Positions 1 through 43,633 of a stretch of DNA of 43,633 nt are shown one piece after another (positions within the stretch are counted from its first letter, which is position 1; each line of letters opens with the position of its first letter). The translations under genes were made by a program, and so were the position numbers. Source of the stretch: Chromobacterium haemolyticum DSM 19808. GTDB taxonomy: Bacteria; Pseudomonadota; Gammaproteobacteria; Burkholderiales; Chromobacteriaceae. The stretch lies in NCBI RefSeq assembly GCF_000711885.1, contig NZ_JONK01000038.1, forward strand, positions 1 to 43,633, given 5' to 3'. The notes beneath the pieces were generated by a model that was given only the letters and a program-made list of their open reading frames with translations, had not been told where the DNA came from and ran no database searches.

Positions 1-39
1 TAAGCTAACCGATACTAATTGCTCGTGAGGCTTGATCCT
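1..39 (+). rRNA. rrl: 23S ribosomal RNA, 3' end (partial)
   Basis: The first bases match the conserved 3' terminus of bacterial 23S rRNA (GCTAACCGATACTAATTG, then CGTGAGGCTT). The rest of the gene lies before the window. The 3' end near base 39 is set by comparison with the known E. coli end and is approximate. Confidence 0.85.
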
Positions 40-110
40 ATCATTTGAGTGGCTTGGGAGACTGAGCGACGAAGTGTGGATGTGCGACACAATTGAATAC
101 CGAATATATG

Positions 111-133
111 TGGGCTGATCAAAGATCAGCCCA
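111..133 (+). other. Perfect hairpin in the 23S-5S spacer
   Basis: TGGGCTGATC, a three-base AAA loop and GATCAGCCCA form a perfect 10-bp stem in the transcribed spacer between 23S and 5S. Spacer stems like this commonly act in RNase processing of the rRNA precursor. It is not followed by a T-run, so it is unlikely to terminate transcription. Confidence 0.6.
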
Positions 134-160
134 GGCTTCTTCTAGTTTGTACCAGTTTAT

Positions 161-276
161 GTCTGGTGGCCATAGCGAGGTGGTCCCACGCCTTCCCATC
201 CCGAACAGGACCGTGAAACGCCTTAGCGCCGATGATAGTGTGGCATTCGCCATGTGAAAGTAGGACACCGCCAGAC
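161..276 (+). rRNA. rrf: 5S ribosomal RNA
   Basis: The 5' strand (GTCTGGTGGCCATAGC) and 3' strand (CCGCCAGAC) pair as helix I of 5S rRNA. Between them lie the conserved CCCATCCCGAACAG loop and the ATAGTGTGG and GAAAGTAGG motifs. The length of about 116 nt is normal. One or two extra bases at either end are possible. Confidence 0.95.
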
Positions 277-289
277 GCCCGATTGCGAA

Positions 290-315
290 GCCCAGCTCAG
301 ACGAGCTGGGCTTTT
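290..315 (+). terminator. rRNA operon terminator
   Basis: GCCCAGCTC, loop AGAC and GAGCTGGGC form a 9-bp GC-rich stem followed by TTTT just after the 5S gene. This is a standard intrinsic terminator for the rRNA operon. Confidence 0.85.
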
Positions 316-372
316 GCATTGGTGTTCAGATTTTGCCAAGCCCCCCATGGGAGGCTTTCGTGCGTCTGGAAG

Positions 373-816
373 CTAGAAATCCACGCGCATGACCAAGCGT
401 GGATCGTTGTGGCCGAAGTAATGAGGCTGATGTTCGATAACGGAGAAGCCCTGGTTTTGGTACAGCCTGACCGCGGAGTTGTCGGGATGCACGGTCAACT
501 TCGCGTGCTTGGCCTGACGAGTCCGCAGCGCTTGCAGCAGGGCTTGCAGCAGTTGCTTGCCTAGGCCCTGTCCGCGGCAATGCTCATGGACCGCCAGCGA
601 CATAATCCAGAACTCTCCTTGCCCGCTGCCTGGAGCGCCGATGATGTAGCCGCCCAGTTCTCCGTCTTGAGCGCCTGGCGCGACGAAGAATAGGTCCGGC
701 CACAGGTCGTGAGCCTGGCGGAAGAAAAAGTCCGGGTAGACGTGATGACCGAATACCGCTTGTTCGATCTGGAAGACCGGGGCGATGTCTTGGAGTTGCG
801 CCGGGCGTGCCGTCAT
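373..816 (-). CDS. GNAT-family N-acetyltransferase (RimI-like)
   Basis: A 147-residue protein with a single GNAT fold, predicted to move an acetyl group from acetyl-CoA to an amine. The acetyl-CoA pyrophosphate-binding motif is clear (RGQGLG, in a stretch reading SLAVHEHCRGQGLGKQLLQA). The late conserved segment NSAVRLYQNQGF is also typical. The ATG at 816 is chosen because AAGGA sits about 9 bases upstream; the open frame extends further upstream without a good ribosome site. It is transcribed toward the rRNA operon and separated from dnaE by a terminator, so it is probably its own unit. RimI-like proteins acetylate ribosomal protein S18, but the substrate here cannot be told from sequence and it may be an unrelated small-molecule acetyltransferase. 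Confidence 0.85.
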   Translation of the reverse strand: MTARPAQLQDIAPVFQIEQAVFGHHVYPDFFFRQAHDLWPDLFFVAPGAQDGELGGYIIGAPGSGQGEFWIMSLAVHEHCRGQGLGKQLLQALLQALRTRQAKHAKLTVHPDNSAVRLYQNQGFSVIEHQPHYFGHNDPRLVMRVDF

Positions 817-895
817 CTGAAAACATCCTTTTGCGTGTGCGTTTGAGCGGGGAAGCCTACTGTAATGTCCGGCGCTTGCAAAGGCGCGGAACAAG

Positions 896-920
896 AAAAA
901 AGCCGCGCTGGGCGCGGCTT
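896..920 (-). terminator. dnaE intrinsic terminator
   Basis: Read on the minus strand, AAGCCGCGC, loop CCA and GCGCGGCTT form a 9-bp stem followed by a T-run. It sits 16 bases after the dnaE stop codon. Confidence 0.85.
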
Positions 921-936
921 GCAGAAAGCGGAGCGG

Positions 937-3900
937 TTACCACATCACTTTGACTTTGTCGTTGCCCAGCCAGTCCTGCAGCGCCAGCAAGAGGCCGTCG
1001 TCCAAGCGGACGCCCCAGGGCGGCGGCAGCATCAGATCGCCGCTGGCCGCGCCGTTGTTGTAATGGATGCGCACTGGGCAGCCGGCATCCTCGCTACGGA
1101 ACGGATGCAGCTGGGACTTGAGCTTGCTGACGTCCACCTTGCCGGCCAGTTTCAGCGACAGGCTGCGTGCGTAACGGCTGCGCGCCTCGCCCAATTCATA
1201 GACTTTATCGGCGATGATGCGCAGGCCGCCGGAGAAGTTGTCCTCGCTTACCTTGCCTTCTATCACCAGCACCACGTCGTCTTTCAACCGGCTGCGGTTG
1301 GCTTCGAAGCTTTCAGCGAATAGGCTGACTTCCAGCTTGGCGCTGCCGTCATCCAACTGGACGAAGGCCATTTTGCCGCGGTTGCCCACTTTGACCCGGA
1401 TGCCAGTGACGAAACCGGCCAGGAGTTGCGGCTCTTTGCGCGGGCTGAGCCGGGACAGCGGGGTTTTGATGAAGCCGCGAATTTCCTTGGCGTACGCGGC
1501 GAAGGGATGGCCTGACAGATAGAAGCCGATGGCCAGCTTTTCCTCCGCCAGTTTGACGGCGTCGCTCCACGGCTTGATTTCCACCATTTCCACACTGGGG
1601 GCGACATCGTCGCCGAACATGTCGAACAGGCCGCCCTGATTGGCGTTGGCGTGTTCTTGCTCGGCGGCGTTCATCGCCAGGCCGACATTGCCGAACAGCT
1701 TGGCCCGGTTGGGTTCGATGCTGTCGAAGGCGCCGGCGCGGATCAGCGCCTCGATCACGCGCTTGTTGACGATTTTTTTATCGGTGCGGCGGCAGAAGTC
1801 GAACAGGTCCTTGAACGGGCCGGACTCCGTGCGCACCGCGACGATGTGGTCGACGGCCGCTTCGCCGGTGCCTTTGATCGCGCCCAAGGCGTAGCGGATG
1901 TGTTTGCGGTCCACCGGCACGAAGCGGTAGTAGCTCTGGTTGACGTCCGGCGGCAGGAAGATCAGGCCGTTTTTGCTGTCCACGCTGTCGTCGTAGAACA
2001 CCTTGAGCTGGTCGGTGTTGTCCAATTCAGAGGACATGGTGGCCGCCATGAAGGCCGCGGTGTGATGGGCCTTGAGCCAGGCGGTCTGGTAGGACACCAC
2101 GGCGTAGGCGGCGGTGTGCGACTTGTTGAAGCCGTACTCGGCGAACTTGGCCATCAGGTCGAACAGCATCTCGGCCAACTTGGGATCGTAGCCCTTGGTG
2201 GCCGCGCCCTGGGCGATCTTGCCGCGGTGTTCGGCCATTTCCTCGGGCTTTTTCTTGCCCATCGCGCGCCGCAGCATGTCGGCGCCGCCCAGGGTGTAGC
2301 CGCCGATGATCTGCGAAATCTGCATCACCTGCTCTTGATACACGATCACGCCGTAAGTCGGATCCAGGCAGGCCTGCAGGTCCGGGTGGTAGTAGTCGAC
2401 CTCTTGCTTGCCGGCCTTGCGCAGGATGAAGTCGTCCACCATGCCGGAGCCGAGCGGGCCGGGTCGATACAGGGCCAGCACAGCGATGATGTCTTCGAAA
2501 CGGTCTGGCTTCAGTTTTTCCAGCAGCCGTTTCATGCCGTCCGATTCAAGCTGGAATACGGCGGTAGTGTTGGCCTGTTGCAGTACTTTGTAGGCGGCGG
2601 GGTCGGTGAACTCGAGCAGGTTGAGATCGGTGTCGAAACTTGGGTCCAGGTTTTTGATGTAGTTGACCGCCAGTTCGATAATGGTCAGGTTGCGCAGGCC
2701 CAGGAAGTCGAACTTCACCAGCCCCACTTTTTCCACATCGTCCTTGTCCAGCATCGATACCGGCACCGCGCCGTCGGCGCTGGCTTGGTACATCGGGCAG
2801 AAATCGGTGATCTTGCCCGGCGCGATCAAGACGCCGCCGGCGTGCATGCCGATGTTGCGGGTCAGGCCTTCCAACTTCTTGGCCAGTTCCCAAAGCTCGC
2901 GCAGCTCTTCCTCGTTTTCCAGTCGCTCGCGCAGCACCGGCTCCATTTCCACTGCGTCGTCCAGCGAATACTGCTTGCCGGGCGCGGCCGGAATCAGCTT
3001 GGATACGCCGTCGCAGAACATATAGGGCAGGTCCAGCACCCGGCCGACGTCGCGCACCACCGCCTTGGCGGCCATGGTGCCGAAGGTGGCGATTTGCGAT
3101 ACCGCCTCGGCGCCGTATTTCTGGCGCACGTACTCGATCACGCGATAGCGGTTGTCTTGGCAGAAGTCGATGTCGAAGTCGGGCATCGATACCCGCTCGG
3201 GGTTGAGGAAGCGTTCGAACAGCAGCGCGTAGGCTAGCGGATCGATATCGGTGATGCCTATGCTGTAGGCCACCAGCGAACCGGCGCCGGAGCCGCGGCC
3301 CGGCCCCACCGGGCAGCCATTGTTTTTTGCCCAGTTGATGAAGTCGGCAACGATCAGGAAGTAGCCGGGGAAGCCCATCTGGATGATGGTGTCGCACTCG
3401 ATCTTCAAACGCTCATCGTAACGCGGCCGCTCTTGGGCGCGGACTTCCGGGTCGGGGTAGAGCTTGGCCAGCCGTTCTTCCAGGCCTTCCTGGGACAGGT
3501 GCACCAGGTAGTCGTCCAGCGTCATGCCGTCCGGGGTGGGGAATTGAGGCAGGTAGTTTTTGCCCAGTTGCACGCTGATATTGCAGCGGCGGGCGATTTC
3601 CACTGAGTTTTCCAGCGCTTCTGGAATGTCGGCGAAGCGCTCCAGCATCTGGTCAGTGGACAGGAAGTATTGGTTTTCCTCGAAGCTGCGCGGCCGGCGC
3701 TTGTCGCCCAGGGTGAAGCCCTCGGCGATGCAGACGCGGGCCTCGTGGGCCTTGAAATCGTCCGGGTCCATAAACTGGATCGGGTGGGTGGCCACTACCG
3801 GCAGGCCGATCTCGCCGGCCAGCCACAGCGAGGCTTGTACCGCGTTTTCCACCTGCGGGTTGTCCAGGCGTTGCAGTTCCAGGTAGAAATTGTCCGGGAA

Positions 3901-4386
3901 GCAGCGTTCCCAATATTCGGCGCGGCGGCGCGCTTCGTCGCGCTGGCCCATCAGCAAGGCTTGGCCAACGTCGCCCAGGTGAGCGCCGGATAAGCAGATT
4001 AGGCCGCTGTTGTCGCCGTTTTCCAGCCAGGCGCGCTTGAGCTCGGCACGGCCGCGGTACTGGTTGTGGGTATAGGCGTCGGCCAGCAGTTCGCACAAGC
4101 GCCCGTAGCCCTGGCGGTTCTTGACCGTCAGCATCAGGCGATAAGGCTTATCGCGGTCTTCCTCGTTTTCCAGCCAGACATCGCAGGACACGATGGGCTT
4201 GATGCCTTTGTCCCGGCAGCCCTTGTAGAACTTGACCATGCCGAAGATGTTCATCAGATCGGACATGCCCACCGCGGGCATATTGTCCTTGATGGCGCGC
4301 TTGATGGCGTCATCCAGGCGCACGATGCCGTCGGTGATGGAGAACTCCGAGTGGAGGCGCAGATGGATAAAACGAGGTGAGTTCAT
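937..4386 (-). CDS. dnaE: DNA polymerase III subunit alpha
   Basis: The 1149-residue replicative polymerase catalytic subunit of the DNA polymerase III holoenzyme. An N-terminal PHP domain begins at FIHLRLHSEFSITDG (residues 6-20). The polymerase core carries the glycine-rich motif GPGRGSGAGSLVAY and the catalytic aspartates in PDFDIDF (D403, D405) and VKFDFLGL (D560), matching E. coli D401, D403 and D555. A helix-hairpin-helix region, an OB fold (LAGFVTGIRVKVGNRGKMAF) and a short tail follow. Length is normal (E. coli 1160). A GTG directly before the chosen ATG gives a one-residue longer product and has slightly better spacing from the AGGT upstream. The gene is monocistronic here, with its own terminator, and is divergent from the flavin reductase gene. 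The copy appears intact. Confidence 0.98.
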   Translation of the reverse strand: MNSPRFIHLRLHSEFSITDGIVRLDDAIKRAIKDNMPAVGMSDLMNIFGMVKFYKGCRDKGIKPIVSCDVWLENEEDRDKPYRLMLTVKNRQGYGRLCELLADAYTHNQYRGRAELKRAWLENGDNSGLICLSGAHLGDVGQALLMGQRDEARRRAEYWERCFPDNFYLELQRLDNPQVENAVQASLWLAGEIGLPVVATHPIQFMDPDDFKAHEARVCIAEGFTLGDKRRPRSFEENQYFLSTDQMLERFADIPEALENSVEIARRCNISVQLGKNYLPQFPTPDGMTLDDYLVHLSQEGLEERLAKLYPDPEVRAQERPRYDERLKIECDTIIQMGFPGYFLIVADFINWAKNNGCPVGPGRGSGAGSLVAYSIGITDIDPLAYALLFERFLNPERVSMPDFDIDFCQDNRYRVIEYVRQKYGAEAVSQIATFGTMAAKAVVRDVGRVLDLPYMFCDGVSKLIPAAPGKQYSLDDAVEMEPVLRERLENEEELRELWELAKKLEGLTRNIGMHAGGVLIAPGKITDFCPMYQASADGAVPVSMLDKDDVEKVGLVKFDFLGLRNLTIIELAVNYIKNLDPSFDTDLNLLEFTDPAAYKVLQQANTTAVFQLESDGMKRLLEKLKPDRFEDIIAVLALYRPGPLGSGMVDDFILRKAGKQEVDYYHPDLQACLDPTYGVIVYQEQVMQISQIIGGYTLGGADMLRRAMGKKKPEEMAEHRGKIAQGAATKGYDPKLAEMLFDLMAKFAEYGFNKSHTAAYAVVSYQTAWLKAHHTAAFMAATMSSELDNTDQLKVFYDDSVDSKNGLIFLPPDVNQSYYRFVPVDRKHIRYALGAIKGTGEAAVDHIVAVRTESGPFKDLFDFCRRTDKKIVNKRVIEALIRAGAFDSIEPNRAKLFGNVGLAMNAAEQEHANANQGGLFDMFGDDVAPSVEMVEIKPWSDAVKLAEEKLAIGFYLSGHPFAAYAKEIRGFIKTPLSRLSPRKEPQLLAGFVTGIRVKVGNRGKMAFVQLDDGSAKLEVSLFAESFEANRSRLKDDVVLVIEGKVSEDNFSGGLRIIADKVYELGEARSRYARSLSLKLAGKVDVSKLKSQLHPFRSEDAGCPVRIHYNNGAASGDLMLPPPWGVRLDDGLLLALQDWLGNDKVKVMW

Positions 4387-4496
4387 CACGCCATTTTACC
4401 TGCCGAGCGGTTGCGACACCATCGCCGGGCGCATTTGACGCGCTAGTATTTTGCTGCTTTGCAGCATTAGAATGATGGCATCAGAGAGGAGTCTAT

Positions 4497-5105
4497 ATGG
4501 ACTGCGACATCAAGATGCTGCCACCCGAAGCGGTGTATCCCTTGCTGGTGGGCAGCGTGCTGCCCCGGCCCATTGCCTGGGTCAGCACCCAGGATTTGCG
4601 GGGCGTGGCCAACTTGGCGCCGTTTTCCTTTTTCACCGTGGCCAGCGTGAAGCCGCCGGTGCTGGCGCTGAGCATTCTGACACCGGCCGACGGCGGGGTG
4701 AAGGACACCTTGGCCAATATTCGAGCTACCGGGGAGTTTGTGGTTAACGTGGTGCCGGAACGCTTGGCGGAAGAGATGAATCTGAGCTGTGGCCCTTACG
4801 CGCCGGATGTGGACGAGTTCGATCTGGCCGGCGTAGCCAAGGCGCGCAGCCGGCAGGTGAGGGCTCCGGGTGTGGAGCAGGCGCCGCTTCGCTTCGAGTG
4901 CGTGTTGACCCAGTGCCTGGCCTTGGGCGATGGCGCGGGCGCCGGCAACTTAGTGTTGGGCGAGGTGCGTCACGTGCATGTGGCGGATGAGGCGTGGCGC
5001 GATGGCCGCGTGGCGGGAGAGGTCCTGGCCTTGGTGGGCAAATTGGGCGGCGACGACTTCAGTCGCGCCGAGCCCGCCTTCAGTTTGCGGCGGCCGGGAG
5101 CGTGA
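4497..5105 (+). CDS. Flavin reductase family protein (DIM6/NTAB-like)
   Basis: A 202-residue soluble protein with the flavin-reductase-like split-barrel FMN-binding domain. Family hallmarks are PRPIAWVST near residue 22, GVANLAPFSFFTVASVKPP (residues 35-54) and FVVNVVPERLAEEMN. Members bind FMN; some reduce flavin with NAD(P)H for partner monooxygenases, while many have no known substrate. AGAGAGGAG lies about 8 bases before the ATG. Its 3' end overlaps the end of the convergent DUF535 gene by 26 bp, so the two transcripts share complementary tails. No monooxygenase gene is next to it. Confidence 0.85.
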   Translation: MDCDIKMLPPEAVYPLLVGSVLPRPIAWVSTQDLRGVANLAPFSFFTVASVKPPVLALSILTPADGGVKDTLANIRATGEFVVNVVPERLAEEMNLSCGPYAPDVDEFDLAGVAKARSRQVRAPGVEQAPLRFECVLTQCLALGDGAGAGNLVLGEVRHVHVADEAWRDGRVAGEVLALVGKLGGDDFSRAEPAFSLRRPGA

Positions 5106-6003
5106 CGGCTCGGCGGCTTTGGTTGGTGAGTTCGTCCAGCAGAGCGTAGCGTCGTTGATATTCCGCGCGCTTCTTGCTGGCGATCTCGGTCAGGGGCTTG
5201 CGCGGCAACTGCAGCGGCAGGCTGAAGAAACGTTTGCAAGCAGTGGGCTGGGCATCGAAGGTGTCCCAGAAGCTATCGTAATCGGCGAAGAATTCACGAC
5301 GATAGCGCCAAGAGCTGTAGATATGCTGCCATTTGCTGACCGCCAGTACCTGGCTGGCGCCTATCTCCCGAGCCAGCGCGATCAAGGCCTCCACCGCCAA
5401 GCGCTTGGGAAACAGCCCATGGCTTTGCTTGGTCAGCTGGTGCACGGCTTCCGCGCCATGGGGTTTGCGCGGGCCTTGCAGGCCGCCGATGATGATGGCG
5501 GTTTCGCCCTGACGGCGGGTGATGGTGAAAGTCAGCGTGGCGATGGCGACCCGCTTTTCCGAGCAGATTTGCAAGGACAGCTCGCCCTCTTTGTCGAAGC
5601 TATGACGGTGCGTCAGCACTGCCGTGATCCCGGCGTCGTTTTTGCCGAGCAACTCGGCCAGCGTCAGGCCAGCGTCGCTGAGCAGATCGTGGTAGGCGGC
5701 GGGAGACACACGCTCGGCCAGCGTCTGATAGTGTTCGCGCAGGGCGGCTAGTTTGCCGCTTGGGCCAAGAGAACGGTACAAGTAGGGGCGATGCAGCTTG
5801 CAGGCCAGTCTAGGATTGGCTTGCAGGTGGCGGCGCAGCGCGGGTTGGCCCCAGCTGTCCAGCCAGCGCAACGTCCATGGCAGGGTCAGCAGTCCGCGCA
5901 GCGCGAATTTACAGCGGTTCTTCCCTTCGTCGAATCCGTCCTCGCGGGAGAAGCGCCCGCTGGCCAAGGACCAGAACAAATCCACCGCGTTCAGCGCCGA
6001 CAT
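5080..6003 (-). CDS. DUF535 family protein (VirK/YbjX-like)
   Basis: A 307-residue cytoplasmic protein matching DUF535, the family of Shigella VirK and E. coli/Salmonella YbjX. Characteristic stretches are GGLQGPRK, SHGLFPKRLAVEAL and YSSWRYRREFFADYDSFW. There is no signal peptide or membrane helix. In enteric bacteria, members are linked to PhoPQ and to resistance to membrane-active peptides, but the molecular activity is unknown. GAGG lies about 8 bases before the ATG at 6003. The next gene upstream encodes an ArnT-like lipid-linked sugar transferase on the same strand, 119 bp away, which fits an envelope role. That link is inferred from context only. Confidence 0.85.
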   Translation of the reverse strand: MSALNAVDLFWSLASGRFSREDGFDEGKNRCKFALRGLLTLPWTLRWLDSWGQPALRRHLQANPRLACKLHRPYLYRSLGPSGKLAALREHYQTLAERVSPAAYHDLLSDAGLTLAELLGKNDAGITAVLTHRHSFDKEGELSLQICSEKRVAIATLTFTITRRQGETAIIIGGLQGPRKPHGAEAVHQLTKQSHGLFPKRLAVEALIALAREIGASQVLAVSKWQHIYSSWRYRREFFADYDSFWDTFDAQPTACKRFFSLPLQLPRKPLTEIASKKRAEYQRRYALLDELTNQSRRAVTLPAAAN

Positions 6004-6122
6004 ACCATAACCTCAAGAAAAAAGGGTTAAGGCTACGTTATCCCGGCACTGTGATTGTTAAGGAATATTGGGCAAAATGTGACTGATTGTGACAATTTTC
6101 CAATAAATTAAATACGTTGTAA

Positions 6123-7826
6123 TTATTTTGTCGCGCCCAATAGCTGGCCCAGCGGCCGCTCCAGCCGATAAAGGCGGAAGCGTTCCTTTGAGTCGCCCGG
6201 GCGCTGGAAGCTTGCTATCGGCGTTAGGCCGGTCAGGTAGGGCGGCAATTGGTCATGCAGGGACTGGACCAGCAGCCAGCGGCAGTTTTTGGCCTGCGGT
6301 GTGCTTTCCAGCCGCTGAGTGCGGTAGTCGGCGTAGTAGTCCAGCAAGGCTCGTTGGGGCTCGCCGAGGCCGATGCTGGCGACGCATTCGCCCTGCCGGT
6401 CGATATCGGCGAGGACGGGGCGGAGCGGAGCGAAGGTTTCGCGATAGCGCATGCCGTGATCCAGCGCCGGCAGCCACAATGTGGCTAGGCCCCCCCACAA
6501 CAGCACGATGGTGAGGCTCCAGCGCCAGGCAAAGCCGGGAGCGGTGTTTGATGGGAAACGTCGCCATAGGGAAGCCACGCCACCGGCAATCAGGCTGAAG
6601 GCCAGCCAGGTCCACGGGTACCATTGGGGGTGCCAGTCGGTGAATTTACGCTGCAGAAGGTAGCGGGCGAATTGCGCGGGTTCGCCGGTGGAGAGCACCC
6701 AGGCGACAACCAGCACGATGGCTCCCAGCGTCAGGCAGAGCAGCAGGTTGAAGCCGGACAGCGCGCGCCAGGCGCGGTGGGCTTCGCCGGCGCGCAAGCC
6801 AGAGATGGCCAACAGCGCCAGCGGTAGCAGCAGGGGCATCGCATATAGTTCGCGAGCGTCGCCCGCCAACGACAGGACCGTCAGCGTCACTAGCCAGAGC
6901 AGGGCCGGCGCGGCGGGCCAGGCGCGGGTCCATTGCCGGCGGCCGCGCCAAAGCCCCCACAAGGCCAGTGGCAACACCGGAATGCCGTACCAGGGCAGAG
7001 TGCGGCCGTAGAAGAGCCGCGGTGCCTTGGGGCCCAAGTGGGCGCTGCCGTCGAAGCGGCCGAAATTGTTCACTTTGAACCAGAGTTGGAACAAGGCGGG
7101 ATCGCGCAAGTACAGGTTTAAGCCCCACAGCGCGGTCAGCGGCAAGCCGATGAGCGCGGCAAGCAGCAGGCCGCCGGCGTAACGGCGGCTGCGGTAATCG
7201 GGGTGCAGCGGCAGCAGCAAGGCGGCCAGGCCCAGGCAGCCGGGCCCCAGCAGGCCCTTGCTCAAGAAAGCGACGGCTCCGCCCAGGCCCAGCAGCGCCC
7301 CGCCCAGCCAGGCGCGCCGGCGCAGCAGCACCAATCCGGCCAGGCCCCAGGCGATGCCGGCCAGCAAGGCGGTGTCGGTGATCATTTGGTGGGCGCGCAT
7401 CGGCAGGCCCAGGCACCCCAACAGCAACAAGGCGCCCCAGGGCGCGGCGCGCCGGCCATACAAGGCCCCGGCGGAGACGGCGGTGCCGGCCAGAGCCAGC
7501 GCCATCCAGCCGCCGGCGGCCAAGCGGGCGGCGTCCGGGGCGCTGAGCCAGCCGCTGAACAATTGCATGGTGAAGGCGGCGCTGATGAAGAATAGCGGCG
7601 GCTTTTCCATGAAGGGTTCGCCGGCCAGCGTCGGTACGATCCAGTCGCCGGTCTCTGCGATATGGCGGATCAGGCCAAAGGTATAGGCTTCGTCCGGCTT
7701 CCAAGGCTCATGGCCTACCAAGCCGGGCAACAGCCAGGCGACAGCAATGATCAAGAACAGCCAAGCGGGGATGGACGGCAGACCGGAGTCGGCGGGCTGC
7801 TCGGCGGGTGGAGTGGAAAAACGCAT
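6123..7826 (-). CDS. ArnT-like glycosyltransferase, family 39, integral membrane
   Basis: A polytopic inner-membrane protein of about 567 residues. After a short N-terminal tail comes the first helix (IPAWLFLIIAVAWLLPGL), then the family-39 signature EPWKPDEAYTFGLIRHIAETGDWIVP and PFMEKPPLFF. The acidic residues in KPDEA fit the ArnT/PMT catalytic site that accepts a polyprenyl-phosphate sugar. About a dozen hydrophobic segments and a periplasmic C-terminal domain follow. ArnT adds aminoarabinose to lipid A; related enzymes modify other lipids or proteins, and no other arn genes are present, so the substrate is open. The start is uncertain: ATG 7826 is used, but in-frame starts at 7871, 7883 and 7886 (GTG) exist and none has a strong ribosome site. 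Confidence 0.8.
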   Translation of the reverse strand: MRFSTPPAEQPADSGLPSIPAWLFLIIAVAWLLPGLVGHEPWKPDEAYTFGLIRHIAETGDWIVPTLAGEPFMEKPPLFFISAAFTMQLFSGWLSAPDAARLAAGGWMALALAGTAVSAGALYGRRAAPWGALLLLGCLGLPMRAHQMITDTALLAGIAWGLAGLVLLRRRAWLGGALLGLGGAVAFLSKGLLGPGCLGLAALLLPLHPDYRSRRYAGGLLLAALIGLPLTALWGLNLYLRDPALFQLWFKVNNFGRFDGSAHLGPKAPRLFYGRTLPWYGIPVLPLALWGLWRGRRQWTRAWPAAPALLWLVTLTVLSLAGDARELYAMPLLLPLALLAISGLRAGEAHRAWRALSGFNLLLCLTLGAIVLVVAWVLSTGEPAQFARYLLQRKFTDWHPQWYPWTWLAFSLIAGGVASLWRRFPSNTAPGFAWRWSLTIVLLWGGLATLWLPALDHGMRYRETFAPLRPVLADIDRQGECVASIGLGEPQRALLDYYADYRTQRLESTPQAKNCRWLLVQSLHDQLPPYLTGLTPIASFQRPGDSKERFRLYRLERPLGQLLGATK

Positions 7827-8002
7827 GGAGTCCGCGGAAAATTCGTTGTTATGGGAAAGGGGAGGGCACGCCATCCCGCTCATCACGATAATGCGTAGCG
7901 GCCACGGGCTTCTGCCAGGAAGGTCCGCGGCCGGAGGGTAGAGTGTAGCGTTGTTTGCGCTTCAAGCAAACTTGAGCTCGGCCGCGTGGGAACCGTGCGG
8001 CC

Positions 8003-8257
8003 TCAATTGTGCGGTGGGTCTTTCGGCCGCATCGAGTGCAGCGCGGACTTCTGCATTTCCAGGGCTTTGATCTGCATGCTCAACATGCCCATATTCATGG
8101 TCAGCCAGCTTTCCACCACGCGCAATTCCGCCAGCTTGCGGTCTATTTCTTCCTCGCTCATCGGCGGCAGGAACGGTTGCATGCCCGGCGGGGTGGCGGT
8201 TTGCCAGAACTGGCGGAACAGGGCGAAGGGATCGTTGGGATTGAATTCGTTGCTCAT
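8003..8257 (-). CDS. phaM: PhaM-like polyhydroxyalkanoate granule regulator
   Basis: An 84-residue protein. The segment from PPMSEEEIDRKLAELRVVE through ESWLTMNMGMLSMQIKALEM resembles the conserved part of Ralstonia eutropha PhaM: an acidic D/E-E-L-D-K-R start, then VEQWL and a hydrophobic amphipathic helix. PhaM binds PHA synthase, granules and DNA. This copy lacks the long lysine/alanine-rich DNA-binding tail of Ralstonia PhaM, so DNA binding is doubtful. The ATG at 8257 has GGGAG 7 bases upstream; the longer frame does not. It lies 79 bp after the maeB stop on the same strand, but a strong terminator sits between them. The family call rests on recalled consensus, not a search. Confidence 0.6.
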   Translation of the reverse strand: MSNEFNPNDPFALFRQFWQTATPPGMQPFLPPMSEEEIDRKLAELRVVESWLTMNMGMLSMQIKALEMQKSALHSMRPKDPPHN

Positions 8258-8275
8258 GAGCTGCTCCCTCGGCGA

Positions 8276-8306
8276 AGAAAAAACGGGCAAGCCGTGCTTG
8301 CCCGTT
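8276..8306 (-). terminator. maeB intrinsic terminator
   Basis: On the minus strand, AACGGGCAAGC, loop ACG and GCTTGCCCGTT make an 11-bp stem followed by a T-run. It lies 30 bp past the maeB stop and just before the phaM-like gene's ribosome site. That gene therefore needs read-through or its own promoter. Confidence 0.88.
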
Positions 8307-8336
8307 CAGTATATGCCTTTAAATCCAGGCCGACGC

Positions 8337-10613
8337 TTACTTGCTGTTCTGCGCGTCCACGGCGGCCAGGGCCACCATGTTGACGATGCGGCGAACCGAG
8401 GCGATCGGGGTCAGGATGTGAGCCGACTTGCTCATGCCCATCAGGATGGGGCCGATGGTGACGCCGTCGGAGGCGGAGACGCGCAACAGGTTGTAGCTGA
8501 TGTTGGCGGCTTCCACATTCGGCATGATCAGCAGGTTGGCGGAACCTTTCAGCGTGCTGTCCGGCATCGCCTGGTTGCGGATGCTTTCCACCAGCGCGGC
8601 GTCGCCCTGCATCTCGCCGTCGATTTCCAGGTCCGGCTGCGCGGCGCGGATCTGGTCGAAGGCGGCGCGCATCTTCTGCGCCGACGCGCTGTTCAGCGTG
8701 CCGAAACTGGAGTTGGACAGCAGCGCGGCCTTGGGCGCAATGCCGAAGCGCTTGATCGATTCGCTGGCCATGCGGGTGATGCTGGCCAGTTGTTCTGCGC
8801 TCGGGTCGGCGTTGACGTAAGTGTCGGCGATGAAGATGTTGCCGGTGGGCAGGATCAGCGCGTTCATCGCGCCGGCCACTTTCTCCGGGTTGTTGTAGCC
8901 GAGCACGGTTTCAACGATGTCGAAGTGCTGACGATACGGCCCGTAGGTGCCGCAGATCATCGCGTCGGCGTCGCCGCGGCGCACCATCAGCGCGCCGATC
9001 AGCGTGGTATTGCCGATCACGCGGCGGCGAGCCTGCTCTTGGGACACGCCCTTGCGCTTGGTCAGCTGGTAGTACTCTTTCCAGTAGTCGGCGAAGCGCG
9101 GATCGGATTCGTTGTTGACGATCTCGAAGTCCTTGCCGGCCACCAGCTTCAGGCCCAGCTTCTGGATGCGCATGTCGATGACGCTGGGGCGACCGATCAG
9201 GATGGGCTTGGCCAGGCCTTGGGTGACGATTTCCTGAGTGGCGTGCAGTACGCGCTCGTCCTCGCCCTCGGCCAGCACCACGCGTTTCTGGTCTTTCTTG
9301 GCCTGGGCGAACACCGGCTTCATGAACAGATTGGTCTTGTACACGAATTGGGCCAGTTGATCGGCGTAGGCGTCGAAGTCCTGGATCGGGCGGGTTGCCA
9401 CGCCGGAATCCATTGCGGCCTTGGCCACGGCGGGGGCGATCTTGACGATCAGGCGCGGATCGAACGGCTTCGGAATCACGTATTCCGGGCCGAAGGACAG
9501 CTCCTGGTCGCCGTAAGCGGTGGCCACCACGTCGTTCTGTTCCGCCAGCGCCAGGTCGGCGATCGCGCGCACGGTGGCCAGCTTCATCTCTTCATTGATG
9601 GTGGTGGCGCCCACATCCAGCGCGCCGCGGAAGATGAAGGGGAAGCACAGCACGTTGTTGACCTGGTTCGGGTAGTCCGAACGGCCGGTGCCGATGATGG
9701 CGTCCGGGCGAACCTCCTTCACCAGCGGCGGCAGGATTTCCGGCTCGGGATTGGCCATGGCCAGGATCAGCGGCGAGCGGGCCATGGATTTGACCATGTC
9801 CTGGGACACCAGCTTGGGACCGGACAGGCCCATGAAAATGTCGGCGCCGGTCATGGCGTCGGCGAGCTTGCGCTGGCCGTTGTCCTTGATCGCGTAGCGC
9901 TTCTTGGAGTCGTCCAGCTTCTCGTCGCGGCCTTCGTAGATCACGCCCTTGGAGTCGCAGACGGTGATGTTCTCGCGTTTCACGCCCAGGGCCACCAGCA
10001 GGTCCAGGCAGGCGATGGCGGCGGCGCCGGCGCCGGAAGCCACCACGCGCACTTGAGCGATGTCCTTCTCCACCAGGCGCAGGCTGTTCAGCACCGCGGC
10101 GGCGGCCACGATGGCGGTGCCGTGCTGGTCATCGTGGAACACCGGGATGTTCATGCGTTCGCGGCACTTCTTCTCGATATAGAAGCATTCCGGCGCCTTG
10201 ATGTCTTCAAGGTTGATGCCGCCGAAGGTGGGTTCCAGCGAACAGATGATGTCCACCAGTTTGTCCGGGTCCAGTTCGTTGACTTCGATGTCGAACACGT
10301 CGATGCCGGCGAACTTCTTGAACAACACGCCCTTGCCTTCCATCACCGGCTTGCCGGCCAGCGCGCCGATATTGCCCAGGCCCAGCACGGCGGTGCCGTT
10401 GGAGATCACCGCGACCAGATTGCCGCGCGCGGTGTATTTGTAGGCGTTCAGCGGATCTTCCACGATGGCGTCGCAGGCGGCCGCCACTCCGGGGGAGTAG
10501 GCCAGGGCGAGGTCGCGTTGGGTGGTGAGAGGCTTGGTCGGGGCAACCTGGATTTTGCCCGGGTTGGGGTACTGGTGGTATTCCAGTGCGCTCTGGCGCA
10601 ATTGCTCGTCCAT
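8337..10613 (-). CDS. maeB: NADP-dependent malic enzyme with PTA-like domain
   Basis: A 758-residue two-domain enzyme that decarboxylates malate to pyruvate with NADP+. Residues 1 to about 420 are the malic enzyme domain, with [40 protein letters not shown] (metal site) and the Rossmann stretch [17 protein letters not shown]. Residues from about 430 to the end form the phosphotransacetylase-like domain ([46 protein letters not shown]). In this family that domain is usually regulatory (acetyl-CoA sensing) rather than catalytic. Length matches E. coli MaeB (759). AGGAG lies 9 bases before the ATG. It sits just downstream of the dctPQM transporter but behind a terminator, so it is a separate unit. 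It likely feeds pyruvate and NADPH from imported C4-dicarboxylates. Confidence 0.96.
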
Positions 10614-10673
10614 TCTCTGGGACTCCTGAGGTTGATCTTTAGGTGGTTGGTTGGTGTAAGAGAGTGACTACAC

Positions 10674-10679
10674 ATTATA
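10674..10679 (-). promoter_or_regulatory. Candidate maeB promoter -10 box
   Basis: The minus strand reads TATAAT, an exact sigma-70 -10 consensus, about 60 bp upstream of the maeB start and just after the dctM terminator. No convincing -35 lies 16-18 bp further upstream, so it may need an activator. Confidence 0.4.
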
Positions 10680-10717
10680 CGGGCTTAACGGTGGACAGGG
10701 CTATCGTCTTGTCCGAC

Positions 10718-10749
10718 AAAAAACGCGATGGCATCGGCCATCGCGTTTT
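10718..10749 (-). terminator. dctPQM operon terminator
   Basis: On the minus strand, AAAACGCGATGG, loop CCGATG and CCATCGCGTTTT form a 12-bp perfect stem followed by further Ts. It lies 18 bp beyond the dctM stop codon. Confidence 0.88.
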
Positions 10750-10767
10750 CATGTCTGTCGGACGCTG

Positions 10768-12096
10768 CTAATTCAGCATGCCCAGCGCGCGCGGCAGCCA
10801 CAGCGAGATTTCCGGCACATAGGTCACCGCTACGAGGAAGCCCAGCATGGTCAGCAGCCAGGGCCATACCGCCACCGTCAGTTCGGTGATGCCCATCTTG
10901 GTGATCCCGGACGCGACGTAAAGGTTCAATCCCACCGGCGGGTGGCACATGCCCACCTCCATGTTCACCGCGATCAGAATGCCGAAGTGGATGGGGTTGA
11001 CGCCTAGTTTCACCGCCACCGGATAGAGGATGGGAGCCATGATCAGCACGATGGCCGACGGGTCCATGAAGTTGCCGGCGGCCAACAGCAGGATATTGGT
11101 CAGCAACAGGAAGGCCACAATGCCCAGACCCTGGCTGGTCATCCACGCCGCCATTGCCTGCGGAATCTGCTCGGACGCCAGCAGGAAGGAGAACAGTACC
11201 GCGTTGGTGATGATGTAGAGCAGCATCGAACTCATGGATGCGGCGTTCAGCAACACCTTGGGCACATCCTTCAGTCCCATGTCCTTGTAGACGAAGACCG
11301 CGATCACGAAGGCATACACCGCGGCCATCGCCGCCGCCTCGGTGGGCGTGAAGATGCCGCTGTAGATGCCGCCTATCACCAGCGCGATCAACAGCAGGCC
11401 CCAGACGCTGTCGCGGAAAGCCTGCCAACGCTCGCCCCAGCCGGCGCGGGGCAGGCGCGGGTAGTCGAACTTCTTGGCGCGGAACCAAGTGGTCAGGCCC
11501 AGCAGTAAGGACAGGCACAGACCGGGCAGCACCCCGGCCATGAACAACTGGCCCACCGAGGCGGTGCTGACGCTCATGCCGTTGGGGCCGGTGACATCCA
11601 TGCCGGCGGTGGCGATGCTGTACATCACCAGGTTGATCGACGGCGGAAACAGAATGCCCAGCGCGCCGGAAGTGGTGATCACCCCCGCGCCGAAGCGTTG
11701 CGGATACCCTTGTTTGACCATGGCCGGCAGAATGATGGAGCCCACCGCCACCACGGTGGCCACAGATGAGCCGGTGATCGCAGCGAACAGCGCGCAGGAC
11801 ACCACGCCAGCCAGGCCCAGCCCGCCGTACCAGTGCCCCACCAGCGTGGTGGCGAAGCGGATCATGCGTTTGGCTACCCCGCCGTGCATCAGGAAGTTGC
11901 CGGCCAGGATGAAGAAGGGGATGGCCATGATCTCGAACTTCTCTATGCCGGTGAACAGCTTCAGGGCCACCGACGTGACCGGCACGTCCGTCATGGTGAA
12001 CAGGAAGGTGAGCACCGTCAGGCCCAAGGAGATGGAGATCGGCATGCCGGTCAGCATCAGCAGCATCAGCAGGCCGAAAATGATCAACGCGCTCAT
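10768..12096 (-). CDS. dctM: TRAP transporter large permease (DctM)
   Basis: A 442-residue inner-membrane protein, the main translocating subunit of a tripartite ATP-independent periplasmic transporter. It is almost entirely hydrophobic, with 12 or more helices. DctM-family motifs include PFFILAGNFLMHGGVAKRM, ITGSSVATVVAVGSIILPAM, LGILFPPSINLVMY, IFTPTEAAAMAAVYA and VNMEVGMCHPPVGLNLYV. Its ATG overlaps the dctQ stop by 4 bp (ATGA), indicating translational coupling. The complex uses the sodium or proton gradient to import a solute delivered by DctP. The substrate is probably a C4-dicarboxylate, inferred from the binding protein and the neighbouring malic enzyme gene. Confidence 0.95.
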   Translation of the reverse strand: MSALIIFGLLMLLMLTGMPISISLGLTVLTFLFTMTDVPVTSVALKLFTGIEKFEIMAIPFFILAGNFLMHGGVAKRMIRFATTLVGHWYGGLGLAGVVSCALFAAITGSSVATVVAVGSIILPAMVKQGYPQRFGAGVITTSGALGILFPPSINLVMYSIATAGMDVTGPNGMSVSTASVGQLFMAGVLPGLCLSLLLGLTTWFRAKKFDYPRLPRAGWGERWQAFRDSVWGLLLIALVIGGIYSGIFTPTEAAAMAAVYAFVIAVFVYKDMGLKDVPKVLLNAASMSSMLLYIITNAVLFSFLLASEQIPQAMAAWMTSQGLGIVAFLLLTNILLLAAGNFMDPSAIVLIMAPILYPVAVKLGVNPIHFGILIAVNMEVGMCHPPVGLNLYVASGITKMGITELTVAVWPWLLTMLGFLVAVTYVPEISLWLPRALGMLN

Positions 12097-12683
12097 GGGC
12101 GGCCTCCGTGATGCATATCGTGCGGGTGCATATTGTCCAGTTGCTCGTCGCCCTCAATGCCGTCCACATGGCCGTGGTCATGCTTGGGCAGCGAGCCGGT
12201 CCTGATGAAGTTCCAGGCCACTTGAAGGAAACGGAAGCACATCAAGGTGGAGCCGCAGGGAATGGCCAGGTAGACCAGCCACATCGGCGCTTCCAGATCC
12301 GGAGAGGTTTGATCGGTGTGGGCGATGTTCCAGACAAAATCCCCGCCCATGACGGCGACGGTGCCGGTAAACAGCGCGCCGGCCAGCAGGCCGAACACGA
12401 TGAAGCGCCCGCGGCGCTTGTCGCTAAGCCGGTTGATCAGCAGATCGACGCCGACATGGATGCCGGTGCGCACGCCGTAAGCGGCGCCAAACTTGGCCAT
12501 CCAGACAAATAGGTAAATGGTCAGCTCCTGCGCCCAGGACATATTGATGTGGGCGAGCAGGGGCTGCAGAGTGGCGATGCCCGAACCGTAGCGGTGCAGC
12601 ACCGCGGTAAAGGTGATGAGGGTGGCGGCCCCCATCAGGCAGGCGATCATCCACTCCTCAAGGTGATCGAGGAATTTGAGCAT
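12093..12683 (-). CDS. dctQ: TRAP transporter small permease (DctQ) with histidine-rich tail
   Basis: A 196-residue membrane protein with four hydrophobic helices, the small subunit that pairs with DctM. Typical segments are MIACLMGAATLITFTAVLHR, NMSWAQELTIYLFVWMAKFG and GVRTGIHVGVDLLI. The ATG at 12683 is preferred because GGAG is about 6 bases upstream; an in-frame ATG at 12710 sits inside a hairpin with no ribosome site. The C-terminus is unusual: a tail of about 30 residues (from GSLPKHDHGHVDG to NMHPHDMHHGG) with seven histidines and several acidic residues, presumably cytoplasmic. DctQ proteins normally end soon after the fourth helix. The tail may bind metal ions, which is a guess from composition. 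It overlaps dctM by 4 bp. Confidence 0.93.
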   Translation of the reverse strand: MLKFLDHLEEWMIACLMGAATLITFTAVLHRYGSGIATLQPLLAHINMSWAQELTIYLFVWMAKFGAAYGVRTGIHVGVDLLINRLSDKRRGRFIVFGLLAGALFTGTVAVMGGDFVWNIAHTDQTSPDLEAPMWLVYLAIPCGSTLMCFRFLQVAWNFIRTGSLPKHDHGHVDGIEGDEQLDNMHPHDMHHGGRP

Positions 12684-12701
12684 GACTGTCTCCGCATGGA
12701 A

Positions 12702-12730
12702 CAAGAGCATGCCTGGCGGGCATGCTCTTG
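12702..12730 (-). promoter_or_regulatory. Intercistronic hairpin between dctP and dctQ
   Basis: A 12-bp perfect stem (CAAGAGCATGCC pairing with GGCATGCTCTTG, 5-base loop) fills the short gap between the dctP stop and the dctQ start. It lacks a T-run, so it is more likely a 3' mRNA-stabilising or partial attenuation element that raises the binding protein over the permeases. Confidence 0.65.
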
Positions 12731-12743
12731 AACCGGGCTGGCT

Positions 12744-13748
12744 TTATTTGGCCGGGTTGAAACCAGTTTCTTTATAGATCTGGTTTAGCAGATCCTGGCC
12801 AATGCGGCCGGCCATCTTGGCGTGAACCGGCGCCAGCGCCTTTTTGAAGGCGCTGCGTTCTTGCGGAGTGGGGGTGTAGATTTGAGTTTTGCCGGAAGCC
12901 TTGATGCCGGCCAGCGCGCGCTCGTTTTCCTTCTTGGCGATATCGTTGGCGTAAGTGGACGCATCGCGGATCGCGCTGTCCAGTTGGCCGCGCACATCGG
13001 CCGGCAAGCCGTCCCAGAACTTCTTGTTGACGATGACGGCGTAGCCCAGGAAGCCGTGTTGGGTCAGCGTCAGCTGCTTTTGCACCTCATAGGCCTTGCT
13101 GGTGTACAGATTGGACGCCTCCAGCTCGGTGCCGTCCACCACGCCAGTCTGCAGCGCCTGGTACACCTCGGAGAAAGCCATCACTTGCGGCAGCGCGCCC
13201 AGAGTGCGCATCTCTTCTTCCAGCACCTTGGACGACTGAATGCGAATCTTCAGGCCCTTGAGGTCGGCAGGGGTGCGGATGGGCTTGTTGGCGGAGAAGT
13301 TCTTGAAGCCGTTGTCCCAATAAGCCAGGCCTTTGATGCCCTTGCTCTCCAGCTTGCCCAGCAATTGTTTGCCGATGGGGCCGTGCATCACCTTGTTGAC
13401 CTGATCGTAGTTGTCGAACAGATAGGGCAGGTCGAATACCTCGAACTCCTTGACCCCCAGCGGGCCGAACTTGGCCAGGCTGGGTGCCAGCATCTGAACC
13501 GCGCCCAGTTGCAGCGCTTCCAGTTCTTCCTTGTCCTTGTACAACTGGCTGTTGGGATACACTTGCACCTTGACCTTGCCTTTGGTGCGCTCCTCCGCCA
13601 GTTTCTTGAAATATTCAGCGGCTTTGCCCTTGGGCGTGTCCGGGGAGACCACATGGCTGAATTTGATGAGGATTTCGCCGGCGGCATTGGCTACGCCGGA
13701 TAAAGCGAACGCGGCGCAGAGGGCCACGGCGGCTGTCTTCAGTTTCAT
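12744..13748 (-). CDS. dctP: TRAP transporter solute-binding protein (DctP)
   Basis: A 334-residue periplasmic protein that captures the substrate for the DctQM permease. A Sec signal peptide ends at VANA (cleavage after residue 22). DctP-family features follow: IKFSHVVSPDTPKGKAAEYF, FEVFDLPYLFDNYDQV, and the ligand-binding region LKGLKIRIQSSKV, in which R169 matches the arginine that clamps the carboxylate in this family. FSEVYQALQTGVVDGTE is also typical. Dicarboxylate specificity is the best reading, but DctP relatives also bind other organic acids. GGAGAT lies about 8 bases before the ATG. It is the first gene of the dctPQM operon and is divergent from a DctS-like sensor kinase. Confidence 0.95.
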   Translation of the reverse strand: MKLKTAAVALCAAFALSGVANAAGEILIKFSHVVSPDTPKGKAAEYFKKLAEERTKGKVKVQVYPNSQLYKDKEELEALQLGAVQMLAPSLAKFGPLGVKEFEVFDLPYLFDNYDQVNKVMHGPIGKQLLGKLESKGIKGLAYWDNGFKNFSANKPIRTPADLKGLKIRIQSSKVLEEEMRTLGALPQVMAFSEVYQALQTGVVDGTELEASNLYTSKAYEVQKQLTLTQHGFLGYAVIVNKKFWDGLPADVRGQLDSAIRDASTYANDIAKKENERALAGIKASGKTQIYTPTPQERSAFKKALAPVHAKMAGRIGQDLLNQIYKETGFNPAK

Positions 13749-13860
13749 TCTCTATCTCCATCTCACTTGTTTGGTGTTATAGGGAATCAATCAACCCATT
13801 GGCATTTTATGACCGGCAAAAGAGATTTAGCCGGCGCCATGGCCGATTTTTCCTTATGCG

Positions 13861-13876
13861 CTGTCCTTGTGGACAG
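13861..13876. promoter_or_regulatory. Palindrome in the dctP/sensor-kinase intergenic region
   Basis: CTGTCC, TTGT and GGACAG make a perfect 6-4-6 inverted repeat about 110 bp upstream of dctP and 80 bp upstream of the kinase gene. It is a candidate operator for a regulator of either transcript; the regulator is unknown. Confidence 0.4.
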
Positions 13877-13920
13877 TCTGCTTGTTCCGTGTAAAGTAGA
13901 ATTTCCTATTTCTTTCAACT

Positions 13921-13951
13921 ATTAGGGACTTCCGCATTAGGGCTTTCCCTA
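13921..13951. promoter_or_regulatory. Direct repeat plus palindrome before the sensor-kinase gene
   Basis: ATTAGGG occurs at 13921 and again at 13936, 15 bp apart and each followed by a pyrimidine-rich stretch. The second copy is part of a perfect TAGGG-CTTT-CCCTA palindrome at 13938-13951. The array ends 8 bp before the kinase ATG, so a bound protein would block initiation or the ribosome site. Confidence 0.4.
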
Positions 13952-13958
13952 GCATGTC

Positions 13959-16244
13959 ATGCAGATAAAAACTTTATTGTCACGCCGTTCTTCCCGCATG
14001 CTCTGGCTCAGCGTCAGCGCCTTGCTATTGGCCCTGCTGTTGGCGCTGGGCAGCCTGTTCTATCTGGTGTACCGCGACTGGCGCGACGAGCAGCAAGACA
14101 ACCTGATCCAGGAGGTGTTGTGGCTGGAGCAGTCCTTGCGCATGTATCTGGAAGGGCAGCAGGAATGGGCTGAAAACCTGGGCCGGGAAATCGAGAGCGG
14201 CAATATCGACAGTCAGCGTTTTGCTCGGCAAGCCGCGTTTTACCTGCGGGGCAACCCGGAACTGCTGAACATCCAGCAGGTAGACCTGGACGGCAAGGTG
14301 TTGCGCGACCAGCACGGCACCCGCCGCGACGGCAGCGTTCTGTCCGGCGAAACCTTCGACGCGTTGTGGCGCGCCAACCGATTGTTGCGCCCCAGCTACG
14401 GCGCGCCTTATCAGGGCAGCGACGGCAAATATCGTTTCGATCTGGCCGTGCCCATCGTCCACGACGGCAAGGCCCTGGGCGGGCTGCGGCTGTCCTACCA
14501 ACTGGATTTACTGCTGTTCAACCAAGTGCCGTGGTGGATCGCCTCCAAGAACTACATCAGCATCCAGGACCTGAGCGGCAAAACCCTGGCCAGCAAGTTC
14601 GACCCGGCGGAGCGCCCCGGCACCATCTCCCACCAGACCAGCTTCGACCCGCCCGGCTACGGCCTCTACCTGCACGCGGTCAGCTACCGCGCCGGCCTGG
14701 GCCTGACCCTGCCGGTGTTGTCCGGCCTGATCGCGCTGCTGCTCAGCGCGCTGCTGTACGCCGCCTGGCGCATCCGCCGCCACGTGCGTGAGCGCGCGCA
14801 CGCCGAGCAGGCGCTGGCCAAGGAAGTGTCGCTGCGCCAGGCGATAGAAGACTGCATGAAAAGCGGCCTGGTGGCCTTGGAGGACGAAGGGCGCATCGTG
14901 CGCGTCAACCGCGCCTTCTGCGACATGCTGGGCTTCAGCGCGGACGAACTGGTGGGCCAGGCGCCGCCCCATCCATTCTGGCCGGCGGACGACCACGAGG
15001 CCATGACCGCGGCGATCGCCGCGGTGCGAGACCATCGCCAGCCGGCGCAGGGCTTCGAACTGCGCTTTGCGCGCAAGGACGGCGAATTCATCGAAGTGCG
15101 GCTCTACGCCACCCCGCTGGTGGAGGCCGACGGCAGCCAGCGCGGCTGGATTGCCTCCTTGTTCGACATCACCGAACGCAAGCGACAGCGGTTGGCGCTC
15201 AACGCCTCCCACCAGCGCTTCCTCACCGTGCTCAACGGCCTGGTGGCCGGCGTGTGCGTGATGGAAGAAAGCGGCGGCCTGCTGCTGTACGCCAACCCCG
15301 CGTTTGCCCGGCTATGGCTGGCGGAAGAACCGGACGGCCCTTGCTGCGTGCTGCTGCCCGGCCTGCAGGACCAGCCAGAACAGGACGAATACGGCCTGGA
15401 ATTCACCACCGACGGCGGCGGCAGCTGGTTCCAGATGCACCGCCGCCGCATAGACTGGGTGAATGGCGAATCCGCCTGGCTGGCCATTCTGGCCGACGTG
15501 AGCGAAGACAAGGCGCGCGAGGGGCGGGAGCTGGCGCAGCAGGAACGGCTGCAAAACACCTCGCGGCTGATCGCCATGGGCGAGATGGCCTCCTCGCTGG
15601 CGCACGAACTGAACCAGCCGCTGACCGCCATCAACACCTACGCCGCCGGCGTTAGCCGTCGGCTGCCGGCGGAACTGGAACTTCCCGCCGGCGTGCGCGA
15701 GGCGATCCAGGAAATCGCCGGGCAGGCCAAGCGCGCCGCCCAGATTGTCAGCAGCATCCGCGCCTTCGTCAAAAAACACGAGCCGCAATTGCAACGCGTG
15801 GAGCCGGGGCCGGTGGTGCTGCGCGCCGTCGGCCTGGCGGAAGGCCTGGCCGTCAAGGCCGGGATCAAGCTGCAGGTGGAGCAAGACCCGGCAGGCTGCC
15901 TGCTGGATATGGATCCGGTGCTGATTGAGCAAGTGCTGCTCAATCTGATGAAAAACGCCATCGAAGCGATGCAAGAAGCCCAGACCAAGCGGCCCAGGGT
16001 CAAGGTGCGCACCTCCATTGGCACCGCCTTCTGGCGGGTGGAAGTGGTGGACAACGGCCCCGGCCTGTCCGAGGCCATGAAAAGCAATCTGTTTACTCCG
16101 TTTTACTCCACCAAGCCGGAAGGCATGGGCATAGGCCTGAACATCTGCCGCTCCATCGTGGAATTCCACCGAGGCGAGTTTGGCGCCAACAGCACCGTGG
16201 CCGGCGGCTGCGCCTTCTGGTTCACCTTGCCGCTGGCCAAGTGA
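13959..16244 (+). CDS. DctS-like sensor histidine kinase
   Basis: A 761-residue inner-membrane kinase. TM1 is at about 14-38 and TM2 at about 245-270. They bracket a periplasmic sensing domain of about 205 residues resembling the Cache-type ligand domain of DctS/DctB. Two PAS domains follow (about 291-411 and 414-521). The HisKA domain carries the phospho-accepting H549 in LAHELNQPLTAIN. The ATPase domain has the N-box LLNLMKNAIEAM, G1 box VVDNGPGLS and G2 box GMGIGLNICRSIVE. All catalytic motifs are intact. Divergence from dctPQM suggests it senses an external dicarboxylate and controls that operon. No response regulator gene follows; the next gene encodes a small secreted protein. The ribosome site is weak and overlaps a palindrome. 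Confidence 0.9.
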   Translation: MQIKTLLSRRSSRMLWLSVSALLLALLLALGSLFYLVYRDWRDEQQDNLIQEVLWLEQSLRMYLEGQQEWAENLGREIESGNIDSQRFARQAAFYLRGNPELLNIQQVDLDGKVLRDQHGTRRDGSVLSGETFDALWRANRLLRPSYGAPYQGSDGKYRFDLAVPIVHDGKALGGLRLSYQLDLLLFNQVPWWIASKNYISIQDLSGKTLASKFDPAERPGTISHQTSFDPPGYGLYLHAVSYRAGLGLTLPVLSGLIALLLSALLYAAWRIRRHVRERAHAEQALAKEVSLRQAIEDCMKSGLVALEDEGRIVRVNRAFCDMLGFSADELVGQAPPHPFWPADDHEAMTAAIAAVRDHRQPAQGFELRFARKDGEFIEVRLYATPLVEADGSQRGWIASLFDITERKRQRLALNASHQRFLTVLNGLVAGVCVMEESGGLLLYANPAFARLWLAEEPDGPCCVLLPGLQDQPEQDEYGLEFTTDGGGSWFQMHRRRIDWVNGESAWLAILADVSEDKAREGRELAQQERLQNTSRLIAMGEMASSLAHELNQPLTAINTYAAGVSRRLPAELELPAGVREAIQEIAGQAKRAAQIVSSIRAFVKKHEPQLQRVEPGPVVLRAVGLAEGLAVKAGIKLQVEQDPAGCLLDMDPVLIEQVLLNLMKNAIEAMQEAQTKRPRVKVRTSIGTAFWRVEVVDNGPGLSEAMKSNLFTPFYSTKPEGMGIGLNICRSIVEFHRGEFGANSTVAGGCAFWFTLPLAK

Positions 16245-16393
16245 GGCCTTGAATCCGGCCGGGTGGAATGACAAGTGGCTGATGGGTCAGGTGAACGGCG
16301 GGCGCTTCAATAACTATTGTTTGTCATGAGGCCTGGACCGACACGCGTCGCCCGCCAGCGCCGCGCATCCATTCACTCAGGCAGGAGAGGCTC

Positions 16394-16726
16394 ATGAGAA
16401 CCACAAGCGCGATGTGTCTATTGGCAGGCTTGCTTGCCGTCTTGACGATGGGGGCCGCCAATGCGGCGATCACTTTCAAGAAAGGCTGGAACGATCCCGA
16501 CAACAGCGATGTGAAAACCTACACCCAGGCCGAGGCCACCGAATACCTGCGCAATAAAAGCGATTCGTTGAAGGAAATGATCGACAAGCCCGCCTGCCAG
16601 CTGAATGTGTCCAAAGGCTGCCATCAGAAGAGCGATCCGCATTTCACCCTGGACGGCATCGGCTCCAAGGCGTCTTGCAAAAATGTTTACGCCGGTTCGA
16701 AAAGCATCCACGTCTCCTGCCCGTGA
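16394..16726 (+). CDS. Small secreted protein with four cysteines, unknown
   Basis: A 110-residue protein with a clear Sec signal peptide (MRTTSAMCLLAGLLAVL, cleavage after AANA, residue 24). The mature part of 86 residues has cysteines at 68, 76, 95 and 109, an even number that could form two disulfides in the periplasm or outside the cell. It is rich in lysine and polar residues with no membrane helix. I do not recognise a family. AGGAG is about 8 bases before the ATG, so expression is likely. It follows the kinase gene on the same strand with a 149-bp gap and may be a separate unit. Confidence 0.75.
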   Translation: MRTTSAMCLLAGLLAVLTMGAANAAITFKKGWNDPDNSDVKTYTQAEATEYLRNKSDSLKEMIDKPACQLNVSKGCHQKSDPHFTLDGIGSKASCKNVYAGSKSIHVSCP

Positions 16727-16894
16727 AGCGTTGAGGGCGCGTGAAACCGCTGGGCTCGCCGGTTTCCGGCGGGCCGTGCCGAATGGGCCGTGGCCGGGCT
16801 GGCGTCTGTTTCCCGGCGGCGGATTGGCTTATGCTGTGGCGGCGCGCCGGCATGTCCGCCGCGTCCGCCTTTCCTCATCCGACAGGAGCCCGCC

Positions 16895-17401
16895 ATGTCC
16901 GTTTCCATGTACCAAGCCTCTGTCCCGGCGCTGATCCGGGGCCTGAACAATCTGTCTGCCATTCTGGACAAGGCCGCCGCCGACGCCGCCGCGCGCAATA
17001 TCGCGCCGGACGTACTGCTCAACGCCCGGCTGGCGCCGGACATGTTCGCGCTGACGCGCCAGGTGCAGATCGCCAGCGACAGCGCCAAAGGCTGCGCCGC
17101 GCGGCTGGCGGGCGTTGAGGTGCCGAGCTACGCCGACGACGAAGCCAGCTTTGCCGATTTGCAACAGCGCATTGCCAAGACCGTGGCGTTTTTGCAGGGT
17201 TTCAACGCCGCCCAGATCGACGGCAGCGAGGCGCGGGAAGTAGTGCTGAAAGTGCGCGGAGATGAAATCCGCTTCAGCGGACAAAACTATCTGCTGGGCT
17301 TTGTGCTGCCCAACTTCTACTTCCATCTTACCGCCGCCTACGCCATCCTGCGCCACAATGGTGTGCCGCTGGGCAAGATGGATTACTTGGGCGGCGTGTA
17401 A
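16895..17401 (+). CDS. DUF1993 family protein
   Basis: A 168-residue soluble protein matching DUF1993: MSVSMYQASVPALIRGLNNL at the start, DMFALTRQVQIASDSAKGCAARLAG in the middle, and FHLTAAYAILRHNGVPLGKMDYLG at the end. The family is probably related to the DinB-like four-helix bundles, with no established biochemical role. AGGAG is 6 bases before the ATG at 16895. A candidate -10 (TATGCT) lies about 60 bp upstream. The stop codon overlaps the first base of the downstream 145-bp palindromic element. Confidence 0.88.
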   Translation: MSVSMYQASVPALIRGLNNLSAILDKAAADAAARNIAPDVLLNARLAPDMFALTRQVQIASDSAKGCAARLAGVEVPSYADDEASFADLQQRIAKTVAFLQGFNAAQIDGSEAREVVLKVRGDEIRFSGQNYLLGFVLPNFYFHLTAAYAILRHNGVPLGKMDYLGGV

Positions 17402-17545
17402 GAACCTGTTTACGATCTGCTGCGCGTCGTGAAACGTGACACGGTGAGTACGCCCTCAAAATGCTCATGTACCACGTGTACATTCCGCTTTTTCGCTCGT
17501 TGCCGCCTTGTCTCGCCTTAGCTCGCGAGATCGTAAACACGTTCT
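17401..17545. repeat. 145-bp imperfect palindromic intergenic element (MITE-like)
   Basis: The ends are 18-bp inverted repeats differing at one base: AGAACCTGTTTACGATCT at 17401-17418 and AGATCGTAAACACGTTCT at 17528-17545. The centre also pairs (ATGTAC and GTACAT around 17465-17485), and the flanks of the centre are partly complementary, so the RNA could fold into a long hairpin. It has no coding capacity. Similar elements with GTTTACGATCT ends are, to my recollection, dispersed in some Proteobacteria. It lies between convergent genes and could serve as a two-way terminator. Confidence 0.7.
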
Positions 17546-17567
17546 AAGTCCTGGGGGCCGCCGCCGC

Positions 17568-19160
17568 TCAGCCGCCGGCGGCCGGCGCCTCCGGCGTCAG
17601 GATAGTCTCCTGCGCCAGCTCCAGCTTTTCCGGATAGTCGCGGCTGTAATGCAGGCCGCGGCTCTCCTTGCGCAGCAGCGCGGAGCGCACGATCAATTCC
17701 GAAGTCTGCACCAGATTGCGCAGCTCGATCAGATCGTTGCTGACGTGGAAATGGCGGTAATACTCGTTGATCTCCTCGGACAGCAGGCGGATGCGGTTTT
17801 GCGCCCGCATCAGCCGCTTATTGGTGCGCACGATGCCCACATAGTCCCACATCGCCCGGCGCAGTTCGTCCCAGTTGTGGGATATCACCACCTCTTCGTC
17901 CGGGTCCGTCACCTGGCTGTCGTCCCAGTCCGGGATCTTGGGCAGCTTGATCTCCGGCGCGGCCAGGATGTCCTCCGCCGCCGCCTTGCCTATCACCAGA
18001 CATTCCAGCAAGGAGTTGCTGGCCAGCCGGTTGGCTCCGTGCAAGCCGGTGCAGGCCACTTCGCCCACCGCGTACAACGCGTCCACATCGGTGTGGCCGG
18101 TCAGGTCCGTAATCAGGCCGCCGCAGGTGAAATGCACCGCTGGCACCACCGGGATGGGCTGTTGGGTGATGTCTATGCCCAGCTCCAGGCAATGGGCGTA
18201 GATATTGGGGAAATGCTCGCGGATGAAATGGGCCGGCTTGTAGGAAATGTCCAGGTAAACGCAGTCCAGGCCGTGCTTCTTCATTTCAAAGTCGATGGCG
18301 CGCGCCACCACGTCGCGCGGCGCCAGCTCGGCGCGCGGATCGTGCTCCGGCATGAAGCGGGTGCCGTCCGGCAGCTTCAGGACGCCGCCCTCGCCGCGCA
18401 CGGCCTCGGTGATCAGGAAAGACTTGCTGTGCGGGTGATACAGGCAAGTGGGGTGGAATTGCATGAATTCCATATTTCCCACCCGGCAGCCGGCGCGCCA
18501 GCCCATGGCGATGCCGTCGCCGGTGGCGGTGTCCGGGTTGGTGGTGTACAGATAAACCTTGCCGGCGCCGCCGGAGGCCAGAATGGTGTGCTTGGCGGCA
18601 ATGGTCACCACCTGGTCCGCCTGCTTGTCCAGCGCGTACACCCCGTAAGCCCGGTTGCTCGGCAGGCCCAGCTTGCGCGAGGTGATCAGATCGATGGCGA
18701 TATGTTCTTCCAGCTCCGTGATATTGGGGTGAGCCTTGATCTTCTGCCCCAGCGTGCTGGTCACCGCCGCGCCGGTGGCGTCCGCGGCGTGGATGATGCG
18801 GCGGTGGCTGTGGCCGCCCTCGCGGGTCAGGTGATAGCCGGTGCGGTGGGTTTCATCCTTGGTGAAGGGCACGCCCAGCGCAATAAGCCAATCAATGGCT
18901 TCCTTGGAATGCTCGACGATGAAGCGCGCGGCCTCCTCGTTGCACAGTCCGGCGCCGGCAATCAGGGTATCGCGGATGTGTTCCTCCACCGAATCCTCGG
19001 TGTCCAGCACCGCGGCGATGCCGCCCTGGGCGTAAGTGGAACTGCCTTCCAGCAAATCGCGCTTGGTAATCAGGCCCACCTTGCGGCTTTCCGCCAGGTG
19101 CAAGGCCAAGGTCATCCCGGCCAGACCGCTGCCGATGATCAGAACATCAAACTTAAGCAT
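17568..19160 (-). CDS. nadB: L-aspartate oxidase
   Basis: A 530-residue FAD enzyme that oxidises L-aspartate to iminoaspartate, the first step of de novo NAD synthesis. It starts with the Rossmann FAD motif ([20 protein letters not shown]). Succinate-dehydrogenase/fumarate-reductase flavoprotein family motifs follow: [51 protein letters not shown] and [18 protein letters not shown]. Length is normal (E. coli 540). ATG 19160 is chosen because AGGA lies about 9 bases upstream and the flavin motif starts at once; the frame is open further upstream without support. nadA and nadC are not adjacent. It is convergent with the DUF1993 gene across the palindromic element. Confidence 0.96.
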
Positions 19161-19226
19161 GATGAAATCCTGCAGGACGCAGAGTCGAAATGGATAGGCA
19201 GCGTAGCAGACTTCATGCTGGTGTGA

Positions 19227-19255
19227 CAGATAGGGGGCTGGCAAGCACTGCTCAA
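19227..19255 (-). promoter_or_regulatory. Candidate nadB promoter
   Basis: The minus strand reads TTGAGC (19250-19255), a 17-bp spacer and TATCTG (19227-19232), a fair sigma-70 match about 70 bp before the nadB start. The rest of the roughly 300-bp gap up to 19457 shows no supportable gene. Confidence 0.35.
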
Positions 19256-19457
19256 GTGGAGTGTGCTTGTGGGAGTTGATTACGTCGAAGCGGTCAGCAC
19301 TTGTCGTGCAGGCTAGGTGCCTTTTCTAGCCCTGAAGATGGGGGCCTCGTTTGCCGCACAAGGAAGAATCTTCCATATCTAGCCCCATGTCTGGTAGGCC
19401 GTCTTTCCTTGTGGGCATGAGGTGATATTGCCAAAGATCGAGTATCAAAAGAACGAC

Positions 19458-19670
19458 TTACTGATTCTCTATTATTCTGTTTTGGTTTTCTTCGGAGAGC
19501 CAGTTCCAAATAGTCTTGTAATAAGCTTCGTGAATTTCTGAGTAGTTATTCTCGCCAAATTCCTGGAAATTTTTCAGGGTGTAATTGTCCGGCTGATGAA
19601 ATAATTCGTGAATTTTTTCAATTAAAGAAAATACTCTTAAGACTTCATCTTGATCAATTTGCTCTGTCAT
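19458..19670 (-). CDS. Small acidic hypothetical protein, possible orphan immunity
   Basis: A 70-residue protein rich in Glu, Asp, Asn, Gln and aromatic residues (FQEFGENNYSEIHEAYYKTI, then WNWLSEENQNR). No signal peptide or membrane helix is visible. GGAAG lies about 9 bases before the ATG. Base composition is clearly more AT-rich than the flanking nadB and DUF1484 genes, suggesting transfer. It is on the same strand and side as the gene cluster behind the Rhs toxin gene, so an orphan immunity protein is one possibility. I recognise no family. Confidence 0.5.
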   Translation of the reverse strand: MTEQIDQDEVLRVFSLIEKIHELFHQPDNYTLKNFQEFGENNYSEIHEAYYKTIWNWLSEENQNRIIENQ

Positions 19671-20119
19671 GTCTTTTGACTTCCATATGAGTGCGAGGGG
19701 CCGGGTTAGACGGAGGGGGCGTAGTGCACCGTTGTGGCTTTGTGCAGTAGGCCGGAGTCTGAACGGTTGGCCTCATGTTGCTTCCTACAGACACTTTGAC
19801 GGCACGCATGGATTCGGCATCGGCCAAGGGGATGCCGCAGAAGGCGCCAGCGTCTTGCCTCCCAGCCCCAAGCACGTGATAATCCGGCCGTGCTGTGCAT
19901 CAGCACCGGAATTAGCGTTCCGAGGCAAGAAGGCGGACAGCCGCACATGCGGCATCTCATGTCCGAACACACCATAGATACGTCTACTCTTGGGCGGGTC
20001 ATGGTGGGAGCGTGCTTGCACGCGCCGGATCCTTCTTGCCGGTAACGCTAATCCTGCCATGTTCCCGCCGCCTCCGCTTAGCGTCGGAGGGCGGGCATAA
20101 TGCTCAAGAAGGAGTCGCC
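19671..20119. other. 449-bp stretch without a supportable gene
   Basis: Several short open frames overlap here on both strands, but none has a ribosome site with a plausible protein. Their cysteine-, arginine- and proline-rich translations look like chance frames. It may be a decayed gene. AAGGAG at its end belongs to the next gene. Confidence 0.5.
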
Positions 20120-20443
20120 ATGACTAGCGCCACTCAAGTTTCCCACATCTCGTCACTATCAACCTTGCTGTTCCAACTGAAAAGCTTGCGTCAGCAAAAT
20201 CCCTCGTTGAACCCGATTGACCCATTGTTGCAGCAGCTCGACGAATACGGCGAGCACTTCCATCACAGCGCTCAACTGATCTGCCTGGAACTCGGCCAGG
20301 TCAGCAGCGCTTTGAGCGCGTTGGCGGCCATGCTGGACCAATCCAACCTAGACACGCTGGAGTGCGAGCAGATGTATTGCCTGCTGGAACCCTTCGCCCG
20401 CCGTTTGCAGCAGACCACGGTGCAAATGCAGGAACTGGCTTAA
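20120..20443 (+). CDS. Probable DUF1484 family protein
   Basis: A 107-residue, mostly helical protein. Stretches such as LICLELGQVSSALSALAAML and MYCLLEPFARRLQQTTVQMQ agree with my recollection of DUF1484, a family of about 110 residues found in Ralstonia, Chromobacterium and relatives. Its function is unknown. AAGGAG lies 7 bases before the ATG at 20120; an upstream in-frame start at 20012 adds an unlikely tail. It is the only plus-strand gene in the accessory region and has a hairpin terminator behind it. The family call is tentative. Confidence 0.65.
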   Translation: MTSATQVSHISSLSTLLFQLKSLRQQNPSLNPIDPLLQQLDEYGEHFHHSAQLICLELGQVSSALSALAAMLDQSNLDTLECEQMYCLLEPFARRLQQTTVQMQELA

Positions 20444-20458
20444 CTCTCCTAAACGACC

Positions 20459-20478
20459 AAAGCCCCGGGCGGGGCTTT
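20459..20478 (+). terminator. Hairpin terminator after the DUF1484-like gene
   Basis: AAAGCCCC, loop GGGC and GGGGCTTT form an 8-bp stem 15 bases past the stop codon. The T-run is only three bases and part of the stem, so termination may be partial. It could work in both directions. Confidence 0.6.
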
Positions 20479-20533
20479 GGGCTGGCTGCGGCTTGGGTTC
20501 GATTCGGTGTTGTTGCATTAGTCGGCAACAGTG

Positions 20534-20821
20534 CTAGTTTGCTTTTTGCGCTAGCGGATTGATATCGCCGCTAGGATTCTCTGTGCTTGATTCCAGGACT
20601 TGCAGTCCATTTCTTCCAGCTTCCCTATAAATTTCTACGCATTTGTAGCACATTGGCTTTAATGTTTCCAATATATTGTTTAATGCATTTTCGTCTTCTA
20701 TTTTGACTTGAAGGGAGTGAAAGGTCATTCCGTATATGGTTTCCCCCTCGATGACCACGAGGGGGAATTCGATTTCTTCAAAAACAATGCCTGAGTATAG
20801 TGTTTTTTCGAGTGTATTTTT
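20534..20821 (-). pseudogene. N-terminally truncated hypothetical gene
   Basis: The frame is open for 95 codons, but the only workable start is a GTG at 20758, giving 74 residues. The 21 codons upstream of that GTG (reading YSGIVFEEIEFPL just before it) look like real protein sequence, yet end at a stop codon at 20822-20824 without an ATG. A normal protein therefore seems to have lost its 5' end. The rest (TIYGMTFHSLQVKIEDENAL, MCYKCVEIYREAGRNGLQVL) is a mixed alpha/beta sequence of moderate AT content. No family is recognised. It sits in the cluster behind the rhs toxin gene and may be the remnant of an older immunity or effector gene. If GTG is used, a short protein is still possible. Confidence 0.45.
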
Positions 20822-21085
20822 TTATGGCGTTGGCTGCTCTATTGCTGACGCTTTCAGTGCCTGACCAGCCGTGTTGTGCACAGTTCAGAAGCGGTATGTT
20901 TTATTCATTTTAAACTTTAGGCTTTTTGTGGTTGTGACTTATGCCTAGTCTTTGGAGAGGAGCTTTTGCCTTCTTTATTGGAGGGCCGCTTGACATGTTT
21001 TCTATCTTGTAGCCACGGTTATTGTTGGAGGGCTGTGTTTTAGGTGTGGCTGTTGAGCTTATGGATTGGATGAGCGTTGTTAAAA
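20822..21085. other. 264-bp AT-rich stretch without a supportable gene
   Basis: Short open peptides occur on both strands, including a minus-strand run of about 55 stop-free codons just after the next gene, without a start codon. A plus-strand hydrophobic peptide at about 20944-21015 starts MPSLWRGAFAFFIGG. Neither has a ribosome site. It is best read as decayed sequence between cassette remnants. Confidence 0.4.
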
Positions 21086-21712
21086 TTAGTACTTGATGAG
21101 CTTTGAGTTGTTGTCAATTGCCGTGATTTTGAATTTTCCATCGGCAAGGATTTTTAATTCTTGAAAAAAGAAGTCAAGATCATTGGCGAATACATCAAAA
21201 GCGCCATAGCCATATTCCCCTGATGTTTTTGCTATGCAAATGTAGTGGCACGAATTTGTAAGTAGCTCGTAGGTGTCGCTATCAATGCTTAGTATTGGAT
21301 CGTCTAAAAAAAGGGTAAGACCTGGTTTTGTCGGAGGAGAGATTGTGCGGTGACGAGATAACATTTCGTATTTTTTTAAATCGTTTTTGTGTTTTTGGTG
21401 TTCATCATATAGTTTTTCAAATTTCCCACCGTTATCTTTGAATAGAAATTGGGGTGCATAGGCAATTGGTGTGTCCTGTGGAGGACAAAGCTCATTTTGT
21501 ATGTTTAAGAAATAGCAATTTGCAATCATGGATTTGATGAAGGCATGGCCTTCTTCACTCTGATTAAATCCAATATTACCGTTTTTATTTTTAGCCATGA
21601 CCAAGGAGAACTCAGCCGTCTCTGGTGCGCAGATGTTATCAATTCTAGTGCTGGAAAATTTTTTGAATTGATGGAATTGAACTTTGTGATAAAGGATCGT
21701 ATTTTCTGTCAT
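21086..21712 (-). CDS. Hypothetical protein, possible orphan immunity or effector-linked
   Basis: A 208-residue protein without signal peptide or obvious membrane helix. It is polar, with many Lys, Asn, Phe and Tyr residues, and ends in KITAIDNNSKLIKY. The ATG at 21712 is preferred because AGGA lies 6 bases upstream; the open frame reaches 21781 with no other support. Low GC compared with the T6SS genes marks it as part of the imported cluster behind rhs. There is no recognised domain. The middle (LTLFLDDPILSIDSDTYELL) resembles the hydrophobic strand-helix pattern common in immunity proteins, but that is only an impression. Confidence 0.6.
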   Translation of the reverse strand: MTENTILYHKVQFHQFKKFSSTRIDNICAPETAEFSLVMAKNKNGNIGFNQSEEGHAFIKSMIANCYFLNIQNELCPPQDTPIAYAPQFLFKDNGGKFEKLYDEHQKHKNDLKKYEMLSRHRTISPPTKPGLTLFLDDPILSIDSDTYELLTNSCHYICIAKTSGEYGYGAFDVFANDLDFFFQELKILADGKFKITAIDNNSKLIKY

Positions 21713-21782
21713 CTTTAATCCTAGGGTAGTACGATTTGCTCGTTGCGTAGCTAGGGACGATAGAGAAGTAATGCACAGCACT

Positions 21783-22154
21783 CTAGCAATTTAGCATGGT
21801 CAATCTCACCAGTTTTTGCGATGACGTCGCCCTGGCGGGGGGCGTGGCTTGGGTTTTAAATCGAAAACTCACGTCATTGCCCATGATCTGCAAGCCTGTT
21901 ATTTCCACTCTATCCAGTTTTTGTAGTGTGCCGGTTAAGTAAAAACTGTGCTCTTGTATTTCACTTTTCAATCGGTTGATGTCGGCAAAAAGTTGATTGT
22001 TTGCTGCGTGCTCAAATGCGTTGAATAGGTTTTTGTACAATGAGAAATGCGGGCTTGGTGTGAGGGCTCCCAGTATGAACCTCCCATCGAGGGATGTCGT
22101 GATAATGCTGCCGATTAAATTCCCGCTTTGGTCATGCAAATTAAAGCTTGTCAT
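21783..22154 (-). CDS. Hypothetical protein, unknown
   Basis: A 123-residue protein. The first part (NLHDQSGNLIGSIITTSLDG, then RFILGALTPSPHFSLYKNLF) looks like alternating strands and helices. The last 25 residues (from TQATPPARATSSQ) change to a GC-rich, low-complexity composition, so the natural 3' end may have been replaced by a deletion or frameshift. The ribosome site before ATG 22154 is poor. It lies 101 bp behind the predicted immunity gene on the same strand and could be co-transcribed. No family is recognised. Confidence 0.5.
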   Translation of the reverse strand: MTSFNLHDQSGNLIGSIITTSLDGRFILGALTPSPHFSLYKNLFNAFEHAANNQLFADINRLKSEIQEHSFYLTGTLQKLDRVEITGLQIMGNDVSFRFKTQATPPARATSSQKLVRLTMLNC

Positions 22155-22255
22155 TGCAGGTGTCTTGTTGAATTGATTTGAGTTCTAAAGATAAATGCCT
22201 GTTTCTACTTGTTAAGGTCGGGCTGAGGTGTGAAAATCCATTGTGTTAAATTAAG

Positions 22256-22987
22256 CTATATGAATGTGATTATTTTTTTATATTCTTCAAAGGCCTTTGA
22301 GTTGATGTCTTTGAGTTCTTGTTCGCCTTCGACGGCTAAAAAGGTTTTTAATGCACTGAACTCATTTTCGCTTAAGTGTTCTTTCCATTGGATCAAAAAA
22401 TCCAACTGGGTATCATTGTTTGTTAAGTAATTGAAGGCGCTGCAGAGCGAGTCGGGTACCTCAGATGTTATCTTTTTTAAATAACTGTCCCATGGTGTTT
22501 CTGAGGCGTTCCATATGTCTTTAATGGTACTCCAGTCTAACTGTGGAGGTGTTGTAGTTGTTAGTCCTAACGATTCTACTTTTTCTATCGTGTTAAAAAG
22601 GGAGTCGCTGATTGCTTGTGTTAGGTTCGTGGTGTTTAGCCAATAGATGTGGGCGCAAATGCTGATTAGAGTGTTCTCAGCGGTTCTTCTGTATTCGTTT
22701 TCATTGTCAATAATGTTTTTTAAAATATATACTTTTGATATCGCTGCTTTGTCGTTGATGTTGTTTTCTAATTCAGATGTGAATTTATTTTCAATAAAAT
22801 CAATTTGTTTTTTTGAAAAATCGACATCGTCGAAATAGTCTTCGCCACCCTCCATGATGAGTGGGGTTATGTTTCGTGCTATTTTCTGTATTGCCTCAGC
22901 TGTGTGCGTGCTTTGGCTGTTAAATATGTGTTGATTGAAGCAGTCTGAGCTTATGAGGAAAATAAGTTCATATATACTATATGTCAT
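22256..22987 (-). CDS. Predicted immunity protein for the Rhs toxin
   Basis: A 243-residue soluble protein, strongly AT-rich in sequence, with many acidic residues and no signal peptide. Its ATG overlaps the rhs TGA stop by 4 bp (ATGA), with AGG about 7 bases upstream, so the two are translationally coupled. In Rhs and other polymorphic toxin systems the gene immediately after the toxin tip is almost always its cognate immunity gene, which blocks self and sibling killing. A cytoplasmic location would fit a toxin that acts in the cytoplasm. I recognise no immunity family. The role rests on position, coupling and composition rather than homology. Confidence 0.75.
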   Translation of the reverse strand: MTYSIYELIFLISSDCFNQHIFNSQSTHTAEAIQKIARNITPLIMEGGEDYFDDVDFSKKQIDFIENKFTSELENNINDKAAISKVYILKNIIDNENEYRRTAENTLISICAHIYWLNTTNLTQAISDSLFNTIEKVESLGLTTTTPPQLDWSTIKDIWNASETPWDSYLKKITSEVPDSLCSAFNYLTNNDTQLDFLIQWKEHLSENEFSALKTFLAVEGEQELKDINSKAFEEYKKIITFI

Positions 22988-25900
22988 TTTGTGCCTGCGG
23001 GTTTGGTTGGGATGTCTGATTTAGCTATTGTGCGAATGCTATTGGGGATGGTGTAGTGTTGGTTGCACCCGCCCTCGTCAAAGTCCCGAATATCAGATTG
23101 TAGTCCATCTCTCAATTGTTTGGCTGCCCGTATATGCCCTTCGTAGGAACCTTTACCTTTTAGGTTGCCATAATTTCGAGCATCCGACATGCCAGGAGCA
23201 AAGTCATACAACTTGTAAGTATCTTCGTTTAGATGGTCAATTCGCTCTTTCAGGCCTCTAGAGCCATCTTTCTTTTTCTCCGCAAGAGCTTTCTTATATA
23301 CGTTAGCAAGAAGTGCTTTACATTTTGCTTTGTCAAGACAGCTTTTTAATCCAAGTGGGTCCACCCACTCAATTGGGTTCGGTGCATAACTGTGGATATT
23401 AATCCCACCCATCAAGCCAATCGGATCCCGCGAAATAAAGCGCCCGATCTCCGGATCATAGTAACGGTGGCGGTTATAGTGCAGCCCGGATTCCTCATCC
23501 TGGTACTGGCCCTGGAAGCGGAAGGGATTGCGGATGCTGGTCTTGCTGGCGGCGTCGGCGATGATTTCCCGCGCTTGCCCCCAGGCCTGGTAGTCCATTT
23601 CCAGCGCCAGCGCGCCTTGTTCGTCGGTCAGCGCCTGAGGGGTGCCCAGGTGGTCGGTGTGGTAGTAGTACACCGCCGTCGGTTCGCTGGGTTCCGGCGC
23701 CGGCTTGCGTAGCGGGTCCAGGTCTGAGTCATAGGGGCGGTGCTGGCTCCAGCGCGGCACTTTGACACCGCGCACGGCTTCGGTGTGGACTTGGGCCAGC
23801 GGCACGAAGCTGTCAGGTTCAAACAGATAGTGCACCGCTTGTTCGTCGCGGGTTTCAAAGGCCAGCACGTCGCCGTCCCAGCCATAAAGCGTGGTCTGGC
23901 CGGCCTGGGTTTTGGCGATGCGGCGGCCCAGCGGATCGTAGTGGTAGTCGGTGCGTTGGCCGTCCGGCGCGGTCAGGCGGGACAGGCGATTGTGGCTGTC
24001 CCATTCCAGCTTGGTGAGCGCGCCGTTGACGCGTTTTTCCACCAGGTTGCCGCGGCTGTCGTAGCGGTAGTGGCGGCCAGCGTACTGGCTGAGCAGGTTG
24101 CCCAGCAGGCTGTTGTCCTGGTGGCCATCGGCGGCCGGGGTGTTGTCCAGCAGGTTGCCGGCCGGGTCGAAACGGAAGCTTTCCACGCCCTTGGGAGTAG
24201 CGGCTTCCAGTAGGCGGCCCACCGGGTCGTAGCGGTAGTTGAGCTGGCCGGCGCGGCTGTCGGCGATGCCGGTGAGCTGGCCGGCGGCGTCGTACTGGTA
24301 TTGGCAGTTCCACTGGGTGCTGCCCATCAGCCGCTGGCTGGCCAGGCGGCCGGCCTTGTCGTAGGCCAGGGTCTGTTGCAAGGCATTGCCCAGCACGCGC
24401 TGGGTTTCGCGGTGCAGCTTGTCGCGCTCCAGGTTGATGATGTCGCGCTGGCCGAACAGCAGGCCGTGCACGTGGCCGCTGCCGTAGCTGAGGATGTCCA
24501 CGCGGCGGCCGTCCGGACGCAGGGTGGCAATGCGGTTGCCCAGCGGGTCGTGTTCATGTTGCCAGCGGTAGGTTTCCTTGACGCCGGCCACGCTATAGCC
24601 GTGGTGTTCTTCTATTACATTGCCCACCGGATCGTAGATCCAGCGCAGGCTGGCGTAGCGGTTCTTGGCCTGGTATAGCCTGCCGGCGGGATCGTAGCCG
24701 AAGCTTTCCAGGCTGCCGGGCGCGCTGCGCTCGATCAGGCGGCCGGCGCGGTCGTAGCGATAAAGGGTGGCGACATCGCCTTCCTGTTGTTTTTCCAGCT
24801 GGCCGGCAGAGTTGTAGTGGTAGCGGGTGACGCTGCCGTCAAACCCGGTTTCCGAAATCAGCTGGCCGCCGGCATCGTATTCAAACAAATACTGACGGTG
24901 GTTTTCATTGCGCAGCGCGGTCAGCCGGCCCAGCTTGTCGTATTTGTAGGCCAGGCTGTGGCCGTTGGCGTCGGTGCGGGTTTGCAGCCTGCCGGCTTTG
25001 TCGTAGTCGTAATGGGTGGCGCGGCCCAGCGGGTCGGTGAGTTTGAGCAGGCGCGCCTCGGCGTCGTGTTCCAGCTGGGTGGCTTGGCCGTCTGGCTGGA
25101 CGATGGCTTGCAGGGTGCCGTTGGCCGCGTATTGGTAGCGGGTGGCGTTGCCCATCGCGTCTACGATCAACTGCGCGCGGCCGCGTTCGTCGTACTGCCA
25201 TTGGGTGGCGCTGCCGGAGCAGTCTGTATAGCTCTGCAGCAGGCCGTCCGGACGGTAGGCAATTTGCTTCTTGCCGCCCTTGGCATCGGTGATGGCCACC
25301 GGCAGGCCCTGTTCGTTGTAGGCGTACTTGGTCTTGTGGCCCAGCGGGTCGGTTTCCTCGATCAGCTGGCCCTTGTCGTTGTAGGCGCGCAGCCATTTTT
25401 CGCCGAGCGGATCGGTGATCTCCACGAGATTGTCCTGGGCGTCGTAGGCGAAGGCCACTTCACTGCCGTCGCGGCGCTCGTGCAGCACCATATTGCCCTT
25501 GTCATCGTACTCGTAGCTGTCTTGCGAACCGTCCGGGTGGATGTGGCTGACCAGCCGTTTTTTGGCGTCGTAGTTGAGCCACTCTTCCTTGTGGTCCGGG
25601 AAAATGGTGCGGTAGGGATAACCGGCTTCGTCGAAGTAGTATTCGGTGGTGCGGCCGTAGGCGTCGGTGACGTAGGTGAGGTCGATGTTGTCGTCCCAGG
25701 CCAGGTGGATGTCCAGGCTGCCGTCGTCGGCGTATTCGCGCACGGCGCGGGCGTCGGGGCCGTCGCTCTCCCATTCCAGGGTGATGCCGCGGTTGGTGCG
25801 GTCGGTGTAGCGGGTGATCAGGTGGCGGTGGTATTGATAGTTCCAGCTTTGGCCGTTCTCGTCGCTAGCGGCCAGCAGGTCGCCTGCGTTGCCGGCCAGC

Positions 25901-27507
25901 GCCGTGATATCGCTGTACTGGTATTGCGCCAGCGTGCGCAACGGAAGGCCTGTTTCCGGATCTTGCAGGCTGATGCGGCTGACGCGGCCATGGCGGTCAT
26001 GTGCCAAATCCACCACATAGCCGGCGCTGCTGACCAACTGGCTGAGCCGGCCGTCGCGAAAGTTCATCGCGATGCTGTTGCCTGCGCGGTCCTTGATCAG
26101 CGCCAGAAGGTATTGTTGACCGTGCCGTTCGTAGAGCTGCACCAAATCGTGGCCGAAGCTGAGCGAGAGCAGGGTGTCGGACAGGGTGGTCAAGGTGTGG
26201 CCTTCCAGTTCGTCCTGCAGCGATTCGCCCACCGGCGGCAGCGTGTATTCCAGCTCGCGGCCCACATCATCGTAGTATTTGAGCGCGTCGCCGTCGCGTT
26301 CAAAGCGCATGCAGTAAGGCATAGCCCAACGCGCGCCCAGCGGACCGGCGGCGTCATTGGCGGCAAAGTCTGATCGGTAAACACGGTCCCATTGTATTGG
26401 CAGCACTCCGGGCAGGCTGAAATCGTTGTGGATCAACGTTTCCACGCCGTTGAGGTAGTTGATGGAATGCTGGGAGCTGAAATTGCATTTACCTCCCTTT
26501 CCCCCTCCCTTGAAGCGGCCCATTACCTCCTTGGGCATTTGCTGCACCTTTTTGCTCACCTTGCTAAGGCCCTGCTTGACCGCGGTGCTCTTGGAGGCGA
26601 TGTGGTCGATGAAGGCCTTGCGCAGTTTGGCCAGCATCGGTTTCAGCTTCTCCGCCAGCATTTTTTCCAGCTTGGCCTTGAGTTCGCCGGCCCATTTTGC
26701 CAGTGACAGGCCAATGGAGCGCATTTGCGCGCGCAGGGCAGGGGATTTGCCGGTGAGTTTGTCCACTGCATGGGCGGCTGTGACGGCCATGCCGGCCACC
26801 GCCTGTTTCTTGGCGCCATCGGCGGCTTTGTTCAGCGCGTCCATATGGGCGGCTATGGTGCCCCAGAAGCCGGAGTTGGTTTTTTCCAGGTTGTAGGCGA
26901 CGGGCTTGGCCGAGGTGTGCTTGGCGGCGAACTGGCCGAACTTGCCGTCGCCGACGCTGATCAGCAGGTCCGCCAGTTCTTTCAGGTATTTGGCGCCTTC
27001 CGCGCTGCATTTCTGCAGATTGCTGTCGATATGTGTTTCCACATAGTCCACCCACTTGGCCGGAGTGTTGCGGAAACGGTCCGGCAGCAGGGTGATCAAT
27101 TGCCCCACTAGCGCGCCTTCAATCGCATCTTTGGCAATGTCCTTGCCGGCGCGGCGCAGGCTGGTGGCGCACAGCTTCAGCGTGGGCCGGGTACTGAGCT
27201 TGAACATGCTGCCGGCGGCCGGCACCACGCCTATCAGGTCCACGCCCAGGAACATCCAGTCAAAGATGTCCACTTCCTGGCGCTTGCGGCTTTTCTCGCT
27301 CATGTCCATGACGTCCACCACGACGTCGCCGACCGAGATCAGGTTGCCCACCACCGGAATGGCGGTGCCCAAGGTCTTCAGCGATTCAACCGTCAGGTAA
27401 CCGCCGCTGATGTCTTGCAGCCATTTATCAAAAGACTGGCCGGTTTGGGCCAGCGCTTTGGCCGCGTTGGCCGGGGTTGCATCGAGAACAGCGACAGGTG
27501 CGGTCAT
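22984..27507 (-). CDS. rhs: Rhs polymorphic toxin, T6SS effector
   Basis: A 1507-residue effector. Residues 1 to about 340 are a non-repetitive N-terminal region with two hydrophobic stretches (GTAIPVVGNLISVGDVVVDV; FDWMFLGVDLIGVVPAAG) and no PAAR domain. A DUF6531-like entry follows (FSSQHSINYLNGVETLIHND). Then comes a long array of YD repeats (many G-R-L/YDxxG units, about 450-1300) that builds the cocoon around the toxin. The core ends with YDPEIGRFISRDPIGL and the cleavage-site-like motif WVDPLGL (D1383-L1387). The last 120 residues are a variable toxin tip of unrecognised type. GC content falls sharply at the core-tip boundary. The tip has GKGSYEGHIRAAKQLRDGL and a CNQH segment. It lies 37 bp behind vgrG and is presumably delivered by it. 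No Eag chaperone gene is seen. Confidence 0.93.
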   Translation of the reverse strand: MTAPVAVLDATPANAAKALAQTGQSFDKWLQDISGGYLTVESLKTLGTAIPVVGNLISVGDVVVDVMDMSEKSRKRQEVDIFDWMFLGVDLIGVVPAAGSMFKLSTRPTLKLCATSLRRAGKDIAKDAIEGALVGQLITLLPDRFRNTPAKWVDYVETHIDSNLQKCSAEGAKYLKELADLLISVGDGKFGQFAAKHTSAKPVAYNLEKTNSGFWGTIAAHMDALNKAADGAKKQAVAGMAVTAAHAVDKLTGKSPALRAQMRSIGLSLAKWAGELKAKLEKMLAEKLKPMLAKLRKAFIDHIASKSTAVKQGLSKVSKKVQQMPKEVMGRFKGGGKGGKCNFSSQHSINYLNGVETLIHNDFSLPGVLPIQWDRVYRSDFAANDAAGPLGARWAMPYCMRFERDGDALKYYDDVGRELEYTLPPVGESLQDELEGHTLTTLSDTLLSLSFGHDLVQLYERHGQQYLLALIKDRAGNSIAMNFRDGRLSQLVSSAGYVVDLAHDRHGRVSRISLQDPETGLPLRTLAQYQYSDITALAGNAGDLLAASDENGQSWNYQYHRHLITRYTDRTNRGITLEWESDGPDARAVREYADDGSLDIHLAWDDNIDLTYVTDAYGRTTEYYFDEAGYPYRTIFPDHKEEWLNYDAKKRLVSHIHPDGSQDSYEYDDKGNMVLHERRDGSEVAFAYDAQDNLVEITDPLGEKWLRAYNDKGQLIEETDPLGHKTKYAYNEQGLPVAITDAKGGKKQIAYRPDGLLQSYTDCSGSATQWQYDERGRAQLIVDAMGNATRYQYAANGTLQAIVQPDGQATQLEHDAEARLLKLTDPLGRATHYDYDKAGRLQTRTDANGHSLAYKYDKLGRLTALRNENHRQYLFEYDAGGQLISETGFDGSVTRYHYNSAGQLEKQQEGDVATLYRYDRAGRLIERSAPGSLESFGYDPAGRLYQAKNRYASLRWIYDPVGNVIEEHHGYSVAGVKETYRWQHEHDPLGNRIATLRPDGRRVDILSYGSGHVHGLLFGQRDIINLERDKLHRETQRVLGNALQQTLAYDKAGRLASQRLMGSTQWNCQYQYDAAGQLTGIADSRAGQLNYRYDPVGRLLEAATPKGVESFRFDPAGNLLDNTPAADGHQDNSLLGNLLSQYAGRHYRYDSRGNLVEKRVNGALTKLEWDSHNRLSRLTAPDGQRTDYHYDPLGRRIAKTQAGQTTLYGWDGDVLAFETRDEQAVHYLFEPDSFVPLAQVHTEAVRGVKVPRWSQHRPYDSDLDPLRKPAPEPSEPTAVYYYHTDHLGTPQALTDEQGALALEMDYQAWGQAREIIADAASKTSIRNPFRFQGQYQDEESGLHYNRHRYYDPEIGRFISRDPIGLMGGINIHSYAPNPIEWVDPLGLKSCLDKAKCKALLANVYKKALAEKKKDGSRGLKERIDHLNEDTYKLYDFAPGMSDARNYGNLKGKGSYEGHIRAAKQLRDGLQSDIRDFDEGGCNQHYTIPNSIRTIAKSDIPTKPAGTK

Positions 27508-27544
27508 GACAATTCAACTTTGAAAATATCGATAATGGGGCTGA

Positions 27545-30500
27545 TTAAACTTTGAGCATACCGGGTAGGCCGGGCAGCTTGGGCAGCATGCCGCCGGCGC
27601 GTTCGGCTAGCGCGGGGATGGCGCTTTGCGGATTGCGCGCCAAGGCCAGCGCCTGCTGCGCCTGCGCGGCCATGGCTTGCGCCTGGCCCAAGGTGTTTTG
27701 CAGTTGCGGGCTGACTTTACCTAGCGTGCTGCCCAGTTGCTGCATCGCCTGCTGTTTGACGGCCTCGCCGGTCTGCTGCAGCGCCACTTCCGGCTGAGGC
27801 ACAAAGGGGAAGATGTCAGCCTTGTCTTTGTGCGGACGGCCCAGGAATTGCACTTGCGCCGGCCCGGTGGGCAGGCCGTTGACCATGGCCTTGCCGGCCT
27901 CGTCCAGCACGCCGTGGTGTTTGACGCCCAGCGCGTCGGTGACCACGAATTTGCCCTGGTCCATGGAGTAGCCATTGGCGAACTCATGGATCACTTGCAG
28001 ATTGCCCATGCCCGGCTTGTTGAAGGTGGGCGTGGAGGTGCTGAGGCTGGCCGGCCCGCTGAGCGCGTGGCTGGCACCCTTGACGCTGACTTCGCCCGGG
28101 CAGTGCACTTCGATATTGCCGCCCTTGAGCCGGATATAGCCGCCGCCGCTGGTGAGCAGGATTTCCTGGCCGGCGGCGATTTCCACCTTGCCCTTGCAGG
28201 CGGTGACGGTCACATCCTTGTCCGCAGTCACCTCAATGCTGTCGCTCTGCGCTTGAACCTGCACCTTGCCCTTGGCGGCGATCAGCTTCAGCGCCACCTT
28301 GTCCTTCACCCCGGCCACGAACAGGCTGATGTGCTGGCCCACATTGTGAATCCAGCGCCGGCCGCTGGTCTGGTTGGTATCGCGCTGCGCTACCAGGTCC
28401 AGGTTGGTCCCCGCCGCCACGGTCTGGCTTTGCTGGCTCAGGCTGGCGATGCCGGCGGGGGCGGAGAGCACGATCAGCGGCTGCTGGCCGGCCTGGTCTT
28501 TTGCGGTCTTGCCGTCTTTGTCGGTGTTGGAGCCGGCTTCCCAGGCTTTCAAGGCGGCAGCCTGGTGCTGCAGGTGGCCTTCGGTTTTCTTGGCGGCCTT
28601 GGCGTTGTCCGCGCCGATTTCTTCCGGCCCGGTTTCCATGGTGTCGGCCTGCTGGCCAGTGGCGGTGTCGCCCAGGCTTTGGCTCAGGGCCAGGGCCGCG
28701 TCCAGCTGGCTTTGCGCCTGTTCGCGCGCCAGCTGTTTGCCGGAAGCGCCGTTCTGCGCTTCGGTGCTCAGCAGCAGGCCGTGGCCGGCGCGGATGGCGC
28801 CGTGCTGGTCGGTTCTGAGTTCAAAGCCGTCGCCGCGCGGCTCGGCCTTGCCGTTGCTGCGGGGGTGGGTGAGGAAGCCTTGGTTGAGCTGGGTCTTGCC
28901 CGGTTCACTCGATAGCTTGGTTCTGACTTCACCGGGGGTGTCGTCGAACAGCAGTTCGTTGTACTGGCCGCCCTGGTGTTCCTTGGACTTGATGCCGGAC
29001 AGGGTTTTATTCGCCGGCAAGGCGCCGGCGCCGCTGAAGTCCGGGGTGGGGTGGCTGCCGTTGTAGAGCACGCCGGTGATCACCGGGCGGTCGATGTCGC
29101 CTTCAATGAAATCGACCAGCACTTCCTGGCCGATGCGCGGGATGAATTGGTGGCCCCAGCCGGCGCCGGCGCTGGGCATGACCACGCGCAGCCAGCAGGA
29201 GGATTTGTCGTCCAGGTTGGCGCCGATGCTCGGATGTTCGTCCGGCCGCTGCCAGTGGAATTGCACTTTGATGCGGCCGTGCTGGTCGGTGTGCACCTCC
29301 TCGCCCTGCGGCCCCACCACGGTGGCGGTCTGCACGCCGCGGGATTTGGGCTTGGCCAGTTCGGTGTGGGCGTAGGCCGGGGTCAGCGGCACGCCGCGGC
29401 GCTGGGCGTCGAACTCGGCGCGAAAGGGTTGGGCGTCTTTCTCTCCCGCCAGCGCTTTGAGGTCCGCCGGCAGGTTGTTGCGCGCGCTCAGGGTTTGGCG
29501 GGTGACGACGAATTCGCGCTGTTCGCTGCTGTCGCCGTCGTGGGCCGGGTGGTCGTCCAGGCGAAACCATTGGCCGGCGGCCAGACCGCGCACCCAGCCG
29601 CCGCCGCTGAATTGCTTGGCCTTGAGGTCATGCGCTTGTTGGCGCAGTTGGGCGTAGTGGCTGAGCTGGTCGGCGTCGCCGGCGTAGTACAGCGATTGCG
29701 GGTCGTAGTCGTGCAAGGAAGACTGCAGCGCCTTGCCGTTCTGGCCCTGATCAATACGGCTGTCGTCGCCGCTGTGCTGAGTTTGCACCGGCTGGTAGTC
29801 GAAGCTGGCCAGCGCCACCGCGCCGGGGACGATCTGGCGCTGCGCGTTCCACTCGGTCAGGCCGTCTTCGGCCTCGGTGGCGTCGCTGCGGTGGAAACGC
29901 ACCCGTTCCACACTGGCCGGCGGCAGGCTGTAGGGGTCGTCGAAGGCGACCAGTTGCACCTGGGGGGTGTCACCGTCGAGGTGATCGAAACGCCAGGCAT
30001 AGCCCTCTTCATGCAGCAGCCGCACGATGAAGTCGTAATCGGATTCGCGGTATTGCAGGCAGTAGCTGCGCGGGGACGCCGCGCCGGTCTTGAATTCCAG
30101 CGTCTGCACCCGGGCGAACACCGGGTTGGCCTGCTGATGCTCGGCCAGGATCTGTTTGACGATGTCCGGCACCGACAGGTCCTGGAACACCCGCGAGCTG
30201 ACGCGATGACGCAGCAGCGCGAACGGCGGCTCAATGGTCAGCTGATAACGGCTGAAACCGCCGTCCGAGCCCAGGCTCTCCACTTTGGACACCACGCCGC
30301 AGCGCAAGCACTCCGCGCCGGCGGCGTCGAGGATGCCGATGCGGGCCGGCAGGCCGAGCAGGGTCTTGAGTTCGATGGCCCCGTCCGGCGACAAACACAC
30401 CAGCTGGTAGGCGTAAGGCCGGGACACGCCTTCCTCGCCGGCCAGGCTCAGGGGCAGCAGTTGCTCGGCCGCCACGCTGCCGTCGCCCAGGCTGAGGGTG

Positions 30501-30562
30501 AGCAGGCGTTGGTCTTGGTTGAAGGCGGAGGCGAAGCTGGCGAGCAGGGTGCTGAGGTCCAT
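27545..30562 (-). CDS. vgrG: T6SS spike protein VgrG with C-terminal extension
   Basis: A 1005-residue spike protein (TssI). Residues 1 to about 410 form the gp27-like part. The gp5-like OB fold lies around 420-505 (TDQHGRIKVQFHW, GWGHQFIPRIGQEVLVDF). A linker and the DUF2345 beta-prism follow at about 695-850 (SLSQQSQTVAAGTNLDLVAQ; GGGYIRLKGGNIEVHCPG). The extension begins near 850: a beta-rich, transthyretin-like segment (QGKFVVTDALGVKHHGVLDE) and a Gln/Ala-rich helical tail. Such extensions often dock effectors, fitting the rhs gene directly behind it. Length exceeds the common 650-800. It lies 19 bp behind tssE. Its first 425 bp are nearly identical to the inverted vgrG at 43209. Confidence 0.96.
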   Translation of the reverse strand: MDLSTLLASFASAFNQDQRLLTLSLGDGSVAAEQLLPLSLAGEEGVSRPYAYQLVCLSPDGAIELKTLLGLPARIGILDAAGAECLRCGVVSKVESLGSDGGFSRYQLTIEPPFALLRHRVSSRVFQDLSVPDIVKQILAEHQQANPVFARVQTLEFKTGAASPRSYCLQYRESDYDFIVRLLHEEGYAWRFDHLDGDTPQVQLVAFDDPYSLPPASVERVRFHRSDATEAEDGLTEWNAQRQIVPGAVALASFDYQPVQTQHSGDDSRIDQGQNGKALQSSLHDYDPQSLYYAGDADQLSHYAQLRQQAHDLKAKQFSGGGWVRGLAAGQWFRLDDHPAHDGDSSEQREFVVTRQTLSARNNLPADLKALAGEKDAQPFRAEFDAQRRGVPLTPAYAHTELAKPKSRGVQTATVVGPQGEEVHTDQHGRIKVQFHWQRPDEHPSIGANLDDKSSCWLRVVMPSAGAGWGHQFIPRIGQEVLVDFIEGDIDRPVITGVLYNGSHPTPDFSGAGALPANKTLSGIKSKEHQGGQYNELLFDDTPGEVRTKLSSEPGKTQLNQGFLTHPRSNGKAEPRGDGFELRTDQHGAIRAGHGLLLSTEAQNGASGKQLAREQAQSQLDAALALSQSLGDTATGQQADTMETGPEEIGADNAKAAKKTEGHLQHQAAALKAWEAGSNTDKDGKTAKDQAGQQPLIVLSAPAGIASLSQQSQTVAAGTNLDLVAQRDTNQTSGRRWIHNVGQHISLFVAGVKDKVALKLIAAKGKVQVQAQSDSIEVTADKDVTVTACKGKVEIAAGQEILLTSGGGYIRLKGGNIEVHCPGEVSVKGASHALSGPASLSTSTPTFNKPGMGNLQVIHEFANGYSMDQGKFVVTDALGVKHHGVLDEAGKAMVNGLPTGPAQVQFLGRPHKDKADIFPFVPQPEVALQQTGEAVKQQAMQQLGSTLGKVSPQLQNTLGQAQAMAAQAQQALALARNPQSAIPALAERAGGMLPKLPGLPGMLKV
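30138..30562 (-). repeat. Inverted repeat arm A (5' end of vgrG)
   Basis: This stretch matches 43209-43633 in opposite orientation with 8 mismatches in 425 bp by hand alignment. Homology starts exactly at the ATG; the upstream sequences differ. The other end is not seen because the second copy is cut by the window. Confidence 0.95.
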
Positions 30563-30581
30563 GGGGCGCTGTCAGGCTGGG

Positions 30582-31061
30582 TTAGCCTTGTACCTTGTAT
30601 ACGTTGGAGGAGAGTTGCAGGGTGGCGTCGAAGGTGACCGGCGGCCGGTGCGGATGTACTTTCAGCACCGCGTCGACGCGGAAGCGCAGGTGGCGCTCCA
30701 TCTCGCGCGGCGCGTCGAGGTTCACCCGCACGCGGGACAGGCGCGGTTCGTGCATTTCGATGGCGCGGCGCAGTTGTTCGCGCAGCAGTTCCCGGTCGTG
30801 GGGATTGAGCAGGCTGATGCCGGACAGGTCCGGGATGCCGAAGCTCAGCATGCTGTCGTGCGCTTGCGGATACATGTCGAACAGTTCTTGCAAGGGCGCG
30901 AGCCGGGTGTTCAGCAGTGCTTCCAGATCCCGCGCCAGCGAGCGCTTGACCTGCGGCAGTTCGTACAACATGGTTTCCGCGCCGTGGCTGTTGTCCGGCT
31001 GGTCGTCCAGCAGCCGGTCCAGCACCGACGGCAAGATCTGGGCGTGGCGGCTGCTGTGCAT
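30582..31061 (-). CDS. tssE: T6SS baseplate protein TssE
   Basis: A 159-residue gp25-like baseplate wedge protein needed for sheath polymerisation on the baseplate. Family features are SVLDRLLDD near the start, LARDLEALLNTR, SMLSFGIPDLSG and the C-terminal HLRFRVDAVLKVHP strand region. It lies between tssL (3-bp gap) and vgrG (19-bp gap) and is clearly co-transcribed with them. Its usual neighbours tssF and tssG are not here and should lie elsewhere in the genome. Confidence 0.95.
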   Translation of the reverse strand: MHSSRHAQILPSVLDRLLDDQPDNSHGAETMLYELPQVKRSLARDLEALLNTRLAPLQELFDMYPQAHDSMLSFGIPDLSGISLLNPHDRELLREQLRRAIEMHEPRLSRVRVNLDAPREMERHLRFRVDAVLKVHPHRPPVTFDATLQLSSNVYKVQG

Positions 31062-31064
31062 GGC

Positions 31065-31766
31065 TTACAGGCCGAAAATGGATTGGAGCTGGTTGGACAG
31101 CAGCCAGCGGTAGGCGACGAAGATGCCGGCGCCCACAACGGCCAGCAGGGCGAAGTACAGCCACAGCGGCAGTTCATGGCGGACAAAGGCCTGGAAGCGC
31201 TGCGGCAGCTGCCAGTTGGGCGCGAACTCGGCCTTGCCGCCGCGCACTTGCTGGATTTCCTGGCCCAGCTTGTGGGTCAGGTAGCCCAGTTTTTCCTGGC
31301 CTTCCAGCAGGTATTTGCCTTGGAAGCCCAGCAGCAGGCAGGTGTAGAACACTTCCAGCGGTTCGATATGAGCGGCCGGGTCCAGGCGCAGCTGTTCCAG
31401 GCGGTTGAAGAAGCCCTCTCCGGCCAGATGCTCGCCAAACAGCCGCAGCTGCAGCGGCATGCGCTCCCATTCGTCACGGATGTCGAACTCGGAAGACAGG
31501 ATGATCTCGTCCATCAAGGCGCAAAACGCGTACTTGGAGTGGTTGATGGCGTTCTGGTCCTTGCCGAAGTTGCGGGCGTTGCGCTCGTATTGGTTCAGAA
31601 ACTGGTCGACGCGGCGGTTGAACTCCACCGCGCTGCTTGGGGCGTTGCCGTCCCGGAGCAGGAATAGCAGGTAGATGCCGTCTTCCAGCATTTCGCGCAG
31701 GGTGGGGGCCGAGGCGGAGGCTACGGTCAGCGGGCGTTCTTGGAGAGTTGCGGCGGTTTGGTTCAT
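31065..31766 (-). CDS. tssL: T6SS membrane complex protein TssL (DotU/IcmH family)
   Basis: A 233-residue inner-membrane protein that joins TssM and TssJ in the trans-envelope complex. The cytoplasmic hook domain includes YAFCALMDEIILSSEFD, ERMPLQLRLFGEHLAGEGFF and EVFYTCLLLGFQGKYLLEG. The single helix (LWLYFALLAVVGAGIFVAY) lies close to the C-terminus, leaving only a short periplasmic end. This is the short TssL form, without a fused OmpA-like peptidoglycan-binding domain. A separate OmpA-like lipoprotein gene downstream of hcp may provide that function. It is 7 bp behind tssK. Confidence 0.95.
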   Translation of the reverse strand: MNQTAATLQERPLTVASASAPTLREMLEDGIYLLFLLRDGNAPSSAVEFNRRVDQFLNQYERNARNFGKDQNAINHSKYAFCALMDEIILSSEFDIRDEWERMPLQLRLFGEHLAGEGFFNRLEQLRLDPAAHIEPLEVFYTCLLLGFQGKYLLEGQEKLGYLTHKLGQEIQQVRGGKAEFAPNWQLPQRFQAFVRHELPLWLYFALLAVVGAGIFVAYRWLLSNQLQSIFGL

Positions 31767-31773
31767 GGCGGCC

Positions 31774-33120
31774 TCAGCGGAATACGGCGATCAGTTCAAG
31801 CGTCAGGTTGGAGAGGGTCTGCGGCATATAGATGCAGATGCTGCGCGATTGCAGCATGCGGCTGAAGATCTCGCCGTGCGGCTCCAACGCGAAATAGTGG
31901 TTGCCCACCCGCACCGGGATGGCGGACGGGGTTTGCGCCGCATGGCTGAGCGCCACGCCGCGCATCGCGGAGTTGAGGATTTTTTCCACGTCGTCCGGCG
32001 CGCCGATTTTCATCTTCAGCGGGACGCTGTCGATGATCTGGCTGGCTGGCAGCTCGCTCTGCACCGACAGGTAGTAATCGACGTTCTCCAGCAGGCGGTC
32101 GCTTTCCAAGCGGCCAATGTAGAAGGACGGCTTGGGCGAATGCAGCGGGATGATGGCGTAGCGCGAGGAGATCACGGTTTCCAGCAGCTCGCGGATCTGC
32201 GTGTCCAGCGCCGCCAGCACGGCGTGCAGGTCGTCGTGGCGGTAGGCCGGGATGTCGGACAGGGTGTAATGGGTGGAGAAGGTTTGCAGCTCGCCGCAGA
32301 ATTCGGCCAGCGCCAGGTACAGCTCTTCCGGGTGCAGGGGGCTGGACAGCGACAGGTGGCGCAGCTTGGCGAAATTGCGGTTGACGGTGTGCAGCAGCCA
32401 GAAAGAGCTGATGTCGCTGGAGCTGTACTCCATCACGTTCTTGGCGCGTTCACGCTGTCCGCCGGACAGCGCCTGGTTCTTGACCAGCAAGATGTCCAGC
32501 AGGCGGCGCAGCATGTGACTGACCTCGCGCGAGCCTTCCACCGTGACCAGCGGGGGAATGAAGCCGCCGCCCAGGCTCCATTGGCCAGTGGCGTCTTTCT
32601 CCAGGCGGCACAGCGGAATGGCGTCGTAGCCGTCGCGGTTCTCTTCCTCGATCATCAGCCGCACGTCCAACTCCAGCGTGGACAGGTCGGCGTCCAGAGC
32701 CTGGGTGTACAGGTCGGCCACTTCCGCGCTGGCGCTTTGAAAGCGGGTGGGACGGGACATGACTTCGCCGTTGCGGGTATTGCCGCCGTAAGGCTGCATA
32801 TGGGCGAGACAGGCGTAAAGCGTGGTCTTGATGCCGGCTTGCGGCAAGGTGTTCAGGTCGCGGGACAGCGGCAGCGGCGCACTGGCCGGCGCTTGGTACA
32901 GCGTGCCGTCGCGGAACAGGATGGACAGCGCGTCGATGCGGACCGCGCCGCCCTTGAGCGCCTGTTCGTCCAAGGCAATATGCTGCAGGCCCCAAGCGTG
33001 GCGCTGGCTCAGTTGCTGCCGCGAGGCGACATGCTGCTCCAGCATGAGGGTTTGCTGTTGAAAGTGCTGCGGGCGCAGAAACATGCCTTCGCCCCAGAGC
33101 ACTCGTTTGGCTTGTTGCAT
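31774..33120 (-). CDS. tssK: T6SS baseplate protein TssK
   Basis: A 448-residue baseplate component that links the baseplate wedges to the TssJLM membrane complex and is related to phage receptor-binding proteins. Signatures are KRVLWGEGMFLRPQHFQQQT at the N-terminus, IPLCRLEKDATGQW, SFWLLHTVNRNFAKLRHL and AIPVRVGNHYFALEPHGEIF near the end. AAGG lies about 10 bases before the ATG. It heads the tight tssK-tssL-tssE-vgrG-rhs run. Confidence 0.96.
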   Translation of the reverse strand: MQQAKRVLWGEGMFLRPQHFQQQTLMLEQHVASRQQLSQRHAWGLQHIALDEQALKGGAVRIDALSILFRDGTLYQAPASAPLPLSRDLNTLPQAGIKTTLYACLAHMQPYGGNTRNGEVMSRPTRFQSASAEVADLYTQALDADLSTLELDVRLMIEEENRDGYDAIPLCRLEKDATGQWSLGGGFIPPLVTVEGSREVSHMLRRLLDILLVKNQALSGGQRERAKNVMEYSSSDISSFWLLHTVNRNFAKLRHLSLSSPLHPEELYLALAEFCGELQTFSTHYTLSDIPAYRHDDLHAVLAALDTQIRELLETVISSRYAIIPLHSPKPSFYIGRLESDRLLENVDYYLSVQSELPASQIIDSVPLKMKIGAPDDVEKILNSAMRGVALSHAAQTPSAIPVRVGNHYFALEPHGEIFSRMLQSRSICIYMPQTLSNLTLELIAVFR

Positions 33121-33390
33121 TACTGATACACCTTGTCTGGAAATCTACTGAAATCTCAATTGCGCCTGAAAATTCATTGGCTTGTCAGTCGGGCCAGGCC
33201 GCGGTGGGCGAAGGCCCGAACGGGCTTTGAGCCATGTCATGACCAAGGCGGTCCGTACCCGGTAATAACACCCTGTTCAAACTGTGTACACGATCGCTAA
33301 AATGCGCGACATTTTGCAGCAAGAGCGCAGCCCTTGTCATGCAAAAGGGTTTGTTAATTTTCAGCGTTGGCTTGGCGCCGTTTTCAGGCG
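33121..33390. other. 270-bp gap between tssJ and tssK
   Basis: No supportable gene is seen. The gap interrupts an otherwise tight operon and contains inverted GC-rich stretches (for example TCGGGCC and GGCCCGA around 33190-33225). It may hold a promoter for tssK or a partial terminator after tssJ, but I cannot assign boxes with confidence. Confidence 0.4.
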
Positions 33391-33930
33391 TCAGTTCCGG
33401 CTGGCGGCGCAGTCCGCCTTGGCGGGCGAAGGCTGGCCGGGCATGGTCAATGCCTTGGGCTTGATGGCTTCCAAGTGGCAATCTGCGGCGCGGAAGCTCA
33501 GATCTTTGCTGCGGACGGCGTCTGCGTCATACAACAAACGCCAGAAGTGGGCATCCGGCCGGCGGAAAAAACCGACGACGCCGATGAATTGAGCGTCTTT
33601 TTCAATGGTGACGTCTTCCAGTGTCACTTTGCCACCTGGCAAAAAGGTCAGTTCTTTGCTGCTGATCAGGCTGTCGCCCAGCAGTTCTGATTCAGGCTTG
33701 CCGCTGGACAGCGCCTCCATGGTCAGACGGTTGAAAGCCTGCTGGTTTTTCAGCTGGTAGACGTGCACCACTACGGACAGCGGTTTGCCTTTGGCGTCGC
33801 GGTTTAGCGAGGGGCTGCCCTCAGCTTTGATGTCGATGGTCTTCGTGCTGGAACAAGCGGCCAGAGAGGCAATGACAATGGCGTAAAATAGGATGCGTAC
33901 CTGTTCCCAGCAGGGGCGTTTTTTCATCAT
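33391..33930 (-). CDS. tssJ: T6SS outer-membrane lipoprotein TssJ
   Basis: A 179-residue lipoprotein. The N-terminal signal ends in the lipobox LAAC, with the lipidated cysteine at residue 26. The mature part has the TssJ transthyretin-like fold pattern: VVVHVYQLKNQQAFNRLTME, the loop that contacts TssM, then LTFLPGGKVTLEDVTIEKDA and QFIGVVGFFRRPDAHFWR. It anchors the TssJLM complex in the outer membrane. AGGA lies about 9 bases before the ATG pair at 33925-33930; either Met may start. It is divergent from the peptidase gene, and 270 bp separate it from tssK. Confidence 0.94.
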   Translation of the reverse strand: MMKKRPCWEQVRILFYAIVIASLAACSSTKTIDIKAEGSPSLNRDAKGKPLSVVVHVYQLKNQQAFNRLTMEALSSGKPESELLGDSLISSKELTFLPGGKVTLEDVTIEKDAQFIGVVGFFRRPDAHFWRLLYDADAVRSKDLSFRAADCHLEAIKPKALTMPGQPSPAKADCAASRN

Positions 33931-34110
33931 GACGGCGGTTCCTAACGATTGGATTTGTGACTATCTGCTATCGAAAGTATCCCAAATTTTTGGTTTAATT
34001 GGAATGCATGTCCCATTGCACATTGATTTGCACTCAGTTATTAAAATTCGAAATCGGGTAGCTCAAGCTATTGATTTAAATTGTAATGTCATTTATTGTC
34101 TCGCGTCAAA
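33931..34110. promoter_or_regulatory. AT-rich divergent promoter region between the two T6SS arms
   Basis: These 180 bp separate tssJ (minus) from the peptidase gene (plus) and must carry promoters for both arms unless transcription comes from outside. The AT content is much higher than in the flanking genes, as in many H-NS- or MvaT-silenced T6SS promoters. A possible plus-strand pair is TTGATT near 34023 and a TTAAAA-like box about 15 bp on. It is weak. Confidence 0.4.
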
Positions 34111-34977
34111 ATGCATTTGAACTATATATTGCCGATTCTGGTGCTTGGCATCGTTTTGCTCCTGTCTTGGCTGGGCTGGAAATTCTTCCTGGGACAGCCC
34201 CGCATCTTGGAAGGAAATCGCTCTCCAAAGCCGGTGTTGACCGGGGCGGAGGCCTTGGGCGCGCTTGCGGCCGGAAGACCTGAAAAACGCAATGAAAAGC
34301 CGGCGGTAAGCGCCGCTTTTTTGCGTGCGTCGCGCCGTGCCCCCAGCGTAGCCGCGCGCTATTGGCGGGTGTGGCTGCCGGTGGTGTCGCTGCTGTTGGT
34401 GGCCCTGGCGGTGGCCATCACGCTGAAGTTGAACCGTTTTCATCGCAGCCCGGAATTTGAGGTTTCCGAGTATGCGCAGGGCATGAGAATCAAGCAGACG
34501 CTGCTTGAAGAAAAACTAGTGCCGCCGCCGCCGCTTCCGCCGGAAGCTTTTGTCAATGTCATTGCGGAGCGGCCCAGCCTGGGACATGCGGATCGAGACT
34601 GGAGCAAGCTGAATCCCGAGTTTGTGCAAGTGGTGCTGCGGGTCATGGAAAGAATGAAGGCCAGGGGCTTCCCCATGGTGCTGCTGGAGGGCTATCGCAG
34701 TCCGGAGCGTCAGGATTCTCTGGCCGGGCAGGCCACGCTGGTAACCAAGGCCAAGGGTGGGCAGAGCAAGCATCAATACGGCTTGGCGGTGGACCTGGCG
34801 CCCATCCGCGAAGGCAAGGTAGTGATATCGGAACGTGATCCCTGGGCGATGCAGGCTTACAACGCGCTGGGAGAAGAGGCGACGGCGGCCGGCCTGACTT
34901 GGGGTGGCAACTGGAGTTTCAAGGATTTCGGACATATCGAGCGCTCAGGCTCGCTGAAGTCCTTGCTCAAAAAATAA
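34111..34977 (+). CDS. tagX: TagX-like membrane peptidoglycan peptidase (M15_4 family)
   Basis: A 288-residue protein with two N-terminal membrane helices (ILPILVLGIVLLLSWLGW; VWLPVVSLLLVALAVAITL), a proline-rich linker (EKLVPPPPLPPEAF) and a periplasmic M15_4/VanY-like zinc peptidase domain. Zinc ligands fit H221 and D228 in SKHQYGLAVDLAP and H275 in KDFGHIERS. VLLEGYRSPERQ is also typical. Acinetobacter TagX, an L,D-endopeptidase of this type, is needed for T6SS assembly because it opens the peptidoglycan for the membrane complex; the same job is inferred here. It starts the plus-strand arm, 27 bp before tssM. ATG 34111 is used, though the ribosome site is poor and a TTG at 34096 is possible. 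Confidence 0.8.
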   Translation: MHLNYILPILVLGIVLLLSWLGWKFFLGQPRILEGNRSPKPVLTGAEALGALAAGRPEKRNEKPAVSAAFLRASRRAPSVAARYWRVWLPVVSLLLVALAVAITLKLNRFHRSPEFEVSEYAQGMRIKQTLLEEKLVPPPPLPPEAFVNVIAERPSLGHADRDWSKLNPEFVQVVLRVMERMKARGFPMVLLEGYRSPERQDSLAGQATLVTKAKGGQSKHQYGLAVDLAPIREGKVVISERDPWAMQAYNALGEEATAAGLTWGGNWSFKDFGHIERSGSLKSLLKK

Positions 34978-35004
34978 CGGTTTTCAAGAAGGTGGTGGGT
35001 GTTT

Positions 35005-38000
35005 ATGAAAGGTTGGCTGCGTCACGCCAAGGTGGCTTCGGCGATCGGGTTCCTGATCCTGATCGCTCTGATCTGGTTCCTGGGACCGTGGTTGGGCCTG
35101 GAGTCGCTGGAAGCCCGTTTGGGCTGGATTATCGGCGTCATGTTGTTATGGGTGCTGACCCTGCTGGTGGGCCAGGTTTTGGCGCGCCGTGCCGGCGGTC
35201 TGGTGGAGCGCATGCTGCGCAAGCAGGCTGACGAGGCGGTGATCAACGCCAGCTCCGACAAGCGCGCCGAGGTCACCCTGCTGCGCCAGCGGCTGTTGGG
35301 CGCGATAGACACCCTGAAGAAATCCAAGCTGGGCAGCGCCAGCGGCAGCGCCGCGCTGTACGAACTGCCTTGGTACATGATCATCGGACACCCGGCTGCG
35401 GGCAAGAGCTCGGCCATTCTGCAGTCCGGCCTGACCTTTCCGTTCAGCGACAAGAGCGGTATTCAGGGCGTGGGCGGCACCCGCAACTGCGACTGGTTCT
35501 TCTCAACCGAAGGCGTGCTGTTGGACACCGCCGGCCGTTACGCGACTCAGAGCGAGGACCGGGTGGAGTGGCTGGAATTCCTCAAGCTCCTGAAAAAGCA
35601 CCGCGCCAAAGCGCCGGTCAACGGCATCCTGATCGCCATCAGCCTGCCGGAGCTGGCGCAGCACCATAGCGAAGGTTTCACTCTGTACGCGCGCCAGATC
35701 CGCGAGCGCATTCACGAGGTGTGCAACACCTTCGGCCTTTTGGTGCCCATCTATCTGGTGTTCACCAAGCTGGACCTCTTGGGCGGCTTCGCCCAGTTTT
35801 TCCAGGACGCCAGCGATGAAGACCGCGCCAGGGTCTGGGGCGCGACGCTGAGCGCGGATCAGGGCACGGGTTTCGACGTGGCCACCGTGACCGGCCAGCA
35901 GTTTGAACTGCTCTACCGCGGCCTGGTGCAGGCCGGCGAGGAAAAGCTGATCCAGTACCGCGGCGACCAAGTCAAGCCGGCGCACTTCGCCTTTCCCATT
36001 GAATTCCACGGCTTGAAAGAGGCGGTGGTTAAATTCGTCAAGCTGCTGCACGAAGAAGACCCCTATCACGCGCGTCCTCTGCTGCGTGGTTTCTATTTCA
36101 CCAGCGCCTTGCAAGAGGGCGTGCCGCGCATCGTGGCCGCCAATCGCGTGCAAGGCCAATTCGATCTGAGCCAGGGCGGCCAGGAGATGAAGCAGGCGCC
36201 GGCGTCTTACAGCTACTTCCTGCGTAATCTGTTCCGCGACGTGCTGTTTCAGGATCAACACCTGATTTCGCGCCAGACCAAGCCCAGCGGCAGCCGCTGG
36301 CGTTTGTTCGGCATGGCCGCCGGGGTGTTGTCGCTGGCCGCGCTGGCCAGCTTCTGGACCTGGTCCTTCATCGGCAACCAGCATTTGCTGGACGAGGTGA
36401 AGGCCGAGCGCGCGCAGGCGCAAAAGCTGGCCGCCAGCGGGCAGTTGTACGACAAGCTGCGCTCGCTGCAGATCTTGCAGAAGCGGCTGGAGGAATTGCA
36501 GGCTTACCGCAAGAACGGCGCGCCGTGGCAAGTGGGCCTGGGCCTGTATCAGGGCAAGGAGTTGGAGCCGCAACTGCGTCGCGAGTATTTCACCGGCTTG
36601 AAGGAAGTGATGCTGCGCCCGGTGCAGCGCAATCTGGAAACCACGCTGGTGGCGCTGAAGCCGGAGTCTCCGGCGCCGGCTCCCGCGCCCGCGCCGGTTG
36701 TGAGCGAGCCGCCCAAGCCGGCCGCGCCCGCGCCGTTCAAACCCAAGCCTAAAAAGCACGCGCCGCGCGGCGGTTTGCCCAATATCAACCTGAGCGCGCT
36801 GGATTGGCCGCAACGCGCCACCACCGCCAAGCTGGAGGCCTCAGCGGCGCAAGGCGAGCCCGCATCCGCTCCGCAGCGTAATCCGCAGCAACTGGACGCC
36901 AGCTACAACGCTTTGAAAACCTATCTGATGCTGCATGAGCAGAAGCGCATGGACGAAGCGCATCTGATAGACCAGCTGCCGCGCTACTGGCGGCCCTATC
37001 TGGAAAGCCAGCGCGGCCAGTATTCGGTGGAAGAAGTGATGGCGGTGGCCGAGAAGCTGGTGGCTTTCTACGTTAGCCAGATCAAGGAAGCGGACCTGCC
37101 GCTGATCGAGAACAACGCCAAGGTGGTGGGCGAGGCCCGCGATGTGCTGCGAGGCTCCTTCAAGCGCCTGTCCGCCCAAGAACGGGTGTTCAACGAAATC
37201 AAGGCCCGCGCCAATACCCGTTTCGCTCCGCTGACCGTGGCGCGGATTCTGGACAACCGGGATCTGGACGTGATGGCCGGCAGCCAGATGGTAGAGGGCG
37301 CCTACACTCGCGAAGCCTGGAACACCTATGTTAAGGGCGCTATCGACGAAGCCAGCAAGGGTGAAATCCGTAGCGACGACTGGGTGCTGGCCTCGTCTAC
37401 TCAGGACAATTTGGGCCGGGACGGCGACGTGGAGAAAAACCGCGCCGCGCTGGAGGCCCTGTACCGCGCCCAATACGCCGCCGCCTGGAAGAAATTCCTG
37501 ATCGGCGTCACCACCCGCGACTTCACCAATCCGGCCCAGTCCGCCTCCGCGATGGCGCGCTTGTCCGATAAGCAAAGCTCGCCCATCAAGCTGGTGCTGG
37601 CGCGCGCGGCGATGGAAACCGCCTGGGACAATCCGTCGGAGCTGAACCGCTCGCTGGAAAACGCCAAGCAGTCGATGCTGGAAAAAACCGCGGAATTCCT
37701 CAAGGGCGGCAGCTCGCCGGCCCAAGCGGACAAGACCAAACTGTACGGCGAAGTGGGCCGTCAGTTCGCCGGCGTGGCGCAACTGGTCAAGGGCGACAAC
37801 CCGCCGATCAACGCTTACCTGGAACAGTTGGCCAAGCTGAAAGCCAAGCTGGCGGCGATCTCCAGCACCGACGAACCCGGCCCGCAAGCCCGCGCCGCCT
37901 TGCAGGCGACCCTGGGCGGCTCCGGCTCGGAGCTGGGCGATACCGCCTCCTTCGTAGACAACACCCTGCTGAGCCAAGTCACGCCGGAAACCGGCGAGAT

Positions 38001-38772
38001 GGTGCGCCCGATGCTGGTGCGCCCGCTGACCCAGTCCTACAACGCTCTGCTGGGGCCGGTGGCCAACGACATCAACCAGGCCTGGGCCAACGAAGTGCTG
38101 CCCCAGTGGAAGCAGCTGGCCGGCAAATACCCATTCGCGGATTCCAGCAACAGCGCCTCGGTGGCGGAGATCAGCCGCTTCGTCAAGGCCAACGACGGCA
38201 CGCTGGACAAATTCATCAACAAATACCTGAACGGCCTGGTGCAGAAGAAGGGCGACCAATTGGTGCCGCGCGCCTGGGGCAATATGGGCGTCAAGTTCAA
38301 CCCGGCCTTCCTGTCCAGCGTCAGCAGCCTGTCCGCTCTGGCCAACGCACAACTGCAAGACGGCGAAAACACCCGTTTTGAACTGCAGCCGACGCCGACG
38401 CCGGGCCTGTCCGAAATCGTGTTCGAGGTGGATGGCCAGGAACTGCGCTACCGCAACGGCCCGCAGGCCTGGCAGCCGTTCACCTGGCCCGGCAACGGCC
38501 AGAACGCCGGCGCCCGCATCCAGGTGGTGTCCTACAGCGGCGCCAGCAGCGTGGTGGGCAACCAGCCGGGACGCATGGGCCTGATGCGCTTGCTGTCCAG
38601 CGCCAAGGTCAGCCAGGACAGCCCGGACTCCGCTCAGCTCACTTGGAACTTGCGCAAGCCCGACGGCGAGGCGCAAACGGTGAAATTCAATTTCCGCATG
38701 GTTGGCGGCGTGAATCCGCTGCAACTGAACAAGCTTTACAAGCTGACCTTGCCTGAGCGCGTGACGCTATAA
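35005..38772 (+). CDS. tssM: T6SS membrane complex protein TssM (IcmF family)
   Basis: A 1255-residue inner-membrane protein that spans the periplasm to TssJ. Two helices near residues 10-58 precede a cytoplasmic NTPase-like domain with a good Walker A (GHPAAGKSS, K134) and DTAGRYATQSED. A third helix lies at about 433-456 (AAGVLSLAALASFWTW), followed by the long periplasmic part that ends with the C-terminal beta domain (FEVDGQELRYRNGPQAWQPF). An unusual low-complexity Pro/Ala then Lys/Pro stretch occurs at about 553-590. A GTG at 34999 is an alternative start with a well-spaced AAGG. It is co-directional with the peptidase gene and tagF. Confidence 0.97.
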   Translation: MKGWLRHAKVASAIGFLILIALIWFLGPWLGLESLEARLGWIIGVMLLWVLTLLVGQVLARRAGGLVERMLRKQADEAVINASSDKRAEVTLLRQRLLGAIDTLKKSKLGSASGSAALYELPWYMIIGHPAAGKSSAILQSGLTFPFSDKSGIQGVGGTRNCDWFFSTEGVLLDTAGRYATQSEDRVEWLEFLKLLKKHRAKAPVNGILIAISLPELAQHHSEGFTLYARQIRERIHEVCNTFGLLVPIYLVFTKLDLLGGFAQFFQDASDEDRARVWGATLSADQGTGFDVATVTGQQFELLYRGLVQAGEEKLIQYRGDQVKPAHFAFPIEFHGLKEAVVKFVKLLHEEDPYHARPLLRGFYFTSALQEGVPRIVAANRVQGQFDLSQGGQEMKQAPASYSYFLRNLFRDVLFQDQHLISRQTKPSGSRWRLFGMAAGVLSLAALASFWTWSFIGNQHLLDEVKAERAQAQKLAASGQLYDKLRSLQILQKRLEELQAYRKNGAPWQVGLGLYQGKELEPQLRREYFTGLKEVMLRPVQRNLETTLVALKPESPAPAPAPAPVVSEPPKPAAPAPFKPKPKKHAPRGGLPNINLSALDWPQRATTAKLEASAAQGEPASAPQRNPQQLDASYNALKTYLMLHEQKRMDEAHLIDQLPRYWRPYLESQRGQYSVEEVMAVAEKLVAFYVSQIKEADLPLIENNAKVVGEARDVLRGSFKRLSAQERVFNEIKARANTRFAPLTVARILDNRDLDVMAGSQMVEGAYTREAWNTYVKGAIDEASKGEIRSDDWVLASSTQDNLGRDGDVEKNRAALEALYRAQYAAAWKKFLIGVTTRDFTNPAQSASAMARLSDKQSSPIKLVLARAAMETAWDNPSELNRSLENAKQSMLEKTAEFLKGGSSPAQADKTKLYGEVGRQFAGVAQLVKGDNPPINAYLEQLAKLKAKLAAISSTDEPGPQARAALQATLGGSGSELGDTASFVDNTLLSQVTPETGEMVRPMLVRPLTQSYNALLGPVANDINQAWANEVLPQWKQLAGKYPFADSSNSASVAEISRFVKANDGTLDKFINKYLNGLVQKKGDQLVPRAWGNMGVKFNPAFLSSVSSLSALANAQLQDGENTRFELQPTPTPGLSEIVFEVDGQELRYRNGPQAWQPFTWPGNGQNAGARIQVVSYSGASSVVGNQPGRMGLMRLLSSAKVSQDSPDSAQLTWNLRKPDGEAQTVKFNFRMVGGVNPLQLNKLYKLTLPERVTL

Positions 38773-38785
38773 GGGAGACACAGTC

Positions 38786-39805
38786 ATGGCGTTCAATTTC
38801 AAGCGGGCGCAGGAAACGCCTCCGCAATTCTGCATTTTTGGCAAGTTGCCGCGCCGCGGCGACTTCGTCCGCGTCAATGCCACCCACCCGGCGGCCACTC
38901 AGCTGGACCAGCTGCTGGCGCAAAGCCTGGGCGGGCTGGAGGCCGGTCCGGACGCGGTGGAGCGCTACCGCGCGATGCCGGGCACCAGCTTTGTGCTGCG
39001 TAGCCGCGACCAAATGTGGCTGTCGCTGGGCGTGATGCAGCCCAGCCGCGATGAAAGCGGCCGTAATTATCCTTTGGTGGCGGCCTCGCTGATGCCTTGC
39101 GACGGGCCTTTGCCGCCGCTGTCGGTGTTGATGCTGGCCAATGAGCTGTTCTTCTCCGGCTTGAAGGAGCAACTGAGCAGCGCCATCGACAACGCCGTGG
39201 AAATGCTGGCTTGCCGCCAGTTTCTGGAGGAGCAGTCCTTGTTTGGCATCTCCTCCGTGGCGGATCTGGACTTGGCGCAGCAACTGCTGGAGCGGCATCT
39301 GAGCGTGACGCCGGCTTCTCATCTGAGCCGGCTGTTGAGCAGCCGGGGCCTGCCGGATCTGGAAACGGTGCTTCTGGCCTTCACCTTCCACCACCAGCTG
39401 TTGCGCAAGTTCCAAGGCAGCCTGACGGCGCAGACCTATCTGCTGCCGCTGCCGGACAGCGATGGCGAAGACATGTTGGCCGCGGCCACTTGGTTGTCGC
39501 TGTACCAGGCGGCTACCGCCGGCCAGGCCGGCCAAGCGGAGCAATGTCTGCTGATTCACCGGCCGGAAGGGCGCTTCCTGGCCCTGCTGCCGGGCGACTT
39601 GAACGAGCAGATTGTCTCGCAGTGCTGGGGAGGGCAGCTGGATGCCCGCTTCATCGTCGACGTGGCTGAGCCGCAGGCGCCGTGGCGCAGCCATCAGGCC
39701 TACGCAGAAGCGGCTTACATCCTGGGGCGGAGGCTGAACGATCCGTCCATTTCGGTGGCGCAGTTGCGCGAAGTGGCGTCCAGCCTGTCGCGCAGCGTGG
39801 CCTGA
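38786..39805 (+). CDS. tagF: T6SS-associated protein TagF
   Basis: A 339-residue cytoplasmic protein. The N-terminal TagF domain is clear: FCIFGKLPRRGDFVRVN, QLDQLLAQSLGGLE, SFVLRSRDQMWLSLGVMQPS and DESGRNYPLVAA. TagF is a post-translational repressor of T6SS firing, usually acting through the scaffold protein Fha. Neither the PppA phosphatase, sometimes fused to TagF, nor PpkA or Fha is in this window. The C-terminal half (about 150 residues onward) is less conserved. It starts 13 bp after tssM and is certainly co-transcribed. An 83-bp gap separates it from tssB. Confidence 0.9.
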   Translation: MAFNFKRAQETPPQFCIFGKLPRRGDFVRVNATHPAATQLDQLLAQSLGGLEAGPDAVERYRAMPGTSFVLRSRDQMWLSLGVMQPSRDESGRNYPLVAASLMPCDGPLPPLSVLMLANELFFSGLKEQLSSAIDNAVEMLACRQFLEEQSLFGISSVADLDLAQQLLERHLSVTPASHLSRLLSSRGLPDLETVLLAFTFHHQLLRKFQGSLTAQTYLLPLPDSDGEDMLAAATWLSLYQAATAGQAGQAEQCLLIHRPEGRFLALLPGDLNEQIVSQCWGGQLDARFIVDVAEPQAPWRSHQAYAEAAYILGRRLNDPSISVAQLREVASSLSRSVA

Positions 39806-39888
39806 GTAGTGACGTAACACCGGAACGGCCGGCGATATCCGCAGAGGCCGCTCCAATCAGAGCTTTGTGAACTTGAGAGAGAACCATC

Positions 39889-40401
39889 ATGGCCAAAGAA
39901 AGCACACAGAAAAAACTGTCGCGGGTACGCCCGCCGCGCGTGCAGATCACTTACGACGTTGAAATCGGCGACGCCATCGAAACCAAGGAACTGCCCTTCG
40001 TGCTGGGCGTGCTGGGCGACTACTCCGGCCACAGCAAGGAGCCGTTGCCCAAGATGAAGGAACGCAAGTTCGTTCAGATCGACCGCGACAACTTCGACGA
40101 AGTGCTCAAGGGCATGGCGCCGCGCCTGGCCATCAAGGTGGACAACAAGCTGAAAGACGACGGCAGCCAGCTGGCGATGGAGCTGAACTTCGAAGAACTG
40201 GCCGATTTTGAGCCGCAGAACGTGGTGGATCAGGTTGAGCCGCTGAAAAAGCTGCTGGACGCGCGCAAGCGCCTGGCCGACCTGCGCAACAAGATGGCGG
40301 GTAACGACAAGCTGGAAGAATTGTTGGACGAAGTGGTGCGCGATACCGAAAAGCTGAAGGCAATCAGCCAGGCCGCGCATCCGGACAAAGCGGGAGAGTG
40401 A
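39889..40401 (+). CDS. tssB: T6SS contractile sheath small subunit TssB (VipA)
   Basis: A 170-residue protein that pairs with TssC to form the contractile sheath. Signatures are RVRPPRVQITYDVEIGDA, ELPFVLGVLGDYSG, KFVQIDRDNFDEVLKGMAPR and FEELADFEPQNVVDQVEPLK. GAGAGAACC lies just before the ATG. It is followed by tssC after 3 bp, so the two subunits are made together. Confidence 0.97.
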   Translation: MAKESTQKKLSRVRPPRVQITYDVEIGDAIETKELPFVLGVLGDYSGHSKEPLPKMKERKFVQIDRDNFDEVLKGMAPRLAIKVDNKLKDDGSQLAMELNFEELADFEPQNVVDQVEPLKKLLDARKRLADLRNKMAGNDKLEELLDEVVRDTEKLKAISQAAHPDKAGE

Positions 40402-40404
40402 TAG

Positions 40405-41889
40405 ATGAGCGCAGAACAACAACTTGAGGCCGTCGCGGCCGCAGCACCGGCGGCGGCCGGCAGCCTGCTCGACTCCATCATCGAGCAAAGCCGCGTCGCC
40501 ACCAACGACAACGAAAAGGGCCACACCCGCGACCTGATCGGCGAACTGGTCGACCAGGTGCTGGAAGGCAGCGTCAGCGTATCGCGAGACCTGTCCGCCA
40601 GCATTGACGCGCGCATCGCCGAGATCGACGCGCTGATCTCCTCCCAGCTGAACGAGATCATGCACCACAACGACTTCCAGAAGCTGGAAGCTTCCTGGCG
40701 TGGTCTGAAGTACCTGGTGATGGAGTCCGAAACCAGCACCATGCTCAAGATCAAGGTGCTCAACGCCTCCAAGAAAGACCTGGTCAAGGACTTCAAGGCG
40801 GCGCCGGAATTCGACCAGAGCGCGCTGTTCAAGAAAATCTACGAAGAAGAATACGGCACCTTCGGCGGCGCGCCTTACGCCGGCCTGGTGGGCGATTACG
40901 AATTCACTCGCCACCCGGAAGACTTCTACCTGCTGGACGAACTGTCCCACGTAGCCGCCTCCGCGCACGCGCCGCTGATCACCGCGGCCTCTTCCGGCCT
41001 GTTTGGCCTGGAAAGCTTCACCGATGTGGGCAAGCCGCGTGATCTGGCCAAGATCTTCGACACCGTCGAATACGCCAAGTGGAAATCCTTCCGCGAGTCG
41101 GAAGACTCCCGTTACGTCGGCCTGGTGTTGCCGCACGTGCTGGGGCGCCTGCCTTACGGCCGCGACAACGTGCCGGTGGAGGAATTCGACTTTGAAGAAA
41201 ACGTGGACGGCAGCACTCACGAAAAATACCTGTGGACCAACGCCTCTTACGCCTACGCCGCGCGTCTGACCTCCGCTTTCGCCCAATACGGCTGGCTGGC
41301 GGCCATCCGCGGCGTGGAGGGCGGCGGCCTGGTGGAAGGCCTGCCGGCCCACACCTTCAAGACTGACGACGGCGAAGTGGCGCTCAAGTGTCCCACCGAA
41401 GTGGCGATCACCGACCGCACCGAAAAACTGCTGTCCGACTTGGGCTTCATCTCGCTGGTGCACTGCAAAAACACCGACTACGCGGCCTTCTTTGGCGGCC
41501 AATCGGTGCAGAAGGCCAAGACTTACAACACGGACTCGGCCAACGCCAACGCGCGCCTGTCCACCCAACTGCCCTACATCTTCGCGGTATCGCGCATCGC
41601 GCATTACATGAAATCCATCATGCGCGACAAGATCGGCAGCTTCGCCTCGCGCCAGAACGTGCAGGACTTCCTGAATACTTGGCTGGCGCAATATGTGCTG
41701 CTGGACGACTCCGCCAGCCAGGAAGCCAAAGCCAAGTATCCGCTGCGCGAAGCGCGCGTCGACGTGGTGGAAGTGCCGGGCAAACCCGGCGTCTATCGCG
41801 CCGCCGCCTTCCTGCGGCCGCATTTCCAGCTGGATGAACTGACTATTTCCCTGCGTTTGGTGGCGGAACTGCCGCAACCGGCGGGTTAA
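40405..41889 (+). CDS. tssC: T6SS contractile sheath large subunit TssC (VipB)
   Basis: A 494-residue sheath protein. Conserved stretches include EIMHHNDFQKLEASWRGLKY, PYAGLVGDYEFTRHPEDFYL, PHVLGRLPYGRDNVPVEEFD, YGWLAAIRGVEGGGLVEGLP and DLGFISLVHCKNTDYAAFFG. The length and C-terminus (HFQLDELTISLRLVAELP) are normal. It lies 3 bp behind tssB. A GC-rich hairpin and a 112-bp gap separate it from hcp. Confidence 0.98.
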   Translation: MSAEQQLEAVAAAAPAAAGSLLDSIIEQSRVATNDNEKGHTRDLIGELVDQVLEGSVSVSRDLSASIDARIAEIDALISSQLNEIMHHNDFQKLEASWRGLKYLVMESETSTMLKIKVLNASKKDLVKDFKAAPEFDQSALFKKIYEEEYGTFGGAPYAGLVGDYEFTRHPEDFYLLDELSHVAASAHAPLITAASSGLFGLESFTDVGKPRDLAKIFDTVEYAKWKSFRESEDSRYVGLVLPHVLGRLPYGRDNVPVEEFDFEENVDGSTHEKYLWTNASYAYAARLTSAFAQYGWLAAIRGVEGGGLVEGLPAHTFKTDDGEVALKCPTEVAITDRTEKLLSDLGFISLVHCKNTDYAAFFGGQSVQKAKTYNTDSANANARLSTQLPYIFAVSRIAHYMKSIMRDKIGSFASRQNVQDFLNTWLAQYVLLDDSASQEAKAKYPLREARVDVVEVPGKPGVYRAAAFLRPHFQLDELTISLRLVAELPQPAG

Positions 41890-41905
41890 GGCTGGAGAGT
41901 CCGCG

Positions 41906-41950
41906 CGCGTCCGCCGGGTTTAGGCGCGGCGGCGGGCGCGGGCGTCTTTT
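41906..41950 (+). terminator. Attenuator-like hairpin between tssC and hcp
   Basis: CGCGTCCGCCG pairs with CGGCGGGCGCG (11 bp, one G-T pair, 13-base loop) and is followed by GGCGTCTTTT. It looks like a partial terminator after tssC. hcp follows 50 bp on with a strong AAGGAG, so hcp probably has its own promoter or gets limited read-through. Confidence 0.55.
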
Positions 41951-42001
41951 GGAATGGGGGGCTTAGCCTCCAATTTTTGACCTTTGTTTAAGGAGAAGTA
42001 A

Positions 42002-42499
42002 ATGGCTTTTGATGCATTCCTGAAAATTGACGGTATTCCTGGCGAAAGCAGCGACGACAAGCACAAAGACTGGATCGAGATCCAATCCTTTGCTCACAAA
42101 CTGGAACAGCCGGCCCAGGCTACCGCCAGCTCCGCCGGCGGCGCCACCGCCGAGCGCGTGAACCACGCCGCTTACGAAATCACCCACTTCCTGGACAAAG
42201 CCAGCCCGAAGATCTACGAAGCCTGCTGCAAGGGCCAGCACATCAAGGAAATCACCATCGAACTGTGCCGTGCCGGTGGCGACAAGGTGAAGTACATGGA
42301 GATCAAGATGGAGCAAGTCCTGATCGCCAAGGTTGAGCCGCATGGTTCCGCTAACGACAACGGCTTCCCCAGCGAAAAAGTGAGCTTCACTTACGGCAAG
42401 ATCAAGTGGACCTACACCCAGCAGAAACGCGCTGACGGCGCTGGCGGCGGTAACGTCAGCTCCGGTTGGGACCTGACCGCTAACAAAGCGATCGCCTAA
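42002..42499 (+). CDS. hcp: T6SS tube protein Hcp (TssD)
   Basis: A 165-residue protein that forms the hexameric rings of the inner tube and carries small cargo. It begins MAFDAFLKIDGIPGESSDDK, has WIEIQSFAHKLEQP and HFLDKASPKIYEACCKGQHI, and ends with KIKWTYTQQKRADGAGGGNV. It belongs to the longer Hcp1-like class. AAGGAG lies 7 bases upstream. It is flanked by an attenuator-like hairpin before and an intrinsic terminator after, so it can be made in large excess of the other T6SS parts. Confidence 0.97.
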   Translation: MAFDAFLKIDGIPGESSDDKHKDWIEIQSFAHKLEQPAQATASSAGGATAERVNHAAYEITHFLDKASPKIYEACCKGQHIKEITIELCRAGGDKVKYMEIKMEQVLIAKVEPHGSANDNGFPSEKVSFTYGKIKWTYTQQKRADGAGGGNVSSGWDLTANKAIA

Positions 42500-42523
42500 T
42501 TTCCTAGCGGTGCTGGAAAGCTG

Positions 42524-42549
42524 ACCCGCCCGTCGTTCGGGCGGGTTTT
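42524..42549 (+). terminator. hcp intrinsic terminator
   Basis: ACCCGCCCG, loop TCGTT and CGGGCGGGT form a 9-bp stem that runs directly into TTTT, 25 bp after the hcp stop codon. Confidence 0.88.
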
Positions 42550-42640
42550 AGGCATCCGGGAAACTGCCGCGCGCCGGTCCGGCGCAGCGGTTTCCCGGCT
42601 GCTCTTCGCCATGTTTAAAGTCAATCCGGGAAGTAATGCT

Positions 42641-43075
42641 ATGAAACGTTTGCTGATGGTCGCCGCGCTCGCCTTGTCGCTGGTGGGCTGCAAGACCAAT
42701 CCTAACGCTCAACAAGCCTCGAAAGACCCCGCCGTGATCAAGGCGGCGGAAGAAAAGGCCGCGCTGGACAAGGCCGTGGCCGCCAATATGGCCATAGACC
42801 CCAACCTGATCCCGTTTGAAAAAATGAGCCCGAAACTGTCCCCGGTGGGCGAGGCTCAATTGCAACTGCTGCTGCCCAAGCTCAAGACCGCCAAATCCAT
42901 TCTGGTGCGCGGCCATTGCTACCGCGGCGACATCGGCAACGCTCGCGCCGCCGCGCAAACCCGCGCTATCGCCGTCAAGCAGTTCCTGACCGATGCCGGC
43001 GTGCCGGCCAATAAAATCACCGTGCGTTACGACACCGAGCGTCAGTTGCACGCGGTGCGTTTGATCGCCAACTGA
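42641..43075 (+). CDS. OmpA-like lipoprotein associated with T6SS
   Basis: A 144-residue lipoprotein. The signal ends in lipobox LVGC with the lipidated cysteine at residue 17. A short helical linker leads to a C-terminal OmpA-like domain (about 60-144): LVRGHCYRGDIGN, then AAAQTRAIAVKQFLTDAGVP and ITVRYD. The arginine in QTRAIAV matches the peptidoglycan-contacting arginine of the family, while the usual TDxxG has become GHCYRGD, so binding may be altered. Since TssL here lacks a peptidoglycan-binding domain, this protein could anchor the apparatus to the wall, like TagL or SciZ but as a lipoprotein. ATG 42641 is chosen over 42611 because it directly begins the signal peptide. Confidence 0.75.
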   Translation: MKRLLMVAALALSLVGCKTNPNAQQASKDPAVIKAAEEKAALDKAVAANMAIDPNLIPFEKMSPKLSPVGEAQLQLLLPKLKTAKSILVRGHCYRGDIGNARAAAQTRAIAVKQFLTDAGVPANKITVRYDTERQLHAVRLIAN

Positions 43076-43127
43076 ATCTCGGCGCCGGGCCGCCATGCGT
43101 AAGCGGGCGGCCGGGCGTTTTCGGGTG

Positions 43128-43167
43128 CTTAAGCAAACCCGGCGCAACCGCGCAGGGTTTGCTTAAG
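43128..43167. promoter_or_regulatory. 13-bp perfect inverted repeat before the second vgrG
   Basis: CTTAAGCAAACCC at 43128-43140 and GGGTTTGCTTAAG at 43155-43167 are perfectly complementary around a 14-base GC-rich centre that can pair further. There is no T-run. It lies 41 bp before the vgrG ATG and could be an operator, an RNA hairpin controlling vgrG, or a weak terminator for the lipoprotein gene. Confidence 0.6.
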
Positions 43168-43208
43168 GACTCGCCAATTGCGCAGTCGATTTGAATCGGG
43201 TTAACGCC

Positions 43209-43633
43209 ATGGACCTCAGCACCCTGCTCGCCAGCTTCGCCTCCGCCTTCAACCAAGACCAACGCCTGCTCACCCTCAGCCTGGGCGACGGCAGCGTGGC
43301 GGCCGAGCAATTGCTGCCCCTGAGCCTGGCCGGCGAAGAAGGCGTGTCCCGGCCTTACGCCTACCAGCTGGTGTGTTTATCCCCAGACGGGGCCATCGAA
43401 CTCAAGACCCTGCTCGGCCTGCCGGCCCGCATCGGCATCCTCGACGCCGCCGGCGCGGAGAGCTTGCGCTGCGGCGTGGTGTCCAAAGTGGAAAGCCTGG
43501 GCTCGGACGGCGGTTTCAGCCGCTATCAGCTGACCATTGAGCCGCCGTTCGCGCTGCTGCGTCATCGCGTCAGCTCGCGGGTGTTCCAGGACCTGTCGGT
43601 GCCGGACATCGTCAAACAGATCCTGGCCGAGCA
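43209..43633 (+). CDS. vgrG: Second VgrG spike protein (5' partial)
   Basis: The first 141 codons of another vgrG, cut by the window end. It begins MDLSTLLASFASAFNQDQRL and runs through the start of the gp27-like domain to VPDIVKQILAE. The visible protein differs from the minus-strand VgrG only at one residue (Ser in place of Cys in the segment AGAESLRCGVV). The upstream sequences of the two genes are unrelated. Its 3' end, and any effector behind it, are unseen. Confidence 0.95.
   Translation, partial: MDLSTLLASFASAFNQDQRLLTLSLGDGSVAAEQLLPLSLAGEEGVSRPYAYQLVCLSPDGAIELKTLLGLPARIGILDAAGAESLRCGVVSKVESLGSDGGFSRYQLTIEPPFALLRHRVSSRVFQDLSVPDIVKQILAE
43209..43633 (+). repeat. Inverted repeat arm B (5' end of second vgrG)
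   Basis: Matches 30138-30562 in opposite orientation with 8 differences in 425 bp. The repeat may continue past the window end. The two arms face away from the T6SS core that they enclose. Confidence 0.95.

Follow-up and report, generated by a model that had tools for sequence, protein, structure and literature searches.

The window analysed here, a stretch of 43,633 nucleotides, is the complete contig C35 of a 63-contig Chromobacterium draft assembly. It carries TssE, TssL, TssK, TssJ, TssM, TssB, TssC, Hcp, TagF and VgrG domains, the content of a VgrG-type main cluster of the type VI secretion system (T6SS; Table 1). TssF and TssG domains were identified from genes of G005, and their counterparts in the window genome lie on another contig, C47. 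The region between tssJ and the peptidase-like gene might be a promoter region judging by its position only; a study of C. violaceum places two divergent promoters between CV_3981 and tssJ (PMC9430734). The cluster of the Rhs-repeat gene behind vgrG-A is also represented behind vgrG-A in G001, G005 and G012. All 11 genes bracketed by the two vgrG genes matched Pfam families other than recombinases, in a search confined to the bracket.

Table 1. Features of the T6SS locus in the window.
Feature	Position	Strand	Basis
Rhs-repeat effector-like gene behind vgrG-A	22984..27507	-	Pfam, gene clustering
vgrG-A (tssE side), 1005 aa; Phage_GPD, Phage_base_V, T6SS_Vgr, DUF2345 and C-terminal extension	27545..30562	-	Pfam
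Inverted-repeat arm A, 5' end of vgrG-A	30138..30564	-	Repeat search; extent visible in window contig
tssE (GPW_gp25)	30582..31061	-	Pfam
tssL (DotU)	31065..31766	-	Pfam
tssK (VasE/ImpJ)	31774..33120	-	Pfam
tssJ lipoprotein	33391..33930	-	Pfam
Divergent intergenic gap; promoter region by position only	33931..34095	.	ORF layout, C. violaceum comparison
VanY/M15-type peptidase-like gene	34096..34977	+	Pfam
tssM (IcmF)	34999..38772	+	Pfam
tagF	38786..39805	+	Pfam
tssB (VipA)	39889..40401	+	Pfam
tssC (VipB)	40405..41889	+	Pfam
hcp	42002..42499	+	Pfam
OmpA-family lipoprotein gene	42611..43075	+	Pfam
Predicted stable stem-loops between lipoprotein gene and vgrG-B	43076..43208	+	Folding, z -5.9
Inverted-repeat arm B, 5' end of vgrG-B	43207..43633	+	Repeat search; contig end cuts arm
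vgrG-B, first 141 codons only	43209..43633	+	ORF, pairwise alignment

The only inverted repeat of at least 40 bp reported for the window (repeat search, seed 14) consists of the 5' ends of the two outward-facing vgrG genes, with 98% identity over 427 nt. Homology begins 2 bp upstream of both start codons. Counted from both ATGs, the genes differ at 8 of 425 bp and their translations solely at residue 85 (Cys/Ser), and the ATGs are 12.6 kb apart (30562 to 43209). The sequence-only reading had described just such a near-identical pair, pointing outward from 12.6 kb of core genes with a single protein-altering change, and these counts confirm it. The window ends at 43633 within the repeat because it is the entire contig, which stops inside the second vgrG copy because vgrG is multi-copy. 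Contigs C27 and C51 of the same assembly start inside additional near-identical vgrG 5' ends (16/491 and 19/499 differences from copy A, respectively), and the ends of C47, C56 and C2 carry vgrG 3' parts without the 5' part. From these vgrG-bearing contig ends, the genome therefore has at least four near-identical 5' ends, not two. By synteny, C47 (L033) continues the window past 43633, with the 3' part of vgrG-B at its end; the matching vgrG tip is followed there by a DUF4123-VasX-like cassette and then by tssF-tssG-clpV. The homology would probably continue well past 43633, as it extends over 2.4–2.6 kb in those relatives for which both vgrGs are assembled. The orientation assigned to the window genome (G000) depends on this synteny, as well as on how the assembler passed through vgrG-A.

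The two vgrG genes differ in what precedes them: vgrG-A starts 19 bp past tssE, whereas a stretch predicted to form stable stem-loops lies ahead of vgrG-B. The corresponding stretch in relatives is weaker and variable (z between -0.5 and -4.0 in 12 genomes), and no terminator-like site was scored before vgrG-B, which makes the stem-loops a weak candidate for a conserved attenuator.

Of the 16 Chromobacterium genomes that carry the core, 14 visibly have the vgrG bracket, which also occurs in two other genera. The arms in eight relatives measure 2.36–2.64 kb and share 91.6–98.7% identity. For codons 31–700, 14 of 16 copies had their nearest copy in their own genome within the A/B pool, and 15 of 16 did so among all 42 copies, G000_A having been left out as a query with its partner incomplete. 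The exceptions are in G005, whose pair is not mutually nearest in the A/B-only comparison. The 3' tips had their nearest copy in the same genome in only one of 16 cases (A/B pool). Within-genome paralogues being closer than between-genome orthologues (14 of 16 copies) is the pattern of concerted evolution by gene conversion.

Such arms also help to explain the breaks at Chromobacterium T6SS loci in draft assemblies. Of the ten draft genomes with the core, seven (G000, G004, G008, G009, G010, G016 and G017) break in or just before vgrG, while the assemblies of G001 and G005 span both vgrGs and that of G015 breaks elsewhere. The arms thus do break assemblies, which would suit an assembly artefact as the source of the orientations described below, with identical vgrG arms joined randomly during assembly. 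However, the assemblies of G006, G011, G012, G014 and G018 are single contigs and that of G007 consists of two, which should need reads spanning the 2.4-kb arm, and orientation groups by phylogeny, unlike random joining. We consider an artefact very unlikely.

The single contig of G011 has its 12-kb core inverted exactly between the vgrGs. Its tssE-side vgrG is followed by the unit of tssF, tssG, clpV and the ImpA-type gene, and its lipoprotein-side vgrG by cyo-type genes, the opposite of the order in G018, G007 and G014. The arms of G011 are identical over 2,357 bp and constitute the only inverted repeat longer than 300 bp in its 80-kb region. Long inverted homologous arms are thus present at both breakpoints, and both orientations occur among relatives with their breakpoints at the arms (G011 versus G018, G007, G014 and G006). 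The sequence beyond the arms has been exchanged reciprocally as well. In three comparison windows past codon 750, G011_A is 88/85/93% identical to G006_B, and G011_B is 89/87/91% identical to G006_A, whereas in the last one identity is down to 37% for the A-A comparison and 35% for B-B. The tip tree supports the exchanged pairings at 99 and 100, and compared with G006, a genome of the usual order, G011 has its two tips, together with their cassettes, in each other's place. The cassettes remain with the chromosomal flanks, and the core is what turns.

G011 is nested among usual-order species, grouping with G017 and G008 on the rpoBC tree (96.8/91). Its core and flank genes both fall within the violaceum group (gene trees, 93 and 100, with the base of the flank tree poorly resolved), a placement that does not favour horizontal replacement of the locus from another genus.

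One orientation is common to 9 of the 10 resolved Chromobacterium genomes (one genome per species, G000 by synteny, G003 excluded), the order being unreadable in six broken drafts (G004, G008, G009, G010, G016 and G017). Outside the genus, 7 of the 19 genomes with tssF were readable; tssF and the core are on different contigs in 11 and about 97 kb apart in G020. G002 lacked a tssE match, the tssE match of G013 was weak, and the very long branch of G013 in an earlier tree led to its omission from the second rpoBC tree. The G011 order recurs in every one of the seven outgroup genomes that were readable, and because G011 itself is nested, the most parsimonious history includes at least two flips. 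Two orientation changes are required on the rpoBC tree without G003, in 1000 of 1000 bootstrap trees; the core tree requires two or three (bootstrap 456/544), as does the flank tree (307/693), in which Chromobacterium is not a single clade and has g2 genomes inside it at 57. When the labels were shuffled 5000 times, equally few changes sufficed in 6 shuffles on the rpoBC tree, 14 on the core tree and 182 on the flank tree. Orientation is phylogenetic by this test, and flipping between species is therefore rare, with a single clean derived flip in addition to the one inferred on the stem. We did not count G003 as a second independent flip, since an insertion-sequence-like transposase gene lies between its tssF and tssB and could alone explain the order. 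Neither tssE to tagF nor the tssE-side vgrG was seen in the stretch C29:10001-29480 of G003, and tssE had no match anywhere in that genome at the thresholds used.

The outgroup order would also fit an account in which gene conversion only, together with incoming DNA recombining at vgrG, has acted, with one orientation change on the Chromobacterium stem and G011 keeping the ancestral order; identical arms are explicable by conversion alone. Retention in a genome nested as G011 is, however, would need independent flips elsewhere, and G011 and the usual-order G006 have traded tips with respect to each other. We find this account unlikely.

We think it probable instead that conversion-homogenised inverted vgrG arms, by occasional crossover, have flipped the core and exchanged tips and cassettes. 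The Chromobacterium T6SS core is an outward-transcribed block with a vgrG at either end, one half comprising tssJ-K-L-E and the other the peptidase-like gene and tssM-tagF-tssB-tssC-hcp-lipoprotein. The first ~2.3 kb of both vgrGs, as near-identical inverted arms, would serve as a substrate for homologous recombination. Non-reciprocal exchange (gene conversion) would homogenise the 5' part in most genomes, in several of them together with an orphan vgrG elsewhere, and an occasional crossover would flip the core, so that the half-operons trade vgrG tips and effector cassettes. Homologous (RecA-type) recombination would presumably be the agent of the flip, which might also affect expression. With outward reading at both ends of the block, the flip could be tolerated, as tssF-tssG-clpV and the ImpA-type (tssA) gene would always follow one of the two halves.

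Arms so long and nearly identical, around a block reading outward at both ends, might suit an active phase-variable switch, with frequent core flipping alternating which cassette follows which operon. Such a switch seems quite improbable, given the nearly uniform orientation within clades and a bracket whose 11 genes in the window include no recombinase gene. That the vgrG pair is a living invertible switch, with both core orientations within one strain and divergent operons alternating VgrG tip and cassette without a dedicated recombinase while gene conversion keeps the arms competent, is likewise rather doubtful. The sequence-only reading had proposed that recombination would invert the core and exchange the vgrG 3' ends and cassettes, which G011 bears out on an evolutionary timescale, as orientation is not constant in all relatives; its other suggestion, gene conversion, would account for the uniform 5' ends with differing tips found in most genomes. 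Its idea of a natural effector-swapping arrangement holds for the core inversion with tip and cassette exchange in G011 but finds no support as frequent or regulated swapping, since orientation follows the tree.

Recombination at vgrG is already known as a route to effectors from other strains. In Chromobacterium the same homology flanks the machine on both sides, in inverted orientation, and is kept similar within most genomes; by parsimony, the whole core has turned at least two times in the history of the family with neither half-operon broken. The inverted vgrG pair offers a concrete, testable route for effector cassettes to change operon context, and our literature search did not find such an inversion of a T6SS core between vgrGs described. 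In invertible phase-variation segments, a segment flanked by inverted repeats changes the gene read from a promoter, by means of short sites and a dedicated recombinase. The T6SS core likewise lies between inverted repeats, but these are 2.4-kb coding sequences, and the bracket in the window is without a recombinase gene. In Vibrio cholerae, effector-immunity modules in T6SS clusters are swapped by homologous recombination that leaves immunity arrays, although by replacement with incoming DNA, and no word starting with "inver" occurs in the portion of that text considered (PMC5361080). At the vgrG hot spots of agrobacteria, intragenic recombination couples varied C-terminal parts, with the effector genes that follow them, to a 5' part that is conserved; there, fragments or loci are displaced, and the text, as far as available, contains no "inversion" and two unrelated uses of "inverted" (PMC8546570). 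For C. violaceum ATCC 12472, neither "recombination" nor "inverted" occurs in the main text of the paper, and the available part makes no orientation comparison, yet that part describes a similar layout for the main T6SS cluster, of two divergent operons with vgrG1 and vgrG2, each followed by effector, DUF4123 adaptor and immunity genes, with orphan vgrGs also present and VgrGs 70–93% identical (PMC9430734).

The two near-identical, inverted vgrG genes that the sequence-only reading had placed around the T6SS core were described correctly. Their arms, the vgrG 5' ends, form the sole long inverted repeat in the window (coordinates of all features are collected in the table). Counted from the start codons, the tssE-side copy (vgrG-A) and the lipoprotein-side copy (vgrG-B) differ at 8 of 425 bases, and residue 85 is the only protein difference in this 425-bp stretch. 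The 12.6 kb between the two start codons contain 11 genes, namely tssE, tssL, tssK and tssJ on one strand, and a peptidase-like gene, tssM, tagF, tssB, tssC, hcp and an OmpA-family lipoprotein gene on the opposite strand. The two vgrG slots are unequal in the window: 19 bp separate tssE from the start of vgrG-A, and vgrG-B is preceded by a 133-bp gap that contains stable stem-loops. The folding signal ahead of vgrG-B varies widely across 12 genomes. A 12-base perfect stem lies immediately 5' of vgrG-B, with similar ones in G001, G005 and G012; none was seen in the five violaceum-group sequences compared.

Coordinates of repeats and associated features in the window (contig C35 of G000) and in related genomes
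Feature	Genome	Contig or locus	Position
Inverted repeat, vgrG-A arm	G000	C35	30138-30564
Inverted repeat, vgrG-B arm	G000	C35	43207-43633
12-base perfect stem	G000	C35	43129-43166
~150-bp repeat, first copy	G000	C35	17399-17548
~150-bp repeat, second copy	G000	C47 (L158)	about 1306-1455
Six tandem related genes	G005	C17 (L104, L105)	54582-61909
1,198-bp inverted pair, first copy	G006	L127	about 4592-5789
1,198-bp inverted pair, second copy	G006	L129	about 13132-14329
Insertion-sequence-like transposase gene	G003	C29 (L177)	about 11638-12829 (locus coordinates)

The window corresponds to contig C35 in full, one of 63 contigs in a draft of 5.03 Mb. Contigs C27 and C51 also start inside near-identical vgrG 5' ends, and vgrG 3' parts lie at the ends of C47, C56 and C2; the tally of three unpaired 5' ends against three unpaired 3' ends is consistent with an assembly interrupted at a multi-copy repeat. 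For the sequence and effector beyond position 43633, which the sequence-only reading had proposed to seek, synteny offers C47 as a candidate. The vgrG tip (3' part) on C47 has 97.5% identity with the lipoprotein-side VgrG in G005 and 97.0% with that in G001. Behind it come counterparts of three proteins, namely DUF4123, VasX_N-type effector-like and DUF6708 (domains assigned on the G005 genes), and then tssF, tssG, clpV and more genes in the order of G005 and G001. C47 fits as the missing continuation, the join being one of synteny and not of a sequence link, and contiguity through vgrG-A depends on the assembler's path. A ~150-bp repeat (87%) occurs on the outer T6SS flanks of the window and C47, and its copies are mutually inverted if C47 is placed as the continuation; similar stretches exist in G005 and G001. 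After its VasX_N-type gene, G005 carries a tandem run of six related genes, each about 390 codons long (DUF6708 in the one tested), which resembles an immunity gene array; two such genes are present in G001 and one on C47.

With tssF as the landmark, core orientation is not constant among relatives. The usual order, tssF behind the lipoprotein-side vgrG, was found in G001, G005, G006, G007, G012, G014 and G018; G015 agrees, and by synteny the window strain would share this order. In G011, whose genome is a single contig, the unit of tssF, tssG, clpV and an ImpA-type gene instead lies behind the tssE-side vgrG. Genes that we take to be cyo-type, of which the one tested is a UbiA prenyltransferase, are on the tssE side in G007, G014 and G018 and behind the lipoprotein-side vgrG in G011. 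Judged by gene order, the core of G011 is turned exactly between its vgrGs, and within the 80 kb examined the arms were the sole inverted repeat longer than 300 bp. How far homology can reach past the equivalent of 43633 could be read in this relative, whose arms show zero mismatches in the first 2,357 bp. The G011 order was also found in all seven outgroup genomes readable for orientation (genera g2, g5, g8, g9 and g10; seven of 19 with tssF).

A crossover between the arms had been predicted to exchange vgrG 3' ends together with the effector cassettes behind them, and G011 and G006 bear this out. Paired vgrGs of one genome are 88–100% identical in windows of codons 1–700 and diverge sharply beyond codon 750, to 29–49% in the last window. 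G006 and G011 have the same two cassettes: a gene for a 424-residue protein adjoins tssF in both, and a gene pair for 421- and 508/584-residue proteins lies at the opposite end; none of the three G011 proteins had a Pfam match. Because the core is turned, the tips match crosswise. The tssE-side tip of G011 matches the lipoprotein-side tip of G006 at 88, 85 and 93% over three windows, and the other crossed pair matches at 89, 87 and 91%, versus 37% and 35% for same-side tips in the last window; the crossed pairs have support of 100 and 99 in the tip tree. By sequence comparison, this swap is what a crossover between the arms would be bound to produce, a reciprocal exchange. In G006, a separate inverted pair of 1,198 bp, 99.9% identical and with a 362-codon gene, brackets the entire T6SS region.

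In an rpoB-rpoC phylogeny covering 28 genomes, G011 falls with G017 and G008 (96.8/91), nested in a clade whose species have the usual order. The minimum number of orientation changes on this tree is three with G003 and two without it (1000 of 1000 bootstrap trees each). With G003 left out, at least two changes are needed on the core gene tree and at least three on the flank gene tree, with bootstrap trees requiring two versus three changes split 456/544 and 307/693, respectively. The core and flank gene trees both place G011 inside the violaceum group (93 and 100), so an origin of its locus in another genus is improbable; in the flank tree, Chromobacterium does not come out as a single clade. 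G003 was not counted as a further flip because an insertion-sequence-like transposase gene, of a family that we presume, sits at its junction between tssF and tssB. Its T6SS seems broken, since the stretch examined yielded no tssE, tssK, tssJ, tssM, tagF or tssE-side vgrG. In a sister genus (G019, L230 and L231; G020, L227 and L228), the T6SS is split between tssE and vgrG, which in G020 lie about 89 kb from each other and in G019 on separate contigs, and vgrG is still beside tssF. Shuffled labels needed equally few changes in 6, 14 and 182 of 5000 trials on the rpoBC, core and flank trees. On these trees, orientation is conserved by clade, which argues against frequent flipping on the species timescale.

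Both tssE and tssC are present in 16 of 19 Chromobacterium genomes, including G000, and the outward vgrG pair was seen in 14 of these 16: nine with arms compared, G015 over two contigs, and G004, G008, G009 and G010 with partial arms, that of G010 being just 36 bp. In G016 and G017, where the core contigs end 51 and 18 bp beyond tssE, no arm was seen. Outside the genus, arms occur in g9 (G045, G047) and g10 (G059, G048), and none were found in the stretches examined of G021, G023, G035 and G044. The bracket is probably older than Chromobacterium because it is also present in g9 and g10. For this reason, we read the same-genome similarity of the 5' parts as homogenisation rather than recent duplication, in line with the suggestion that gene conversion could keep 5' ends uniform while tips diversify. 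Among 16 vgrG copies from eight genomes, the nearest copy over codons 31–700 was in the same genome for 14 (A/B copies as the pool) or 15 (all 42 copies), as opposed to one or none for the tips. The pair groups by genome at 100 in G006, G007, G011, G014 and G018; in four of these five, one or more orphan vgrGs located at other chromosomal sites join the pair, and the remaining orphans cluster separately. The signal is weaker in the haemolyticum group, where G005 departs from the same-genome pattern. In the tssE-side vgrG of G006 (L127), the first ~29 codons have no in-frame match, and codons 101–700 are 99–100% identical to the other copy.

PMC9430734 describes the C. violaceum cluster as a pair of divergent operons whose promoters lie between CV_3981 and tssJ, and because of this placement the inverted block probably carries both promoters and would be transcribed outward at either end. 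A flip would then change both the half-operon that runs into tssF-tssG-clpV and the cassette behind each half-operon, with neither half cut; we infer that expression might be affected in this manner. Among the titles and abstract openings listed for the open-access literature searched, and in the portions seen of PMC9430734, PMC13324451, PMC8546570, PMC5361080 and PMC11751169, we found no description of a T6SS core inversion between vgrG genes; recombination within vgrG loci is, in the same portions of these papers, well described.
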